The notes below the pieces were generated by a model. The model did no database searches and was not told the DNA's origin. It saw only the letters and a program-made list of their open reading frames with translations. This document shows, one piece after another, positions 1 through 64,000 of a stretch of DNA of 64,000 nucleotides. The first letter of the stretch is position 1; the number at the start of each line of letters is the position of its first letter. The stretch lies in contig NC_057764.1 in the NCBI RefSeq assembly GCF_010389155.1, positions 16,182,001 to 16,246,000 on the forward strand, in the 5' to 3' direction. Source of the DNA: Erigeron canadensis. Lineage: Eukaryota; Streptophyta; Magnoliopsida; Asterales; Asteraceae. Position numbers and translations under genes: made by a program.

Positions 1-282
1 TGGTTGGACCATTCACCCCTCCCTCTTGGTCTTCAGTTCCCAAGTCAAGAATACCAATCAAGTCAGAGGCAGTGAACTGGAAGGTCTGATTATTCACCCT
101 CGCTTCGATGTCCAAAATTGACTTATGAAAGTCAGATAGATAACTGGGTCAGTTGTGAGAATATGTCTGACTCTTGATTGCTGTAGAAACTCAAGAATCC
201 TTGTAAATCTCCCAGCATTTGCTTGATTCACATCCAAATCAATCAAGTATTTATGATTTCTGTGAAAGTGTCTTTCAGCCAT
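1..282 (-). pseudogene. 5' part of extra 3' ORF of a minus-strand Copia element (element A)
   Basis: The product starts MAERHFHRN (ATG at 282-280) and runs off the left window edge. It matches the N-terminus of the ORF at 61672 residue for residue in places: both carry an [R/Q]SRV[R/H]H.LT..PVIYL motif followed by FW, and then a FTA[S/A][D/N]LI[G/D]IL.LGT motif. The second motif is reached here only after a frameshift near position 100-110. An upstream in-frame Met exists at 360, but homology begins at the Met at 282, which directly follows a CAG acceptor-like triplet. ORFs of this kind sit downstream of pol in some plant Copia (Sirevirus-like) elements. I recall them being labelled synaptobrevin/longin-like in composite genomes, which I cannot verify. 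The function is unknown. Confidence 0.6.
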
Positions 283-348
283 CTGCACAAAGATACAAAC
301 AACAACCAAACAAACAGTTAGCAACAACAAATGAAGTCGAACTCTAAA

Positions 349-640
349 GTTCTTAAACATTTCCTAAGCCCTTGAAACATCATGTTTCATTGGCTCTAGA
401 AATGTTATTAAGTTTAACAATCGACTAAAAATGTCAATCCTTAAGGTTCTTAAACATTTTCTAAGCCCCTAAAACTCTTAGTTTCATCGGTTCTGAAAGT
501 GTTATCCATTTTAATTATTGACAAGCACTGTCAAGGTTTAAAGTCCTTAATCACTTTCTAAGCCCCTGAAACTCTTAGCTTCATTGGCTCTGAAAATGAT
601 TATACACTTTAAACAATGACAAATACATTGAATGATAAAA
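349..640. repeat. Three ~97-bp tandem units upstream of the extra ORF
   Basis: Units begin at about 349, 446 and 540. Each contains a version of TTCTAAGCCCCTGAAACTC followed by a TTCATTGGCTCTGAAA-like stretch. They lie directly 5' (on the minus strand) of the extra ORF start. Confidence 0.75.
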
Positions 641-889
641 CTATTTTATTTTCCGTGAAATAGAAACCATTTGTTTGCATACTTTGCTAAAATAGTGTAT
701 AGTTTATCAAAACAACATGTCGAAATTAAAACTTTTAATAGTTTTTCACAAGAAGTGAGACCACTTTTCTCAAAGTCTTTTAAAAATGTGATTAAGTTTT
801 AATATCCGACAACATAAGGCACATGTCCTTTCCAAATTGACTAAGTAAAAATTTTCCTGATTTGAAAATTTTACAAGTCCTAGAATTGA
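641..889. other. AT-rich spacer, nothing recognised
   Basis: This stretch lies between the 97-bp repeats and the AACACGCA cluster. No ORF, terminal repeat or known motif was seen. Confidence 0.5.
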
Positions 890-1760
890 CAAAATCCTTA
901 TACACACACATATGGTGACAATACACACATATGGTGTCGAGTTTGACTAGTCAATGCAAGTGATGAAACACGTATATTGCCCTAAAACACGCATATGGTG
1001 ACAAACGTGCAAATGGGTATTTTTGGCAACAAGAACTCGCAAAGGGTGATGACTGGTCAACATACGTGTTTCTTGTGATGACGTCATCACAAACACGCAA
1101 AAATCTGCATGTGTTTGAATTTGAAGATCTGGGTTCACAGGAACACGCAGATGAAGAACACGCATATGGTTGTTCATCTTCTTAAAAAACGATCCAGGTT
1201 TTTGAACATTAAAACTCATGAAAATGGCATCAAAAGTTTCCTAAATGCCCGATTTACAAGTTTTAACGTTCCATTTCTTTGTCCATTTAGTGAATCTAGT
1301 CCCTTTTTAGTGATTTTATGACCAAAAATAAAAACCCTAAATCTTGACATTTGAATCCGAAAAATGAATTTAGAAATCTTGTTAATCATATACCTTGGTT
1401 CAAGAAGTTTTAATGGAAGTGTTTTTAGTAACAAAACCACATAAAAATCAAGTGTTGTGAATCAAAAATGAGTGAATATTGCTCGAGCAAGAACGCGCAA
1501 ACGGAGAAGATTTCAGGAAGAACACGCAAATGTTTTTTTAAGATAATCCTTAAATGCGTGTGATTTTCCTATTTATATCCACCCAAAACACGCAAACCCT
1601 AATCCACTAGAACGCGCAAATCCCACCCACTTGGCTTAAACACGCATATCGGCCCACTTCGCCAAACACGCATATAAGCCCACTTGGTCAAACACGCATA
1701 TCGGTCCAACTAGATAAAATGCGCATATAGAAGCCCACTTAACTACAATATGTATTAATA
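890..1760. repeat. Cluster of AACACGCA(A/T)A words in Copia spacer
   Basis: More than a dozen copies or close variants of AACACGCA followed by AAT or TAT are interspersed with unique sequence, for example near 1136, 1157, 1521, 1588, 1637, 1665 and 1690. Variants read ACACACATATGG or AACGCGCAA. The same word recurs in the LTR at 8197-9330 and in the leader of element I (34850-35240), which suggests that all three belong to one Copia group. Confidence 0.7.
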
Positions 1761-2859
1761 GCCCATTTTGCTAAAGACATACATATGTGTCCACTTGGTA
1801 TGCTTTGCAAATTAAATATGACCTATCTTTTTATAATCCAAGGAACCTTGACTTACAAAAAGTCAACTTTCACAAACTTGATTAACACCTTTTAAAATTC
1901 ACAAAGAATTTTGACGAACCCGATAAGATTAAAGAAAAGATTTCTTTAGAGAACATGATGAAAGTAATATAAACCACTTTTTCATATTAACAATATCATA
2001 TTTTTCTCAATAAAGAGCTTCTTCAGAATTGTCACAACTTAAACATCTTGCAAAGTAAAAACATCAAATTATGACCCACTTTGTCAATAATTAATAGAAT
2101 TTAATACACCATCTTTAAGTGTTGACATTGACAGCCGTCGGATACACACAATGCTGTAAAATAAATTCAAATACAACAAAAATAAATGATACAAAATTAA
2201 TCACCCTCGAATAATTTCTCCGTCATCATTTTTGTCTCCGTTTGAATTTATCTAAGTTGTTGATGTGTAAATATACTCTGCTTCCATTTTAAGCTTGAGG
2301 TTTCTCCATTCCGGACTGGATAGACTCAATTTTCATATACTTTGGAGATCTTTCATCTTGTTGGTTGACACACATCCAGATAAAATAAATAAAACTGCAA
2401 CCACATCAGCAAACTCATGAGAACTATGCAACACATGCATTTGTCTCAAAAAGAAATAACTGAATTCTGAAAACACTTAAACATATTTAACTGAAAATAT
2501 ACAATAGATTCTCACACTTAAGATTAGAATCTAAATAGTTACCAAGTTATTTCATACAATAAGCATGTTCAATTCAATTATTCTTAATAAATTGCAAATC
2601 AAAATATCTATCAAATACATCAATTAACTGATTCCGTTTGACCCATTTTGACCGAAACCTTAAGTATCTAAACTTAACTTTCCGTGCAATTCCAAAACAG
2701 GACCTAATTTGAGGTGTACACAACACACTTACACTTCTTTCTTGTCACAATCCACATTTTTACTTGTTCACCAAGAACACAAACAAGTCCCTTTGGAATC
2801 AGAAAAACTCTTATCATTGTCTCTTATGCAGTAGAGCCTTCTTATTGAACAAGAACCTT
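1761..2859. other. Non-coding spacer of element A
   Basis: This AT-rich sequence has no ORF above background and no terminal repeats that I can see. By analogy with the 42356-47725 stretch of element E, it is probably the pol-to-extra-ORF spacer. Confidence 0.4.
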
Positions 2860-3170
2860 AAGGAGCATAAAGTTACAAAATCAATCACAGGGACTTTTAG
2901 ATCAAAGCCACTCCAATCAATTTTGTAATAGTCATGCTTAATATTGTTCTGCGATATGCCTTACGAAGCATAAAGCTTAGAAAATCAATCACAGTAACTT
3001 TAGAATCAAAGTTACTCTAATCAATCTTAAAATAGTTATGCTTAGTCCAGCATATGCAATATACCCTATTGAGCATGAAATTTAAAAGTCAATCACAGTA
3101 GCCTTCATGAGTGAAGGTACTCTAATCAACCTAGAATAAACATACTTAGTCTGATACATGCGATAGGTTC
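2860..3170. repeat. Three diverged ~105-bp tandem units
   Basis: Units begin near 2861, 2964 and 3070. Each reads GAGCATAAAG-like, then AATCAATCACAG, then ACTCTAATCAA-like, then a TATGCTTAGT-like end. Confidence 0.7.
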
Positions 3171-3375
3171 TAGAAGAAACAATTGCTACTAAAGAGATCG
3201 GATATAGCAAATGAGTAAACTTAAATGCCATATTGAGCAGTCATTTCTCTTGCAGTAACGACTTCCCCATTAAATCATTATTGTATTTTTTATGTTACAT
3301 TTTCTGATTTTCCAAATCATGAAAGTTCTAGAAGGAACAATTACTACTGAAGAGATCGGATATAGCAAATGAGTA
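3167..3375. repeat. Pair of 51-bp direct repeats, the second abutting an LTR
   Basis: Positions 3167-3217 and 3325-3375 are nearly identical. Each starts GTTCTAGAAG and ends GATATAGCAAATGAGTA. The second copy ends exactly at the TGTTAGG start of the element B LTR. Confidence 0.85.
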
Positions 3376-4272
3376 TGTTAGGACCAGTTTCGACTAAAAC
3401 TGGCCAGTCTCCAGTTGCATTTGGAGACCAAAAGATTTGTTCAGAAATATATTGACGTCTAGTTGCAATGTACAGTTAATGCAACTAAATACTTCCTCCA
3501 GTTGAGATCTGATCAGAACTGAAGACATTCCAATTGACGTTGAAGACAACAAGTGGAAGATAGAGAATGACAATGGCAGCGAAGCCCAGTTGTTATTCTA
3601 CACAGATTGAAACTGGAGAATATCAGTCTAAAGCCTTTACAATGCTTTACATTGTTTACGAGGAAGACCTTTTTGCTTTATGCAGCTTTATACAGACAAT
3701 ATCATTTGTCTATGATTAAAGTACAAAAGTGCATAAAGCAGGTTGGATAAAGTAACATATTGCATTACCTTATCAAGCATTTCAAAGGAACTCACCTAGT
3801 TTCCTTAAAGGTTGTCAACCATATCTATACGACAAAGTTGGAATCCCAATGCCAACTTTGTCCATAAATAGAGGTCTTTGCACAACAAGAATACAACTTT
3901 GCATATTCAGACTTTTGCAATATTCTTGGTGTACTTGTACAATATTTTCTCAATCGTAAAAGGGAACACTTCACAACTTTAAGTGTTTCGATTGTTAAAG
4001 AGAATTTCCAAGTATAGATCGTTTGTATTTCAGAGGTTGTTAGGATATTTACACTTATGTATTATCTTGCTAAATAAAATACATTTGAAAATTACAACTT
4101 GGTCTCACCATTTTTACTTTGTTGTATTTACTTATTGCATTCTTGTCACTTGCTAAGTAATCTAACTAAGAACTTGGTATACATTCACTGTAACTGGTCG
4201 TCTCCAGTTCAGTGTTTATATTGCAAAGAAATCTCACCATTGACATCGAGGTGTCTTCAGTTAGTACCATCA
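3376..4272 (+). repeat. 5' LTR of Copia B
   Basis: It starts TGTTAGGACC and ends near ..ACCATCA, 4 bp before the primer site. A TATA-like CATAAATAGAG lies at about 3863-3873. Its first bases form an inverted repeat at 3384-3403, with CCAGTTT and AAACTGG arms. The CCAGT/ACTGG word recurs through the first 300 bp. The right end is placed by the primer site and may be off by a few bases. Confidence 0.75.
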
Positions 4273-4276
4273 TAAG

Positions 4277-4288
4277 TGGTATCAGAGT
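4277..4288 (+). promoter_or_regulatory. Primer binding site of Copia B
   Basis: TGGTATCAGAGT is the usual plant Copia primer site, complementary to the 3' part of initiator tRNA-Met. It sets the LTR/internal boundary. Confidence 0.85.
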
Positions 4289-4321
4289 AGAAAGCTAACA
4301 TAATTGCCTAGATTTGCTAAG

Positions 4322-5593
4322 ATGTCTACTACTGAAGGTGAGAATGGTCCTGGTCATGATGAAAACATTAATGTTAACAATACTGTACCTAATCAAAATG
4401 TTATTCAAACTGCTAATACCAATCCTCCTCCACCTCCTCCTAATGCCCCCAACCCTGTCCATGTCCATTAATCAAATACCCCTGTTCCCAAATTTGATGG
4501 GAATGGTGAAACATTTGGGACATGGAAGGTCAGAATGCTGCTGCATTTTGGTGGGATAGAGAGGTATATGTTAAAAATTCTTAAGGATGGACATTATATA
4601 CCCATGTCTTTCGGGGTAAGTCCTCTTCTTGATCCAACTGGAAGAAGAGGCTCTAGAGAAAAACCAGAAGACCACTGGTCAGATGAGGATCGTAGACTGG
4701 TAGACTTGGATACTAGACTAGAAAACATGATCCTTGCTACTGTCCCTGAAGACTTAATTCCAATACTTGTGTTGTTTCCCAGTGCCCAGGCAATGTGGGA
4801 TGAATTGGTCATTCAGTTTGAAGGAGGTGATGACACCATTGTCACTAGGAATGTTGCCTGAAACAAGAAGTATGAATCCTTCTGTGCTCTACCTAATGAA
4901 AGTCTAACTGGTACTTATACCAGATTTACTAGCCTTATCAATCAGTTGAGAGGGTTGGGTATTGAAAAAGACAAGGACATCCTTCTTGAGAAATTCTGTA
5001 ATATTCTTCCATCTAAATGGGAAAACATGATTCTTGTCCTAAGACAAGGTAAAACCCTACACAGTCACACTCTTGCATCCCTCTATGGAGCTTTTATATT
5101 CAATGAGGATAACAATGCTGCATTACTTGTGGCCGAACAGGATGCAATAAACCATGCCCAAAGTTCCAAGGTAACCAGTTTCACTGGACAACCTTGTGCT
5201 GCTATAATTTCTGCTGAGAATGTCCAGTTACATTCTATGAAGGAGATGTTAAGCAATTTGCTGAACTCTGGTTTGACCACTGAGACCAGTGTTGGTTGTG
5301 ATGAAACTGACGATGATGATCTGGTAGCCATGATTGCCAAGACCTTTAATAGGTTTAAGCATAAATCTAATCGATTTAATGGTTCCAACAATGCTTGCAG
5401 CTCCAACTCTCTGGACAATGCCAATCTTACTTGCTATAAGTGTGGCAAGAAGGGTCACTTTATGAAGGAATGCAGATCTAGTCAAATGAACAATCAATCT
5501 GGTCCCCTCGTCCCAACTTATATTGTGCCTAATGATAAATATAAAGCCAAATATAAGAAGCTTAAGGTACAAAATTGCCCTCTTGTCTCTTGA
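4322..5593 (+). pseudogene. gag of Copia B, broken by two stops
   Basis: The ATG at 4322 starts MSTTEGENG. One frame runs to 5593 and is interrupted by an in-frame TAA near 4469 and a TGA at 4859-4861. The gag signature is seen in FDGNGETFGTWK near the start and in a middle segment of the type LEKFCNILPSKWENMI. A complete CCHC zinc knuckle, CYKCGKKGHFMKEC, lies at about 5431-5472. The knuckle binds nucleic acid during particle assembly in this family. The reading frame then shifts to join the pol frame around 5570. A proline run (PPPPPP) is visible near the N-terminus. Confidence 0.8.
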
Positions 5594-6700
5594 GAAAGAA
5601 AACGAAAAGAATAAATGCATGATGGCAAACACTGAAGGGAAGTGGGAACTTTCTGATGATTCATCTGATGATGAGGAGGAGATTAGGGATATGTGTTTTA
5701 TGGCACTAGAAGATCAACAGCAACATCTGGTGAAAGATGATGTCATTGCAGGAAGATGGGTGGACATCATTCTGAAAAAGGTATGTGATTATGATAAGCA
5801 GGATGACCCTGAATTAAAACTGAACATTGCTGAATCACTCAATGGTGATTTATTGTTTGTAGAAACTGTTAGAACTGATAGTGAAAGATATCTGGAAACA
5901 ACTTCAACTGAATTAAACAATGTGAAACCCTAGTTGAATGACCTGCAGAGTGTCCAGTTGGCTCTAAAAGAGTCAGTTTTGAAAATTGAAGCTGTAAAAC
6001 TTTAAAATCATAGATTAAAATCTGATCTTGAGAAAGAAAAAAAGATTATCAAGTCCTGGGTTAAAGCATCTGAGAAGAATTATGATGCTTTTTCAAGAAC
6101 AATTGATGCCAAAAAGAATGCATGGAAATCTGGAGATCTTCAAATGGCAGCTGCCATACCAGATCTCCATGCATTGCCTTCATCTCTTCAAGTTGAAACT
6201 CCTTATGATCAACCTAAGAATTTCAAAACTGAATCTGTTGAAATCACCCCTGTTGAGGTTAAAATTTGAGCCAATCAGGCTAAAGCTCCAGTTAAAAAGG
6301 TTGCTTGTGAAACACCTTTACCTCATAAGTCAAAGGAGCCCAAGAATCCTAAGACCAAGAATCAAACTGAACCTAAGTCCAAGGTTCAGGTGTCTGTTGA
6401 AAATGATATGTTGCTGAAACTGGACACTCAACTCCAACTTTTGTCTAGGCAAGTTCAAGTTGTACTGCCAGAATCAAAAATCCGGAAGGAGCCTCTTCTC
6501 ATTCAGTTGAAAAGCTAAGTGTCAAAACGCTTTCCAAGTCTAAACAAAAACAAAAGGTTCCACCTGGAACCAAAACTGAAAATAAAAAGGGAAACAAATA
6601 CCAAGTACCAATTGTTTTTACTCATGGATCTGAAGTAACTGAACAAGCTCCAGATTCAGCCTCCAGTTCCACCCTTCAACAATCAACTATGACTTCTCAG
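5523..6700 (+). pseudogene. gag-pol linker of Copia B
   Basis: One frame, the same as the downstream protease frame, encodes an acidic stretch (DDSSDDEEEIRD) and then a lysine- and glutamate-rich, coiled-coil-like segment. It contains in-frame stops near 5931, 6003 and 6268. It lies between the zinc knuckle and the protease region. Long charged linkers of this kind are common in Sirevirus-like Copia elements. No catalytic motif is present. Confidence 0.6.
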
Positions 6701-6710
6701 GTAAAGTCCA

Positions 6711-7564
6711 TTGAACCCATCAAGAAAAGATGGGTTCACAAAAACAACTAATGATTTTGTGGGTGTGCAGGGCGATCGAAAGAAGCATATCTGGTATCTG
6801 GACAACATTGTTGGATGGACTATGACAGGATGTAAGCCCATGCTTGAAGAGTTCACTGTCCAAGATGGACCGACAGTGACTTTTGATAATGATGGTAGTG
6901 GAAAAATTGAAGGATATGGTTTGCTTAACAATGGACAAGTCAAATTCACCAAAGTTGCATTTGTAAATGGTTTGAAATATAACCTGGTCAGTGTAACTCA
7001 ACTGTGTGATGATGGCTTCAGAGTTCTGTTCGATGTTGCACAAGGCACCATTTTTAACAAGGATTGGCAAGTGGTAATGATTGCTCCAAGAAAGGGAAAT
7101 GTGTACATCATGGATATGGAACCTGCTCCAAAAGAGCATTGTTTCTAAACCAAGGCTGATGAGGACACCAACTGGTTATGGCACAAAAGACTATCCCATC
7201 TAAATTTCAGAGATATTAATAAGTTGTCTCGTAAACAATTAGCAGATGGGATACCTCTTATTTTCTTCAAGAAAGAAAAGTCATGTCCAGGGTGTGAGAT
7301 GGGCAAGCAGAAAAGAGCCAGTTTTAAAACCAGGCAAAACTTCAGTATCACTGAACCTCCTCACATGCTTCATATGGATCTATTTGGTCCAGTGAATGTT
7401 CAAACTAGAGTTGGAAAGCGTTATGCTCTAGTTGTGGTTGATGAATTCACCGAATACTGTTGGGTGATATTCCTCAGATCCAAAAGTGATGCAGCTGATG
7501 AAATCATCTCACTCATCAAAAGAATTAAACTCAAGTATACTCACAAAGTGTGTCAATTAAGAAG
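6711..7564 (+). pseudogene. Protease remnant and 5' half of integrase of Copia B
   Basis: The aspartic protease position reads WYLDN followed by IVGWTMTGC. The family's catalytic D-S-G triad is therefore altered to D-N-I while the flanking WYLD and MTGC are kept. After an in-frame TAA at 7146-7148 comes the zinc-binding pre-integrase region (KRLSHLNF..CPGCEMGKQKR) and the start of the integrase core (HMDLFGP..). The frame reaches QLRS just before the expected second catalytic aspartate. There the sequence changes abruptly to TGTTAGG of LTR fragment K. The polyprotein is thus both mutated and truncated. Confidence 0.85.
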
Positions 7565-8075
7565 TGTTAGGTCCAGATTTACTGGACTCGCTCCAGACGT
7601 GATTACTGGAGCCCTCTGAAGATTTGTCCAGAAATTATGTGAAGACCAGTGAACCTTTTACTTGTACAGGAATCTGGATTCCACCAGATTTGTTCACTGG
7701 ACTTCACTCCAGTCAAGATCTTTCCACTGAAGAACATTCTCACTGAAGTCGAAGACTGAAGTCTGAAGAAAGAAGTCTGACAAATAGCGGAGCTCACTGG
7801 AAGACTTACCAGATCTCCTGACTGGAGTCCTTATCAGTGTTCTAGACCTTACAAGTCGGAACACTGATTACGAGGAATTGACTTTATGCATTTACATGCC
7901 TTTACCCGGACAATCCATTTGTCCTATGTTAAAAGCCTTACACACATGTAAAGGTGGTTGGTTAATTAGAAAACAAGTCACTATCATGTGACTTTATTCT
8001 TGTACTTTAATCAATGCATTTAAGAAATTAAAGTAATTTCCTTAAATGCATGTAACCATATTTGTACGGCAAAAT
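7565..8075 (+). repeat. LTR fragment K inserted in Copia B integrase
   Basis: It starts TGTTAGGTCCAG and has the same layout as the B LTR but clearly different sequence, so it belongs to a related family. It is full of short inverted repeats built on CCAG/CTGG, for example TCCAGATTTACTGGA and CTCCAGACGTGATTACTGGAG. It stops before the TATA region: after GGCAAAATG (about 8075) the sequence becomes the RNase H of element D on the other strand. A deletion must have joined the two. Confidence 0.7.
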
Positions 8076-8196
8076 GATTGTAGGATATTGCAATGGCACT
8101 CTTGGAGTCACAATAGATAGGAATTCTCTCACACTGAAATCCATAGTCTAGTTAATTGTGTCTTCATCCAAAGAACTTGTGAACAACAGCTAGCTG
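8076..8196 (-). pseudogene. C-terminal piece of Copia D RNase H, beyond the solo LTR
   Basis: Read on the minus strand, the bases left of the solo LTR encode an RNase H continuation: SCCSQVLWMKTQLT, then after a frameshift IPIYCDSKSAIAISYN. This is the standard Copia RNase H order. It joins the 9331-9590 segment when the solo LTR and one copy of its AGCTG target duplication are disregarded. The piece stops within the RNase H domain at the K junction. It is too broken to show up as an ordinary ORF. Confidence 0.85.
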
Positions 8197-9330
8197 TGTA
8201 AGTCCCTCTGATCTTGTACTACTATCAAACCAGAGATCGACTTAAGGATATGTCGAGGTGCGGAAATTCCTCGAGATAACCTACGGTTTATATATCTACC
8301 TTTAGATGATATATATCACTATATATATATATATCTTTTACGTGATGATAAACACTATGGGAACGACTCTCCGGACGCACCTTACCAAACACGTGGTAAC
8401 TTGCAATCTACGAGCCATTTGGGAGGCCGGGTGTGTGTTTGCGGTTCGTGCACGAGATGAGTATTACCCACAAGATCAACCGTGTGCGTTCTTGGTTTTC
8501 TCTCTCTATGATTTGCTCATTTCTCTCTCTACATTCGTGTTGGAACACGCATGACACACACCCACTATTTATAGGCTAGGACTAGGAACACGCAAATGGT
8601 TATATGTGTGTTCTGAAACACACAGGCCCATGCGTGTTTCTAAGCCCAAGCCCATTAGGGTTTTGGCCAGTTTGCGTGTTTCTATGGGCATAGCATACTT
8701 TTGCTTGTTTCCACAGAATCTCTCAAACCATTTGAGAGTTCTTGAGAACAAGCATAATTTTGCTTGTTTCATAGAAACTCTCAAATGAACATTTGAGTGT
8801 TCTTACTTTGACCAAGCAAGACTTTTTGCTTGTTCCTAAGAACCCTCAAATAACACTTAGGATATGGTGAGTAAATGTCTTTACTGCTGTCAAGACATAG
8901 AACCAATATTGTACTCTGAGTTAATGTTTTTACTGCTGTCAAGACGCAGAACCGACATTAACTCAACTACTACTTTAACTGTTGTAAAGATACGCAGAAC
9001 TAGCATTAGCCTTTGACACATTTCAACTGCTGTGAATACGCAGAAACAATGTCGTCAATATTACCTATTGGAAGTGTGTATATAAGATTAATGTTCATAC
9101 TGCTGTAAATACGCAGCAACACAAATATCTTAACTTCCCTCTGGAAGTACATTAAGTTAATATCTCAACTGCTGTTAATACGCAGAAACAATATTAACTT
9201 AATGACTCTTTACATGTTATGTCTAAAACCTGCAAAATACAAATAATAAACAAACATATAAACATAAGATGGATCCCAATTGGCTACACATATCTAGAAT
9301 GCTCATGTCACTAAGAATCATGCACTAACA
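8197..9330 (-). mobile_element. Solo LTR (same family as the element I LTR), TSD AGCTG
   Basis: It runs from TGTAAGTCCCTC to GCACTAACA and is flanked by AGCTG at 8192-8196 and 9331-9335. It matches the LTR at 35312-36420, including TCGAGGTGCGGAAATTCCTC and the CTGCTGTAAATACGCAG array. Orientation is set by the primer site next to the 35312 copy. A TATA box on the minus strand (TATAAATAG, 8565-8573) fits. There is no internal region, so this is the product of LTR-LTR recombination. Confidence 0.9.
8860..9215. repeat. ~55-65-bp tandem array with CTGC..GCAG hairpins in the solo LTR
   Basis: Five to six units each contain ACTGCTGT(A/C)AA.ACGCAGAA followed by an ATTAACT(T/C)A-like stretch. CTGC and GCAG can pair across 7-9 bases. 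The same array is found in the element I LTR at about 35940-36215. Confidence 0.75.
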
Positions 9331-9590
9331 AGCTGTAGCAACATATTCAGTTTCTGCAGTAGATGTGGATACACAATTCTGCTTCTTTGAGGACCAACTT
9401 ACCAACCTATCCCCTAAAAACTGTACACTTCCTGAAATGCTCTTTCTATCTAACTTACAATCTGCATGGTCAGCATCCGAGTATGCAACTAATTGAAAGC
9501 CGGTATCCTTTGGATACCATAAACCAAGGTTCACTGTGCCTTTAAGGTAACGGAAAATCCGTTTGACGGCCTGAAAATGACTTTCTTTGG
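9331..9590 (-). pseudogene. N-terminal RNase H of Copia D
   Basis: The minus-strand reading GLWYPKDTGFQLVAYSDADHADC..RKSISGSVQFLG..LVSWSSKKQNCVSTSTAETEYVATA is the conserved start of Copia RNase H, with the YSDAD catalytic aspartate present. RNase H removes the RNA strand during reverse transcription. The segment ends exactly at the AGCTG duplication flanking the solo LTR. It is separated by a frame break from the reverse transcriptase upstream. Confidence 0.88.
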
Positions 9591-9597
9591 GATTGGC

Positions 9598-10766
9598 CTA
9601 GTACCTTGCACACATACATGTGGAAAACATAATATCCGGGCGACCGGCAGTCAAATACATGAGTGACCCTATCATACAGCGATATTTCTTTTGATCAAAA
9701 GATTTACCATTTAAATCCGCATGAATTTTTGTTCGAGTTTCCATGGGTGTTCCAATTGGTTGGCAATTTATCATATCAAACTTTTTCAACATGTCAAGGA
9801 TATACTTATTTTGACAAATAAAGGTACCATTGGACAATTGTTTGACTTGAAGACCAAGGAAAAAGTTTAATTCACCCATCATACTCATTTCAAATTTGCT
9901 AATAATCAGTGTAGAAAAATTCTTGCAGTACTTAGGGTTAGTCGACCTAAAAATTATATCATCAACATATATATGGATTAGAATAATGTCACTACCTTGT
10001 CTTTTAATGAACAAGGTAGTATCAATTGAACCTTTGTTAAATCCAGATTTCAAGAGAAAAGCAGTGAGAGCGTCATACCATGCACAAGAAGCTTGTTTCA
10101 AACCATACAAAGCCTTATCTAACCTGTAGACATAATCCGGGTGTGCAGAGTTCACAAAACCTTCTGGTTGATCAACATAGACCTCTTCCTTGAGAGCTCT
10201 GTTCAGATTTGTTGTTTTGACATCCATTTGATATACAGTAAAGTTCTTGTAAGCAGCATAGGCAAGAAACATATGTATTGCTTCAATTCGTGCAACAGGT
10301 GCAAACGTCTCATCATAATCGATTCCATCTTGTTGACAATATCCCTCTGCAACAAAACGTGCTTTGTTGCGTACAACAACTCCGTTTTCATCGGAACCAA
10401 TCTCCACACTTGAAGCCTTTCAAATTGATTGAGTTCTTCCTGCATAGCTTTCACCCAATCTGGACTATTGAGTGCTTCATTCACTATTTTTGGTTCAACT
10501 ATACTCAGGAAATTCACAAACAGACATTCATTCACAGATGTAGATCTTGTCTGTATTCCTGAGTCTGGATTGCCAATTATCTGAGAAATCGGATGAGATC
10601 TAGTCCATTTGGTTAAATGAGGAAGAGGTTCTTGTGGATCATTTAATTCTTCAGAATCAATGAACGTCGGAGTATGTTGTGCAGTTACTTGCTCAAATGA
10701 AGTTGCCAGTGGTTCATCAAAGTCTTCAGTGTTATAAGCTTCAGGATTAGTAACAGGATTTGTCAC
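9598..10766 (-). pseudogene. Reverse transcriptase of Copia D
   Basis: Two minus-strand frames overlap near 10400. The first (10766-10400) holds the lead-in [25 protein letters not shown]. The second (10407-9598) holds the RT core: [33 protein letters not shown], the catalytic [18 protein letters not shown] and [17 protein letters not shown]. The YVDD box is intact. One frameshift separates the two parts and the frame breaks again before RNase H. Copia RT copies element RNA to DNA. Confidence 0.9.
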
Positions 10767-10781
10767 TTGAAAAATATGAGT

Positions 10782-10988
10782 CTATGAACCTTGTAACTCA
10801 GAATTGGCAGTATAAAGATGAGATTCAGATGATGATGAAGATATATTTGAATAGAGTGATGGTGATGACTCATCGTCTCCATTTGGTGCTAAAGAAGTAT
10901 TCATGGTACTGGAACCTACATTTGTATCTAAACCGGGTTCAAACATTCTTGGATGATCATGGTAAAATTCTTCAAACAAAATATCCAA
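10782..10988 (-). pseudogene. Integrase-RT linker of Copia D
   Basis: This minus-strand stretch is rich in serine and acidic residues (for example ISSSSSESHLY). It lies between the integrase C-terminus and the RT lead-in, the position of the low-complexity linker in Copia pol. It has no catalytic motif and ends in a stop. Confidence 0.5.
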
Positions 10989-10989
10989 A

Positions 10990-12052
10990 TCCTCTGTGGT
11001 TGGAGTACTAAATTGAGATTTGACATTGGAAACGTTATTGTTGCGGAAGCTTGTGGTCGATTAAGTTCGGGTCTTGAACTGTTTTGTTCAAGAACCATTC
11101 CAGAGAGTTCATCAAATCGAACATTCATACTCTCAACTATCTTTTTCGTCCGATGATTATATACACGATATGCAATCAATTCTATTGAGTAACCAATAAA
11201 ATATGCATCATCACCTTTTTGTTCAAATTTACCCAAATTGTCTCGATCATTGAGAACATAACAAACACATCCAAAAATGTGTAAGAAGTTCACATTAGGC
11301 ATTCTTTCATTGATCACCTCATATGGAGTTTTGTCAAATCTCTTGTTGATAATGGACCTATTCTGAGTAAAACAAGCAATAGCTACAGCTTTAGCCCAAA
11401 GATTTGGAGGCAGCTTTGAATAGGCAAGCATTGTACAAGCTGCTTCAACAAGAGTGCGATTTCGATGTTCAACTACTTCATTTTTTTGAGGTGTTCTTGT
11501 GGTAGAAAATTGATGAGTATTGCCTAGCGATTTAAAGAAAGAATCAATTGTTGCATTCTTGAATTCTGTTCCATTGTCGGAACAAACAATTCGAATTGAG
11601 GATTAAAGGTTGACTTGGGTTTGTTTGATGAAATCAATGATTTCCTTTGGAGCATCACTTTTAGCATGAAGAAAGAAAACCCAAGTGTAACGAGAAAAAT
11701 CATCAACAATCATAAGAATGTATCTTTTTCCATGAATGCTTTTAACTTTCATTGGTCCACATAAATCCATATGCAAAAGATGCAAAGCACCTTCGGTGCT
11801 CAGATATTTCTTTGGTTTGTGAGATGCCTTCATCATCTTCCCAATAGCACAAGCTGGGCAAACATGTTCACTCTCGTAATTGTAATTAGGAAGACCTTCA
11901 ACTAGTTGTTTGTCCACTAAAGCATTGATAGTTTGAAAGTTAAGATGAGACAAACGACGATACGATAACCATGAATTTTGTGCAGAGGCTTTTGAGAGAA
12001 GGCAAATGACAGAATCTAGATTTGGAACATTATTCAGATCAATGGTGAACAA
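10990..12052 (-). pseudogene. Pre-integrase and integrase of Copia D
   Basis: On the minus strand, zinc-binding SYRRLSHLNF..HVCPACAIGKMMK is followed by the integrase core LLHMDLCGPMKV (first catalytic Asp). A stop near 11601 comes next, then SDNGTEFKN (second Asp) and QKNEVVEHRNRTL (catalytic Glu). The domain finishes with LPPNLWAKAV..ACFTQNRS and FDKTPYEV. All three D-D-E residues are present, but the frame is broken at 11601 and again near 11440. Integrase joins the DNA copy to the host chromosome. The protease expected upstream is missing. Confidence 0.87.
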
Positions 12053-12138
12053 TTTATTATCCCTTGTTCCAGTGAGAATATCTACCCCCTTGAGTTTTTT
12101 AAATTTCTTGGCCTATTCAAATAGATTTGTTGATAAGT

Positions 12139-12629
12139 TCAATTTATCTTGTACAACTTTTCTTGATAAAAATCTATTTCAGATTTGAGTTCTTCATTGG
12201 TCTTTTCAAGTTGTTGGTAAAGATAATCTTTTATACAACAATCATATTTTAGGTTAGAAATTTGATCTTCCAATTCTTTCAACCCATGGGTAGACGCATT
12301 CAATTTGATATTTAATGACTCTATGTCCTCTGCCAAAGCATTTGCCAGAAGCATCTCATTTGTCTTCTAGACTTCCAATTGTGTCATGATCTTGTTTAAC
12401 TCAAGAACTTTGGTTTCAAGTTCTTGTTTCTCAAGATGAAGCTTGGAATTTGGAGTAAAAGTGACTGAGCTTTTTTAGATTTCAAATTGTCAAATTCTTT
12501 TTGAAGAAGATCAAACTTAAATTGAAAATTGAGTAAAATTTGGTCTTTTTCTTTCAAATCATTGTTTATTTTTGAAATCTCTTTGTTTTTCTTTTTACCT
12601 TCTTGAATAGCTGCTTCACTTTTATCCAT
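12139..12629 (-). pseudogene. Coiled-coil gag-pol linker of Copia D
   Basis: Two minus-strand pieces (12629-12396 and 12354-12139) are rich in Lys, Glu, Leu and Asn in heptad-like spacing (for example NDLKEKDQILLNFQFKFDLL and LEKTNEELKSEIDFYQEKL). They lie between the gag knuckle and the integrase region. A stop separates them. Linkers of this sort occur in Sirevirus-like Copia elements. No enzyme motif is present. Confidence 0.6.
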
Positions 12630-12739
12630 GTAAAAACATAAAAGTTTCTTGGGAATTTTGATTACCTCCTCATCCTCTTCAGTAGAATTTGTAGCTTCAT
12701 CATCGAGTTCCTTTCACTTCTTGATCTTCGTCACGAAGC

Positions 12740-13942
12740 ACACATTTGCTGTCAGTTCATCAGTCTCATCATCAGTGAGATGAAGCCATTTGTCATCTTC
12801 AGCTAGAAGGGCAATTCCACTTGCTTCTTGCTTTGCCAACATGAGCTTGTACTTGTAGTACTCTGAATTCTTCTTTCGAGGTTTGGTACACTCTGTGGCA
12901 ATATGACTAGGAATTCCACAATTATAGCATTATCTCTCCCCATTCTTCTTCTCCAAGACTTTCCTTTCAAACTTTTTCTCACTCTCAAACTTCTTTTCTC
13001 CAACTGGTTCCTTGTAAGTCTCAAACTTAGGAACACTTGAATTCTTGGCATATGATGAAACTGAGGAAGACCGAAGCTGATTGTTGGTAATTTCTTCTTG
13101 AAAGCTTTGGTAAAGTAAGTTAACTCTTTATACATCTCAAGATCCTTTTCATCTAGTTCAGGATCACTTACATCACTCACCTCCGAATCAGTTTCAAGTT
13201 CAATTCTACTTTTCCTTGAACCTCTAGAAGACTTCTTTTCAACAACAAGAGCCAGTGGATCAGAATGAATAGTTTCCTCTTTCATCTTTTGAGTCTTTAG
13301 AACTTGATTAGTGTTCAATGTTAGTTTCTCAAACAAAGTGTGAATCGTCAAGTTTCCAAAGTCTGCTTGTTGGTTCAGCTGAGTCCCATACACTTGCCAT
13401 TCTTCTTCAAGATTCTTAATGAACTTGATGTTTAACTCCTTGTTTGTCCTTTTGACATCATTTTTCCTCAGTTCATTGATGATATTGCAAAATCTGATGT
13501 AGACATTATTAAGAGGTTCTCCTTTTCGCTGTTTGAAGGTCTCACACATGTTTAAAACAGTTGACAGCCTTATGGTGTTAGAAACATCAAAACCTTCCAT
13601 TTGTTTTTCAACTCCATCCCAAATATCCTTTCCAGTTTCATATGAGTCCACATTGCAATATATATCATCTGGAAGTGCTTGATAGAGATAAGCAATGGAC
13701 ATTTGATCAGCTTCAACAAGATTTTTCTGCTCAGCATTCCAACTTTCTTCTGGAAGTGGTTCATTGTTCACATGGTTTTTGGGAATTTCAGGGCCATCTT
13801 TCAAAGACTTTCTGATGTTCTTTGCCTTCTTTTGTCGATCAATCCAATTCAAAAATCTTTTCTTCCATAGAGGGTAAGATCTTCTAAATAACACAGGAGG
13901 TCTTCCATCTGAACCCAGAGCCAAAGCCTCTCTTGCAGCCAT
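12740..13942 (-). pseudogene. gag of Copia D
   Basis: The minus-strand ATG at 13942 opens MAAREALALGSDGRPPVLFR. Gag features are YPLWKKRFLNWID, AYLYQALPDDIY and a GKDIWDGVEKQM segment. The zinc knuckle CYNCGIPSHIATEC at about 12926-12885 is intact, but it lies in another frame after a shift near 13090 and is preceded by a stop. The first ~285 residues are uninterrupted. Gag packages element RNA. Confidence 0.85.
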
Positions 13943-13999
13943 AGTAAAAATTTGAGAAATTAAAAAAAATTTGAAGAATTTGAAGCTGGATTTATGAAG

Positions 14000-14385
14000 A
14001 ATACCGAGCTAAGACTTCGGCAAATAGAACAAGATGTTCTTGACACAAGTAGATTTGTGAAGAATGCCGAGCTAATATCTCGGTGAACAAACTAGGTATT
14101 TTGATCAATGTCAACTTTAACTAAGTACCGAGGTTATACTTCGGCAACTAGTACAATCACTACCACATATCACCAATACTTAACCAAAGTATTCAACTTC
14201 ACGTGTTTGCCGAGATGATATCTCTGCAAACTGAACAAGTTGTTCAAACACTTAACCAAGAAATCAAAGAGGTATAAACTCAATTATTTGCCGAGTTAAG
14301 AACTCTACAAATAAAACAATTTCGCCACTCTTTCTTGTATGCTTAGACTTGCCGAGCAAGGAGCTCTGCAAAGAGAACAAATCAA
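14000..14385 (-). repeat. Six GCCGAG..CTCGGC-type units in Copia D leader
   Basis: Units begin near 14003, 14066, 14127, 14209, 14288 and 14349. The best ones read CCGAGCTAAGACTTCGG, GCCGAGCTAATATCTCGG and CCGAGGTTATACTTCGG. Later ones have lost one arm base (CTCTGC, CTCTAC). Each is followed by an A-rich AAC(A/T)A stretch. They fill the leader between primer site and gag. Confidence 0.8.
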
Positions 14386-14875
14386 AATCAACAACTTCCG
14401 CAAATACCAGAGATCACAAAACGACAAAATAGTCGATTTGCATTCGTCTTCTTCGTCCAACAACTCTTCAAATGCCAAGCTCACTGAAAATCTCCATTTT
14501 CTTCTTCAATACTGAGAATTAAAACTCCAAATTTGTACCAAATTGTTCAGAAACCAAGTGCGAACAAATCCTCAAACAAATTAAACTCTAACATCAACCA
14601 GAATACGAACCTACTGATCTATGCTTTTGCTGAGCTTAGATCAAATCTAACTTTCTGATTGAAATGAACTATAATTTCAATACTGAAATGATTATAATCA
14701 AAATCCTTGATGATCGGTGAACAAACTTTGAAGAAAAACACACTAATTTTGCTGAAATCAATCGAATAGTAATCTCGACAAAAATAGCAAGTGTATAAAC
14801 AACTCAAAAACACCAAAAATAAGAACAAATTCGGCTTCTATATTGATTTTGGATCGTTCAGATTGACTGATTTTG

Positions 14876-14887
14876 CTCTGATACCAA
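14876..14887 (-). promoter_or_regulatory. Primer binding site of Copia D
   Basis: The plus strand reads GCTCTGATACCA, the reverse complement of TGGTATCAGAGC, next to the LTR edge at 14889. Confidence 0.9.
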
Positions 14888-14888
14888 A

Positions 14889-15165
14889 TGTAATGTATGT
14901 AATTGAGCTTAACTATGTGCTTTAGTGTGTGACAATGGACGTCGTGTGTGTGTAAGTGTGTGTTAATGCCGAGAGAGAAAGTAAGTGTGTGTGGAAAGAT
15001 TGGATAGCATAAATTGTGTTAGAGTTACAATTCAAAGCTATGGAGGGGGCTTTATATACTCCTATACAATTTACACTAGTCCCCCTTCCACACTTATAAG
15101 AAATATAAACAAATACAAAGTATTATAAACATACAAATCAAGTACTAGAAATTATATTTCTAACA
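14889..15165 (-). repeat. 5' LTR of Copia D
   Basis: The 277-bp sequence has plus-strand ends TGTAATGTATG and TTTCTAACA. On the minus strand a TATATAAAG box lies at about 15050-15058. The right edge meets the ORF of element G. No second copy is in the window, so its target duplication cannot be tested. Confidence 0.8.
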
Positions 15166-15168
15166 ATT

Positions 15169-15327
15169 GTGGATGAAGAGACTGTGAAGGAGAGTGGTGT
15201 AATTGAGGGGGAGACCACTGATGGTAAAATTGGAGATATAAGGAAGGATGTTGGAGTTGAAAATGTTGCTGATGTTGAAAAAGAAGTTGTTGGGGGAGAA
15301 GATGGTGAAAAAGATGTGGATAAAAGG
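15169..15327 (+). pseudogene. Extra ORF of Copia G, piece before the solo LTR
   Basis: This acidic, Val/Glu/Asp-rich piece (for example VGVENVADVEKEVVGGEDG) is open from the D LTR edge to the solo LTR edge, without its own start. Downstream the coding signal resumes at 19839, a one-base shift away from this frame. No domain is recognised. It is probably the middle of the extra 3' ORF. Confidence 0.5.
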
Positions 15328-15332
15328 AAGTA

Positions 15333-18300
15333 TGTCCAAGCTCCCTCAATTTCCGACTAGGACAACTTACTTATATTTATCTAGGTATCTATCCCTAGAG
15401 GTTTATTAAGAGAATTAACCTTCTAGATATTGAAGGCATAGTGATATTTGCCCTCTAGTTCGATGAAATACCATAGATGACGAGTTGCCTTAGAAATTCC
15501 ATAAACAAAAACTATAGGCATCCAAGAAAATCTCATAGTATAATTAGTTCTAATTGAACTTCATGAAATGTCAACGAACCAAAATTTTAATCTCAAAGAG
15601 TAAATCATAAAAAATAACTATGCAAGACTCACAAGATGAGATAACAACCAAAAGTTTCTTATGAATATCCAACAATACAAACACCAAGTTAATTAAAGTA
15701 CATTTGAACATAAAGTACAATGACCTTCTTAAAAGTGTATTTATAAAACTATGAGGTACATAAAAGTGCTTGAACAATAATAAGTATATCTATATAAGTG
15801 TAAAATAAATACAAGTTTATAAACCAAGAACTAAATAACAAGTTGTAACACAAAAATTATATATACACATATATGCATACAATCATGTCCTAAATTACAA
15901 AATAACTAGTAAATAAACCCTCATACATGAACCTATACTAAATAATACTTACACTTTAAACAACTAACTAATTTAAATAATTACACTACACACATATATA
16001 TTTATACATACACATGTATTCATACACGAATCTAGACCAAAATACAACCATATACACCCTAAAAATTCAAATTCACACAACACATACTTTGCCTAACCAA
16101 TGGGCTTCAAGCCACCACTCAACTAGACCAATTAGCACTCCCCCAACTCCTTTTCTCCCCCTCCATCACGTGGGTATCCCCCCTCCCCCTCTCATTTTCT
16201 GAGTTTTCTCTCAAACCAACACATACACATGCAACTACACTCTCTCCAACTCTCTCAAAAATTCTGCACTCCTTCTTCTTCATTTTTGGTTTCACCAAGG
16301 CAAAATGGAGCTTGAATCTAACTAATCTAATGTAATAATAAGTTCCATTGATCATCTAACAACTAGAGTCATGTATGGTGTAAGCATGGAGTTGATTTGG
16401 AGGCAACAAGTTCACGAAATCAGCCCCCAAAGAGGCTGATTGGACAGCAGTAAAAACAGGAGGAAAACATCTCCAATCTTCTTCTTTTCTTTTGATTCTT
16501 GACCATCAAAGGGTACCCAACATGTTCCTTTATTTGTTCTTCATATTTTCCTTCATTTTGTAGCTTATTTTCCCTTCTTCTCAAGCTTCTTTCAGCCATG
16601 AAACACCTCAAGAACAGCCATGGAATGGAGACCCAACAACACCCTCAATCTTGTTCTTTTCATCTTCAAAGGTTGACAACTTGAACTCTTTTGATTATCA
16701 CATTCTTTATCATTCATTTTATCACAAAATACACATAGATCTTCACATGCATGCATATTTAAAAGATTGATCTAGAAGAAATAATTATGAATGCAAGAGA
16801 TAATAATGGATTTAGGGTATGCATGATAAGATTTGAATTAGTTTAGGTCTATTTTGATTTGGGATTTGAGATGGATCTTTTGATTGATGAGTTTATGTAT
16901 ATATGAATGTTAAAATAAATGTTAATAATCTGGGATTTATGAAGTTAGTACAAGAAATAAAGATTTTATAAGAATTCAAGACAAAACTATGCATAAAAAT
17001 CACAAGAACACAGATATAAATTCATCACTTTCATCACATGATTTGTCTACAAAATATGAAATAAAATCTGGAGAAAACACTAATGAAAGATTGAGAGATG
17101 AAATAGGATGAACAAAATGTATTGGGTTTGCCTAAATAAGTATTGGGTGAAGCCATAAAGTAAAGGCATGCATTGGGCAAACAAAGTAAGCTGACAGAAT
17201 CCATCTTCTGTTTTTGAACGGGAAAACTGGGCATGTGATGGCATTTTCAAGAAAAACTATCAAATTACAAGTTGTAGAGAAATGAGTTAAGATTAACCTC
17301 CAACTGGAATTACTCAAAAATACTGAACCAAACAAAAGATATGATTTTTCTACTGAAACTGGTCAAACTGTTATTTTGTCTGAATATTTTATAAAATTTA
17401 ACAATTTTTATCTCCTAATCCATAAAGTTCCAGGAGGTCATACTTGGTGGAAAGTAATTTCAATATGTCGTGAGTTTAAAATAAAATCATGGGATTTTTC
17501 TAACAATTAGAACATCAAGAACTTTTATAAAACTTCTGATGTCGCAAGCAGTGCCCATTCGGGACAGTTTGTATTTGGATAATTTTTAAGGACACTAAAC
17601 ATCATCTAAAAATTCACCAAAAATTCACAAAAATACTAGATACATATAAGTCACTGTGTAAAAATCATGAAGGTCTAAATAATTCGGCTTGACCCAAAAT
17701 AGTAGCCAACATTTCATAAATATGTGAAGTAAAAACAGAAAATTTTGAAAGAAGCTAATCATTAGTGTAATGGGCTAAAAGATGCACTAAAGACCATAAT
17801 GGGCTAACCCGGCCCAAATACTAAACCCATAGAACCATAAATCAGTAGGCCCACTTGGCCCAACAAACCATATAGTCCAATAACCAATATAACCCATTAA
17901 GCACATAACCCAAATAAGGTTAAGCCCAATAACTAAATTAAGCCCAAGTCACTTAAAAACCCATCACATTTTGGCCCAATTGATAATGGCCCATAACACT
18001 TAAACTAATTTCATGAGATAAGTGTAATCAAAATAAAACAAAGATAATTAAGTGTGATAGACATAAGTAATTATGTTAAGCAAGCTATATATTGATATCA
18101 CAAATGCTAATTCGCGCTAAAATTGGGTACACAACAAATGATGAATAAGGATAACATAACTTAATATGACATTTCTATATGATAACCTAAGATGCCAAGT
18201 GAAACCACAAATGAAGCCAAGTTACCAAAAATCTAACAACTTATAACTACGCATGTAATTAAAGTAACCTTTTACACCATCAATCTCTACAACCAAAATG

Positions 18301-19837
18301 ATGCGAGTGTTACCAATATACTTGAACCCCCACAATTGATAGCAATATAATAAAAATGACATTTCTAAGTGATGGCTTAAGATAGGAACTTACATATATT
18401 AGTCCTATCGTAGGGATAGTCTTGGCTTGAAATATGATGGAGGAACATAATGGATATATGGTCAAGGAAGCTATAGATGGGAAGTACCCATTTTAGATAG
18501 ATGAGTATAATATGCGGTATATCAAGGTGAGTCATAGCCCCCTTTCAAACTATTTTATGTGTTTAAATATCGGGGTGAAAAGCATGATATGTAAATGAAA
18601 ATTGCTTTTATATACATATATGTATGAAATGATTTTTGATAATATGATTATGAAATGAAATTGTTTCGTATGTTCAATGTGATAAATGCTTCATGATGAG
18701 CTTGAGTTCTGTCAACCCGTTTTCTTTCGGTACACTACTATTTACTCCGAAAGTAGAGGCCTGTAGTTAGATAGTTGCGCAACTAGGATTTGTCCTCCCA
18801 CCCAACGTGTAACGGTGGGATGTTTGGTTGCCTTTGTGACGACCATCATTCCCAGTCCAACCACGCGGTGTTCTAGCTACCTTATATTTAAATGGTCGTC
18901 TTCATGGCACGACCCTATTATTATTAATACGACACTTGATTGACAGCTTGTGCCATGAAATGAATTATATATATTGTTGGACTTGATAAAATGGTAGTAG
19001 TAGTAGTGGCTCAAGCATTTACTCATCAAAATTATGTAAATTATGCCTTTGTGGCTAAATGAAATTGATATTGAATTATGTCATTGTGGCTAAGTGAAAT
19101 TGATATTAATATTGTTGATAATTGGAAATTGTTTGAACATACGCATTGGGTATCGTCCCTCATATGATATCTTGAAAGACGTTGAAATTGGTGATATTGA
19201 AATGGTTTGGTAACCGAATGATTTTGGTATGATATACGATTAATCGATTTATATACCTTTTCTCTCATGATGATTTGACAAATGAGAACCTGAAATTTTA
19301 CTATGGATTTTTCCAAGTCTTGATATGACATTATGGTATTTGGAAACTTGATAACATGATATGAAAATTTTGTCGATCATATGGTTTGGATATTTCGAAA
19401 TGTAATAATAATCGGTTTTCTAAGTATTAAAACGGTGATGTACCAAGATTTATATAAAAACCTATGCACTCACCAACTACGTTTTCGTAGTTGACACTTT
19501 TTCTTCATGCTTTTCAGGAAATAAGCGTAAGCATTGAGGATTGATATGCTTCATGATTATTTGCATTGCACTTTGGAGTCAAAGATCAAACCTTGTGATA
19601 GGCAATGGAATCCGCCTTGATCATTGTAGTTTACTATTTCATGTGCTTGTTATTTGGTTCGTGGACTTAATATCCAAGTATGGTGGACGCATTTGTACTT
19701 GGAAATTGGTTCACATGCTTGTACATTTGTAAATTATTTTTATCAAATAAAGCGATGGTGAATGTTATTTATAATCCTTTGTTTTGAATACTCGACTTTC
19801 TGTACATCTCATTGTTCCGCCTTAGTTGGGGTGTTAC
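15333..19837 (+). mobile_element. 4.5-kb solo LTR (TGTAACACCC-type, Gypsy-like), TSD AAGTA
   Basis: The left end TGTCCAAGCTCCCTCAATT aligns with TGTAACAACCCTCAATT at 63694, where a second copy starts. The right end is TTGGGGTGTTAC(A). AAGTA occurs at 15328-15332 and 19838-19842. A G-rich segment with GTGTAACGGTGGGATG lies near 18805, and ACTCACCAACTACGTTTTCGTAGTTGAC lies near the 3' end. There are no ORFs. Very long LTRs with TGTAACACC..GGTGTTACA ends are typical of some plant Gypsy lineages (Tekay/Del-like). The lineage is inferred. Confidence 0.7.
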
Positions 19838-19838
19838 A

Positions 19839-20940
19839 AGTAGTGTGAAGGTTTTAATACAAGAGGAAAAAGATTGGGAGCTAGCTGTTCAACAAGCACC
19901 TGATCTTAAGATGTCAATTAAAGAGGCATATAAACTAGTGGTGAAAGACAGACTAGAAAGGGAAAAGATGGTTGAAATACAATCAGATCCTGAAGTTGCC
20001 AAAGTTTTTCAAGAAACACTGAATGAGGAAGAAAAACAAGACCTTGCAGCTATAGGATCCAAAAGGAAAGTTGTAAGAAAAGAAAAAAAGAAAGAGGTGT
20101 TTCACACTAGGCCATCTCAGAAATTTAAGGAGGTGCAACAAAGTGTGCAAGCTCATGCTGGATGGAAAGCTCTGGATATAAAGGAAGTCAAAGAAAGATT
20201 GAATTACAGAAAATATCCAGAGACAATCATCAAGGTTCAATTCAAAAGGAGAAAGGGGTTGTCCAAGCATCAGATGCACAAGAGAAGACTATGAAACCAG
20301 CTCAGAAAAACTAAACAAATTGTTTGATCTGGGTTATACAAAGTGGGTTGAGCTACATGACATCATTTTTAATCAGTCTGGCATTCATAGAGAGACTGTT
20401 TTGGAAGCACTTGAGAATAAGTTGGCCATAATTGTGAAAAACAAGATTGATATTTCAAGTCTTCCAAAACCCAAGCATTATGATATGGAAGATGAGGATG
20501 AGTCAGAAGAGCAACTCAAAAAGAAGAAAAGAAGATATGTCAAACTTGATGGTCCTGAAGGTGATCACTCAGATTTCATTAAAAACTTGAACCCTTTAGA
20601 ACTACTTGAGCAATTGGCACCTGAAGCTCTTGACAAACTTCTCAGTCATCTCAATTTGTCTCTGTCTGTTGGTGTACAAGATGCAAGGTGTGGAATGCAC
20701 ATTATCGAACCAGAGCATGGAATGTATTTTGCAAATGCTAGAGGGCAACTTGTCTTCCAGAGAACTGCTGAAATTAAAAAGGTACCAAAAATGCACCTTT
20801 TTACCTGTGTTAATTTTGGTGAGCAAGGTAATGGGTATGAGCTTATTCTCATTGATGAAGGTTGGGATAGAAATGTAGATGTTAAAATTGCCCTTTCATT
20901 TGAAGTGAAACAAGAAACTATTGATATTTTAGGAGGATAA
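19839..20940 (+). pseudogene. Extra 3' ORF of Copia G, main part
   Basis: Two frames join near 20255-20320. The first encodes SVKVLIQEEKDWELAVQQAP and a basic, charged segment. The second (to the TAA at 20938-20940) encodes LGYTKWVELHDIIFNQ.., LEALENKLAIIVKNKIDI, an acidic/basic DEDESEEQLKKKKRR patch and a C-terminal region with PEHGMYFANARGQLVFQR. I recognise no catalytic domain. The position between pol and the PPT marks it as an extra (env-position) ORF. The 3' half is long and clean, 206 codons, so it decayed less than the rest. Confidence 0.6.
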
Positions 20941-21141
20941 TAAAATTATGTGTAATATATTTTTCTCATTCCTCTATGTAATGTTTGATGTATATATATA
21001 ATCAATTTCTTTGATAATACTTCATATCAGATCAAAAAGAACCCAAAAGATTCAAAGGGTCCTAAACTGATAGTCATATTTTACTTGATTCTTTGTAAGC
21101 TGATAGTTAGAAAAGTGTATTGGGTTTTGTCATCATCAAAT

Positions 21142-21150
21142 AGGGGGAGA
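21142..21150 (+). promoter_or_regulatory. Polypurine tract of Copia G
   Basis: AGGGGGAGA is followed by TTGTTGAGTG, the usual purine run that primes plus-strand synthesis just before a TG-starting 3' LTR. Confidence 0.75.
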
Positions 21151-21151
21151 T

Positions 21152-21450
21152 TGTTGAGTGCCAATGTTAATTGTAAATTTAATGATGACAAATCTGATGT
21201 ATAAACACTTAGAAATCTTTTGGTTCTTGTAATCTGATCGGGGTCAGACTAAGCTGACACAACTTTCGATCTGTAACTGGCCCAGATCATGCTTCATTCT
21301 TTGTAATTGTTTATCTTATGGAAGCAAGTGTTGTTCAAGCTTCATCAAATGGTTATAGCATTCAGTCCAAGTCGAAGAGGAGGATTGAAGATAGAAGATC
21401 AAGTTGTTAGTGGAAGACAGCTTGTGATTAGTAGTCAGCTTGGAAACACT
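21152..21450 (+). repeat. Partial 3' LTR of Copia G
   Basis: It starts TGTTGAGTGCC after the PPT. It loses LTR character near 21450-21470, where the T-rich tandem repeat begins. No 5' copy is in the window for comparison. Confidence 0.5.
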
Positions 21451-21459
21451 TAGACAGAT

Positions 21460-21997
21460 TTTGTCATATCAGATCCCGTTCGGGTTTATTTTTTCCCCAT
21501 TTTTCTTGGTTTTTTACATACTTATTTTTGTCTGTTGTGTTCTCTTTTATTGAGTTATTTTATATCCTACATCAGTATTTGAATTTTAACATATTGAGTC
21601 CCGTTTTGGGCTTTTTTTTCTTTTTTTTTTCTTCGTTTTTTTAATAGTTTATTTGCTTCTCAACCACCGTCACGTTACACTGTTCTATTGCTCCAACTAC
21701 ACCCCGCATTACTACTCGAATTTTACCATATTGGATCCCATTCGTTTTTTTTCTCTTTCTTTTTTGCTTCATTTCTTGCACCTTTTTTTTAGCTTTTTTT
21801 CTCTTCTGTTGGTTCATCTTATGCTCCGCATCAATATTTGGATTTTGCCATATCGGATCTCATTTGGGTTTTTTTTTTTTTTTTTTTTTGGTTTTTTTCA
21901 TAGTTTTCTTGTTTTTGTGTTGCCAAGTAAACTATAATAATAAACCTGGATTAATACGACAATTGGGGCCCCGTAAAGCGGGGTCAAATCTCGTTAG
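21460..21997 (+). mobile_element. T-rich ~124-bp tandem repeats ending in a Helitron-like 3' hairpin
   Basis: Four units, near 21468, 21592, 21716 and 21840, each carry CATAT(C/T)(G/A)GATC(C/T)C(G/A)TT(C/T)GGG followed by long T runs. After the last unit come CCCCG-TAAAG-CGGGG (21969-21983) and TCAAATCTCGTTAG|T. A hairpin about 10 bp upstream of an A/G-T boundary is Helitron-like, but the end is CGTTAG rather than a clean CTRR and no 5' end was located. Confidence 0.4.
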
Positions 21998-23880
21998 TTC
22001 TCATTAACCTATCTATTTAAATAATAGTAGTAAAATAAGATCAGTAAGGTTTCGGATGTACCTTGGTTCATTTGAAACACAACGTGGCTTTTGGATAGTA
22101 TAAACAAAGTTCATTTATATTATACGCATTTATTTCTAGTTTGACAAGTTTTGACTTTGTAAACAGAGGTCAATGATTTGATTATCACCCAGGCCATGCA
22201 AAATCTTGACTCAGCCTCTTTACTTTGATGGAGGTAAAGGTATCTACATCTCAAGTGTCAACCTCTTTATCTTGATAGTGGTAAAGGTATTTACATATCA
22301 ATTCTCAACCTCTTCATACCTTTTCTATTATTTAAATAGCGACTCAACCTCTTTACCTTGATAGAGGTAGAGATATCTACATCTCTAAGTCTCAACCTCT
22401 TCACACACTATTGAAATATTAAGACATAAAACCCAAACCCGTAGAACTTACTTACATTTCTAGTTTGACAACGTCACAGAAAGAGAGGTTAGCCCAATAT
22501 ATAGTACAAGCTAGGAATAGAACAAGGGCTATATAATATATACTACCAAATGCTAAAGAAAAACATGAAGTTGTACTCCAAGTGCAACATAGACATAGTC
22601 ACAAGCCCATAAATTGAACGGTAATTTCCATATAAAAAGAAACATCAAAGTAACCATAAATCCATAATGAAATAACAACAGTAGAACACAAGTATTATAC
22701 AACAGCTAATCAACATCAACGAATAAGAATCTCAGTGGGCTTTTGTGAACTCAAACGACAAAAATGTGAGTCGTTGTGTACTAGTAGAGCAGCAATAATA
22801 CATTGGAATGGAAAAGGAAAAGGATTACTCAAAACTAAATTTGCATATCAAGAATGACGCACCTACAAATATTGATTTAAACTACACGTACATCTTTAAT
22901 TCTACAAAAGCACATCAAACAGAACTTTTTCCTACTACTAAAAGAAAAAAAGTTTTAGTGGATATCACATAAATCATCACTCGTAAGGAGGGTCTATGTG
23001 GGGATATTGATAGAGAAGCCATAAAACAAAAGCAGCAGAACGGACACCTCAAAAATACATGGATCCAAAGTCATGACACAGATCAAAGAGTGTTACTATT
23101 ATTTGCTCGTTCGAAGTCGTTGAATGGTAATTTTAACACCAAATACACATGAACAGTGCATTTGTATTCATATTCGTAATGACTTATATATAACATAAAC
23201 ATGCAATCGTATCAACAGCATGCCACCATAGCTTATGTCTTATACTCTTATGCAATTCTATCAACACTCTTATAAAGGTTTTTTATTTTATCTTTTTCAG
23301 TAAACCGCCAAACTTCTATTACAACGTACATAGAGAAATACTCATAACCGAATATATATATGACATATATAGTCCATAACTTCAACATTCACGATATAAT
23401 TCAAAGAAAAAAAGTTGATTGCTTATGTGATATTTGATTATATATTTCATTCATTCGACGACCTTTAAAATAAGTTTAATGGAACTGAAGCCACCTGTAT
23501 AAAACTATAACTAGAAGATTTATCAAATAAAAAATGGTACTTAATGTATCAAAATTCAAAAGTGATACTAATAGGCAATGTGGGTTTAACCCACTTAGGC
23601 CTCTCTTAATAAGTCTATTCCTAAATCTCCTTCTCACCTCATGATACCGCATCTTGTTCCAATTTAAGAACTAGCCCTAGCATTAACCGCTCTTCCTCAT
23701 CTCTGCACAAACTTTTTTTTTATTATATTTTATTTTAACCCAAATATTAGTTAAATTTTTATTTTATAAAAATAACAACCAACATTACATTACAACAAAC
23801 TAAAAGACATAATTAAAAAAGATACATAAGGTCCTAATACATAGTTAAAATACATTAAATTCATAAAAATTAAAATTAAA
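21998..23880. other. Mostly unannotated, with a three-unit short repeat
   Basis: Around 22210, 22255 and 22345, three units read TCAACCTCTTTACCTTGATAG then GAGGTA.AG.TATCTACATCTC, and CCTCTTTAC and GGTAAAGG can pair. Elsewhere I see only AT-rich sequence without ORFs, terminal repeats or RNA genes. Confidence 0.5.
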
Positions 23881-23916
23881 CTACTACAATATTAAAAATT
23901 AAACATGCAAATAAAA

Positions 23917-25183
23917 CTACTCCTCCTGGTCTTCATCGCTGTTCCTTGCTTCTGCTTCAGCATAAAATCGGCTCCCGAACTCATCTTGTAAGTATTTTCG
24001 GAACTTCATATGAGCCTTTAGATCCTTCCTCGATAAACCAACTAGAATCGGTTTTACAAAAAACTTAATCGCATCTTGAACCTCGGCATGTGCTAACGCC
24101 TCAGATTGTTGTATAGTCAAGTTAGCAATACGAGCAGCCGCTTCCGACCCTGATCGTTCAGATGTTGCATTGGATGAGCTTGACAACCGACGATTAACAT
24201 TGCGACCCAGTGGTCGCCTAATAGGGTCATTTTTAAACAATGCATTCAAAGCCGGCCTCGAACCACCCGTAGCCGAACCTCCTAGAGCCGAACCACTCGC
24301 AACCAAACCTCTCGCAGCCAAAACCACCCTTAGGATCCTCATCGGCAGTCAAATCTACTACCCCCTTTTGTTTGTACAACTTAAGTACAAACGATACTCG
24401 GTCCTGTAGAATCGTGTAACAGTCATAGTATGGCCATTTCTTCTTTCCTTACTTTTGTTTGTACAACTTAACAGCTCCACCATACACATCTTTCTCGTTC
24501 GCACCATTACGTCTACCTTGCTCATTAACCTTTTTAAATACCGCACCAAACTATTTCACCTCTTTTTTTTATCTTGTTCCACTTCCCATGCACCTGGCTC
24601 TTAGTACGCGCCCCCTCTTTGGTTTTGGAATTAAACAAGTCTACAACCTTATTCCAAAAAATTCCATAGGTCATCGAGTTACCCACAACTAGATCTTGTG
24701 AAGTGAATACCCTACATTTCATCAACAAAACACAGTTGGTTTCTTCGGTTGGTTTCTTCGGTTTCTTTCTCTCCCCCATAGCCGTGACTCCTGCACCTCT
24801 TTTACCTCATCTGCCGAAGCCACAATAACCCATTCGGGTACATTGTTGTTGCTCTTTGATGGTGGATTTTGTTGTGTGAGTTCTTGTTGTCATTGATCAC
24901 ATTGTTGGTTCATCGCCATTTGTTGAAGCATCAAAAATTGTTGTTGTTGAATTTGTTGTGGATTTTGGTATGCACCCACAATCAGATTATAGCCCATATT
25001 GTTATAGAAAGTTTGTGAATAAGGGTTAACGGCACACGGTGGGTTACTAAACATAGAACTTGATGGGTTGCTCATTTGGATTTGATTAGTAGATGATGAA
25101 CCCGCATATGTGTTTTTATGTAGATTTAAGATCATGTCTTTGGCTTGGTTCGAAAGGGGGTTATTTTCGTTGTTGCGAGACAT
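23917..25183 (-). pseudogene. PIF/Harbinger ORF1-like (Myb/SANT-type DNA-binding) protein, broken
   Basis: The minus-strand ATG at 25183 opens MSRNNENNPLSNQAKD, followed by an Asn/Gln-rich N-terminus with a QQIQQQQFLML run. After frame breaks come FWNKVVDLFNSKT..R..SQVHGKWNKIKK, then AVKLYKQK.GKKWPYYDCYTIL, and finally a C-terminal segment RRPLGRNVNRRLSSSSNATSE. That order matches the Myb/SANT-like proteins of plant PIF/Harbinger elements, which bind transposon ends and which databases often label NAM-associated or GST-T3-like. At least three frameshifts or stops are present. No transposase (DDE) partner is seen nearby. Confidence 0.6.
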
Positions 25184-25242
25184 TTATGAATATAATGTAG
25201 TGTTTTTTTTGAATGAGAGTTTGATAGATTTAGTGTAAAAGT

Positions 25243-26190
25243 AATATATATATATATATATATAGGGTGAGGATCTTGGAAGAAGGTGTGTTAAGAAGAG
25301 AAGGGAGAGAAGGTCCTATTAGCCAATCAGAACACGACATGTGTCAAAATTAAAAAAAAAAGCGCGGTGGCAATTTTGTAAATAAATTAAAGTTTTGTGA
25401 AGCTTGGTCAGCTTGGGCTCTTAGTGGGTTGGGTCAGCTTGAGTTGGATCAGCCTGGTTTGGGTCAGCTTGGGGTCTGGTCAGGTTTAGGTCAGCTTGGG
25501 GTTAGGTCAGTTTGGGGTCTGGGTTATCTTTGGTAAGGGTTGGGTCAGCTTGGGGTCTGGTCAGGTTTAGGTCAGCTTGGGTCAGTTTGGGGTCTGGGTC
25601 ATCTTTGGTCAGGGTTAGGTCGGCTTGGGGTCTGGGTCAGGTTGTGTCAGCTTGGGGTCTGGTCAGGTTGGGTCAGCTTGAGGTTGGGTCAGCTTAACAC
25701 AATCTACACATAATCTACACAAATGTAGATCATGTGTTTTGGGTCAGCTTGGGTTCAGGGTTGGGTCAGGTTTGGGTCAGCTTAGGGTCTGGTCAGCTTG
25801 GGGTTGGGTTAGCTTGACACAATTTACACATAATCTACACAAATGTAGATTAATCTACACAAATGTAGATTACGGGTTTGGGTCAGTTTGGGGTTCGGTT
25901 GGGTTAGCTTAGGGTTCGGTTGGGTCAGCTTGGGATGGGTCAGCTTGGGATGGGTCAGTTTGGGCCGAATCAGCTTGGGCTGGGTCAGGTTAAGGTGGGT
26001 CAGCTTGGGCTGAGTCAGCTTGAGGTGGATTGAGTCAGCTTAGGTTTAAAGTCAAATTATTTACATAAATGCCACAACGTATTTTTTTTTAGAGGCGACG
26101 TGTCACATTCTGATTGACCAATAGGACCTTCTCTCCTTAACACACCTTCTCATTTGATATCTCTCCTATATATATATATATATATATATT
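25243..26190. mobile_element. Non-autonomous TIR element in a TA-repeat
   Basis: The left end (TAGGGTGAGGATC.., about 25262) and right end (..CTCTCCTATA, about 26169) are inverted repeats over about 75 bp. Both contain GAAGGTGTGTTAAG and GAGAGAAGGTCCTATT. Both sides are (TA)n runs, so the target duplication is either TA or hidden in a microsatellite. It contains no coding sequence. It lies in the upstream region of the Harbinger-like ORF. Confidence 0.75.
25385..26045. repeat. GGTCAGCTTGGG minisatellite with AATCTACA..TGTAGATT hairpins
   Basis: Dozens of degenerate 10-14 bp units of the form GGGTCAGCTTGGG(GT) fill the TIR element. They are interrupted by three copies of ATCTACACAAATGTAGAT (an inverted repeat with CAAA loop) between about 25715 and 25875. 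Confidence 0.85.
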
Positions 26191-26199
26191 CAAAAGCAA

Positions 26200-26628
26200 C
26201 CGAAGTAGCCGTTTGAATACATACAAAAAATTTGAATTTTTTTTAAGTGACAAACAGGTACATCTGGCTCCACACGCTCTCGTCTAACTTGTTCTTAATT
26301 CCGAACAGTTTGCATTTCGACGAGCATGAACAGCTGGTAGCATTAATGTCCCAAATTGACGAGATGGAAGCGGCCATACTTACTACGAGGGGTCTTGGTA
26401 GAGACTTTGGCCTAAATGTTTTATTTAAACCATTAAGAAACTCATAAGTGAATGGATGAATAATGTCTTTGTGGATTACGACATATATTACGTTCATACT
26501 GTTAATTAACTTAATTAGTTAAGTATTTTTATTAAGTCTATTAGGCTCTAACAAATTAAATAAGATCTTTGCCTCTTGGGAAGAAATCCAGATCCAGTCT
26601 CTGTCGTAGTGTCATGAATGATTTAAGG
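26200..26628. other. Short unassigned segment
   Basis: A 67-codon open frame at 26247-26447 (ends GRDFGLNVLFKPLRNS) has no recognised match. The rest is AT-rich. The first 50 bp (CAACCGAAGTAGCCGTTTGAA) may still be Harbinger upstream sequence. Confidence 0.35.
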
Positions 26629-26956
26629 TTATTGCAGTATACGAGTAGATTATTTAGAAAAAGGGTGATACTAACATTAAACAAACAAGATGCAAATGAA
26701 CTCACGATGTTGCCTCTAAAGTATCAATATCTGATTTGTGATCATCCTCCAAAAGCCCAGTTACGTCAAATCAACCTGCATAAAAGATTATTGCAGTATA
26801 CGAGTAGATTATTAGAAAAAGGGTGATACCGTGATACTAACATTAAACAAACAAGACGCAAATGAACTCACGATGCTGCATCTAAAGTATCAATATATCC
26901 GATTTGTGATCATCCTCCCAAAGCCCAGTTACATCAAATCAACCTGCATAAAAGAT
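26629..26956. repeat. 159-168-bp tandem duplication
   Basis: Units at 26629-26787 and 26788-26956 both start TTATTGCAGTATACGAGTAG and end CAACCTGCATAAAAGAT. They differ by a few substitutions and small insertions. Confidence 0.9.
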
Positions 26957-27158
26957 GTGAGAACTGACTTTTTTTCTCAAATATTAAGCAACATAAAATC
27001 AAAGAAAATAAGAAAATATAAACGAATAAATTGATACGTAACATAAAAATGCTCACTACCTAAAGTTTGGCGAAGGAAAACAAGTTTTATATCAAACATA
27101 TTAGCATCATTTCAACCAATATTATAGAAGCCGCTATGACATCATTTTGAACTAAGTA

Positions 27159-27988
27159 TACTCAGTCAGGGACGGATTTAGCATGGGGCAGTTGCCCCCA
27201 CTTCAATTTTGATACAGAATCTATATATTTTAGTGATATATTTGTTATTTAATTGCTGAAAAAAAAGAAAATAATGGATGAATAAATAGAGATTACTCAC
27301 TGATGATGTTGAAAGCTTAAACCCTCTTTAATTTGAATTTTTCTAACAACAAAATTTTATTTTGGTTAGAAAGATGTTGCAGTTGCAGGTAGGTGGTGAA
27401 ATGGTGAAGAAGAAGACGAATCATTTTTATTATTATATCATTATTATATATTATATATGTATGTTAAAGTGAATACACAACATATGGCAGTAAAATGAGG
27501 TGTACAAAAAAGTTAATATTAGTTAATTTCTCTTTCAACCCTTCAACTTTCATATTATTTATAATTAGATTATAACGTATTACAACTTAGTTTTGAAAGT
27601 AGATAAATTATGAAGTAATTTTTTGTTGTGAATCGAGTATCATAACGGAGGGTTTATAATATGTTTTGTTAATCGGGTTCACGTTAAAAAGTTTTTCACT
27701 TAATATCTAGTAGGAGGAAAAACTGCCGAATAGTTTGTCCAATGGCACAAAACATATTAGGAAGAAACTTTGTCTTCTTAAAATTAAACACGAGTCTCCC
27801 TAAATCCAAGTCCTCATAGAAAGATTTGCTAATTCTTAAGGTGGTAAGTAAAAGCTAATTCTTTTAGAGTCCATTCTTCTCTAACTAGATTTCAACTTTT
27901 TTTTGTTTTACGCTTTAATAAATATGAAATACGATTAATAAATTTGCCCCCTCTCAAAAGAATTTCTTGCTCCGTCCCTGTACTCAGT
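27159..27988. mobile_element. hAT-type MITE with 8-bp TSD TACTCAGT
   Basis: The element spans 27167-27980. Its 10-bp ends CAGGGACGGA and TCCGTCCCTG are perfect inverted repeats. TACTCAGT flanks it on both sides (27159-27166, 27981-27988). An 8-bp duplication with CAGGG ends fits the hAT superfamily. It has no transposase ORF. Confidence 0.92.
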
Positions 27989-28290
27989 GTCGGCTTAAGG
28001 TTTTTAAAGACCTCAAACGACATCAAATTTCGAGGCCCGGTTCATTAGAAAACAAATTATAGTAAACAAAGAAAGAAAAAAAAAGAGGTAACTAATCTTA
28101 TGTTGTTGAGTTATTAGTAAAAAATAGTGTATAGATTGATACAAAAACCAATAAGCCTACTTGTTCCATGTAAATTGTATGATGGTAGTCACATTAAGAC
28201 ACTTATATATATATAAAAAATTGAGGCCTTAGATATTTGGGGGCCTAAAGCCATTGCTTAGCCCCCAGTAACACTAGAGCCGACTCTGTG
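27984..28290. mobile_element. Second MITE, invaded at its left end by the first
   Basis: The left end CAGTGTCGGCTT (its first bases also appear at 27163-27166 as part of the other element's duplication) pairs with right end AGAGCCGACTCTG. Flanks TATACT and TGTACT are similar. It contains GAGGCCCGG and GGGGGCCTAAAGCC. It is probably hAT-related. Confidence 0.65.
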
Positions 28291-28859
28291 TACTCCTAAA
28301 AGCACAAGTTAGAAAAAAACTACTTATTCATGAAACGGTTTATGCTTAAAACAATTACAAAGAAAAGGTACTCGTGCGTTACGACGGTGATGGCGGGGTG
28401 GTGATGTAATAGCGGTTGCGGGGGTGATGGGGCGATCTAACCGACGGGCTCCACCCTCGGATTTAAAAATTCGTCGAAAGTATATCGAATGACCTCTTTA
28501 ATGAAAAACATGAAATTTTAAGAACACTCATATAATTTTTATAATTTATCAATGTACTTTGTTTTAGATAAAAGATTTTGAATAAATTAGAGAAATAAAA
28601 TGATTTATGGAGAGAGAAAAAAATGAGTGGTTGAGATTTGAGAAAAAAAAAAGTATTATAGTTATTTTAGGTAAATATAGAATAGATAAGAGGAACATTT
28701 TAAAGATGTAAATGTTAAAATTTAAAATGTTAGATATAAATTATTTGCTTTGTATAAATTTTGCATGTTAGGTTAATCATCTATATAGTAGGATGTTGTT
28801 ATTATTCGTTAGTTGGTTGTTACTATTCGTTAGTTGATAACTTAATTTTGCTTATGCTA
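28291..28859. other. Unassigned AT-rich sequence
   Basis: A short GC-rich patch (28380-28470) with GGTGATGG words stands out from AT-rich surroundings. No gene or terminal repeat was recognised. Confidence 0.4.
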
Positions 28860-29512
28860 GTTGGTGAACAAGTTGGCTCAAATTGTCATATCGAGGAGCC
28901 ACGGGTTCCAAAAAAGTCTCTATCCTAGCCTGGAGAATGGCATCTAAATGACTATCGATTTTGACGGGACTGCAACATAAAAATAATATTGTTCAACTCA
29001 CTCTCTATCCGATATGTTGGGATGGTGATGAAATTGATCATTTATTTATAACATACGGTTTCACCTAGGCATCTGGATTGAGATAAAGCATTGGTACAAG
29101 TTCCCCTCGTCATTTCCAGTTGTTGCTTGGGACTTGCTAGAGTTAACTACTGGTTGGAGGGGTTTGAAAATATGGAAAAAACTATCGCAAGGAATCATTC
29201 TCACAGTTATTTGGACAATATGACACTCGACGAACAAACTGGTGTTTGAAGGGAAGCATAAGAATTGGGGCAATGTAGACAACAAAGCCAAGCTCTTAGC
29301 TTCTTATATAAGGATCAAGGACAGCATGAAGCTCCAATAATTCATTTGGGAAGATTGGAGTAACTTTTCTGTTTTAATTTCTGTTTAGTTATCTTGGAGC
29401 TTTTATATATTACTTGTTTGTTCTCCATATGTAATTTTTCTCGGGCTTTAGCTTTTCGCTTGCCCTTATAACATTATCTAATTCGTTGCCCTTTACAATT
29501 TAAAAAAAAAAA
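28860..29512 (+). pseudogene. 3' end of a non-LTR retrotransposon (LINE), 5'-truncated
   Basis: The plus-strand reading WDGDEIDHLFITY, then SFPVVAWDLLELTTGWRGLKIWKKLSQGI and ILTVIWTIWHS.NKLVFEGK is the zinc-binding C-terminal region that follows reverse transcriptase in plant L1-type LINEs. One expected cysteine is changed (ITY for ITC). Stops and at least one frameshift interrupt it. A 3' untranslated region follows, ending in an A tract at about 29500-29512, as expected for target-primed insertion. No RT core is present, so it is a 5'-truncated copy. I could not identify its target duplication. Confidence 0.75.
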
Positions 29513-29768
29513 GATCAGGTTGTTCGTTTGACCGGTTCATAGGATGAAAGTGGGTCATGCGGTTTGTTATCAATAAATGTCAGATCAAGTGACATATATC
29601 GACAACCTTTTGTGGTTTATAGCCTCTGGCCAAGGCAATTTAAAGAACTAAGATACGTTCAAATAGGATTAAAGTTGAATGACATGTTGGATTTCAAAGT
29701 AGTGTGTTTGGTGCATAATTTATTGTCCCTAATCGTTTGATTCACAAAAGATAGAACGAAGAGAATTT
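29513..29768. other. Unassigned spacer
   Basis: This lies between the LINE A-tail and the LTR of Copia M. Nothing was recognised. Confidence 0.4.
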
Positions 29769-30058
29769 TGCTAGAAATATAATCGTATGGTGATAGATTG
29801 ATTGATTCTGTTACATGACACTTGTATATATAATACAATGACCGAACATCATGACTTTACACCAGAAGTCATGTCTATTCTAAACTAACTTCCATTGTGT
29901 TTGTTTCTCAATAGTCACGACACTTCCCCTGACTGTCTATAACTTCTAATAACCTCTATTCGGTTATTATCTATCATATTGACACACTAAACCCCTATAT
30001 TTACTTAACACACTATAAATAGTATTAACCAAGCATTGATTCGGGATTATGGTCCACA
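29769..30058 (-). repeat. 3' LTR of Copia M with PPT
   Basis: On the minus strand it starts TGTGGACCATAATCC just after the purine run GAGGGGAGA (30060-30068) and ends ATTATATTTCTAGCA. A TATATATA box lies near 29824-29832. The left edge is inferred from the TG/CA rule and from similarity to the D LTR end. Confidence 0.65.
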
Positions 30059-30079
30059 TTCTCCCCTCAATCTCGATCG

Positions 30080-30450
30080 TTACCTTCGTCCTAGATCCTG
30101 AACCACGAGCATCTGCTGCATAGTGACAAACTTTAGCCTTGGTAGAGCTTTAGTCAATATATCCGCTCTTTGTAATTCGCCACTAACGTGTTCCACATTG
30201 ATGTGTCCATTCTCTATGCATTCAAGAATGAAATGGTAGCGAATGTCGATATGCTTACTTCTTCCATGAAATACTGGGTTCTTGATGAGTGTTGTTGCTG
30301 AAACGTTATCAACCTTCAGTGTTATTATTTCCTCCTTCCAACTCGTTATTTTACTAAGTAGTCGCTTTAACCATAAAGCTTGACATGCTGCTCTAGTAGC
30401 TGCCATGAATTCTGATTCACATGATGAGAGTGCTACTGTTGGTTGCTTCT
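30080..30450 (-). pseudogene. C-terminal RNase H of Copia M
   Basis: Minus-strand MAATRAACQALWLKRLL, then VDNVSATTLIKNPVFHGRSKHIDIRYHFI and ILTKALPR are the standard end of Copia RNase H. A stop near 30450 separates it from the RT part, where the preceding residues include SHHVNQNSWQ-type sequence in another frame. It ends naturally before the PPT. Confidence 0.85.
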
Positions 30451-30494
30451 AAGTGCACCAGGTAATAGGGGATTCTCCAAAATAGAATACTATT

Positions 30495-31010
30495 CTAGTA
30501 GTTCCTTTTTTTATCAGTATTGATTCCATAACTACTGTCGCTATTACCTGTAATCTTGCAGCCGCCATCTCTTTTGTATATAATTCCATGCTCCTTGGTT
30601 CCTTTGATGTATCGGATTACTTGCTTTGTCGCCTTCAAATGGTAATCCTTTGGTTCTTGCATAAATCTGCTGAGTAATCCAACCGAGTAACTTAGATTTG
30701 GTCTTGTATGTAGTAGATAACTGAGACATCCAATTAAACTTCTGTAATAAGTTGTGTCAACTGGTTTTCCATCTTCCGCCTTGACCAACTTTGTTCTAAG
30801 GTCCATTCGTATCTTTGTGTCATTACTTTCCATCATACTAGCAACTTTTAAGATCTTGTTGATGTAACCTGTCTGCTTGATTGTAATCTCTCCCCCTGTC
30901 TGGGTAACTTCTATCCTGAGGTAATAAGCCAACAATCCTAGATCGTTGATTTCAAATTTGTCTTCCATCTGGGATTTGACCAAGTCTATTTCCTTCCTTG
31001 GAGTGCCCGT
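30495..31010 (-). pseudogene. C-terminal reverse transcriptase of Copia M
   Basis: The minus-strand frame begins within the RT just after the YVDD box (remaining TGTPRKEIDLVKSQMEDKFEINDLG). It continues through LAYYLRIEV, ILKVASMMESND and TYYRSLIGCLSYL to YIKGTKEHGIIYKR. The catalytic box itself is lost where the TGATGATA start of Gypsy H begins. The frame ends at a stop in the RNase H lead-in (SDSSYGINTDKK). Confidence 0.85.
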
Positions 31011-31623
31011 TGATGATATACCCATACGGAGCTCCAGCTCCGTACCCGAAGCAGTTTTCATAACACGAAGTTACCTCCGTACAGGTAATAAGTACATATG
31101 CTCATAACGGAGCTTACCTCCGATTAATATCCCGGAGCTCCGAAGATAACAAATACTCAGCTCCGAGGAGATATACAAGAAAGATCGAATAATAGATCTT
31201 TCCTATAATTAATCCATTGAATATATATCGAAGCTCCGATATACTCGGACACAATTAGGTAACAAGATTACCACAAATGTCCTCATGAAGGAAACAAGAT
31301 ATTCACAAAGGAGGAAGAGATTTACCCTAATTCTCTTACCCTCCTCTCTAAGTTATTTACCCTATATATAAATAGAGGAGGAAGCCTCACGGCACATCAT
31401 CACATACGCAATAATCATAAATCCATACATTTAGTTTATTCGGCCTCCAAATAAACCTTAAACAAAACCCATAAACCCTAAGTCGGATACAAATTGACTT
31501 AGACATAAATCCATCCAGCGTAAAGCGGTCTTCGACCCTCTGACTGTAAGGGAATCGCCGATAAACACCAATAACCCCACTCACACCTCCGATTGAGCCA
31601 TAGTGCGATTATTTGATCAAACA
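31011..31623 (+). repeat. 5' LTR of Gypsy H
   Basis: It runs from TGATGATATACCC to TGATCAAACA. A TATATATAAATAG box lies at 31363-31375. The first 260 bp carry repeated GGAGCT/AGCTCC words, including ACGGAGCTCCAGCTCCGT (31026-31043), an inverted repeat with 8-bp arms. Confidence 0.8.
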
Positions 31624-31625
31624 AA

Positions 31626-31645
31626 TTGGCGCCATCTATGGGACC
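31626..31645 (+). promoter_or_regulatory. Primer region of Gypsy H
   Basis: TTGGCGCCATCTATGGGACC directly follows the LTR. GGCGCC plus a GGGA tail is the common post-LTR sequence of plant Gypsy elements of the Tat/Athila branch. Confidence 0.7.
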
Positions 31646-33325
31646 CTTTGTCCTCGAAACCGAACCTATCCACGATCAAAAGAAAAGAATTATGTCAAAC
31701 CCAGATTCCCTACCAGAGAAGCATGGATTGAAGATCGCTCGCGACTATGTTCAAGATAATGGCAAGACTTTCCCCGATGAAACCGCAAGCTCCCCTGGCA
31801 TTCAGAAGGACGATGATCCCATGCTTTCTCCCAATCAGACGCTAGATCGATTGGCGCGCCGGGAGGTGGTGGAGGAAAAAGTGATCAACGCCTGTGAGTC
31901 CCTCGATAGCTACAGATCGCTCTCGAGATCATCTATGATTATGTCGTGAGTGCGGAATCCTCACGAGATAACTAGTTTGATTAGTAAAATGGTATATCGC
32001 TAATTATCAAGTAAATAATCAGCCGTATTATGCTATATTTGTTTCTATATGGTATAGAACGAACTTAGGTGACTGGTGTACGTGTATGTCGAATGTAATA
32101 CCTTATTTTAGGGTATTCATTCGTATATATATGTTTCAGGTCGAACTGGGCTTGCTGGGCTTTGTTCTTACGAACTTAGCTGCCAGCCCATGTAACGAAG
32201 TTAATCTTCGTTTGTACCAAACGAAGTTTATCTTCGTTTGCCTCTAACGAAGATATACCTTATCTTCGTTAGATATAAGACTTAGTTATATTCCTGAGTG
32301 TTATTAAGGAATCCTAACACATATTATGTTTGTACTTGTATATCACACAACAAACATAATACATAACACATATATATAACACCAAAACATGTAATCGATC
32401 ATTACCAAAACATAAAGTCCATAATCTATCAATTACATATATAGATACGACATAAATTAACATAATGTCTCTATCTAAACGACATATCAAATCTAAGTTG
32501 CTGTTGTCACATCAACGTACATCAACAACGCCCGTCCCCAAGAAGAGAGGGACATCGGTGAAAGAGGCATGGCCTCAGGAGCAAGAGAAGGCACCGCACA
32601 AACTCTTGAGCACACAAGTCAGGATAGTCCCCAAGATCCAAGATCCGATCCGAGCACACAAACTCCTTGGGCGCAGGAACCTCCAAAAGAAAATAGGACC
32701 CAAGATCCAATCCGAGGAATCAACTCGATAAAAACGAGGGAAACAGGCTAGTGGTCGCCCAAAAAAGTCCCAGGTGAAAAAACCAAGTCTCAGGACAGAC
32801 ATGGGGATAGCTATGAAGCAGCGAAGGGTCCGGGAGTAGCTACCCGACCTATCCGACCTACCCTACTTACCCGACACACCAAGGGACCCCGGGGGGGGGG
32901 GACTATGACAATTAGTACGACATAGCCATATCAACCAATATACCCGTCGTACTATCACAGGGGGTGCTTCTACCCGAACGGGACAACGCAAGCCCAGCTC
33001 GCAGGAATGTTGCCCTTAGCCGGAGGTTACCCGGTGCAAATACAGGGATCATGGTACTACCCGTATGTGTTTGTGGCTCCACAGCACCCCCAGGTAGACT
33101 CCCCGGTTGAAACCAAGAAGGGCGGAACCACTCCAGTAAAATGGGGGCCTAAGTACAAGGGGTGATGTGTACAGTTTGCAAAGAAGCTACGCCAACATGT
33201 ACCACCGGTCAAGCTGTTAAATGCCCACGAGCTTCCCTGGCATGATGGTACCTCCGAGGCCAACACCTTCCTCCAAAAAATCGACGATGTAGCCCAGCTC
33301 GAAGGATGGAGCGACGCAGTGCTTT
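31638..33325 (+). pseudogene. gag of Gypsy H, interrupted by solo LTR L
   Basis: The open frame from 31638 (MGPFVLETEP) reaches VVEEKVINA at 31892. Beyond L and one ACGCC it continues in the same frame at 32533 (RPQEERDIGER) to a stop near 32749. After several frame breaks and a run of ten Gs (about 32889), a gag-type segment reads FAKKLRQHVPPVKL..AHELPWHDGTSEANTFLQKIDDVAQLEGWSDAV (33170-33322). This is the Gypsy gag core. It stops at the junction with Copia I. GC content is visibly higher than in the neighbours. Confidence 0.65.
31893..32527 (+). mobile_element. Solo LTR L inside Gypsy H gag, TSD ACGCC
   Basis: It runs from TGTGAGTCCCTCG to ATCAACA, with ACGCC at 31888-31892 and 32528-32532. 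Its start resembles the 8197 and 35312 LTRs (TGTAAGTCCCTC.., then TGCGGAA.TCCTC..GAGATAAC). Three inverted repeats of AACGAAG/CTTCGTT lie at 32194-32271. The gag frame is continuous across it. Strand is unassigned by primer site; plus is arbitrary. Confidence 0.88.
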
Positions 33326-33670
33326 CCTAGTTGACTAATGTTGTATTTCCTGTTCCTGATTAGCATCTCCAGTGCTTTCGTATTTTGTTTTAGGATAAGT
33401 GCTTCCTCTTTGGTGAAATGAACAGGATTCCCTTTGTCACAAATTTGAGACACACTCATCAGATTGTGATTCAACTGTTCGACATAATTCACCTTTTCAA
33501 GCTTTATTTTCCCATTTGTGACATCACCTATTCCGGTAATTCAGCCATCTTTGGGACCTGCAAAGCTTACATAAGCTCCCAATATTTCAACAAAGTTTGA
33601 CAGTAATGATTTATCTCCTGTCATATGTCTTGAATAACCACTATCGACATACCATATACTGATGTCTCTT
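33326..33670 (-). pseudogene. Protease and pre-integrase start of Copia I
   Basis: On the minus strand from about 33658, WYVDSGYSRHMTGDKSLL shows an intact DSG protease active site. It continues with VSFAGPKDG, a stop, and KLEKVNYVEQLNHNLMSVSQICDKGNPVHFTKEEALILK. The same segment is found in Copia E at 39095-39335 (VEQLEHNLISVSHICDKGNPVHFT). The protease cuts the polyprotein in functional copies. The frame ends at 33325 in the Gypsy H junction. Confidence 0.85.
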
Positions 33671-33684
33671 TTCAATAGGTCATG

Positions 33685-34850
33685 TTACTCATAAGGAATA
33701 TTCATAATTGCCATGAGACTAACCAGATCATCTACATTTACTTTCGCTAAGATATCATATGTCTTGGCCTCAACTTTGTTGACACACTTCGCAACATTAC
33801 TATCAAGATTTCCAGCATTAGATCCAACATCATTTGTGTCTGCCAAAAAAGCATTAGACACAAATGTCTGATCATTGTTTCTCATTTGATGATGAACCAT
33901 CAATCCTTTTGAATAATCATCATGAGAAATCGGATAGTTTCTTTGTTACCATGTGTTGGAAGTATTTTGTGCTACTCCACCATTGTAGAAATCTTGAGAA
34001 GTCACACTAGCCTTATCAATATCTCTAGATCTCTGGCATTCTCTTGGAAAATGTCTAAAGTCCTAGCAATTGTAACATTTTACCTTTGACTTATCAAATC
34101 CAAGCTTGGAACCCACGACCTTTCGCCCTTTTCTTGTTAGGAACCGTTTAGCTCAAAGAGTTGGCATAGCCATTTGCCATTGCAAATCCATCTCTTCTAA
34201 GTCCAAAGGATCAATCTGCTCATAATCTTCATTAATAAGACTAGGATCTTGAACCTTGCCTTGGATAAACTATTCATATGATGTCACAAATGACGCAAGA
34301 ACGGATAAGTGACTTTTCGCATATTTGACACTTATAGGCATGGTGGAACTAGCACTGGAGGTAGGATAACCACGGTTGCCTAGACTGTCACTCCGGCTTA
34401 AAACAAGACATATGTTCCCCTCAATTTCAAACGAGATTTTCTGTAAATCAATATCCTCACTAAGGTATGCACTTGTGCTTCCACTTGGAGAATCTTGACC
34501 CACATTAATCGTAGGCCTACCTTACTAAAGCTCGGGAATCTGAGCATTATTATATATTGCTTACCTCCTTTTTAGTTTCATTTCTTGTCAAGGACATATC
34601 AGAGATATCTGCAGAGTAGTAATGTAATTACTCCACTTTTTCGGCAAGGAGCTCAAAAATTTCTCGACCTTTTCCTTCTCAGAGTAGGTAATATCAAATG
34701 CTTGCAACTCTGCTAACAAGTGATAATACCGCGTAATGAGTGGTCAATGATCATCAGCTTGGGTGGTGAATTACCCTTACCAGTCTCATGATCCATTAGT
34801 ATTAATTGGTTAAGATAATTTGCTGCCATTGTATAATGGGTTCAACTTAT
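33685..34850 (-). pseudogene. gag of Copia I
   Basis: The minus strand at about 34830-34760 reads AANYLNQLILMDHETGKGNSPPKL, closely matching the start of Copia E gag (QLILMDHETGKANSPPKL). The middle of gag is missing: within about 30 codons the match is lost. The remaining pieces are 34503-34270, a CCHC knuckle at about 34072-34030 that carries a stop between its second and third ligands (CYNC*DFRHFPREC), and 33903-33685 (MVHHQMRNNDQTFVSNAFLAD). It is heavily decayed. Confidence 0.75.
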
Positions 34851-35290
34851 AAACACGCAAGTATACAAGAACATGCAAAACAGGAACTCTCAAATGAAAC
34901 ACGCAAGAATGTCAGAAACACGCAAACCACCAAAATTCTCAAACCTCAAGAACACAAAAACAGAATGCGCAAACTAGTAGAACACACAAACTACCTAGGT
35001 AGTAACGAAAACACGCATGTACTGTACTTCAGGAACACACAAAGTACAAGTACAAGAACACGCAAAACACACACACCACCTCTTTTTCAATCTTTCTTAG
35101 ATTTAGAACCCAATTTTGTTACTTTATCAATGAAACTTTTAAAAAATGGTGTTAGGAATGAGATGTGTTTGATTTTAGTGTCAACTTTGAACCTTTATTT
35201 CAAACGAACCCGGAAACACTTCTCCACCTAAAAACACGCAAAAACCGAGATACCCCAAAACCAAAATCAATCTCGAACCAAGGTGTTAAA
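34850..35290 (-). repeat. AACACGCAA cluster in Copia I leader
   Basis: Copies occur near 34852, 34897, 34917, 35013, 35057 and 35232, with variants (AACATGCAA, AATGCGCAA, AACACACAA) between them. They lie between primer site and gag. Confidence 0.8.
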
Positions 35291-35295
35291 ACCTA

Positions 35296-35310
35296 TGGCT
35301 CTGATACCAG
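35296..35310 (-). promoter_or_regulatory. Primer binding site of Copia I
   Basis: The plus strand reads GGCTCTGATACCAG, the reverse complement of CTGGTATCAGAGCC, just left of the LTR start at 35312. It proves that this LTR is a minus-strand 5' LTR. Confidence 0.9.
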
Positions 35311-35311
35311 T

Positions 35312-36420
35312 TGTAAGTCCCTCGGGTCTTACCGAACCGATATTGACTTGAGGATATGTCGAGGTGCGGAAATTCCTCGAGATAACACACGGTGTTATAT
35401 CTAGCTTTTATGATATATATATATATACACTCGTATTTGGCTACTATAGTGAAACAGCTCTCCGGACGCACTTTATCAACCAACGTGATAATCTGCAGTC
35501 TATAAGCCAACCAAACCGGGTGTGTGTTTGCGGTTTGTGTGTGAGATCAAGTACTACCCACAAGATGACTATATGTTTGTTCTTATAGTTTCTCTCTCTA
35601 GGATTTGCTCGTTTCTTTATCTACACTCTTGTTAGAATACGCATACACACACCCTCTATTTATAGGCAAGTGACAAAAATTCTTAACCATTGGATTTCAG
35701 TATTCTCATGTCAAGCCCATAAGCCCATTAGGGTTTTGACCTTGTTTGAGAGTTCTTGTGTACAAGCATGCTTTTGCTTATTTCCACGGGAATTTTCAAA
35801 CTATTTGAGTGTTCTTTCCGCAAGCAACTATTTGCTCCTTCCCAAGAACTCTCAAATGACCATTTGAGTGAACTTTCCACAAGCAACTATTTGCTTGTTC
35901 CCAAGCACTCTCAAATGACACTTAGGAATATTTTTGTTAATGTGTCTACTACTGTCAAGACGCGGTAACAACATTAACTCAGATAATGTTTCTAGTGTTG
36001 TAAATAAGCATACACAACATTAGCTCAGATAGTGTTTCTACTGCTGTAAATACGCAGAAACAACAATGTGTGTATTACCTGTTGGAAGTGTACATTAAAT
36101 TAATATTTCTACTGTTGTAAATACGCAGAAACAACATTAACTTAATCCTTCATTGGAAGTATATTAAAATAATATTTCTACTGCTATAAAACGCAAAACA
36201 ATATTATCTTAATTACTCATTACATGTAATGTTTACATTCATGTCAAGAACCTGCAAAACATAAAAAATAAACAAAGACATAAACATAAAATGACCCCAA
36301 TATGATCAACAATATATGTCACGGTAATATTATCGACAAACGGTAATTACAAGATAAATTACAAGACTTGAACATATAAAATACATGACACATATAGAAT
36401 GCTCTGGTCACCAAGGAATA
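35312..36420 (-). repeat. 5' LTR of Copia I
   Basis: It starts TGTAAGTCCCTCGGG on the plus strand and matches the solo LTR 8197-9330 along its length. It has a minus-strand TATAAATAG box (about 35656-35664), TTTGAG/CTCAAA inverted words and the CTGCTGTAAATACGCAG array. The right end is close to 36420, where the Copia E LTR begins; an end at 36447 (AATAACA) is possible. Confidence 0.75.
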
Positions 36421-36949
36421 TGTAAGTGCACATCTATGTCAATAACAGTCTAGATTGTTTGGACTTATATTGTAATATGTGTTTGTCATTGTAATTGTCA
36501 TTAATGAACTTCAAATTATGCATAGAATACTAAATTAAGTTTGAGTATTGAATGTGTAATTAATTTGCTAAGTAAGAAATTCAATGTCGCAATTGCAGGG
36601 TCAATTGCGAGGTGATTTGTAGGATTACGACCCCGTAATTGCAGGGCCAATTACAAGCCAATCAACAATTACGACCTCGTAATTGTGACAGGCTGGGCTG
36701 GATTTGCAAGGTCGACTCACTGAAGCCTTTGAGAGGTTTTCCTATAAATACCAGAACCCTAACAGAGATTAGGGTCGAACATTTGTCGAATTTTCAAGCA
36801 TTCTTGTGCCGGTTAATAGGTCAAAGGTCGTTTCGCTAGACAGCAGGTGATCTAGGGGCTTTCGTTGTGAATCACCACGTTATAAAGAGGGATTCCACAC
36901 CTCTGGATAACAGGATCAAACTATTAACGATCGGCGTCAAGGGGCCTTA
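36421..36949 (+). repeat. 5' LTR of Copia E
   Basis: It starts TGTAAGTGCACATC and ends a few bases before the primer site. A CCTATAAATACC box lies at 36741-36752. Two AATTACGA..TCGTAATT words (near 36627 and 36668) lie upstream of that box. The left edge could be 36421 or 36448, and the right edge is uncertain by about 15 bp. Confidence 0.6.
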
Positions 36950-36955
36950 AAAGTG

Positions 36956-36967
36956 GTATCAGAGCCT
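36956..36967 (+). promoter_or_regulatory. Primer binding site of Copia E
   Basis: TGGTATCAGAGC is complementary to initiator tRNA-Met. Confidence 0.9.
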
Positions 36968-37039
36968 CTTGGTTTCATACCGGAAGGTTATAGTTTGTTG
37001 GTGATAGACAACATTGATTTAGGGTCGTTTAGACGTGAT

Positions 37040-37345
37040 TCTTTCACGAGTTTACGACCTGAAATCCTGTTCGTGGTATATCTTGGTGTTTGTAGCCGTT
37101 GTTTGGGTGTTTTGTGGCTTTTAGGGTTTCAATTTCAAGAAAATCATTGGACCAGCATCGTTTGCGACCTCGCGGGCTCGTATTACCTTGTCCAACTCGT
37201 ATTTTCGATTTGGATAGCTAATTACGCCCTCGCCAGTTCAATTGCGACCTCGTGTTTCGTTTGCGACCTCGTGAGCTCAATTACGACCTCACCAATTCAA
37301 TTACGACCTCAAGTACTAATTGTGACCTCGTATTCTTGGACCCCG
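37040..37345 (+). repeat. TACGACCTCG word cluster in Copia E leader
   Basis: About nine copies of (T/A)(A/G)CGACCTC(G/A), near 37046, 37165, 37222, 37240, 37262, 37281, 37302 and 37323, lie between primer site and gag. Confidence 0.8.
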
Positions 37346-37403
37346 TGAACTTTATGACCTTGCTTTTATTAAGCAGTTCGTAAACTTTACCAGCTCTAAA
37401 AAA

Positions 37404-38789
37404 ATGACGTCTCAGTTACCTGCAAACTACCAGGCTTTGCTGAATCAATTGATTTTGATGGACCATGAAACCGGAAAGGCCAACTCACCACCAAAGTTGA
37501 TAAGCCTTGACAGATACTTCAATTGGAAGGGTAGATTCGAGTCATACTGTAGACTGATGGATGTGAGGATGTGGATATGCATTACAAACGGTTATACTCC
37601 TCCAAAAGTAACAGGTGATACATCAAGTTCGGGCAGTGCTAGGCTGGCTACATATGAGAAAATGGATGTCGATAAGAAGAAAGATTATGAAGCTGAAAGC
37701 AAGGCATTGGGTTCGCTCCGAATGGCTCTCCAAGGGGAAGTTCTGTATCTGTTTGAAAAGTATGATACAGCAAAAGCCTTATGGGATGCACTCAAAGAGT
37801 ATTGTGAAGGTGACGCCAATCTCAAGAAGAGTATGATAGATTTGTTAAATAAGTAGTATTATGTGTTCACTAGCTTCTATGATGAAACTCTTGATGAGAC
37901 GCTGGTTCGTTATAGTCATCTGCTGATTGAGCTTGCCTACTTTGGGTATAATCCGGATCCAGAAGACGTGATCGAGAAGTTGTTGGAGTCACTTCCTATC
38001 AAATGGGAAGGATTCATCACATCTATCCAACAAAATTCCGAATTCAGTACATAGACTCTGGAACAGATAATTAGAAAGCTGAGAAGCAAAAATATGAAAA
38101 GGAAATCAAAGGAAGCAAGCAGCAATGATTTTGTTCGGCGTCCTAAACTTTATCATAGCAACGCAAGCATTCCTTCCTCAAGATCTTCTAGTGGAGGGAT
38201 TACTGCCTTCTACAGTGGAGATGATGAGAAGATGAAGAGGACAATGGATTCTGACAACAACTTGTTGTATGTAAGCTCTCCGGAATCAGCGATCGTTGTG
38301 CATAATGGTAATCAGAATAGTAGTTCTCCAAGCTCGGGTTTAACAGGTATGCTGATGAGCATAAGATCTGTTGAGGGACACCTGGGCATGCTCACTTCTT
38401 TTGTGTCGGCTCATGAAAAGCTAATTGGAGGAAAACTGACTGATCCTGAACTGGTTAGGGAGGACTACAAGCAAGTTGATCCAGATGATCTGGAAGAAAT
38501 GAACCTGAACTGGCAATTGGCTATGTTAACATTGAGAGTTCAGCGTTTCACTGATAGAACCGAAAGGAAGATGGTTGACGGCAAAGTAGGGTTTGATAAA
38601 ACCAAGGTGAAATGTTTCAACTGTGATAGCTTTGGACATTTTGCTCGTGAGTGTCAGAGGCCAAGATGGGATAATAATTCAGCTACAGGTCGTCAGAACT
38701 TCAATCAGGGAGGTTCTATTGCTAGTCAGAATTCTGGATGTCCATATGTTAATACTGGGAACAGAAGCTCCGGAGAGGTTGATAACTAA
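37404..38789 (+). pseudogene. gag of Copia E
   Basis: The ATG at 37404 opens MTSQLPANYQALLNQLIL. One frame runs to 38789 with in-frame stops at 37854-37856 (TAG) and at about 38052-38054 (TAG). Gag motifs are YFNWKGRFESYCRLMD, AKALWDALKEYCEGD and a LLESLPIKWEGF segment. A complete zinc knuckle CFNCDSFGHFARECQRP lies at about 38610-38660. Apart from the two stops the 460 codons are open, which suggests moderate age. Gag forms the particle that packages element RNA. Confidence 0.88.
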
Positions 38790-38797
38790 GAGCACTG

Positions 38798-39215
38798 GTG
38801 GTTCAATCTGATGATACATATAATTGGGGTTCGACTAGTGCCGATGATCAGTATCATGCATTCATGGCAGAAATTCAAGACTTTGATGGAGGGGTGAACG
38901 ATCTTGTTGATAATTCATTCGACTATACATTGTATGCCAGCACGGATGATCTTGATAGTTTTCATCAGAAGGCAGAAGAGGAACCGAAAACATCAGAACC
39001 AGTAAGAGCTAGTGACCGTGTTGCTAAGAAAGGGCTCATGGCACACTTGGAAGTCATTGAACAACCGGAACCACTAAGGAAAGCTACATGAATGTGGTTT
39101 GTCGATAGTGGATGTTCAAGACACATGACAGGAGATAAGAGATTGCTGACTGAATTCACTCCTGTTAGAGGTTCCTATGTCAGTTTTGTTGGTCCCAAGG
39201 GGAGATCAAAATAGA
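38798..39215 (+). pseudogene. Protease of Copia E
   Basis: An acidic lead-in (ADDQYHAFMAEIQDFDGG..) is followed by a TGA at 39089-39091 and then WFVDSGCSRHMTGDKRLL, with the DSG catalytic triad intact. It is frameshifted relative to gag and again relative to integrase (near 39210). It would cut the gag-pol polyprotein in a working element. Confidence 0.85.
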
Positions 39216-39219
39216 CAAC

Positions 39220-40322
39220 GTGAACTTTGTTGAGCAGCTGGAGCATAACCTGATAAGTGTATCTCATATATGTGATAAAGGGAATCCAGTTCATTTTACA
39301 GAAAGGGAGGCTCTAATTCTGAAACCAGGTTATGTTATTCCAGAAGAATGGATTTTGCTGAAGGCTCCAAGGAATAAAGACATCTATGGATTGGAATTAG
39401 GTGTAGTTGATTCAGTGGAGCCAATGTGTTTGTTGACAAAAGCTTCAGAAGATGAATCTCTGCTATGGCATAGAAGGATGGGTCATATCCATTTTAGAAT
39501 AATGAACCATATTACCAGCAATGGATTAGTCCTCGGTGTTCCTAGCAAAAGATTTATGGTGGAGGAGAAATGTGTGCCGTGTTCAATAGGGAAACAGACT
39601 AAGAAGCCGCACAAGCCAAAGACCCAGAATTCCATTGCTGCTCCATTTCAGCTACTACATATGGATCTATTTGGGCCAGTAAGCATTCGAAGCATAGGGC
39701 ATATGTATAACTGCCTCGTAGTTACTGATGATTACTTTAGATTCTCGTGGGTATTCTTCTTGAAGACCAAGGATGAAATAGCTCAAATTCTTATGGAGTT
39801 CCTTGAAAGAGTCGAAAATCAATAGAGCACAGGAGTGAAGAGAATCATCAGTGATAATGGGACAGAGTTCAAGAATCAGATTATGGAAGTTTATTGTCTG
39901 AGTAAAGGAATTGAACATCAATTTAGTGTACCCTATGAGCCCCAACAGAATGGAGTTGCATAGAGAAAGAATAGAACATTGATAGAGACTGCCCGTACCA
40001 TGTTGGCAGATTCAAGGCTTCCCACCATGTTCTGGGGGGAAGCAGTGAACACTGCATGTCATGTCTTAAATAGGGTTTTAGTTGTTAAAAGATTTAATAA
40101 GACACCTTATGAACTTTTAAACAATCGAAAATCGAATTTAACCGGGTTGAAACTTTTTGCAGTACCTTGTACGTTTGTAAAAGTTCGTGACCAACCTAAA
40201 TTTGCTGAGAAAGCAGAGGAGGGAATCTTTCTTGGTTACATTCTGGGATCTCCAAATAGGAGGTTGTACAATATTAAGGCTGAAATAGTCGATGTTGGTT
40301 ACAATATTAAGGATCTACTATC
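39220..40322 (+). pseudogene. Integrase of Copia E, catalytic Glu replaced by a stop
   Basis: The pre-integrase zinc region (LLWHRRMGHIHFR..CVPCSIGKQTKK) leads into the core LLHMDLFGPVS (first Asp), a TAG at 39823-39825, and IISDNGTEFKN (second Asp). Then PQQNGVA is followed by TAG at 39961-39963 and RKNRTLIETARTML. In the family that position is the catalytic glutamate (GVAERKNRT). A single G-to-T change therefore removes the third active-site residue and ends the protein. The end of the domain (MFWGEAVNTACHVLNRV, FNKTPYELL) is still in frame. Confidence 0.9.
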
Positions 40323-41977
40323 TTGTTTAATTATGATGACGTGTTTACTTCCTTTAATGGTCCTATTTCTTTTGGTTCAGGTAGTTCAGAGGAAGAAGAT
40401 GTAGTATTACTACGAAATCAAAGCAAAAGTAGCAGTATGGTTACATCAGAAACTTCGACTGACACAGCCAAGAAAGATGATATGGAGCCAAGAAAGGAAC
40501 AAGATGTAAACAAGTCTAAAGAGCTTATGTCAGACTCTTCAGTAGATGGGTCATCAAAGGATACTGAAGAGGTTGAACCTGCTACTCCCTTGCCCCAAGA
40601 ATTATCCAATGAAGGAGAGATAGGTTCAAATCTGGGTGTCAATCTTCAAGTTGATAGGGCTACACAACATAGAATCAACAAGTATCATCCAATTGAGGAT
40701 ATTATTGGTGAACCAAGTGCAAGAGTTAAGACAAGGGCTCAGCTTAACAAACTATCTGGTTTATTCGCAGAGATGAAAAAAACCGGTATGGTTGATGAAT
40801 GCAAGTTCAGCTTCTTTGTATCTCAAGAAGAACCTAGTAATATCCAAATGGCATTAAAAGATCCATCGTGGGTAGAAGCTATGCAGCAGGAACTTTTTCA
40901 TTTTGACAAGTTACAAGTCTGGGAGCTGGTTGACCTGCCAGTAGGAGAGTATCCTTTCGGCACCAGATGGGTTTTTAGGTGCAAAAATGATGAAAAAGGT
41001 GTTGTTACATGAAATAAAGCTCGGCTAGTTGTTCAAGGTTTTGCTCAACAGGAAGGGTTGGATACACTGAGGTATTTGCACCGGTTGTGAGGCTAGAAGC
41101 TATTCGCTTATTTCTAGCTTTTGCTACCTTCAAGGACATTAAGGTATATCAATTGGATGTCAAGAGTGCATTCTTATACGGTACTGTCCAGGAATTAGTG
41201 TATGTTACTCAACCGCCAGGGTTTGAAGATCCAGATCATCCTGATAGAGTCTTTCGACAGAATAAGGCTCTGTATGGATTACATCAAGCACCCAGGGCTT
41301 GGTATGACAAACTGTCAAAGCATCTTATTGAAAATGGATTTGAAAGAGGATTGATCGACAGTACCTTGTTCACAAAATGGAAGGGAGAGGATTTCCTAAT
41401 TGTACAAGTTTACGTAGATGACATTATCTTTGGGTCATCAGATGAAAGGATGTGCAAGGAATTTGAGCAGATTATGAAAGCGACATTTGAGATGAGTGCT
41501 ATAGGAGAGATGAACTTCTTTTTAGGTTTACAAATTGAACAGAAGAAGGACGGATTCTTTATTCATCAATCGAAGTATGCTCAAGATATATTGAAAAGAT
41601 TTGGAATGGAAGATACTTCACCGATGGATACTCCTATACAAAAGAACCATCAACTTGGGATGTTCACGTTTAATGAACCAGAAGTTGATATTACTCGTTA
41701 TAGGGCCATGATAGGTTCATTGATGTATCTTACAGCATCAAGACCAGATATCATGTTTGCGGTTTGTTTGTGTGCACGGTATCAATCTTGTCCCAGAAAA
41801 AGCCATATGAAAGCCGTCAAACGAATTCTTCGGTACCTCAAAGGTCAACCAGCGCCGGGACTCTGGTATTCGATTGGGGGAGATTTCGAGTTCATGAGCT
41901 ATACCGATGCTCATTATGGTAGCTGCAATTTCGATAGGAAATCGACTTCAGGTGGATGTCAGTTTTTAGGAGGATGA
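40323..41977 (+). pseudogene. Reverse transcriptase of Copia E
   Basis: A serine/acidic linker (40323-40700) precedes DPSWVEAMQQELFHFDKLQVWELVD. After frame breaks at about 41012 and 41060, the core reads MRLEAIRLFLAFATF, YQLDVKSAFLYG, LYGLHQAPRAWYD, VYVDDIIFGSSDE (catalytic YVDD), IGEMNFFLGLQIEQ and [22 protein letters not shown] is uninterrupted for 296 codons from 41087. It ends at a TGA (41975-41977) inside the RNase H lead-in. Confidence 0.9.
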
Positions 41978-42355
41978 CTGGTCTCATGGCAGTGCAAGAA
42001 GCAGACTTCTGTTGCTATCTCATCTTATGGGGCAGAATACATGGCAGCTGGTGGATGTTGTTCACATGTTCTATGGATTCAGCAACAACTGCGTGATTAC
42101 GGTCAGAACTTTTTATGTACTCCTATTAAAATTGACAATGAAACCACTATATCCATTACCAATAATCCTGTTAAGCACAGTAGGACTAAACACAAAGACA
42201 TAAGGTTTCATTTTATTCGTGATTGTTCTGAAAAGAAATTGATAGTCCTAGAAAAGGTGCCGAGTGATTTTTATTTAGCTGATCTGTTCACTAAGGCTTT
42301 CGACCGAACTCGTTTCGAGTTGCTAATCCAATTGATTGGAATGAAAAATCTATAG
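41880..42355 (+). pseudogene. RNase H of Copia E
   Basis: SYTDAHYGSCNFDRKSTSGGCQFLGG is followed by a TGA, then in the same frame LVSW, AEYMAAGGCCSHVLWIQQQL, DNETTISITNNPVKHSRTKHKDIRFHFIRD and DLFTKAFDRTRFELL, ending at TAG 42353-42355. The second Asp of the usual SDADYAG motif is changed to AH. This is the end of pol. Confidence 0.88.
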
Positions 42356-43735
42356 TGACAGTGTCTCTCAACAGGAACTTTGTAAAATGAGTCGTGTTGT
42401 ATTGTGTGTCAAATAGAGTCATAAAAAAAATAAAAAATCAGAAAAAAAAGAAAATAATAAAAAAGAGTAAGGTCACCGTATGAAAGACGATTAGACGTGA
42501 CGATACTTTAGCTTTTAAGCCTACTTAATTGTACTTTAATATTGCTTTGTTCAGTGACTCCGTTATATGATGTATCAATAGGCACAAAGTACCAAGGTTT
42601 CCTTATAATCTGAACTTAAATGTATACAAAGTTCTTATGGGAAACATATTCAGATTTATGGCTGAGAATGTCTGCTCTTTATTTAGAGTATGGTCCTTAA
42701 ATCTTACGAAAGATCTAGCATTGTAATTTTGTATATTTGGTCATTATATAAAAGGTATCGGGTACATACATAAGTGTGTATTGCTTTTTCGGATATGTAC
42801 TTGTGACAAGATATGCAAATATCTAATTAATCTTTTGAAAATTATGGAGCTAATGTGGCCTTTAAGATCCGGACAAGTAAGTCCTTGGGGTATCTTTGTA
42901 TACCTAGCCTACCTAAATATTCCAACTTGGGATAGGTTGTCAGAAAGTTCGCTACACGGGTCTCATCGAAAGTCACGGGTTTCCATAAGCGCTTTAAAAT
43001 GATGTCACAAATATACAAGTACATAGCATTATGCAATGCTGGGTATATTTCCGTACGATGAGTCAAGTTATGTCGCTCTGCGTGTGAGGAATCACCAACC
43101 TGTCACCGCTGACTTGATTCTTAAAAACCGTCTCCCTTTAGTTACTAAATGTCTTAATCTTAGTGCTTGTGTCGATTGTGGGAGTATATCTGAATGTGGG
43201 TCACTTAAGTTCGCAAACTTGATTAAGTGGCATATTAGGCAACTCGGGTTACATGGTGACTGTCCTTGACGAGGGTATGTCGAAAGTGTTACAAAACAAA
43301 AGGAAACGGGAAGTACCAAGTGTTTAAGAGGACAAATAGATTGGTAATCATCTTTGATCACTGTTCATAATTAATAATAAGATAATTATTTCTCATGTGG
43401 GCTTATGTAACATGCTAAGCTGATCTAATCAATACAGTACTTTAGCTCTTGTAACTATGTTATTCATTTATGTTCGTGTGTGTGTTATGTGTCTCGTAAA
43501 CTGTGTGTATGTTTATTTATATTTGTATTGTTTTAAATAAAGAGTTCCTATTGCACGAGAGACAGAGTCAGAATAGAATCTAGTTTCCAAGAGGACTCAA
43601 CTACGTTCTTATGGAATAGCGAATAAACGAGTAGGGTAGTTAAGCGATAGCGAAAGGATCATAAGCTAAAAGAAAGTTGTTTTTAACAAAGATATCGGTT
43701 TAAGGAAAAGAACACAGAGTTGTTGATTTCAATAA
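42356..43735 (+). other. Copia E spacer, first part
   Basis: An A-rich purine stretch (42420-42470, many AAAAAAG runs) follows pol. A 77-codon open frame at 43036-43269 has no recognised homology and I treat it as chance. Nothing else was recognised. Confidence 0.45.
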
Positions 43736-43741
43736 ACAAAT

Positions 43742-43980
43742 AGAAAGAAGATTTTCTTAAGAATGAACACAGAGTTGTTCATAGTTTTGAATTTTATCTT
43801 TGAAAGAAATGTTTCTATTCTTAGAAAGAAGATTTTCTTAAGAATGAACACAGAGTTGCTCATAGTTTTGAATTTGATCTTTAAAAGAACTGATTTGATC
43901 TTTAGAAGAAAGATTCTCAAAGAATGAATGGGGAGATGATTCATAGTTTGAGAATTATTCTTGAAAAGATGTTTGTTAAA
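43742..43980 (+). repeat. Three ~81-bp tandem units in Copia E spacer
   Basis: Units begin at 43742, 43823 and 43904. The first two are nearly identical (AGAAAGAAGATTTTCTTAAG.., CACAGAGTTG(T/C)TCATAG) and the third is diverged. Confidence 0.85.
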
Positions 43981-45370
43981 TCAAAAGGATTTGAAACTGA
44001 GATTTCAAATAATTGTGTTTAGAATCGAAAGTGCTTAACAGTGAATTGTAGACCTTAATGAGACTTAGGTTAATAATAGATTGTTAAGCAGATTCATGTA
44101 TTTTATCTTGCTGAATTATTCATTTCTTCTGATTGTATGTTATTACTTTCAGAAGATATGATGATTGTTTGTTGAGATGTGCAGGACAACGAACAGATGT
44201 TTTTAGTTTTGTAGGTTGTCAAGCAAGATCTCAGCATGGAAGCAAGAAACGACTAACACACAGGGTTGTGTAGGTCATTTATATTTTACATTTGGTATAA
44301 TTTTCTTATGCAGAAGTATAAGTGATTAAATTTCTGTTAAGTGATTTTACTGAGTTAAGATTAGTTAGCATCTTGAAATTAAATCAATATAAATTTGCAT
44401 GTAAATGGAAGACCTTAGGGTAGGTGATCCATAGATTTAAGTGAAAGACCTCAGGATAAGTTATTCATTATTACCTTAGAATAAAAAGACAGTGCTCTTA
44501 AGATTCTAAAGCTCTGATAAGTATCAATGGAACAATAAGACAGAGTTCTTAAGGTTCGATACTTTATAATTATTTTGTAGTTCTTAGACTAAGATAAGGT
44601 CATATGGGACTTATGACTTATAATAGTAAAAGAAGAACAAAATCTGGAGAAAAAAATGAAAAATGTAGTTCTAGATTAAGTCATTACTGATATGGTAATG
44701 AAAAAAATAAAGAAGAACATTTGTATTTTTATCTCTGTATGGTATGTTTTAGCTTGATTGTGCAGGTATTGGCACAAAGAAGCATAATATTTTTGTTTTA
44801 GAGACAAAGAATTGCTGTGAAACAGGAAGTTCCATGTTCCTAAAGTTTGAGCTTCAAATCTCAAAGTTTCTGGTTTTCATGATAGTCAACTAGTACAGGA
44901 TTGATTGTTGGAAATTCAACTCCTCTATCACATGTCGGTTATGCAAGGCGAGCAGAGACTCGGAATATGCTTAATACGGAGGGATTTATCATTGAGGGGG
45001 AGGACTACAACAAGCTTTGTGGATTAGTTGATTGTTATGAAGATACATAAAGTTTGAAGTTTGCTGTTTAAATCTGAAGTTTCAGGATATTAAGTTTGGG
45101 GCATGGCAATTAATTTGTTGTCTCGAAATTTTTTTTTATTATTCAGTGTATTTACAGAGAATTCAATCCAAAGGAAGGAATTGTGAGCAAAAGACTGAAG
45201 ATCGATAAGCAAAGCTAAGATCATCAGGTTATTAAAGGGATCATTGCTCTGACAAGGTTAATGCCAGACTTGCTCTGATACAGTTATTAACAAGATGATT
45301 ATAATAATGTTTATAATATTGTTAGTTGAAGATCTTATGGAAGATTATCATCTATGTATATTCAAACATA
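43981..45370 (+). other. Copia E spacer, second part
   Basis: AT-rich and without ORFs. A purine run TTGAGGGGGAGGAC near 44991-45004 resembles a PPT. Confidence 0.45.
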
Positions 45371-45379
45371 ATTCTTATG

Positions 45380-46060
45380 GAAATCCTTAGACATAGACTT
45401 AGTATGAATGTAGAAGGTTAAGGAAGACCTTAACATCGATATTAAGTAAATGTGAAAGGTTATGTGAACTTTGACATTGTGTGAATGTAGAAGACTATTA
45501 GGTCTTAGACATAGACATAATGGAATTTCACAAGTGGTTAAGTACTGACCTTTAGATATAGACAGTTTGTGAATGTAGAAGATTAATTAAAATCTTAGAC
45601 ATAGACTTACTGTGAATATAAAAGGTTATAATACAATCCTTAAACATCGACATAATGTAAGTGTAGAAGGTTAGATAAACCTTTGACATATACATAATGT
45701 GAATGTAGAGGTTATGTTAAATCCTTAGATATAGACTTAATGTACATGTTATATTCACATTAAGTGAATGTGAAAAGATTTACATTATTATATGCCTTAG
45801 ACATAGAAACATAATGTTTATTGTTTAAATGTGAATGGTTGATGTTATATATACCTTAGAAATAGATATTTTGTTTAAATTTGAAAGGTTTTTATAGGTA
45901 TAAACCTTAGAAATAGAAACGAATATATGAATGTGAAAGTTAAATTATACTTTAGACATGAGTATTATGTTTGAATATGAAAAGTGTTCAAAGATATTTT
46001 GAAACTTTAGATATAAAAACATATACTAATGTATAACACTTTTTACATACACTTATGTCA
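45380..46060 (+). repeat. ~10 diverged ~60-bp units with internal hairpins
   Basis: Units share CTTAGACATAGAC(T/A)TA.TGTGAATGTAGAAGGTTA. In many, the end of one unit and the start of the next pair, for example GGTTAAGG-AAGA-CCTTAAC, AAGATTAATTAAAATCTT and AAGGTTAGATAAACCTT. Confidence 0.75.
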
Positions 46061-46289
46061 TCATATAAAAAGTGGTTAAATATTGATTATTTAGGTCATA
46101 TAGTTATGAAATTATTTTTATAAGAATATGAAATTATAATCAATATGTTAAAGTGTATGAAATTTATATAATGTAAAGATATGTTATAAGAACTTCTACA
46201 ATTCATAATGTATATTTTGCTCTGATAATATGAAATTTGTATGATATAAAGGGATCCTATATCAAAAGAATTTCTATTGCTCTGATAAT

Positions 46290-46470
46290 TAATCATAGTT
46301 ATGAATTGAGGGGGAGTACATAAAAATGATTAATTATTCAAAACAACATCATAGTTATGTATCCCAGTCATAAATTGAGGGGAAGCACATAAGAATGATG
46401 GTAGTTATGTTGATTGATCATAGTTATACTCCTAGTCATAAAATTGAGGAGAAGTGTAAGAATGAAGAAT
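46290..46470 (+). repeat. Three PPT-like AATTGAGGGG(G/A)AG units
   Basis: TTGAGGGGGAGTAC (near 46306), TTGAGGGGAAGCAC (near 46375) and TTGAGGAGAAGTGT (near 46445) are each preceded by a CATAGTTAT- or AGTCATAAA-like stretch and followed by AAGAATGA. They lie about 70 bp apart. No LTR start follows them. Confidence 0.7.
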
Positions 46471-46789
46471 CAATTTTATAACTATGAATATGTTGTGAAA
46501 TTGTATGAATACGGTTGTCAATTTTACAAGTGGTAAATTAATTGCAAGTGGTACAGTAAGGGAAAGCTCGTTTCGAGATTGTTTAAGAAAGATTGATCAT
46601 GGAAAAGTTAAAGAATTTTTGTGTAAGTTTATTAACTTTTCAGGTTTAAGACGAAGATCAGGGAAAAGATGAATATTCGATGGCTACAGGTTTGGACATT
46701 TTAATTTTTCATATTTCCAGGAAGTTCGTAGTAAACGTTGATCAATTATTCAGAAACTTTGACGAAAAATGAAGTTTAAAGTGTTCAGG

Positions 46790-47525
46790 AGGTGAGATTA
46801 CGACCTCGTAATTGAAGATAGCAGAATACGACCTCTTAATTGGTCTATTAGGCTAAGTTTGATTACGACCTCGTAATTGGTGTGCTGGGTTGATCCAGAC
46901 CCATTCGGGTCAAGTGGGTATATAAACCAAATAATCCTAATCACGACCTCACAAATTAAATTTCAATTTTAGAGCATTACGACCCCGAAAAACCACTTTG
47001 CTACCCCGATTTTCATTCGATGCATACGATTAGATCCAAAGTTTTGAAGTGATACATTTGTGTTCATCTCGAAAAACCGAATCTAGGTATGCTATCTGAT
47101 CGTAATATAGTTATCCATGCAACAAGAAAACCAAGAAAAAGGGTTTCAAAATTTTCGAATTAGGATTCCATATTTTCTTCGATTTTTATGTTTTTTGGGT
47201 AAAAATAAGGGTTGGGGTAACTTAATCGCTTGAATACGAACGTATAGATACAATTTTTAGAAGTTTTGGTTGGGTAAATCGTGTTTTCGTTTTGGGGAAG
47301 ATGAACAATTGCGTCGACCTCGTATTTAGGGGTTTGCTAGCCCGGAAATACGACCTCGCAAACGTCAATTTATTTTGACTAGTTTGACTTTCGGAATACA
47401 AGTTGGATTTACGACCTGGACCAAATACGTGGCTAAAATGGAAATACGACCTCATATTTAGAATTTAGTTAACTGTATTTTGACCTTGAAATACGACCTC
47501 ATACAGGGATATGACCTCGTATTTT
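46790..47525 (+). repeat. TACGACCTCG word cluster upstream of the extra ORF
   Basis: About 12 copies are present, two of them full GATTACGACCTCGTAATT inverted repeats (near 46797 and 46861). The others lie near 46825, 46940, 46978, 47312, 47347, 47409, 47443, 47492 and 47512. This is the same word as in the Copia E LTR and leader. Confidence 0.85.
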
Positions 47526-47529
47526 GGAC

Positions 47530-47730
47530 TTAACAGATTTTCAAAAGTTTTATTCTTATAAAATATTTGAAAATGAGTTAATTTTTAATTTTAACTTAAT
47601 TACAGGGTTAATTTAAGTTACGTTAACAGATTTTCAAAAGTTTATCGTAATAAAAATTTGAAAATGAGTTAATGAATTGTATAACTAAATTACCGAGATA
47701 ATTTATTTATATGTTTTGATTGTAAATTAC
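47530..47730 (+). repeat. Duplicated 50-mer and ATTACCGAGATAATT units left of J
   Basis: AACAGATTTTCAAAAGTTT..TTTGAAAATGAGTTAAT occurs at about 47534-47583 and 47624-47675. ATTAC(A/C)(G/C)(G/A)G(T/A)TAATTTA-type units begin here and continue right of J (61444-61600). J's ATTAC duplication lies in this array. Confidence 0.75.
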
Positions 47731-49149
47731 TGATATGTCGTATTTTATGCTCATTTCTCATAGCTTAAAGTGGTTGATTAGTGAGGTTTACGAGTCGTTT
47801 TCGTATACAGTTGGTGCGTTTATGGTATTTGTTAGTGTTTCAGGTGGAAAACAGGTACCTAAGCGTTAATTTGAAGAAAACGAAGTTTCTGGAGCAAAAC
47901 GAGTGCTTACGGACGTTTTACGGGGCACGTAAGTGCGACGCAATGTAGTTATGCGCCGCAGTGATTATAGCCGAGGTTGAAACTGCTTCGCAGTTGAGCG
48001 AAACTGCGACGCAGTTAGGCTATATACGACAGAGTGCCAGTCAATGAAAGTCAAGTCAACAGAAAGGTCAAAGTTGAAACTGCGACGCAGTTTACCGCCG
48101 AATCTGCTAAATTTGGTCAGCATATAAATAGCTTGCAAAAATATTCCAAAAACCTATCTTTGGTATTCCAGACGATTTTGAGTCCTCTTTTTAGAGTTTT
48201 TCTCATATTTCATCAATTTAGGAGGATCTAAGGCTTTATTGGAATTATATCGTTATTCGTTTTCAATCCTTTGTATTCGGTAACAATGAATTCCTTCATT
48301 TTGATTTGTTATTTCATATTTAATATGAGTAGCTAATCGCCTTTTCATCCATCTTGATGGAGTGAGACATTATGTAGGATTGCGCAATATTTATTAATTC
48401 AAGTGATTTGATTTAACGTTTTGTCGAGATCTTAATCTATTAATTCTTTGTTATTCAATTATTGATTGCGGATAATTTGTATTCATTGCTTAGTGATGAC
48501 TAGGATTTGTGTATAAGTTATTTTGATTGCTTGGTTAGAAGCAATTGGTTCTATGACGGGTACGGTAAAGGGTAATTAATATTTGATAAGAATTAACGGG
48601 TTGATGGTTGGGTACAATCGATAGGCAAAATTGTTATCTGAAATAACCAAAACCATTGTTAAACTATAGAAGTTATAAAAAGGCGTCTCGGGGTACCGGT
48701 CCTAATAATGAAACTTGTTTATCCAAGAGAGTCGAACAAGTTGTTAACTTGACGGGTACGGGGTTGGCGATTAATTTGAGTCTCAATCATTTAATCACTA
48801 AATTCAATTTGAACTTCATCAAACGTGCAATCTCAACATTCTGTCGAGCGAAATCAAGATGGGTGACCTTTAAATTATTGTTTTCAACAACAAACTTCTC
48901 TTTCGATTAATCCTTCGGGATTATTAGCAAATTTTACTAACTACTTGCAAAGTGGCAATTCGGCCACAAAACCCCCATTTTACTTGAATCACTTAATAGT
49001 TACAATTACTTATAGAAGTCCTTGTGAACGATCTCGGCTTACCAGTTTTTACTATACTGCATGCGATCAGGTACACTGCCTGTGAGTGTGTAGTAGTCAG
49101 TCTTCCGGTAAATCGTGTTTATAAATTTAAACCTAGATTTCACACATCA
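47731..49149 (+). repeat. 5' LTR of Gypsy J
   Basis: It runs from TGATATGTCGTA to TTTCACACATCA, 1419 bp. A TATAAATA box lies at 48123-48130. ACTGCG.CGCAG words lie at about 47950-48092, just upstream of the box. It differs from the 3' LTR by substitutions and indels. Confidence 0.93.
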
Positions 49150-49156
49150 AGTTTTT

Positions 49157-49174
49157 TGGCGCCGCTGCCGGGGA
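49157..49174 (+). promoter_or_regulatory. Primer binding site of Gypsy J
   Basis: TGGCGCCGCTGCCGGGGA, 7 bp after the LTR, is the usual Athila/Tat-branch primer site, thought to pair with tRNA-Asp. Confidence 0.85.
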
Positions 49175-49345
49175 CTTAAATTAAGTAGTTGTTAGTTTTG
49201 TGATTCGATCCTTCCTTGCATTCATTTGTGAGGAAGTTATTTGTTTTTAATAGATAGATTTTATTTTTATTTTAGTTTTATTGTGTTAGTTTCTGGTGCG
49301 GTTAACGGTATTTCTTGTGGTGCGTGTGCAGGTGCTTTGTAGTTG

Positions 49346-51180
49346 ATGAACACAAGAGCCTCTGGTAGACCTTTTCTTAGTCCTCAATCTAATCCAGGGA
49401 AAGCCAGACGACGCTTACTTAGATCAAACAACACGGAGCCCTCAAACACCGACAACATAGATTCAGGTACCAAAAACCGTGATCACCCGGACGTAGATTT
49501 GGATCAACATTACTCAAAGAAAGGTTCAACGTCCGAGGTGCACTTAAGTTCTAAATTCTCCGAAGGTAGTGGTTTGTTCAAAACTGGTGATAGCTCAAAG
49601 GAAGAAGATAATCGGGATAAAACTCATCAACCGGATTTAACAGAAATACCTAGAGAAAATCTTCGAGTAACTCAACCAGTTAGAGCTAGGAGAATGGGTG
49701 ATCAAGAACCGGTAAACCCCAATAACCGTCTTTACGGTGACCGTAGGAGAAATGTCCCCACTAATAGGGGCACTCCTATTCGCCTTCCAACCACCGAAGT
49801 TAACTTTTCTCTTAAAGGAAGTCATTTGAAAAGTGTGGAGGAAGAGAAGTTTGATGGGGTAACTAATAATGATCCGTATGGGCATTTAGAGAGGTTCGAG
49901 AAGATTTGTAGGTTTTACCACTATGGCGCAAACCAAGATGATAATGTGAAGCTTGAGATTTTTCCACTCACTTTATGTGGAGGAGCTAAGGCATGGTTAA
50001 AGGAGCAACCGGATGATCTGTATACAACATGGGATGAGGTTCGTGTTGGGTTTATTGATGATTTCTATTCTATAAGGACTCAGAGACAGTTGGAGAATAA
50101 GATCCGGTCATTCACTCAAGATCAAGGGGAAGATGTAGTAGATGCTTGGAAACGATATAAGGAGATGATCAGGAATTGCCCAGGAAACAATCTAGACACA
50201 GAAGCAGTGGTAGAGATCTTCTATGATGGTTTGCTAAAGAGAACTCGAAGGGAATTAGCCGGGGCATTTGGAGGTAGTTTGAACAATGTGACCCCGGCTG
50301 AAGGTTACAAAATCTTAGATGATATGGCCAAGAAGTTTTCTGATCGCGAAGAGCTTGTAAGCAAGAGAACTAGTGGTAAGACTGTGGCGAAGTTGGAGAG
50401 TAGTGAAGAATCAAGCTTGGTTGCTGAAGTCAAAGCCCTCATAAAGCAGATGAACGAGAGGTTTGACAACCAAGATGTGAGATTCAAAAGCATTGAAAGG
50501 GATGTTAAGGTGATTGCTGATGGGTGTGACTACTGCGAGGACATGCATTATTCAGAGGATTGCCTAGATAAACCGGCACAAGAAGTTAACTATGTCCAGA
50601 ATCAGCAAGGGAACTTCAATCAGAGTACCGGTTATCAAAACCGGTCATCAGGTACTTCTTTTCCTTTATCAAATTTTAATGCTAATAATTCTGGTTTTAG
50701 TGGAAGCAGGTTTAGCAGGTTCAAAATCAGCAGAATGCGAATGCTGAATTGAGAGATATTATGAAGGATTTGGTAGGTGCTCAGAAAGCTACCAATGAGA
50801 AGATGGCCTCTCAATGGGATGCTATGACTACTAGGTTGGATGGATTGGCAAATAAGCTTGAGCAAAGTTCGAAGAGTACTCAAGCAACGTTTCAGGATAT
50901 TGAAGCCAAGCTTCAAAGGCTAGGAGCGTCGAACAGGCAGCCCAGTACTTTACCGACCAATACCCAACAGAATCCTAAGCCTCAGCTAGACAATCAAGGA
51001 TCTGGAACCAAATATAACCATCCAAACGCTAGGAATGAGCAAGTCAATGCTATCACAACAAGAGCAGGTAACACTTATGACTCTGCAAATGCTTTACCTA
51101 ATGTTGTTACTCCTCTTGTGCAGGTGAACCAGAAGGGACTGTTGATGAAGATATCGGGATGGAACCGAACCCGACCGTGA
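49346..51180 (+). pseudogene. gag of Gypsy J
   Basis: The ATG at 49346 opens MNTRASGRPFLSP. The gag core includes NDPYGHLERFEKICRFYH, LTLCGGAKAWLKEQP and RQLENKIRSFTQDQGEDVVDAWKRYKEM. A short knuckle, CDYCEDMHYSEDC (CX2CX3HX4C, the Athila form), lies at about 50528-50566. A frameshift near 50720 moves the frame (Ala/Gln-rich, coiled-coil-like ELRDIMKDLVGAQKATNEK) and another near 51140 joins the protease frame. The N-terminal 460 codons are uninterrupted. Confidence 0.9.
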
Positions 51181-52262
51181 AGATCCTGGCCGTTCCATCT
51201 AAGAATGTTGAGAAACCTACCGTTGAGACACCTCCGGTGAATCCCTACCAACCAAAGGTGTCGTTTCCTCAACGGTTGAAGCGGGGGAAGATCAAGGAGA
51301 ACTTTAAGAAGTTCGTTGAGTTAATTCAAAATGTTAACATTACTGTTCCGTTAGTTGATCTCCTTGCAGGAATGCCCAACTACGCTAAGTTTCTCAAAGA
51401 TCTTATTTTAGATAGGAAGAAGCTACAAGAAGACAAGACGGCAGTTATGAGTGCCGAGGTTTCTGCGATAATAAAGAACGAGATACCCCCTAAGCTTGAT
51501 GATCCATGGAGTTTTCTTATTTCTTGTTCTTTTGGTGTTGAGTTGTATAAAGCATTGGCCGATCTTGGAGCCAGCATTAATTTAATGCCTTACTCTGTTT
51601 ATAAAAAGTTATCTCTTGGTGCATTGACCCCGACCCGCATGAGCATTAGGCTTGCGGATAGATCATTCCAATATCCCATGGGGATAGCGGAAAATTTACA
51701 GATTAAAGTGGGTCATTTGATTTTCCCGGTCAATTTTGTTATTTTAGAAATGGAGGCGGACATTAATGTGCCTCTAATTTTAGGCCGACCATTCCTCATG
51801 ACCACGGATGCTATCATCCGGGTCAAGGCTAAAAAAATATCTCTAGGTGTCGGTGATGACCGGGTTGTTTTTAATGTAGATAAAGCTCTTAAGCATTCGT
51901 ACTCATGTGATGAATCTTGTTTCAGGATAGATGTGATCGAGGAGGAAGATGCTTTGGAAAAAGAGCTTATGGACTATTTGGATATGGAAGATGGACAAGT
52001 TGTGTTAGCTTGCAGTGAACAAGAGCATGAGTTGGTTGAAGAAATGATGCATGAAATCATGGCTCTTAGTGTTGATGAACTTCCACCGGAAGACAAATCC
52101 TTTGAAGAGATCAAAGTTGATAGAAGCATCCGAGTGCCTACATCGGTTGAGAGCCCTCCAACCGATTTGGAACTCAAGCCACTTCCGGATCATTTGGAGT
52201 ATGCATATTTAGAAGGTACATCTTTTCTCCCCGTTGTCATTTCATCTTCCTTGATGGAGGAT
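51159..52262 (+). pseudogene. Protease region of Gypsy J
   Basis: The aspartic protease segment ELYKALADLGASINLMPYSVYKKL holds the DLGAS active site of Athila-type enzymes, followed by VNFVILEMEADINVPLILGRPFL (the second conserved part). An acidic linker leads to a TAA at about 52263 in the same frame as RT. Open for 368 codons. It would mature gag-pol in a working copy. Confidence 0.88.
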
Positions 52263-52265
52263 TAA

Positions 52266-53317
52266 AAATCTAGGCTTATTACCGTGTTGAAGGCCCATAA
52301 AAAGGCCTTTGCATGGAAGATTTCCGATATTCCGGGTATAAGTCCAGAATTCTGTAAGCGCACAATTAATTTTGTTGATAATGTTAAACCTATTGTGCAA
52401 AGACAACGAAGATTGAATCCAAACATGAAGAATGTTTTTAAAAAAGAAGTTTTGAAGTTATTAAATGCGGGAATCATATTCCCCATCTCGGATAGTTCAT
52501 GGGTAAGTCCGGTACACTGTGTACCGAAGAAGGGTGGGATGACTGTTGTTTTAAATGACAAAAATGAATTAATTCCCAAAAGAACTGTCACGGGGTGGAG
52601 GGTATGTATTGACTATCGGAAACTAAATGATGCAACCCGCAAGGATCACTTCCCATTGCCCTTTATCGACCAAATGCTCGAACGGCTCGCCGGGAATGAG
52701 TATTTTTGTTTTTTGGACGGGTTTTCCGGATACTTCCAAATACCCATAGACCCGAAAGATCAAGAGAAGACCACCTTTACTTGTCCCTATGGCACTTATG
52801 CAGTATGCCATTCGGTCTTTGTAATTCACCGGGGACTTTCCAACGTTGCATGAATGCCATTTTTCAGGACATGATAGAAACCTCCATGGAAGTATTCATG
52901 GATGATTTTTCAGTTTTTGGTAGTTCATTTGAAAATTGTTTCAAAAGTCTTGACAAGATGTTGGAGAGGTGTGAACGGGCACACTTGGTCTTGAATTGGG
53001 AAAAATGTCACTTTATGGTCAAGGAGGGTATAGTTTTGGGACATAAAGTCTCTAAGGAAGAGTTAGAGGTTGATAAAGCTAAAATTGATGTGATAAGTAA
53101 GTTGCCTCCAACCACAAATGTTAAATCTGTTAGAAGCTTTCTTGGTCATGTGGGGTTTTACCATAGGTTTATAAAAGATTTCTCTAAAATCACCCGGCCT
53201 ATGACTAAGTTGTTAAAGAAAGATGTCCCATTTGTTTTTGATAAAGAGTGTCTTGAAGCTTTCAACTTGCTTAAGGAGAGATTGACCAATGCCCCCATTA
53301 TGACTCCACCCAATTGA
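52266..53317 (+). pseudogene. Reverse transcriptase of Gypsy J
   Basis: VLKAHKKAFAWKISDIPGI opens the domain. Core motifs are SPVHCVPKKGGM, TGWRVCIDYRKLN, FPLPFIDQMLERLAG and FLDGFSGYFQI. After a frameshift near 52795 come MPFGLCNSPGTFQRCM, the catalytic FMDDFSVFG, and LNWEKCHFMVKEGIVLGH. It closes with SFLGHVGFYHRFIKDFS. A TGA at 53315-53317 ends this piece, with RNase H following in the same frame. Confidence 0.92.
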
Positions 53318-53818
53318 TCTTTACCATTCAAGTTGATGTGTGACACTAGCGATTATGCCTTAGGGGCCGTTTTAGGCCAAAGGGAGGATAAGCATTTTCG
53401 CCCTATCTCGTATGCTAGCAAGACTTTAAACCCTGCCCAACAGAACTACACTGTTACTGAAAAATAGTTGTTGGCGGTTGTGTATGTTGTTGATAAATTT
53501 CGTCCCTACTTGGTCCTTAACAAGACCATTGTTTATACTGATCATTCTGCCTTGAGGTACTTGTTCTCGAAACAAGATGCCAAGCCCCGTCTAATTCGTT
53601 GGGTCTTGCTTTTGCAAGAATTCGACATTGAAATTAAAGATAAAAAGGGGGCTGAGAATGTGGCAGCTAACCATCTTAGTAGGCTCGAAAATCCTCACCG
53701 TGAGGAGTTACAAGAGCATGATATTAATGATGATTTTCCTGATGAGTTTTTGATGAAGATTGAAACAGGACCTTGGTTCGCCGATATTGCTAACTATCTT
53801 AGTTCAAGTGCAATCTAG
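53318..53818 (+). pseudogene. RNase H of Gypsy J
   Basis: MCDTSDYALGAVLGQ, FRPISYASKTLNPAQQNYTVTEK, a TAG at 53465-53467, then [31 protein letters not shown] and [11 protein letters not shown] are the Gypsy RNase H order. The SDYA and TDH catalytic positions are kept. In-frame stops lie at 53465 and 53816. Confidence 0.9.
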
Positions 53819-53824
53819 GAAGAT

Positions 53825-55003
53825 ATGTCAAAGCAAGAACGGAGGAAACTTTTTACCGAGGCTAAACATTACTTTTGGGAAAACCCATTTTTGTTTAAAA
53901 TATGTGCAGATGGGATGATAAGGAGGTGTGTGGCAGATGATGAAACACGCCAGATTCTTGATGCTTGTCACCATGGGCCAACCGGTGGACATTATGGAGC
54001 GTCAGTCACCGGTAAGAAAGTATATAATGCTGGATTCTTTTGGCCAACCGTGTTCAAGGAAGCACAAACTTTGGTAGAGGTTTGTGATGTGTGTCAGCGA
54101 CAAAGTAATATTTCCAAACGTGATGAAATGCCTCAAAACTTTTTTCTGGTATGTGAAGTTTTTGATGTTTGGGGCATAGACTTTATGGGACCTTTTCTCC
54201 CATCGAATAGGAATTTGTATATCCTTGTTGCTGTTGATTATGTTTCAAAGTGGGCCGAGGCGAAAGCCTTGCCAACGAATGACACACGTGATGTCATTCA
54301 TTTTCTGAAAAAGCTTTTATGTAGGTTTGGAGTGCCCAAGGCCTTAATCAGTGACCGCGGAAGCCACTTCGCGAATCACCAAGTCGCTAAGGTGCTAAAG
54401 AGGTACGGTGTCAACCACCGTTTTTCAACCTCATATCACCCACAAACGAGTGGCCAAGTTGAAAACACGAATCGGGCATTAAAAAGAATTCTTGAGAAAA
54501 CCGTAGGAGATAACCCGAAGTCTTGGTCCACCAAGCTTGATGATGCTCTATGGGCATTTAGGACCGCCTACAAGACACCGATTGGGACAACCCCATTCCG
54601 GTTGCTTTATGGCAAGACTTGTCATCTTCCTATTGAAATTGAGCATAAGGTCTATTGGGTGCTCAAGAATTGCAACATGGACCTAGTTGAAGCCGGTGAG
54701 TTGAGATCGATGCAACTAAATGAACTAGATGAACTTAGGTTGTATGCGTATGATAACTCTTTGTTGTATAAGGAACGAACAAAAGTTTGGCATGACCGTA
54801 GGCTTAGGAAAAAGGATTTTAAAGCCGGTGATAAAGTCTTGTTGTTCCTTTCTAAGTACAAGTTTAAACAACCCAAGTTGACGTCTAGGTGGACCGGCCC
54901 TTTTGTGATCAAACATGTGTATCCGTCTGGTTATATGGAATTGTTTAAATCGGATGGTACTTCGTTTATTGTAAATGGTCACAGGTTGAAGTTATATCAT
55001 TAA
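53825..55003 (+). pseudogene. Integrase of Gypsy J
   Basis: The H2C2 zinc region ([19 protein letters not shown]) is followed by the D-D-E core: [18 protein letters not shown] and [15 protein letters not shown], with all three residues present. The C-terminal region has [38 protein letters not shown] and [16 protein letters not shown]. The frame is intact for 392 codons, the best-kept ORF of the element. It shares its frame with the RT/RNase H segment, which is separated only by stops. Confidence 0.93.
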
Positions 55004-55223
55004 GAGGAAGAAAGTGTGGGAGTCGTCGTCGACGAGCTGCCCTTTTTCGAAATGAAGAAATGATGGAGAACTTCGAGTCTAGCTAAAGACTTGTAAATAA
55101 ATTAAGCGCTTCGCTGGAGGCAACCCGTGTGTTGATGATTTTCTGTTTTTGTTAAATTTTTAGTATTGCAGGTCTGCAGCTTCTCTACGCGATCCGGTAA
55201 GTTTTTCGTGGACGAAATTCAAG

Positions 55224-55460
55224 GTAAGTGTGGGGGGGGGTGAAACTGCGGCGCAGCTGCCACACTGCGACGCAGTCTTTGGCTTATAAGGTAATGCGAC
55301 GTAGTTTTCCCCAACTGCGAAGCAGAAAAATCCTTGACAAAATAAGGGACTGCGACGCATGTAGGATGATGCGACGCAGTTTTTGTATTGTTCAGAAAAT
55401 TCGAAAATCCAAAAAAAATATATATATATATATAATTAAAACGAAACTGCGATGCAGCTG
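55224..55460 (+). repeat. PPT-like G run followed by ACTGCGACGCAGT cluster
   Basis: AAGTGTGGGGGGGGGTGAAAC (about 55225-55245) is followed by seven to eight words: CTGCGGCGCAG, CTGCGACGCAG, TGCGACGTAG, CTGCGAAGCAG, CTGCGACGCA, TGCGACGCAG and CTGCGATGCAG. A short (TA)n run lies at 55419-55434. Confidence 0.85.
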
Positions 55461-55620
55461 GGTCAGATCTGGTCAAACAAATAAGAGGCTAGGGTTGTTT
55501 TACTTTTTACTTTTACCCTAAAATCTTCATCCACTTTCTCTCTCAAGAAAACCTTCCGATTTTTCCTTCTTTCTCATCTTAATTTCTTTGAGTTCTTATT
55601 TCTTTTGCACAAAAATCATC

Positions 55621-55638
55621 ATGACGAGATCTGGAAAG
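55621..55638 (+). CDS. Proposed first exon of Athila-type extra ORF (MTRSGK)
   Basis: ATGACGAGATCTGGAAAG is followed at once by GTTAGT, a donor-like sequence. Six codons in phase 0 would join the ORF starting at 56088. The upstream sequence is pyrimidine-rich with CTCTCTCAAG, like a leader. This is an inference from splice-like signals and frame; no transcript data. Confidence 0.5.
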
Positions 55639-56087
55639 GTTAGTATCCTCTATTTAGCTTGTTTGTCTTGCATTATATAGATTTACTCCTGGATTTGTTG
55701 TCATGCTTGAATGAATTAGAAATTATGAATGGGTAAGGGTTTTCTTGTGTCAAGTTGTTTGATTAATGGAATTCGCGAAGAGATTGGGAGTTTTGAAGTT
55801 TTGGTGTTTAATGGTTTGAAACCTTTGTTAAAATACTCAGATTATTTTTCCAGATTTTTTTAAGAGTGCGATGCAGTGTAAGAACTGCGCCGCAGTTTGT
55901 TTGTCTAAGAGTGCGACGCAGTTACCAAACTGCGCCGCAGTTATTGATTTTGAGGTTCAGACTGCTTCGCAGTCCATCAAGACTGCGTCGCAGTCTGACC
56001 TTGTGCAGGCCTGACCCCCTTATGGAGCATATATGGTGGATAATATTTTGGGGTTTTAAAATTTTGATGTTTACCGTCTTTTTGCAG
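55639..56087 (+). other. Proposed intron with ACTGCG.CGCAGT words
   Basis: GTTAGTATCC..CTTTTTGCAG, 449 bp, T-rich. Positions 55865-56003 hold six to seven words, including CTGCGCCGCAG twice, CTGCTTCGCAG and CTGCGTCGCAG. Translating this part only gives a shadow frame. Confidence 0.5.
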
Positions 56088-57745
56088 GCCCCCGCTACTA
56101 ATAGACGAAACCCGAGACGCGCAGCTTCTTCTCACACAGGTGAGGAATCTTCGGGAGCAGCTCCAGCTGTTGTGGCACCAGTTCCCGCTCTATCTAAACA
56201 CCAATGGCTCACTTGGCCAAGAGCTTCACAGGAACAGAAGGCTGCTTACAATGAGCGGTTGGAAAAATTCCTTCACAAGGACATCGAAAAGCCCAGGTAT
56301 CTCCCTGATGATATGCTTGACATGTTGGTTATAAGAAGGGACATTGAGGGATTTCTGAGGCTGGTAGGTATGGAAAATGATGAGAATGGTAACCCTGTTG
56401 ACCAAGAATTTCGAATGTGGATAGACGTTTTTGGAAATAGGGAAATGGTTTGTAAGGAATGGTGCTTGGAAAAGTGAAAAACATTTTTGATGAGAAATGC
56501 ATACATTTTCGTTGTGGGGGGAGAGATCGATCTTTAACCATAGTTGAATTTGGAATTGCTACCGGGATGTACACTAGGGATTTGGTAGATAATAACCAGT
56601 TGTTTAGGAAAGTTTTGAGGATGGGAGCTCGTACCGGGTTGGGATTCCCGGATGGTAGTCAGAAGTCGTACTACGCACAGATTTCTGGGGAGACTTGGAG
56701 TTTTAAGTCGAGGGTGAACTCTATTAAGTCACCTGTTTTGAGGTTGTTTTTAAAGATGATTACATACTTGGTTGTCCAGCGGGACAAGGTGTATTTAGAG
56801 GATATGTGGTTGTTGAGGCTTTTTCATGAGGGTGTCCCGTATAGATTAGCTTGTGCCCCTTATGTGGTGGCAAAGCATATGGGCACCCAAGGCATGAGGG
56901 ATATGAAGCTTGTTTGTGGCCATTATGTTACAAGATTGGTGAAATTCTTTGGTTGTGAAGGGGATCGAGTAAACATGGTGTTTAACTTGAATTGGAAGCC
57001 TATGAAACCGTTTGAGTATCCGGATTTGAAGCGGTTTGGGTTACTTAAGCCTCAAACCAATAGAGGTTTTTACTCTTTGATTGATTTTGGTGATGCCGCC
57101 CCTGAGGGCGAGGAAGGTGATGATAGTGAAGATACTGATGAAGAGATGGAGGAGGCAGCGGAGGAAGAACTGGTACGACGCCCTAAGCGTCGTGCTACTT
57201 CTACTGCGGGAGCTTCTTCTTCTTCTTCTGCTATTCCCGCAGGTTTTGATTTTACCTCTCTTCAGTCTGTTGTTGATAGGATGTTCGAGTCTCAGCAGTC
57301 ATTTCACACCCGCATGGATAGTTTAAGAGAGCAAGTTGGGGGAGATATGACTATGATGGGTTCTGGGCTTGGGAGAGTGGTATATGACTCGCGCCGTTAC
57401 CAGCCCATGTGGGAGGCACAGCTGAGAGGGCAAGATTTTAGCCCACCCGCTGATCTTCCCGATTACCGTCCACCCGCCATGTTTATCCCGCATCAGAGAG
57501 TCGGTGGAGGTTTTTATTTTCCTCCCGAGCATATGGTCGAGGAGCCTCCCCGTCACGATCCAGGGGCACTGGGACCGGATATGCCGGTCCGATTTGGTTC
57601 TTATACAGGTACTTATGCTGGCATGGACGTGACCCAGGCAGGAGCTACTGAGCAGACTTATGCAGAACAGGTGGTTGGTTCTTTTTTTGATTATGGTAAC
57701 CTTCCTGGTTACCAACATTATCCACCTCATCCTCCACCACAGTGA
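56088..57745 (+). pseudogene. Athila ORF1-like (env-position) protein of Gypsy J
   Basis: The segment reads APATNRRNPRRAASSHTGEE, a basic and serine-rich start, then RRDIEGFLRLVGMENDENG. After a frameshift near 56470 it continues with FRCGGRDRSLTIVEFGIATGMYTRDLVD, LFHEGVPYRLACAPYVV and an acidic block DDSEDTDEEMEEAAEEE. A coiled-coil-like part (SLQSVVDRMFESQQSFHTRMDSLREQVG) and a proline/tyrosine-rich tail follow. This matches the family known as Arabidopsis retrotransposon ORF-1 (ATHILA), found between pol and the 3' LTR of Athila elements. Its role is unknown; no signal peptide or membrane segment is seen. Confidence 0.8.
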
Positions 57746-59966
57746 GTCATATGCAGGTCGAAGAATTGAAAGCCGTCAGTCAGCTGGTTTTGATGGCTTG
57801 TACTATTTGTTTAAACAATTTCAATTCCCGTACTTTTTAATTTTTATTTGGTTGGTTTGTATCCACCCTTCGGGGTGATGACACATCGTATTTTCTTTCC
57901 ATTTCCTTAGAATAACTAGGTTAGAATGTGCATGCTTAACGTTAGTATGATTATGTTGGCTTTTGTTTGTGTTCATGTGTGATAGCAAGGTTGTCATTTG
58001 CATATGCTGGCAGTAAGTTCAGCGCTCATATTCTTGTTGGCATCATTCGCGCATGGAACACCACATATACCCGGCAAGTTTTTCTTGTTCTTATTTTGAT
58101 TTTTAGTTTACTTTTCCCTATTTCCCTTAGGTTGGCTTAATTATTGGACATTGAGGACATTGTCCAACTCAAGTGTGGGGGGGAGGTAAATAGGAAAAAG
58201 TTGGGTATTTTTGACGATTTTGCATGTTTGTCCTCGTAGTTAATTGCTTTTGTCACCTAATTATAGATATAATTGAGCAATGTAACTACACCTTGGTAAA
58301 AACTTTAATATGTGGAATGTGTTTTGACTGATTAACGTGGCAATCCCTTCTGGATTAATAACATTGCTAGCATGCTTATAGCACCAAACACCAAATTTGT
58401 GAGATATTATTGATTCATTGCTAGTATGATAGGTGTTACGGTTTTGGAACTATTAACCTTGTAAATTTGTCCCTCTCTTAGGCTTTCGGATTTATCCGGG
58501 AGTAAGGGTCTCTTTTTGAGCTCTGAACTAGGATGTGCGAGTTTGAGGTTGATTTTCCATTTCTGGAATATTACATTTGCTATGAGTGTGCCGGTGATTG
58601 CGTTGATTCTAGAACTTGTCCTTGTTGATCGTTCCGTTATTTTGCTATATGATGAAGAGGCAAATTTAGGATTAAACCTCTGTTCTTTGTTTATTCACCC
58701 TTTTGTTTCGTAAAAATCTGTTATGTGCATGTTTTGTAATGTGTTTAGTAGCTAACTATACTGGTTAGTGAACCAACCGTTGAAAACCCGTATGTTGCAC
58801 TCACTTTTAGTGCAAGAAACAATAGAAAACATGTTTTCATTAGCATGTTCTTTGTTGAATCTACCTAAATATAAAACTTTCCTCGCCATACCGATAGTCG
58901 AAGTCCTGGTGGGTCATTGGTTGCCTTTGCTAGATTGGACCGTTTGGGTTTTGCCTTATTATGTCGGGTTGGGATATTCTCATTTTATGGGGGTAGTTTG
59001 ATTTCGTCATGGTTCGTGGATAAAGTCTAGATTGTTCATCTTAGCAAAATTTTGTAATGATTTGTTACTATTTCTTCGTTATGTAAGAGAATACCAATTA
59101 GGCAGTGTAAAAGTAGCTCACAAAAACAAAAAAAAATGAATAAAAAGAATAAAAGAATTGAGAAACAGAAAAATGAAAAAAATTGAGCTTGGGCTGTCAG
59201 TTGGTATTTCTCCTTTTTTTTCAAATCATATTGTGAAAGTTGGTTCGTCATTATAATCAACAAAGTGTGCTGAAGTTTAATATGTATATGGTTAGTTTGT
59301 TTGAAGTCAATATTGGTTGGATTTGATTGATAAGTTGTTTGATTGTCTCACACAACAATGGTGTCGGTTTTCGGATCGTCCTATTTGGGTTATGGACGGG
59401 AGAACTTCTTGGAATGCGGACCGTTGGCAACTAATGACATGGGTTTGTTTGGACTAGACTATATGTGAAAATTTGTTAAATGTTGTGTTAGTTCTTTGTT
59501 AACACAAATTGTTTTCCCAAATCCCTATACCTTGTTTAAATTCCCTGATTAGCCTTAAAATGTTACCTCCCTTAAAGTCCTCTTCTGATAGACGTTATAG
59601 GGCGCATGCGCCTTGGTGACTTAGAAACGATCCTTGTACAAGCCTATGGTTAAAAGATTATGCATCACGACTTGGCTATTGAGTGATTATTCAAATATTC
59701 AATCCCAAAAGAAAGTTAGTGGGAGTAGGATAGGCGAGATATCACTTGTTCGTTTCATTTGTGCTTTGTCGTGTTATTAAGGCTTGTATATCAGTCAAAT
59801 ATTATCAAACATTCCGGTTTTCATTTAAGATTAAAACTTCCTAACCATTTATTCTCATCTTTGATTATGGTTGAGCTTCTTTTTGATAACTGAAATGTGG
59901 TTCCATAATGCACCAAGGTTTGATTTGTTTTTAGTTTGGATTTGCTTGAGGACAAGCAAAGCTTAA
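57746..59966 (+). other. 3' non-coding region of Gypsy J
   Basis: It has no credible ORF. A palindromic TTGGACATTGAGGACATTGTCCAA lies at about 58143-58166, followed by AAGTGTGGGGGGGAGG (58169-58184), a second PPT-like run. An A-rich purine stretch lies at 59120-59180. Confidence 0.6.
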
Positions 59967-59979
59967 GTGTGGGGGGATT
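59967..59979 (+). promoter_or_regulatory. Polypurine tract of Gypsy J
   Basis: AAGTGTGGGGGGATT lies directly before TGATATGTCG of the 3' LTR. The preceding CTTGAGGACAAGCAAAGCTT is typical of Athila 3' ends. Confidence 0.85.
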
Positions 59980-61443
59980 TGATATGTCGTATTTTCTGCC
60001 CATTTCCCATAGCTTAAAGTGGTTGATTAGTGAGGTTTACGAGTCGTTTTCGTATACAGTTGGTGCGTTCATGGTATTTGTCAGTATTTCAGGTGGAAAA
60101 CAGGTACCTAAGCGATAATTTAAAGAAAACGAAGTTTCTGGAGCAAAACGAGTGCTTACGGACGTTTTACGGGGCACGTAAGTGAAGATTAGAAGAGAGT
60201 CAAAGCTGGTCAAGGTGGTCAATGCAAGTCAACATGAAACTGCGACTCAGTGTAGTTATGCGCCGCAGTGATTATAGCCAAGGTTGAAACTACTTCACAG
60301 TTGAGCGAAACTATGACGCAGTTAGGCTATATACGACAGAGTGCCAGTCAATGAAAGTCAAGTCAACAGAAAGGTCAAAGTTGAAACTACGACGCAGTTT
60401 GGGACTGCGACGCAGTTTACCGCCGAATCTGCTAAATTTGGTCAGCATATCTATAGCTTGCAAAAACATTCCAAAAACCTATCTTTGATATTCCAGACGA
60501 TTTTGAGTCCTCTTTTTAGGGTTTTTCTCATATTTCATCAATTTGGGAGGATCTAAGGCTTTATTCGAATTATATCGTTATTCGCTTTCAATCCTTTGTA
60601 TTCGGTAACAATGAATTCCTTCATTTTGATTTGTTATTTCATATTTAATATGAGTGGCTAATCGCCTTTTCATCCATCTTGATGGAGTGAGACATTATGT
60701 AGGGATTGCACAATATTTATTAATTCAAGTAATTTGATTTAACGTTTTGTCATGATCTTAATCTATTAATTATTTGTTATTCAATTATTGATTGCGGATA
60801 ATTTGTATTCATTGCTTAGTGACGACTAGGATTTGGGTATAAGTTATTTTGATTGCTTGGTTAGAAGCAATTGGTTCTATGACGGGTACGGTAAAGGGTA
60901 ATTAATATTTGATAAGAATTAACGGGTTGATGGTTGGGTACAATCGATAGGCAAAATTGTTATCTGAAATGACCAAAACCATTGTTAAACTAGAGAAGTT
61001 ATAAAAAGTCTTAATAATGAAACTAGTTTATACAAGAGAGTCGAACAAGTTGTTAACTTGACGGGTACGGGGTTGGCGATTAATTTGAGTCTCTGTCATT
61101 TAATCACTAAATTGAATTTGAACTTCATCAAACGTGCAATCTCAACATTCTGTCGAGCGAAATCATGATGGGTGACCTTTAAATTATTGTTTTCAACAAC
61201 AAACTTCTCTTTCGATTAATCCTCCGGGATTATTAACAAATTTTACTAACTACTTGCAAAGTGGCAATTCGGCCACAAAACCCCCATTTTACTTGAATCA
61301 CTTAATAGTTACAATTACTTATAGAAGTCCTTGTGAACGATCTCGGCTTACCAGTTTTTACTATACTGCATGCTTGTGAGTGTGTAGTAGTCAGTCTTCC
61401 AGTAAATCGTGTTTATAAATTTAAAGCTAGATTTCACACATCA
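59980..61443 (+). repeat. 3' LTR of Gypsy J
   Basis: It runs from TGATATGTCGTA to TTTCACACATCA, 1464 bp. Compared with the 5' copy it has an extra ~65 bp around 60184-60250, lacks about 20 bp near 61012 and about 15 bp near 61374, and has ATATCTATAG (60447-60456) where the 5' LTR has its TATAAATAG box. Several CGCAGT words are decayed (ACTATGACGCAGT, ACTACTTCACAGT). Confidence 0.93.
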
Positions 61444-61610
61444 ATTACCGAGATAATTTATAATTGGTTAACTTAATTACTGAGATAATTATAGTTAATG
61501 ATATTAACAAGAATTGCAGAGATAATTTATGTTAATTGTATTTATAAGTATAAATGATAGGGATAATTTATATGTTTGACTAGATTACCAAGATAATTCT
61601 AGTTGTGTAT
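61444..61610 (+). repeat. ATTACCGAGATAATTTAT units right of J
   Basis: Units near 61444, 61475, 61512, 61551 and 61584, about 31-39 bp apart, continue the array seen left of J. They end about 60 bp before the extra ORF. Confidence 0.8.
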
Positions 61611-61671
61611 ATTATGCGTGTGAATTTTTATGTCGATTTAAGAAATTAATGGCTTGTTATTGATTACAGAA

Positions 61672-63676
61672 ATGGCAAGAAATTTCATTGGTGCGCATAA
61701 CTACGTGATGAACTTCGATGATGGTCAGGAAAGCACAGAATATTACCACGAGATATTTGCCTTCTTCCGAAGATCGAGAGTTCATCATGCGCTTACTCAT
61801 TCGCCCGTTATATATCTCAAGTATTTGAGAGATTTTTGGGCTAATGCTAATGTAGTTCGTGCTGGAGACGAATACATTTTTCACACTACGATTGCCGGGC
61901 AGCAGATATAGTTCACCGCTGCTAATCTCATTGACATACTTCGTTTAGGCACAGTTGAGTAGGAAGGTGGTGCTACAGGTCTCACCAGATTCCGACATGA
62001 GTTAATTCAGGGTGCTTTCCGGATGATGGGGTTTGCAGGTGACTTGGCCAGTAGAACGTTGTTCAAGAAGGGTTTCTACGACAGGTGGGGGTTTCTCGCT
62101 CATGTGATTAATGTTGGGCTGAGTAATAAGAAGTCTGGTTTCGATACTTTGAACCAGGAAGCCCAAGCACAGATTGTTGCCTTAGTTTTCAATAAGCCAT
62201 ATAGCTTCTCGAAGTTCTTCTTCGAAGAGATGAGAAAACAGATCAGGGCCACGGGCACGAGGAGATTTTTGATGTATCCTCGACTTGTGATGATGATAAT
62301 TAATGCTAGACTTCCAAATCTACCTGTTGTAAGGGAAGTGGAGCATGTAAGTTCGATCATTCGCCGAGGGTATGATGAGTTTGTATCTCGATATCCTAAT
62401 GACCCAAATGCACAAGATGTTGCATTATTCGGTGCGATTATCAACGCCAATTATGTAGCACAGCTGATGGGGTCATTTCAGCATATGTAGGGCCTCAGCC
62501 AGAAGATGGTGAAGTTGCAGGGAATGTTGAGATTCCAGAGCAGCTGCATAATGTGGTTGTTGAAGGAGATGTGCCGGTTGAGCCTGTTTTTTCTTGTGCA
62601 AGCTGCAAATGATGTGATTGACTTAGCTGGAGCCAATCCAGAAATCGTGGATGATTTGCTGGAACAAATGGGCGATCCAAAGGGGGATATTGCTCAAGTG
62701 GAAAGGTACAACGCCAATGAGGATGATCTAGTGGATGTGAATCAGAACCAGCTGCAGTTCTGAAGCAGCTAGAGCTAGTGGTTTAGGTTCTGGTGAAGCT
62801 AGTGGATCTGGAGTTAGTCAGGCTAGAGGGTCAGGTGGTGTTGATGTGGGTAAAGGAAAGGCTGTTGCTGATGTTCAAACAGACAAAGAGCCTTCTATGC
62901 ATTCTGGTGATGATTCCAGCAGTGATGGTGATGAGGATCCTTACAGATCACATGAATTCATCAGAGTTGGTTCTAGAATGGTTCCTAGACCTACTGAAGC
63001 CGCTCAGCGAAGAAGAAGAAGAACAAGAGAAGATGATGATGCAGATTGGGAGCCAGAGCAGCGCGTACCTAAAAGAAGAACTCTTGTCAGGGAACACGAA
63101 TCATCTGCTGTTGCTGGTGTCTCCCAAAGTGCTCCAAGGGTTGTTATACCAGAAACAAGACAACCACAGGCAACGGAAGAAGCTACTCAAGATGTTGCTA
63201 GTCTGTAGAGACGACTGTCTGAGCAACAAGAGCAACATGACAGAGACATGTCAGAAATGGGGAGCTTAGTCCATCAATTGTCTGAGAATCTTAAGAATGA
63301 AGCTGCCAAGAATGTAGAGCCTACTGATAAGCTCAACAAGGCAGGGGTTGTGGTGTCGGGTATACACAACAAGTATTTGGATCTAGATGAGAAGGTTGTC
63401 AGGATGGAAGATGCACTGAAGAATGGCATTAAAATTGCTGAAGACAAATTGCATGAGTTCATCGACAACTATCTCAAGGTTAGAGCTGAGAGAGACAGTT
63501 TGGGTTGCCGAGGTGATGAGCTAGCCAAAGTTGGGCATGATGATGATCAAAATGATGATCCCGATGCTGCTAGAGCTACTCAAGAGCTTGGAGGAGGTTT
63601 GTTTTTCAGAACAGAGACTCAAGGAGAGTCTAGCCAGGCTGGTGGTGCTGGCAAGGCTACCTCAGAAGCTCCATAG
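61672..63676 (+). pseudogene. Extra 3' ORF of Copia E (env-position protein)
   Basis: The ATG at 61672 opens MARNFIGAHNYVMNF, right after an acceptor-like TTGATTACAG. The N-terminal part (SRVHHALTHSPVIYLKYLRDFW) matches the element A ORF. In-frame TAGs at about 61909 and 61960 interrupt it. A 155-codon open stretch (62023-62490) holds GFYDRWGFLAHVINVGLSNK and FNKPYSFSKFFFEEMRKQIR. Frame changes near 62480, 62600 and 62770 lead to a Ser/Asp/Arg-rich segment with QRRRRRTRED and a C-terminal coiled-coil-like part (NKYLDLDEKVVRMEDALKNG). Such ORFs are labelled longin-like in some plant annotations; I see no proof of that fold. Function unknown. Confidence 0.65.
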
Positions 63677-63693
63677 ACTCAAGAACAAGTTAT

Positions 63694-64000
63694 TGTAACA
63701 ACCCTCAATTTCCGACTAGGATAATATACGTGGACCTATCTAGGCCTTTAACCCTAGAAGTTTATTAAGAGAATTGACCTTTTAGGCATTAGGACATAGT
63801 GATATTTGCCCTATAGTTCATTAGAAGCCAAAAGGAAGCCAGTTGCCTTAGAAATGCCTTAAACAATAACTATAATCATTCAAGACAATCTCAAGCTATA
63901 TTTAAGTTCTAATTGAACTTGATGAAATGTCAATGAACCAAAAAGTTTTATTCAAGAAGTTAAGAGTACATAAATAATTATATAAGCTTTATAAGTTGTG
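63694..64000 (+). mobile_element. Start of a second copy of the 4.5-kb LTR family
   Basis: TGTAACAACCCTCAATTTCCGACTAGG and the following 300 bp match 15333-15640 with substitutions and small indels, in the same orientation. It begins 18 bp after the stop of the extra ORF and continues beyond the window. Confidence 0.8.

Follow-up and report, generated by a model that had tools for sequence, protein, structure and literature searches.

Two families of LTR retrotransposon in the window (the whole stretch of 64,000 nucleotides analysed here) unequivocally repeat a private palindromic word: G, a SIRE-like Copia element, and H, an Athila-like Gypsy element inserted in a proposed intron of G. Both place their words in the LTR, ahead of a TATA-like box, with further copies near the start of an extra 3' gene, and the proposal in the initial annotation that a Copia and an Athila-like Gypsy share one architecture is borne out. 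Among the relatives of H in the genome, the flanks of the words differ symmetrically, on both arms, from family to family. The observation of reiterated palindromes is real, although narrower than first claimed.

Private words in elements G and H

The G word is AATTACGACCTCGTAATT, with a CGA-CC-TCG core, and the H word is AACTGCGACGCAGTT. Counting full words inside the window, as own copies and copies elsewhere, gives 12 and 0 for G, and 21 and 1 for H. Only in these two elements were perfect inverted-repeat words reiterated far above shuffles within the window. The features of G are as follows.

36577..36684, plus strand: LTR words, upstream of TATAAATA at 36743
37220..37335, plus strand: words of the leader, spaced by about 20 bp and often with a broken right arm
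46796..46992, plus strand: internal words, ahead of the extra ORF, around the second TATATAAA (46919)
47310..47524, plus strand: words in the proposed intron
61674..63676, plus strand: extra ORF, interrupted by stops, its pieces searched apart

Those of H are given below, with the TSD and LTR boundaries placed by eye.

47726-47730 and 61444-61448: TSD ATTAC
47731..49149, plus strand: 5' LTR, from the LTR pair found and aligned
47931, 47949, 47981, 48002 and 48078, plus strand: words of the 5' LTR
48123, plus strand: TATAAATA in the 5' LTR
55244..55459, plus strand: internal array of seven words between integrase and extra gene; relatives carry such arrays too
55621..55638, plus strand: proposed six-codon first exon of the extra gene (MTRSGK), then GT (by eye)
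55639..56087, plus strand: proposed intron of the extra gene (GT..AG by eye), with six words at 55864-55995
56088..57742, plus strand: extra ORF, with a break in the frame near 56460 and an open piece at 56456-57742
59980..61443, plus strand: 3' LTR, from the LTR pair alignment, with five words (60238, 60288, 60309, 60385 and 60403)

In H the reverse transcriptase precedes the integrase (RVT_1 at 52.6-53.1 kb, rve at 54.2-54.4 kb) and the extra sense ORF sits between pol and the 3' LTR, as in Athila; TTGGCGCCGCTGCCGGGGAC, seen by eye after the 5' LTR, is presumably a candidate lineage primer site. RVT_2 was matched in G, where GAGGGGGAG was noted by eye near 44.99 and 46.31 kb, a candidate for the multiple polypurine tracts that precede the 3' LTR in Sireviruses; the 3' LTR of G lies outside the window. 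Searches with the extra ORFs found five homologues for the pieces from G and three for H, with no Pfam match for either; in a separate search of the genome for the G ORF, 150 of 1746 candidates were scored. Three G words upstream of the second TATATAAA recur in two of the three relatives fetched (L092 and L093), and a first exon resembling that of H, with at most 4 mismatches in 20, was present in 25 of 50 relatives. A TATA-driven internal promoter was rejected as a general rule in the H relatives, a TATA lying within 300 bp of the first-exon ATG in 2 of the 25.

Similarity among words is 0.68 in G and 0.74 in H, compared with about 0.25-0.28 for their flanks, and the core is the best-conserved part of the words.

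Inverted repeats across the window

The families were named in the initial annotation by letters without coordinates, and the assignment of letters to places was made in this analysis. Inverted repeats (8-bp arms, at most one mismatch, loop of 0-10) were counted in 14 regions, picked after reading the sequence, and compared with dinucleotide shuffles, 1000 for each region and 200 for the last (15340-19850). Nine regions showed an excess. Six of these lie in other families, and are listed with the count, the value in shuffles and, in brackets, the shuffles that were as high.

8197..9290, minus strand: B1 LTR, CTCAAATG..CATTTGAG, with nested inverted-repeat units of about 54 nt and TATAAATA (minus) at 8566; 10 vs 3.2 (0/1000)
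35313..36290, minus strand: B2 LTR, second copy of the B family, TATAAATA (minus) at 35657; 8 vs 3.1 (8/1000)
13945..14880, minus strand: K (Copia) leader, many imperfect inverted repeats with CTCGGCA half-sites; 10 vs 2.9 (0/1000)
31012..31626, plus strand: D LTR, CGGAG/CTCCG words upstream of TATAAATA at 31367; 6 vs 1.4 (2/1000)
31942..32490, no strand assigned: E, solo-LTR-like, AACGAAGTTNATCTTCGTT twice plus one variant; 7 vs 2.0 (1/1000)
3377..4270, plus strand: A (Copia) LTR with CTCCAG/CTGGAG inverted repeats; 8 vs 3.1 (11/1000)

The other three were the LTR and leader of G (8 vs 2.6, 1/1000), the 5' LTR U3 of H (5 vs 1.1, 2/1000) and the internal region of H (7 vs 2.5, 16/1000). By the same test there was no excess in the remaining five: I (4 vs 2.2, 155/1000), L (2 vs 1.4, 408/1000), the 3' LTR U3 of H (3 vs 1.3, 127/1000), the 3' region of G (5 vs 3.2, 211/1000) and a 4.5-kb Gypsy-type LTR at 15340-19850 (11 vs 14.6, 179/200). 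In a region-free scan of 212 windows, the top 15 all overlap the word stretches of E, B1, B2, the K leader, J, A, D, G or H, one of them being a non-LTR array (J, at 25.5 kb), and ranks 16 and 17 are A gag coding sequence. Among 17 stretches taken as controls, 15 of them coding or ORF and 2 LTR, one reached p=0.05, again A gag.

Full words were counted inside the window for the other families as well. The B word has 7 own copies and none elsewhere, and a second B word 3 and 0, compared with 1-2 in shuffled windows; a private reiterated inverted-repeat word is therefore demonstrated for H, G and B. The evidence is suggestive for L (3 own, 0 elsewhere) and E (2 own, 1 elsewhere, shuffled 0-2). 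A, D and K are rich in inverted repeats with no single full word repeated: own copies and copies elsewhere are 1 and 2 for A, 1 and 0 for D, and 0 and 4 for the K word as written out here. The initial annotation had seven or more families each repeating one word, which is shown for H, G and B, and the general form, that every LTR family has such a word, is ruled out by I, L and the 4.5-kb LTR, without inverted-repeat excess, and by A, D and K. Its description of the words as often containing CpG fits G, H, D, E and K, but not A. D was classed as Gypsy-type from its primer site, read by eye as TTGGCGCC.

The word AAACACGCAAA is not palindromic and is common to B and to 0.9-1.8 kb. J is not an LTR but a tandem GGGTCAGCTTGG array inside an apparent terminal-inverted-repeat element (by eye); J also contains a three-copy TCTACACAAATGTAGA repeat.

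Symmetric flanks in the Athila-like relatives

In Athila-like copies across the genome, words were picked by the core GCGNCGC alone, leaving the flanks free. Of 315 cores, 220 were complementary at flank pair 2 and 213 at pair 3, against an expected 119 and 105. With similar elements collapsed the figures were 111 and 112 of 172 (51.6 and 52.4 expected), and with unique words only, 71 and 66 of 118 (31.9 and 35.2 expected). Related families carry different symmetric flank types, ACT, GCT, AGT, GGT and TGT, on the one core. Genome-wide, GCT..AGC occurs 386 times and its reversed control twice, TGT..ACA 351 times and its reversed control never, and the hybrid GCT..ACA once; the hybrid AGT..AGT, at 126 occurrences, counts against a reading as symmetric sites. 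The types of the LTR and internal words agree in seven elements, five ACT and two AGT.

Not all elements conform. Elements of the AGT type vary: at pair 3 of the 15-mer word, G-C is found in 6/6 words of L061 and 7/11 of L062, but in 2/11 of L053. The GCT element L043 has no GCT word at the expected LTR position, and no core was found in 8 of 50 elements (L041, L055, L069, L070, L071, L073, L075 and L085). Across 30 LTR copies, words were no better conserved than spacers (0.919 v 0.931). Control cores outside arrays (n=7; complementary in 5, 5 and 3 at pairs 1-3) are too few to judge. A scan of viral contigs for relatives gave pattern matches, with no relative confirmed.

Compensatory change between arms, which the initial annotation had named as a check, is seen between Athila-like elements and among copies of family B, where the rows are related to one another, but not among the words of a single element (98/126 vs 96.4 in H, 93/152 vs 96.8 in G). 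Covariation inside one element was dropped as a test, since the signal lies between elements. Such change between elements fits two of the functions that had been suggested, binding sites for dimeric factors and self/non-self tags.

What could read the words

The words are most likely arrays of predicted sites for a symmetric, family-specific DNA-binding factor at LTR-element promoters, a reading to which, from sequence, we give an even chance. One set of sites would stand in U3, ahead of the TATA box, and another near the start of the extra 3' gene. Each Athila-like family would have its own palindrome on GCG-N-CGC, both arms differing between families, and the simplest mechanism would be a putative homodimeric factor with a specificity that drifts between families. 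By acting on the LTR promoter and the extra gene start, it could tie activity to the element's own kind. Core-to-core distances below 60 bp cluster at 19-22, 26-32 and 47-55. A test for helical phasing gave a vector length of 0.66 at a period of 10.5 bp, on 60 hand-listed gaps from ten, partly related, families. That a protein binds the words is an inference, and so are its dimeric state, its activating or anti-silencing effect, and its tie to the element, which would either encode it or co-evolve with it. The predicted structures of the extra ORFs (mean pLDDT 33 and 52) are unusable.

It is also possible, though somewhat unlikely, that the words act as RNA, pairing in cis within an element or in trans from one genomic RNA to another, and serving dimerisation, packaging or export. 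Every word would then need to pair with every other, which would likewise restrict a family to a single palindrome. For pairing in cis, two words spaced 18-21 nt as a doublet would form a 15-bp stem with a loop of 3-6 nt; a complete hairpin within one word is disfavoured, since its 1-nt centre leaves no room. Folding is better than in shuffles for the internal H arrays (z -3.9 and -6.6) and for the G LTR, the K leader and B1 (z -3.4, -2.8 and -7.1), but not for the H U3 array (z -0.9). Sense-strand mismatches are G-U rather than A-C by 79 to 26 (17 elements vs 1), and by 79 to 25 at pairs 2-4, where column shuffles give 78 to 43; yet at the pair adjoining the core G-U was found in 0/172, and the words sit upstream of TATA boxes. 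The two words of a doublet pair with each other as well as each does within itself, but no better (within v between, of 150: pair 2, 90 v 90; pair 3, 98 v 103; pair 4, 65 v 58), and these counts do not separate the DNA and RNA readings.

Mutation without function, in which template switching or conversion multiplies and homogenises the words and quasi-palindrome correction matches their arms, appears quite unlikely. It would suit the H LTR pair: the 5' LTR is without one word and about 50 bp present in the 3' LTR, with the breakpoint between adjacent words, and the pair differs more in words than in the rest (6/75 v 39/1307, p=0.03). However, H words are alike while the spacers between them have no detectable homology, and the words have a promoter placement in two superfamilies. 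Nor is homogenisation general, since in several elements of the AGT type (L054, L059, L062 and L066) a TTC-centred word retains flanks of the ACT type.

Ordinary host transcription-factor sites, stress-responsive for example, could instead have been amplified in LTRs, with a different host factor for each family, as the authors proposed for Sirevirus motifs from PLACE-database matches (PMC2829016). We regard this as very unlikely, given the symmetric switch on one core among close relatives: the integrase DNA of ACT and AGT types reaches 95.5% identity (only maxima were used, as the low minima arise where the match in a copy begins one codon further on).

Returning to the family-specific DNA-binding factor, a more far-reaching version is a self-recognition code evolved independently in two superfamilies. 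A family-private symmetric word at LTR promoter and extra gene would be read by a dimeric protein, encoded by the extra ORF or co-evolving, with word and reader shifting together and relatives excluded; we hold this tentatively and think it rather doubtful. If family-specific factors of either kind read the words, two questions would become testable, namely the role of the extra 'envelope-like' ORFs of Athila and Sireviruses, and how related elements separate their control. The ACT, GCT, AGT, GGT and TGT types would be natural specificity variants on one core, all in one genome. Even with a host factor as reader, or with action as RNA, the symmetric turnover is a constraint for any model.

Comparison with known systems

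Palindromes of maize Sireviruses were reportedly the subject of a 2016 paper. Sirevirus LTRs carry element-specific palindromes, in at least eight copies and often with CpG, upstream of the TATA box, and in Sireviruses with an envelope-like gene also upstream of that gene (Bousios et al. 2010, PMC2829016). G is alike in both placements. The palindromes were described as Sirevirus-specific, with a CGG-CCG core in all but Tnd-1 of 13 (PMC2829016); G instead has a CGA-TCG core, Tnd-1 likewise being without CGG-CCG, whereas H is a Gypsy element rather than a Copia, and its core is GCG-N-CGC. The symmetric turnover between relatives seen here is absent from the part of the Sirevirus account used (PMC2829016). 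Retand elements have family-specific tandem repeats and extra ORFs between pol and the 3' LTR, one with a domain predicted to be DNA-binding (PMC11963269), but the arrays are tandem and the ORFs antisense, whereas here the palindromes are dispersed, the ORF is sense and the word is also in the LTR. Among titles and the opening parts of abstracts in the open-access literature, no report was found of such repeated palindromes in Athila or any other Gypsy element. Thus the layout is already published for Sireviruses, while its presence in Athila and the symmetric turnover look new.

In the VANDAL/VANC anti-silencing system, family-specific short motifs in non-coding DNA are read by a protein that the element itself encodes (Hosaka et al. 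2017, PMC5735166). The words here are similarly reiterated in non-coding DNA and diverge between related elements. In contrast, VANDALs are DNA transposons, the VANC21 motif YAGTATTAY is not described as palindromic in the part of that paper drawn on (PMC5735166), and VANC is an element-encoded reader of its motif where the reader here is putative. If family-specific factors do read the words, they would form an LTR-retrotransposon counterpart of the VANDAL/VANC arms race.

Inverted-repeat words in the window

Nested LTR retrotransposons make up most of the 64-kb window (G000:C4:16182001-16246000; genome 426 Mb). The initial annotation gave element letters without coordinates; these were placed in this analysis, with Pfam domains as follows.

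4.9-7.6 kb, Copia domains of element A
14.0-9.6 kb, minus strand, Copia domains of element K
30.5 kb, minus strand, Copia-domain fragment
37.3-42.0 kb, Copia domains of the SIRE-like element G
49.3-55.0 kb, Gypsy domains of the Athila-like element H

By eye, a 5-bp target duplication, ATTAC, brackets H within G. Two starts of one Gypsy-type LTR (15343-15431 and 63702-63790, 81% alike) each adjoin, also by eye, the extra-ORF region of a Copia element.

Because the 14 regions tested individually were picked after reading the sequence, more weight is given to a region-free scan (8-bp arms, one mismatch, loop up to 10; 212 overlapping 600-bp windows). Its top 15 windows all fell on word stretches of E, B1, B2, the K leader, J, A, D, G or H, and ranks 16 and 17 on the gag coding sequence of A. 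Region by region, an excess over shuffled sequence was supported in 9 of 14. The five without support were I, L, the 3' LTR of H, the 4.5-kb Gypsy-type LTR and, by this count, the 3' region of G; 1 of 17 control stretches reached p=0.05. Perfect reiterated words far above shuffles were found only in G and H.

Full-word copies in the element itself, then elsewhere in the window
H: 21, 1
G: 12, 0
B: 7, 0
L: 3, 0
E: 2, 1
D: 1, 0
A: 1, 2
K: 0, 4 (for the word form chosen for K)

These counts thus establish a private reiterated palindrome for H, G and B, but not for each of the seven or more families originally proposed. A tandem GGGTCAGCTTGG array at 25256-26170 (13-mer; a single 1-kb window has 22 copies when up to 2 mismatches are allowed) is seemingly bracketed by terminal inverted repeats (by eye), and is therefore not an LTR. 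The reiterated word AAACACGCAAA, common to B and a neighbouring region (900-1800, 8500-8700, 34800-35100), is non-palindromic.

Word layout and conservation in H and G

The H LTR has five words in U3, directly upstream of TATAAATA (48123); the stretch from integrase to the extra gene contains seven more, and a proposed intron, preceded by a proposed six-codon first exon, another six. H words form doublets spaced 18-21 bp. The order of word variants is shared by LTR and intron, but the spacers show no detectable homology between LTR and intron (25/300 word-keeping shuffles as good) or LTR and upstream array (220/300). G has words upstream of TATAAATA (36743) and in the leader; others surround a second TATATAAA (46919) or lie in a proposed intron that precedes the extra ORF. 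Here LTR plus leader aligns collinearly with the internal stretch over ∼770 bp, with a score (139) matched by 1 of 300 shuffles in which words were kept and spacers scrambled. Among three G relatives, fetched at the distance predicted from the ORF, L092 and L093 have three words each, with TATATAAACC present in L092 and absent from L093; the fetched stretch of L094 has none. The suggestion that a Copia and an Athila-like Gypsy share an architecture is borne out; words lie upstream of TATAAATA in both G and H and again before the extra gene. The non-coding linker of G also contains ∼10 minisatellite-like CTTAGACATAGA repeats (45385-45980).

Word likeness is 0.74 in H (14-bp flanks 0.28 and 0.26) and 0.68 in G (flanks 0.25 and 0.28); for B the unit scores 0.81 and the flanks 0.59 and 0.60, because the B unit is larger. 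Between the two H LTRs, changes are more frequent in words (6/75) than in the rest (39/1307; p=0.03), and across 30 LTR copies words are not better conserved than spacers (0.919 vs 0.931). The H 5' LTR (47931-48092) lacks ∼50 bp and one word found in the 3' LTR (60184-60420), the gap falling between two adjacent words, as if by recombination between copies.

Arm covariation and turnover between Athila-like elements

An integrase search scored 105 copies among 7733 candidates, and the stretch behind integrase was examined in 50 of them (30 at 92-100% identity, 20 at 76-84%). Words were chosen by the core GCGNCGC alone, leaving flanks free; 42 of the 50 elements have cores, 315 in total. Of these, 220 have complementary bases at flank pair 2 and 213 at flank pair 3, where 119 and 105 were expected. 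Collapsing similar elements to 31 representatives, of which 25 have 172 cores in total, gives 111 and 112, with 51.6 and 52.4 expected and shuffle maxima of 73 and 75; unique words (n=118) give 71 and 66, with 31.9 and 35.2 expected. The flank-pair shuffles leave relatedness in, yet flanks of unrelated composition differ on both sides. Cores outside arrays number only 7, too few to serve as a control. Compensatory arm change, for which a check had been proposed, is strong between Athila-like elements, but none is visible among the words of a single element. Units of family B also covary (paired 79.9% vs 73.0, 0/500 shuffles), although related rows can produce such covariation.

By word type, the elements divide into GCT 14, ACT 8, AGT 8, TGT 5, GGT 4, TAT 1, CTC 1, CTA 1 and none 8. 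At canonical sites occupied by ACTGCGACGCAGT in H, two of 30 LTR copies (L030, L036) have words of the AGTGCGACGCACT type. With LTR and array assigned to one element by distance and strand, both have the same type in seven elements.

LTR/array agreement in word type
ACT: H; L034/L056; L015-L016/L057; L024-L025/L060; L091/L068
AGT: L030/L089; L090/L065

For the GCT element L043, a GCT word was not listed at the expected LTR place; L084 has a TGT match 6.0 kb past integrase, the expected LTR place by position only.

Genome-wide, GCT..AGC occurs 386 times (reversed control 2), TGT..ACA 351 times (reversed control 0) and the hybrid GCT..ACA once. Given 126 copies of the hybrid AGT..AGT, the ACT/AGT lineage is less than fully symmetric. 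Elements of the AGT type vary among themselves: the proportion of words with G-C at pair 3 (15-mer) is 6/6 in L061, 7/11 in L062, 5/12 in L054 and 2/11 in L053. Integrase DNA identity between ACT and AGT elements reaches 95.5%, which implies fast word turnover. Unlike canonical words, a TTC-centred word (47981 and 55960 in the window) holds ACT flanks even in AGT-type L054, L059, L062 and L066. Some GCT-type words form pairs spaced 6.9-7.9 kb, resembling LTR pairs of another element family (G000:C1:4875647 and 4883576; 20882011 and 20889869; 35794613 and 35801523), and elements other than Athila may also carry this word.

Candidate readers of the words

The position of words upstream of TATA boxes, the 1-nt-centre core as their best-conserved part and the single word type throughout an element point to a putative DNA-binding reader, to which we give an even chance. 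Core spacings near 2, 3 and 5 helical turns also favour a DNA factor, but are suggestive only, the families being related. Against it, a TATA box lies ≤300 bp from the ATG in only 2 of 25 relatives having the first exon. It is rather unlikely that the words act as RNA: internal arrays do out-fold shuffles (z -3.9, -6.6) and sense-strand mismatches in the flanks favour G-U (79 against 26), by more than composition predicts for pairs 2-4 (observed 79 to 25, expected 78 to 43), but folding of the U3 array gives z -0.9. As between DNA and RNA, within-word and between-word (doublet) pairing score alike. The extra-ORF pieces of G and H matched no Pfam family, and their predicted models are too poor to use. 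The H piece (56456-57742) has three homologous proteins (44-61% identity), all of them from JGI records; the contig of one is 11.5 kb long.

Comparison with known systems

The word feature is real and already known in kind for Sireviruses (Bousios et al. 2010, PMC2829016). That paper describes 13 elements with an LTR palindrome; the nine of them with an envelope-like gene have extra linker copies, nearly all upstream of it. The layout is termed Sirevirus-specific, and all but one of the elements have a CGG-CCG core. G fits in layout but differs in core. With H, an Athila-like Gypsy joins the elements of this layout, and there the feature is apparently new. The informative addition is the symmetric turnover between families. 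Family-specific reiterated motifs readable by an element's own protein are described for VANDAL/VANC (Hosaka et al. 2017, PMC5735166).
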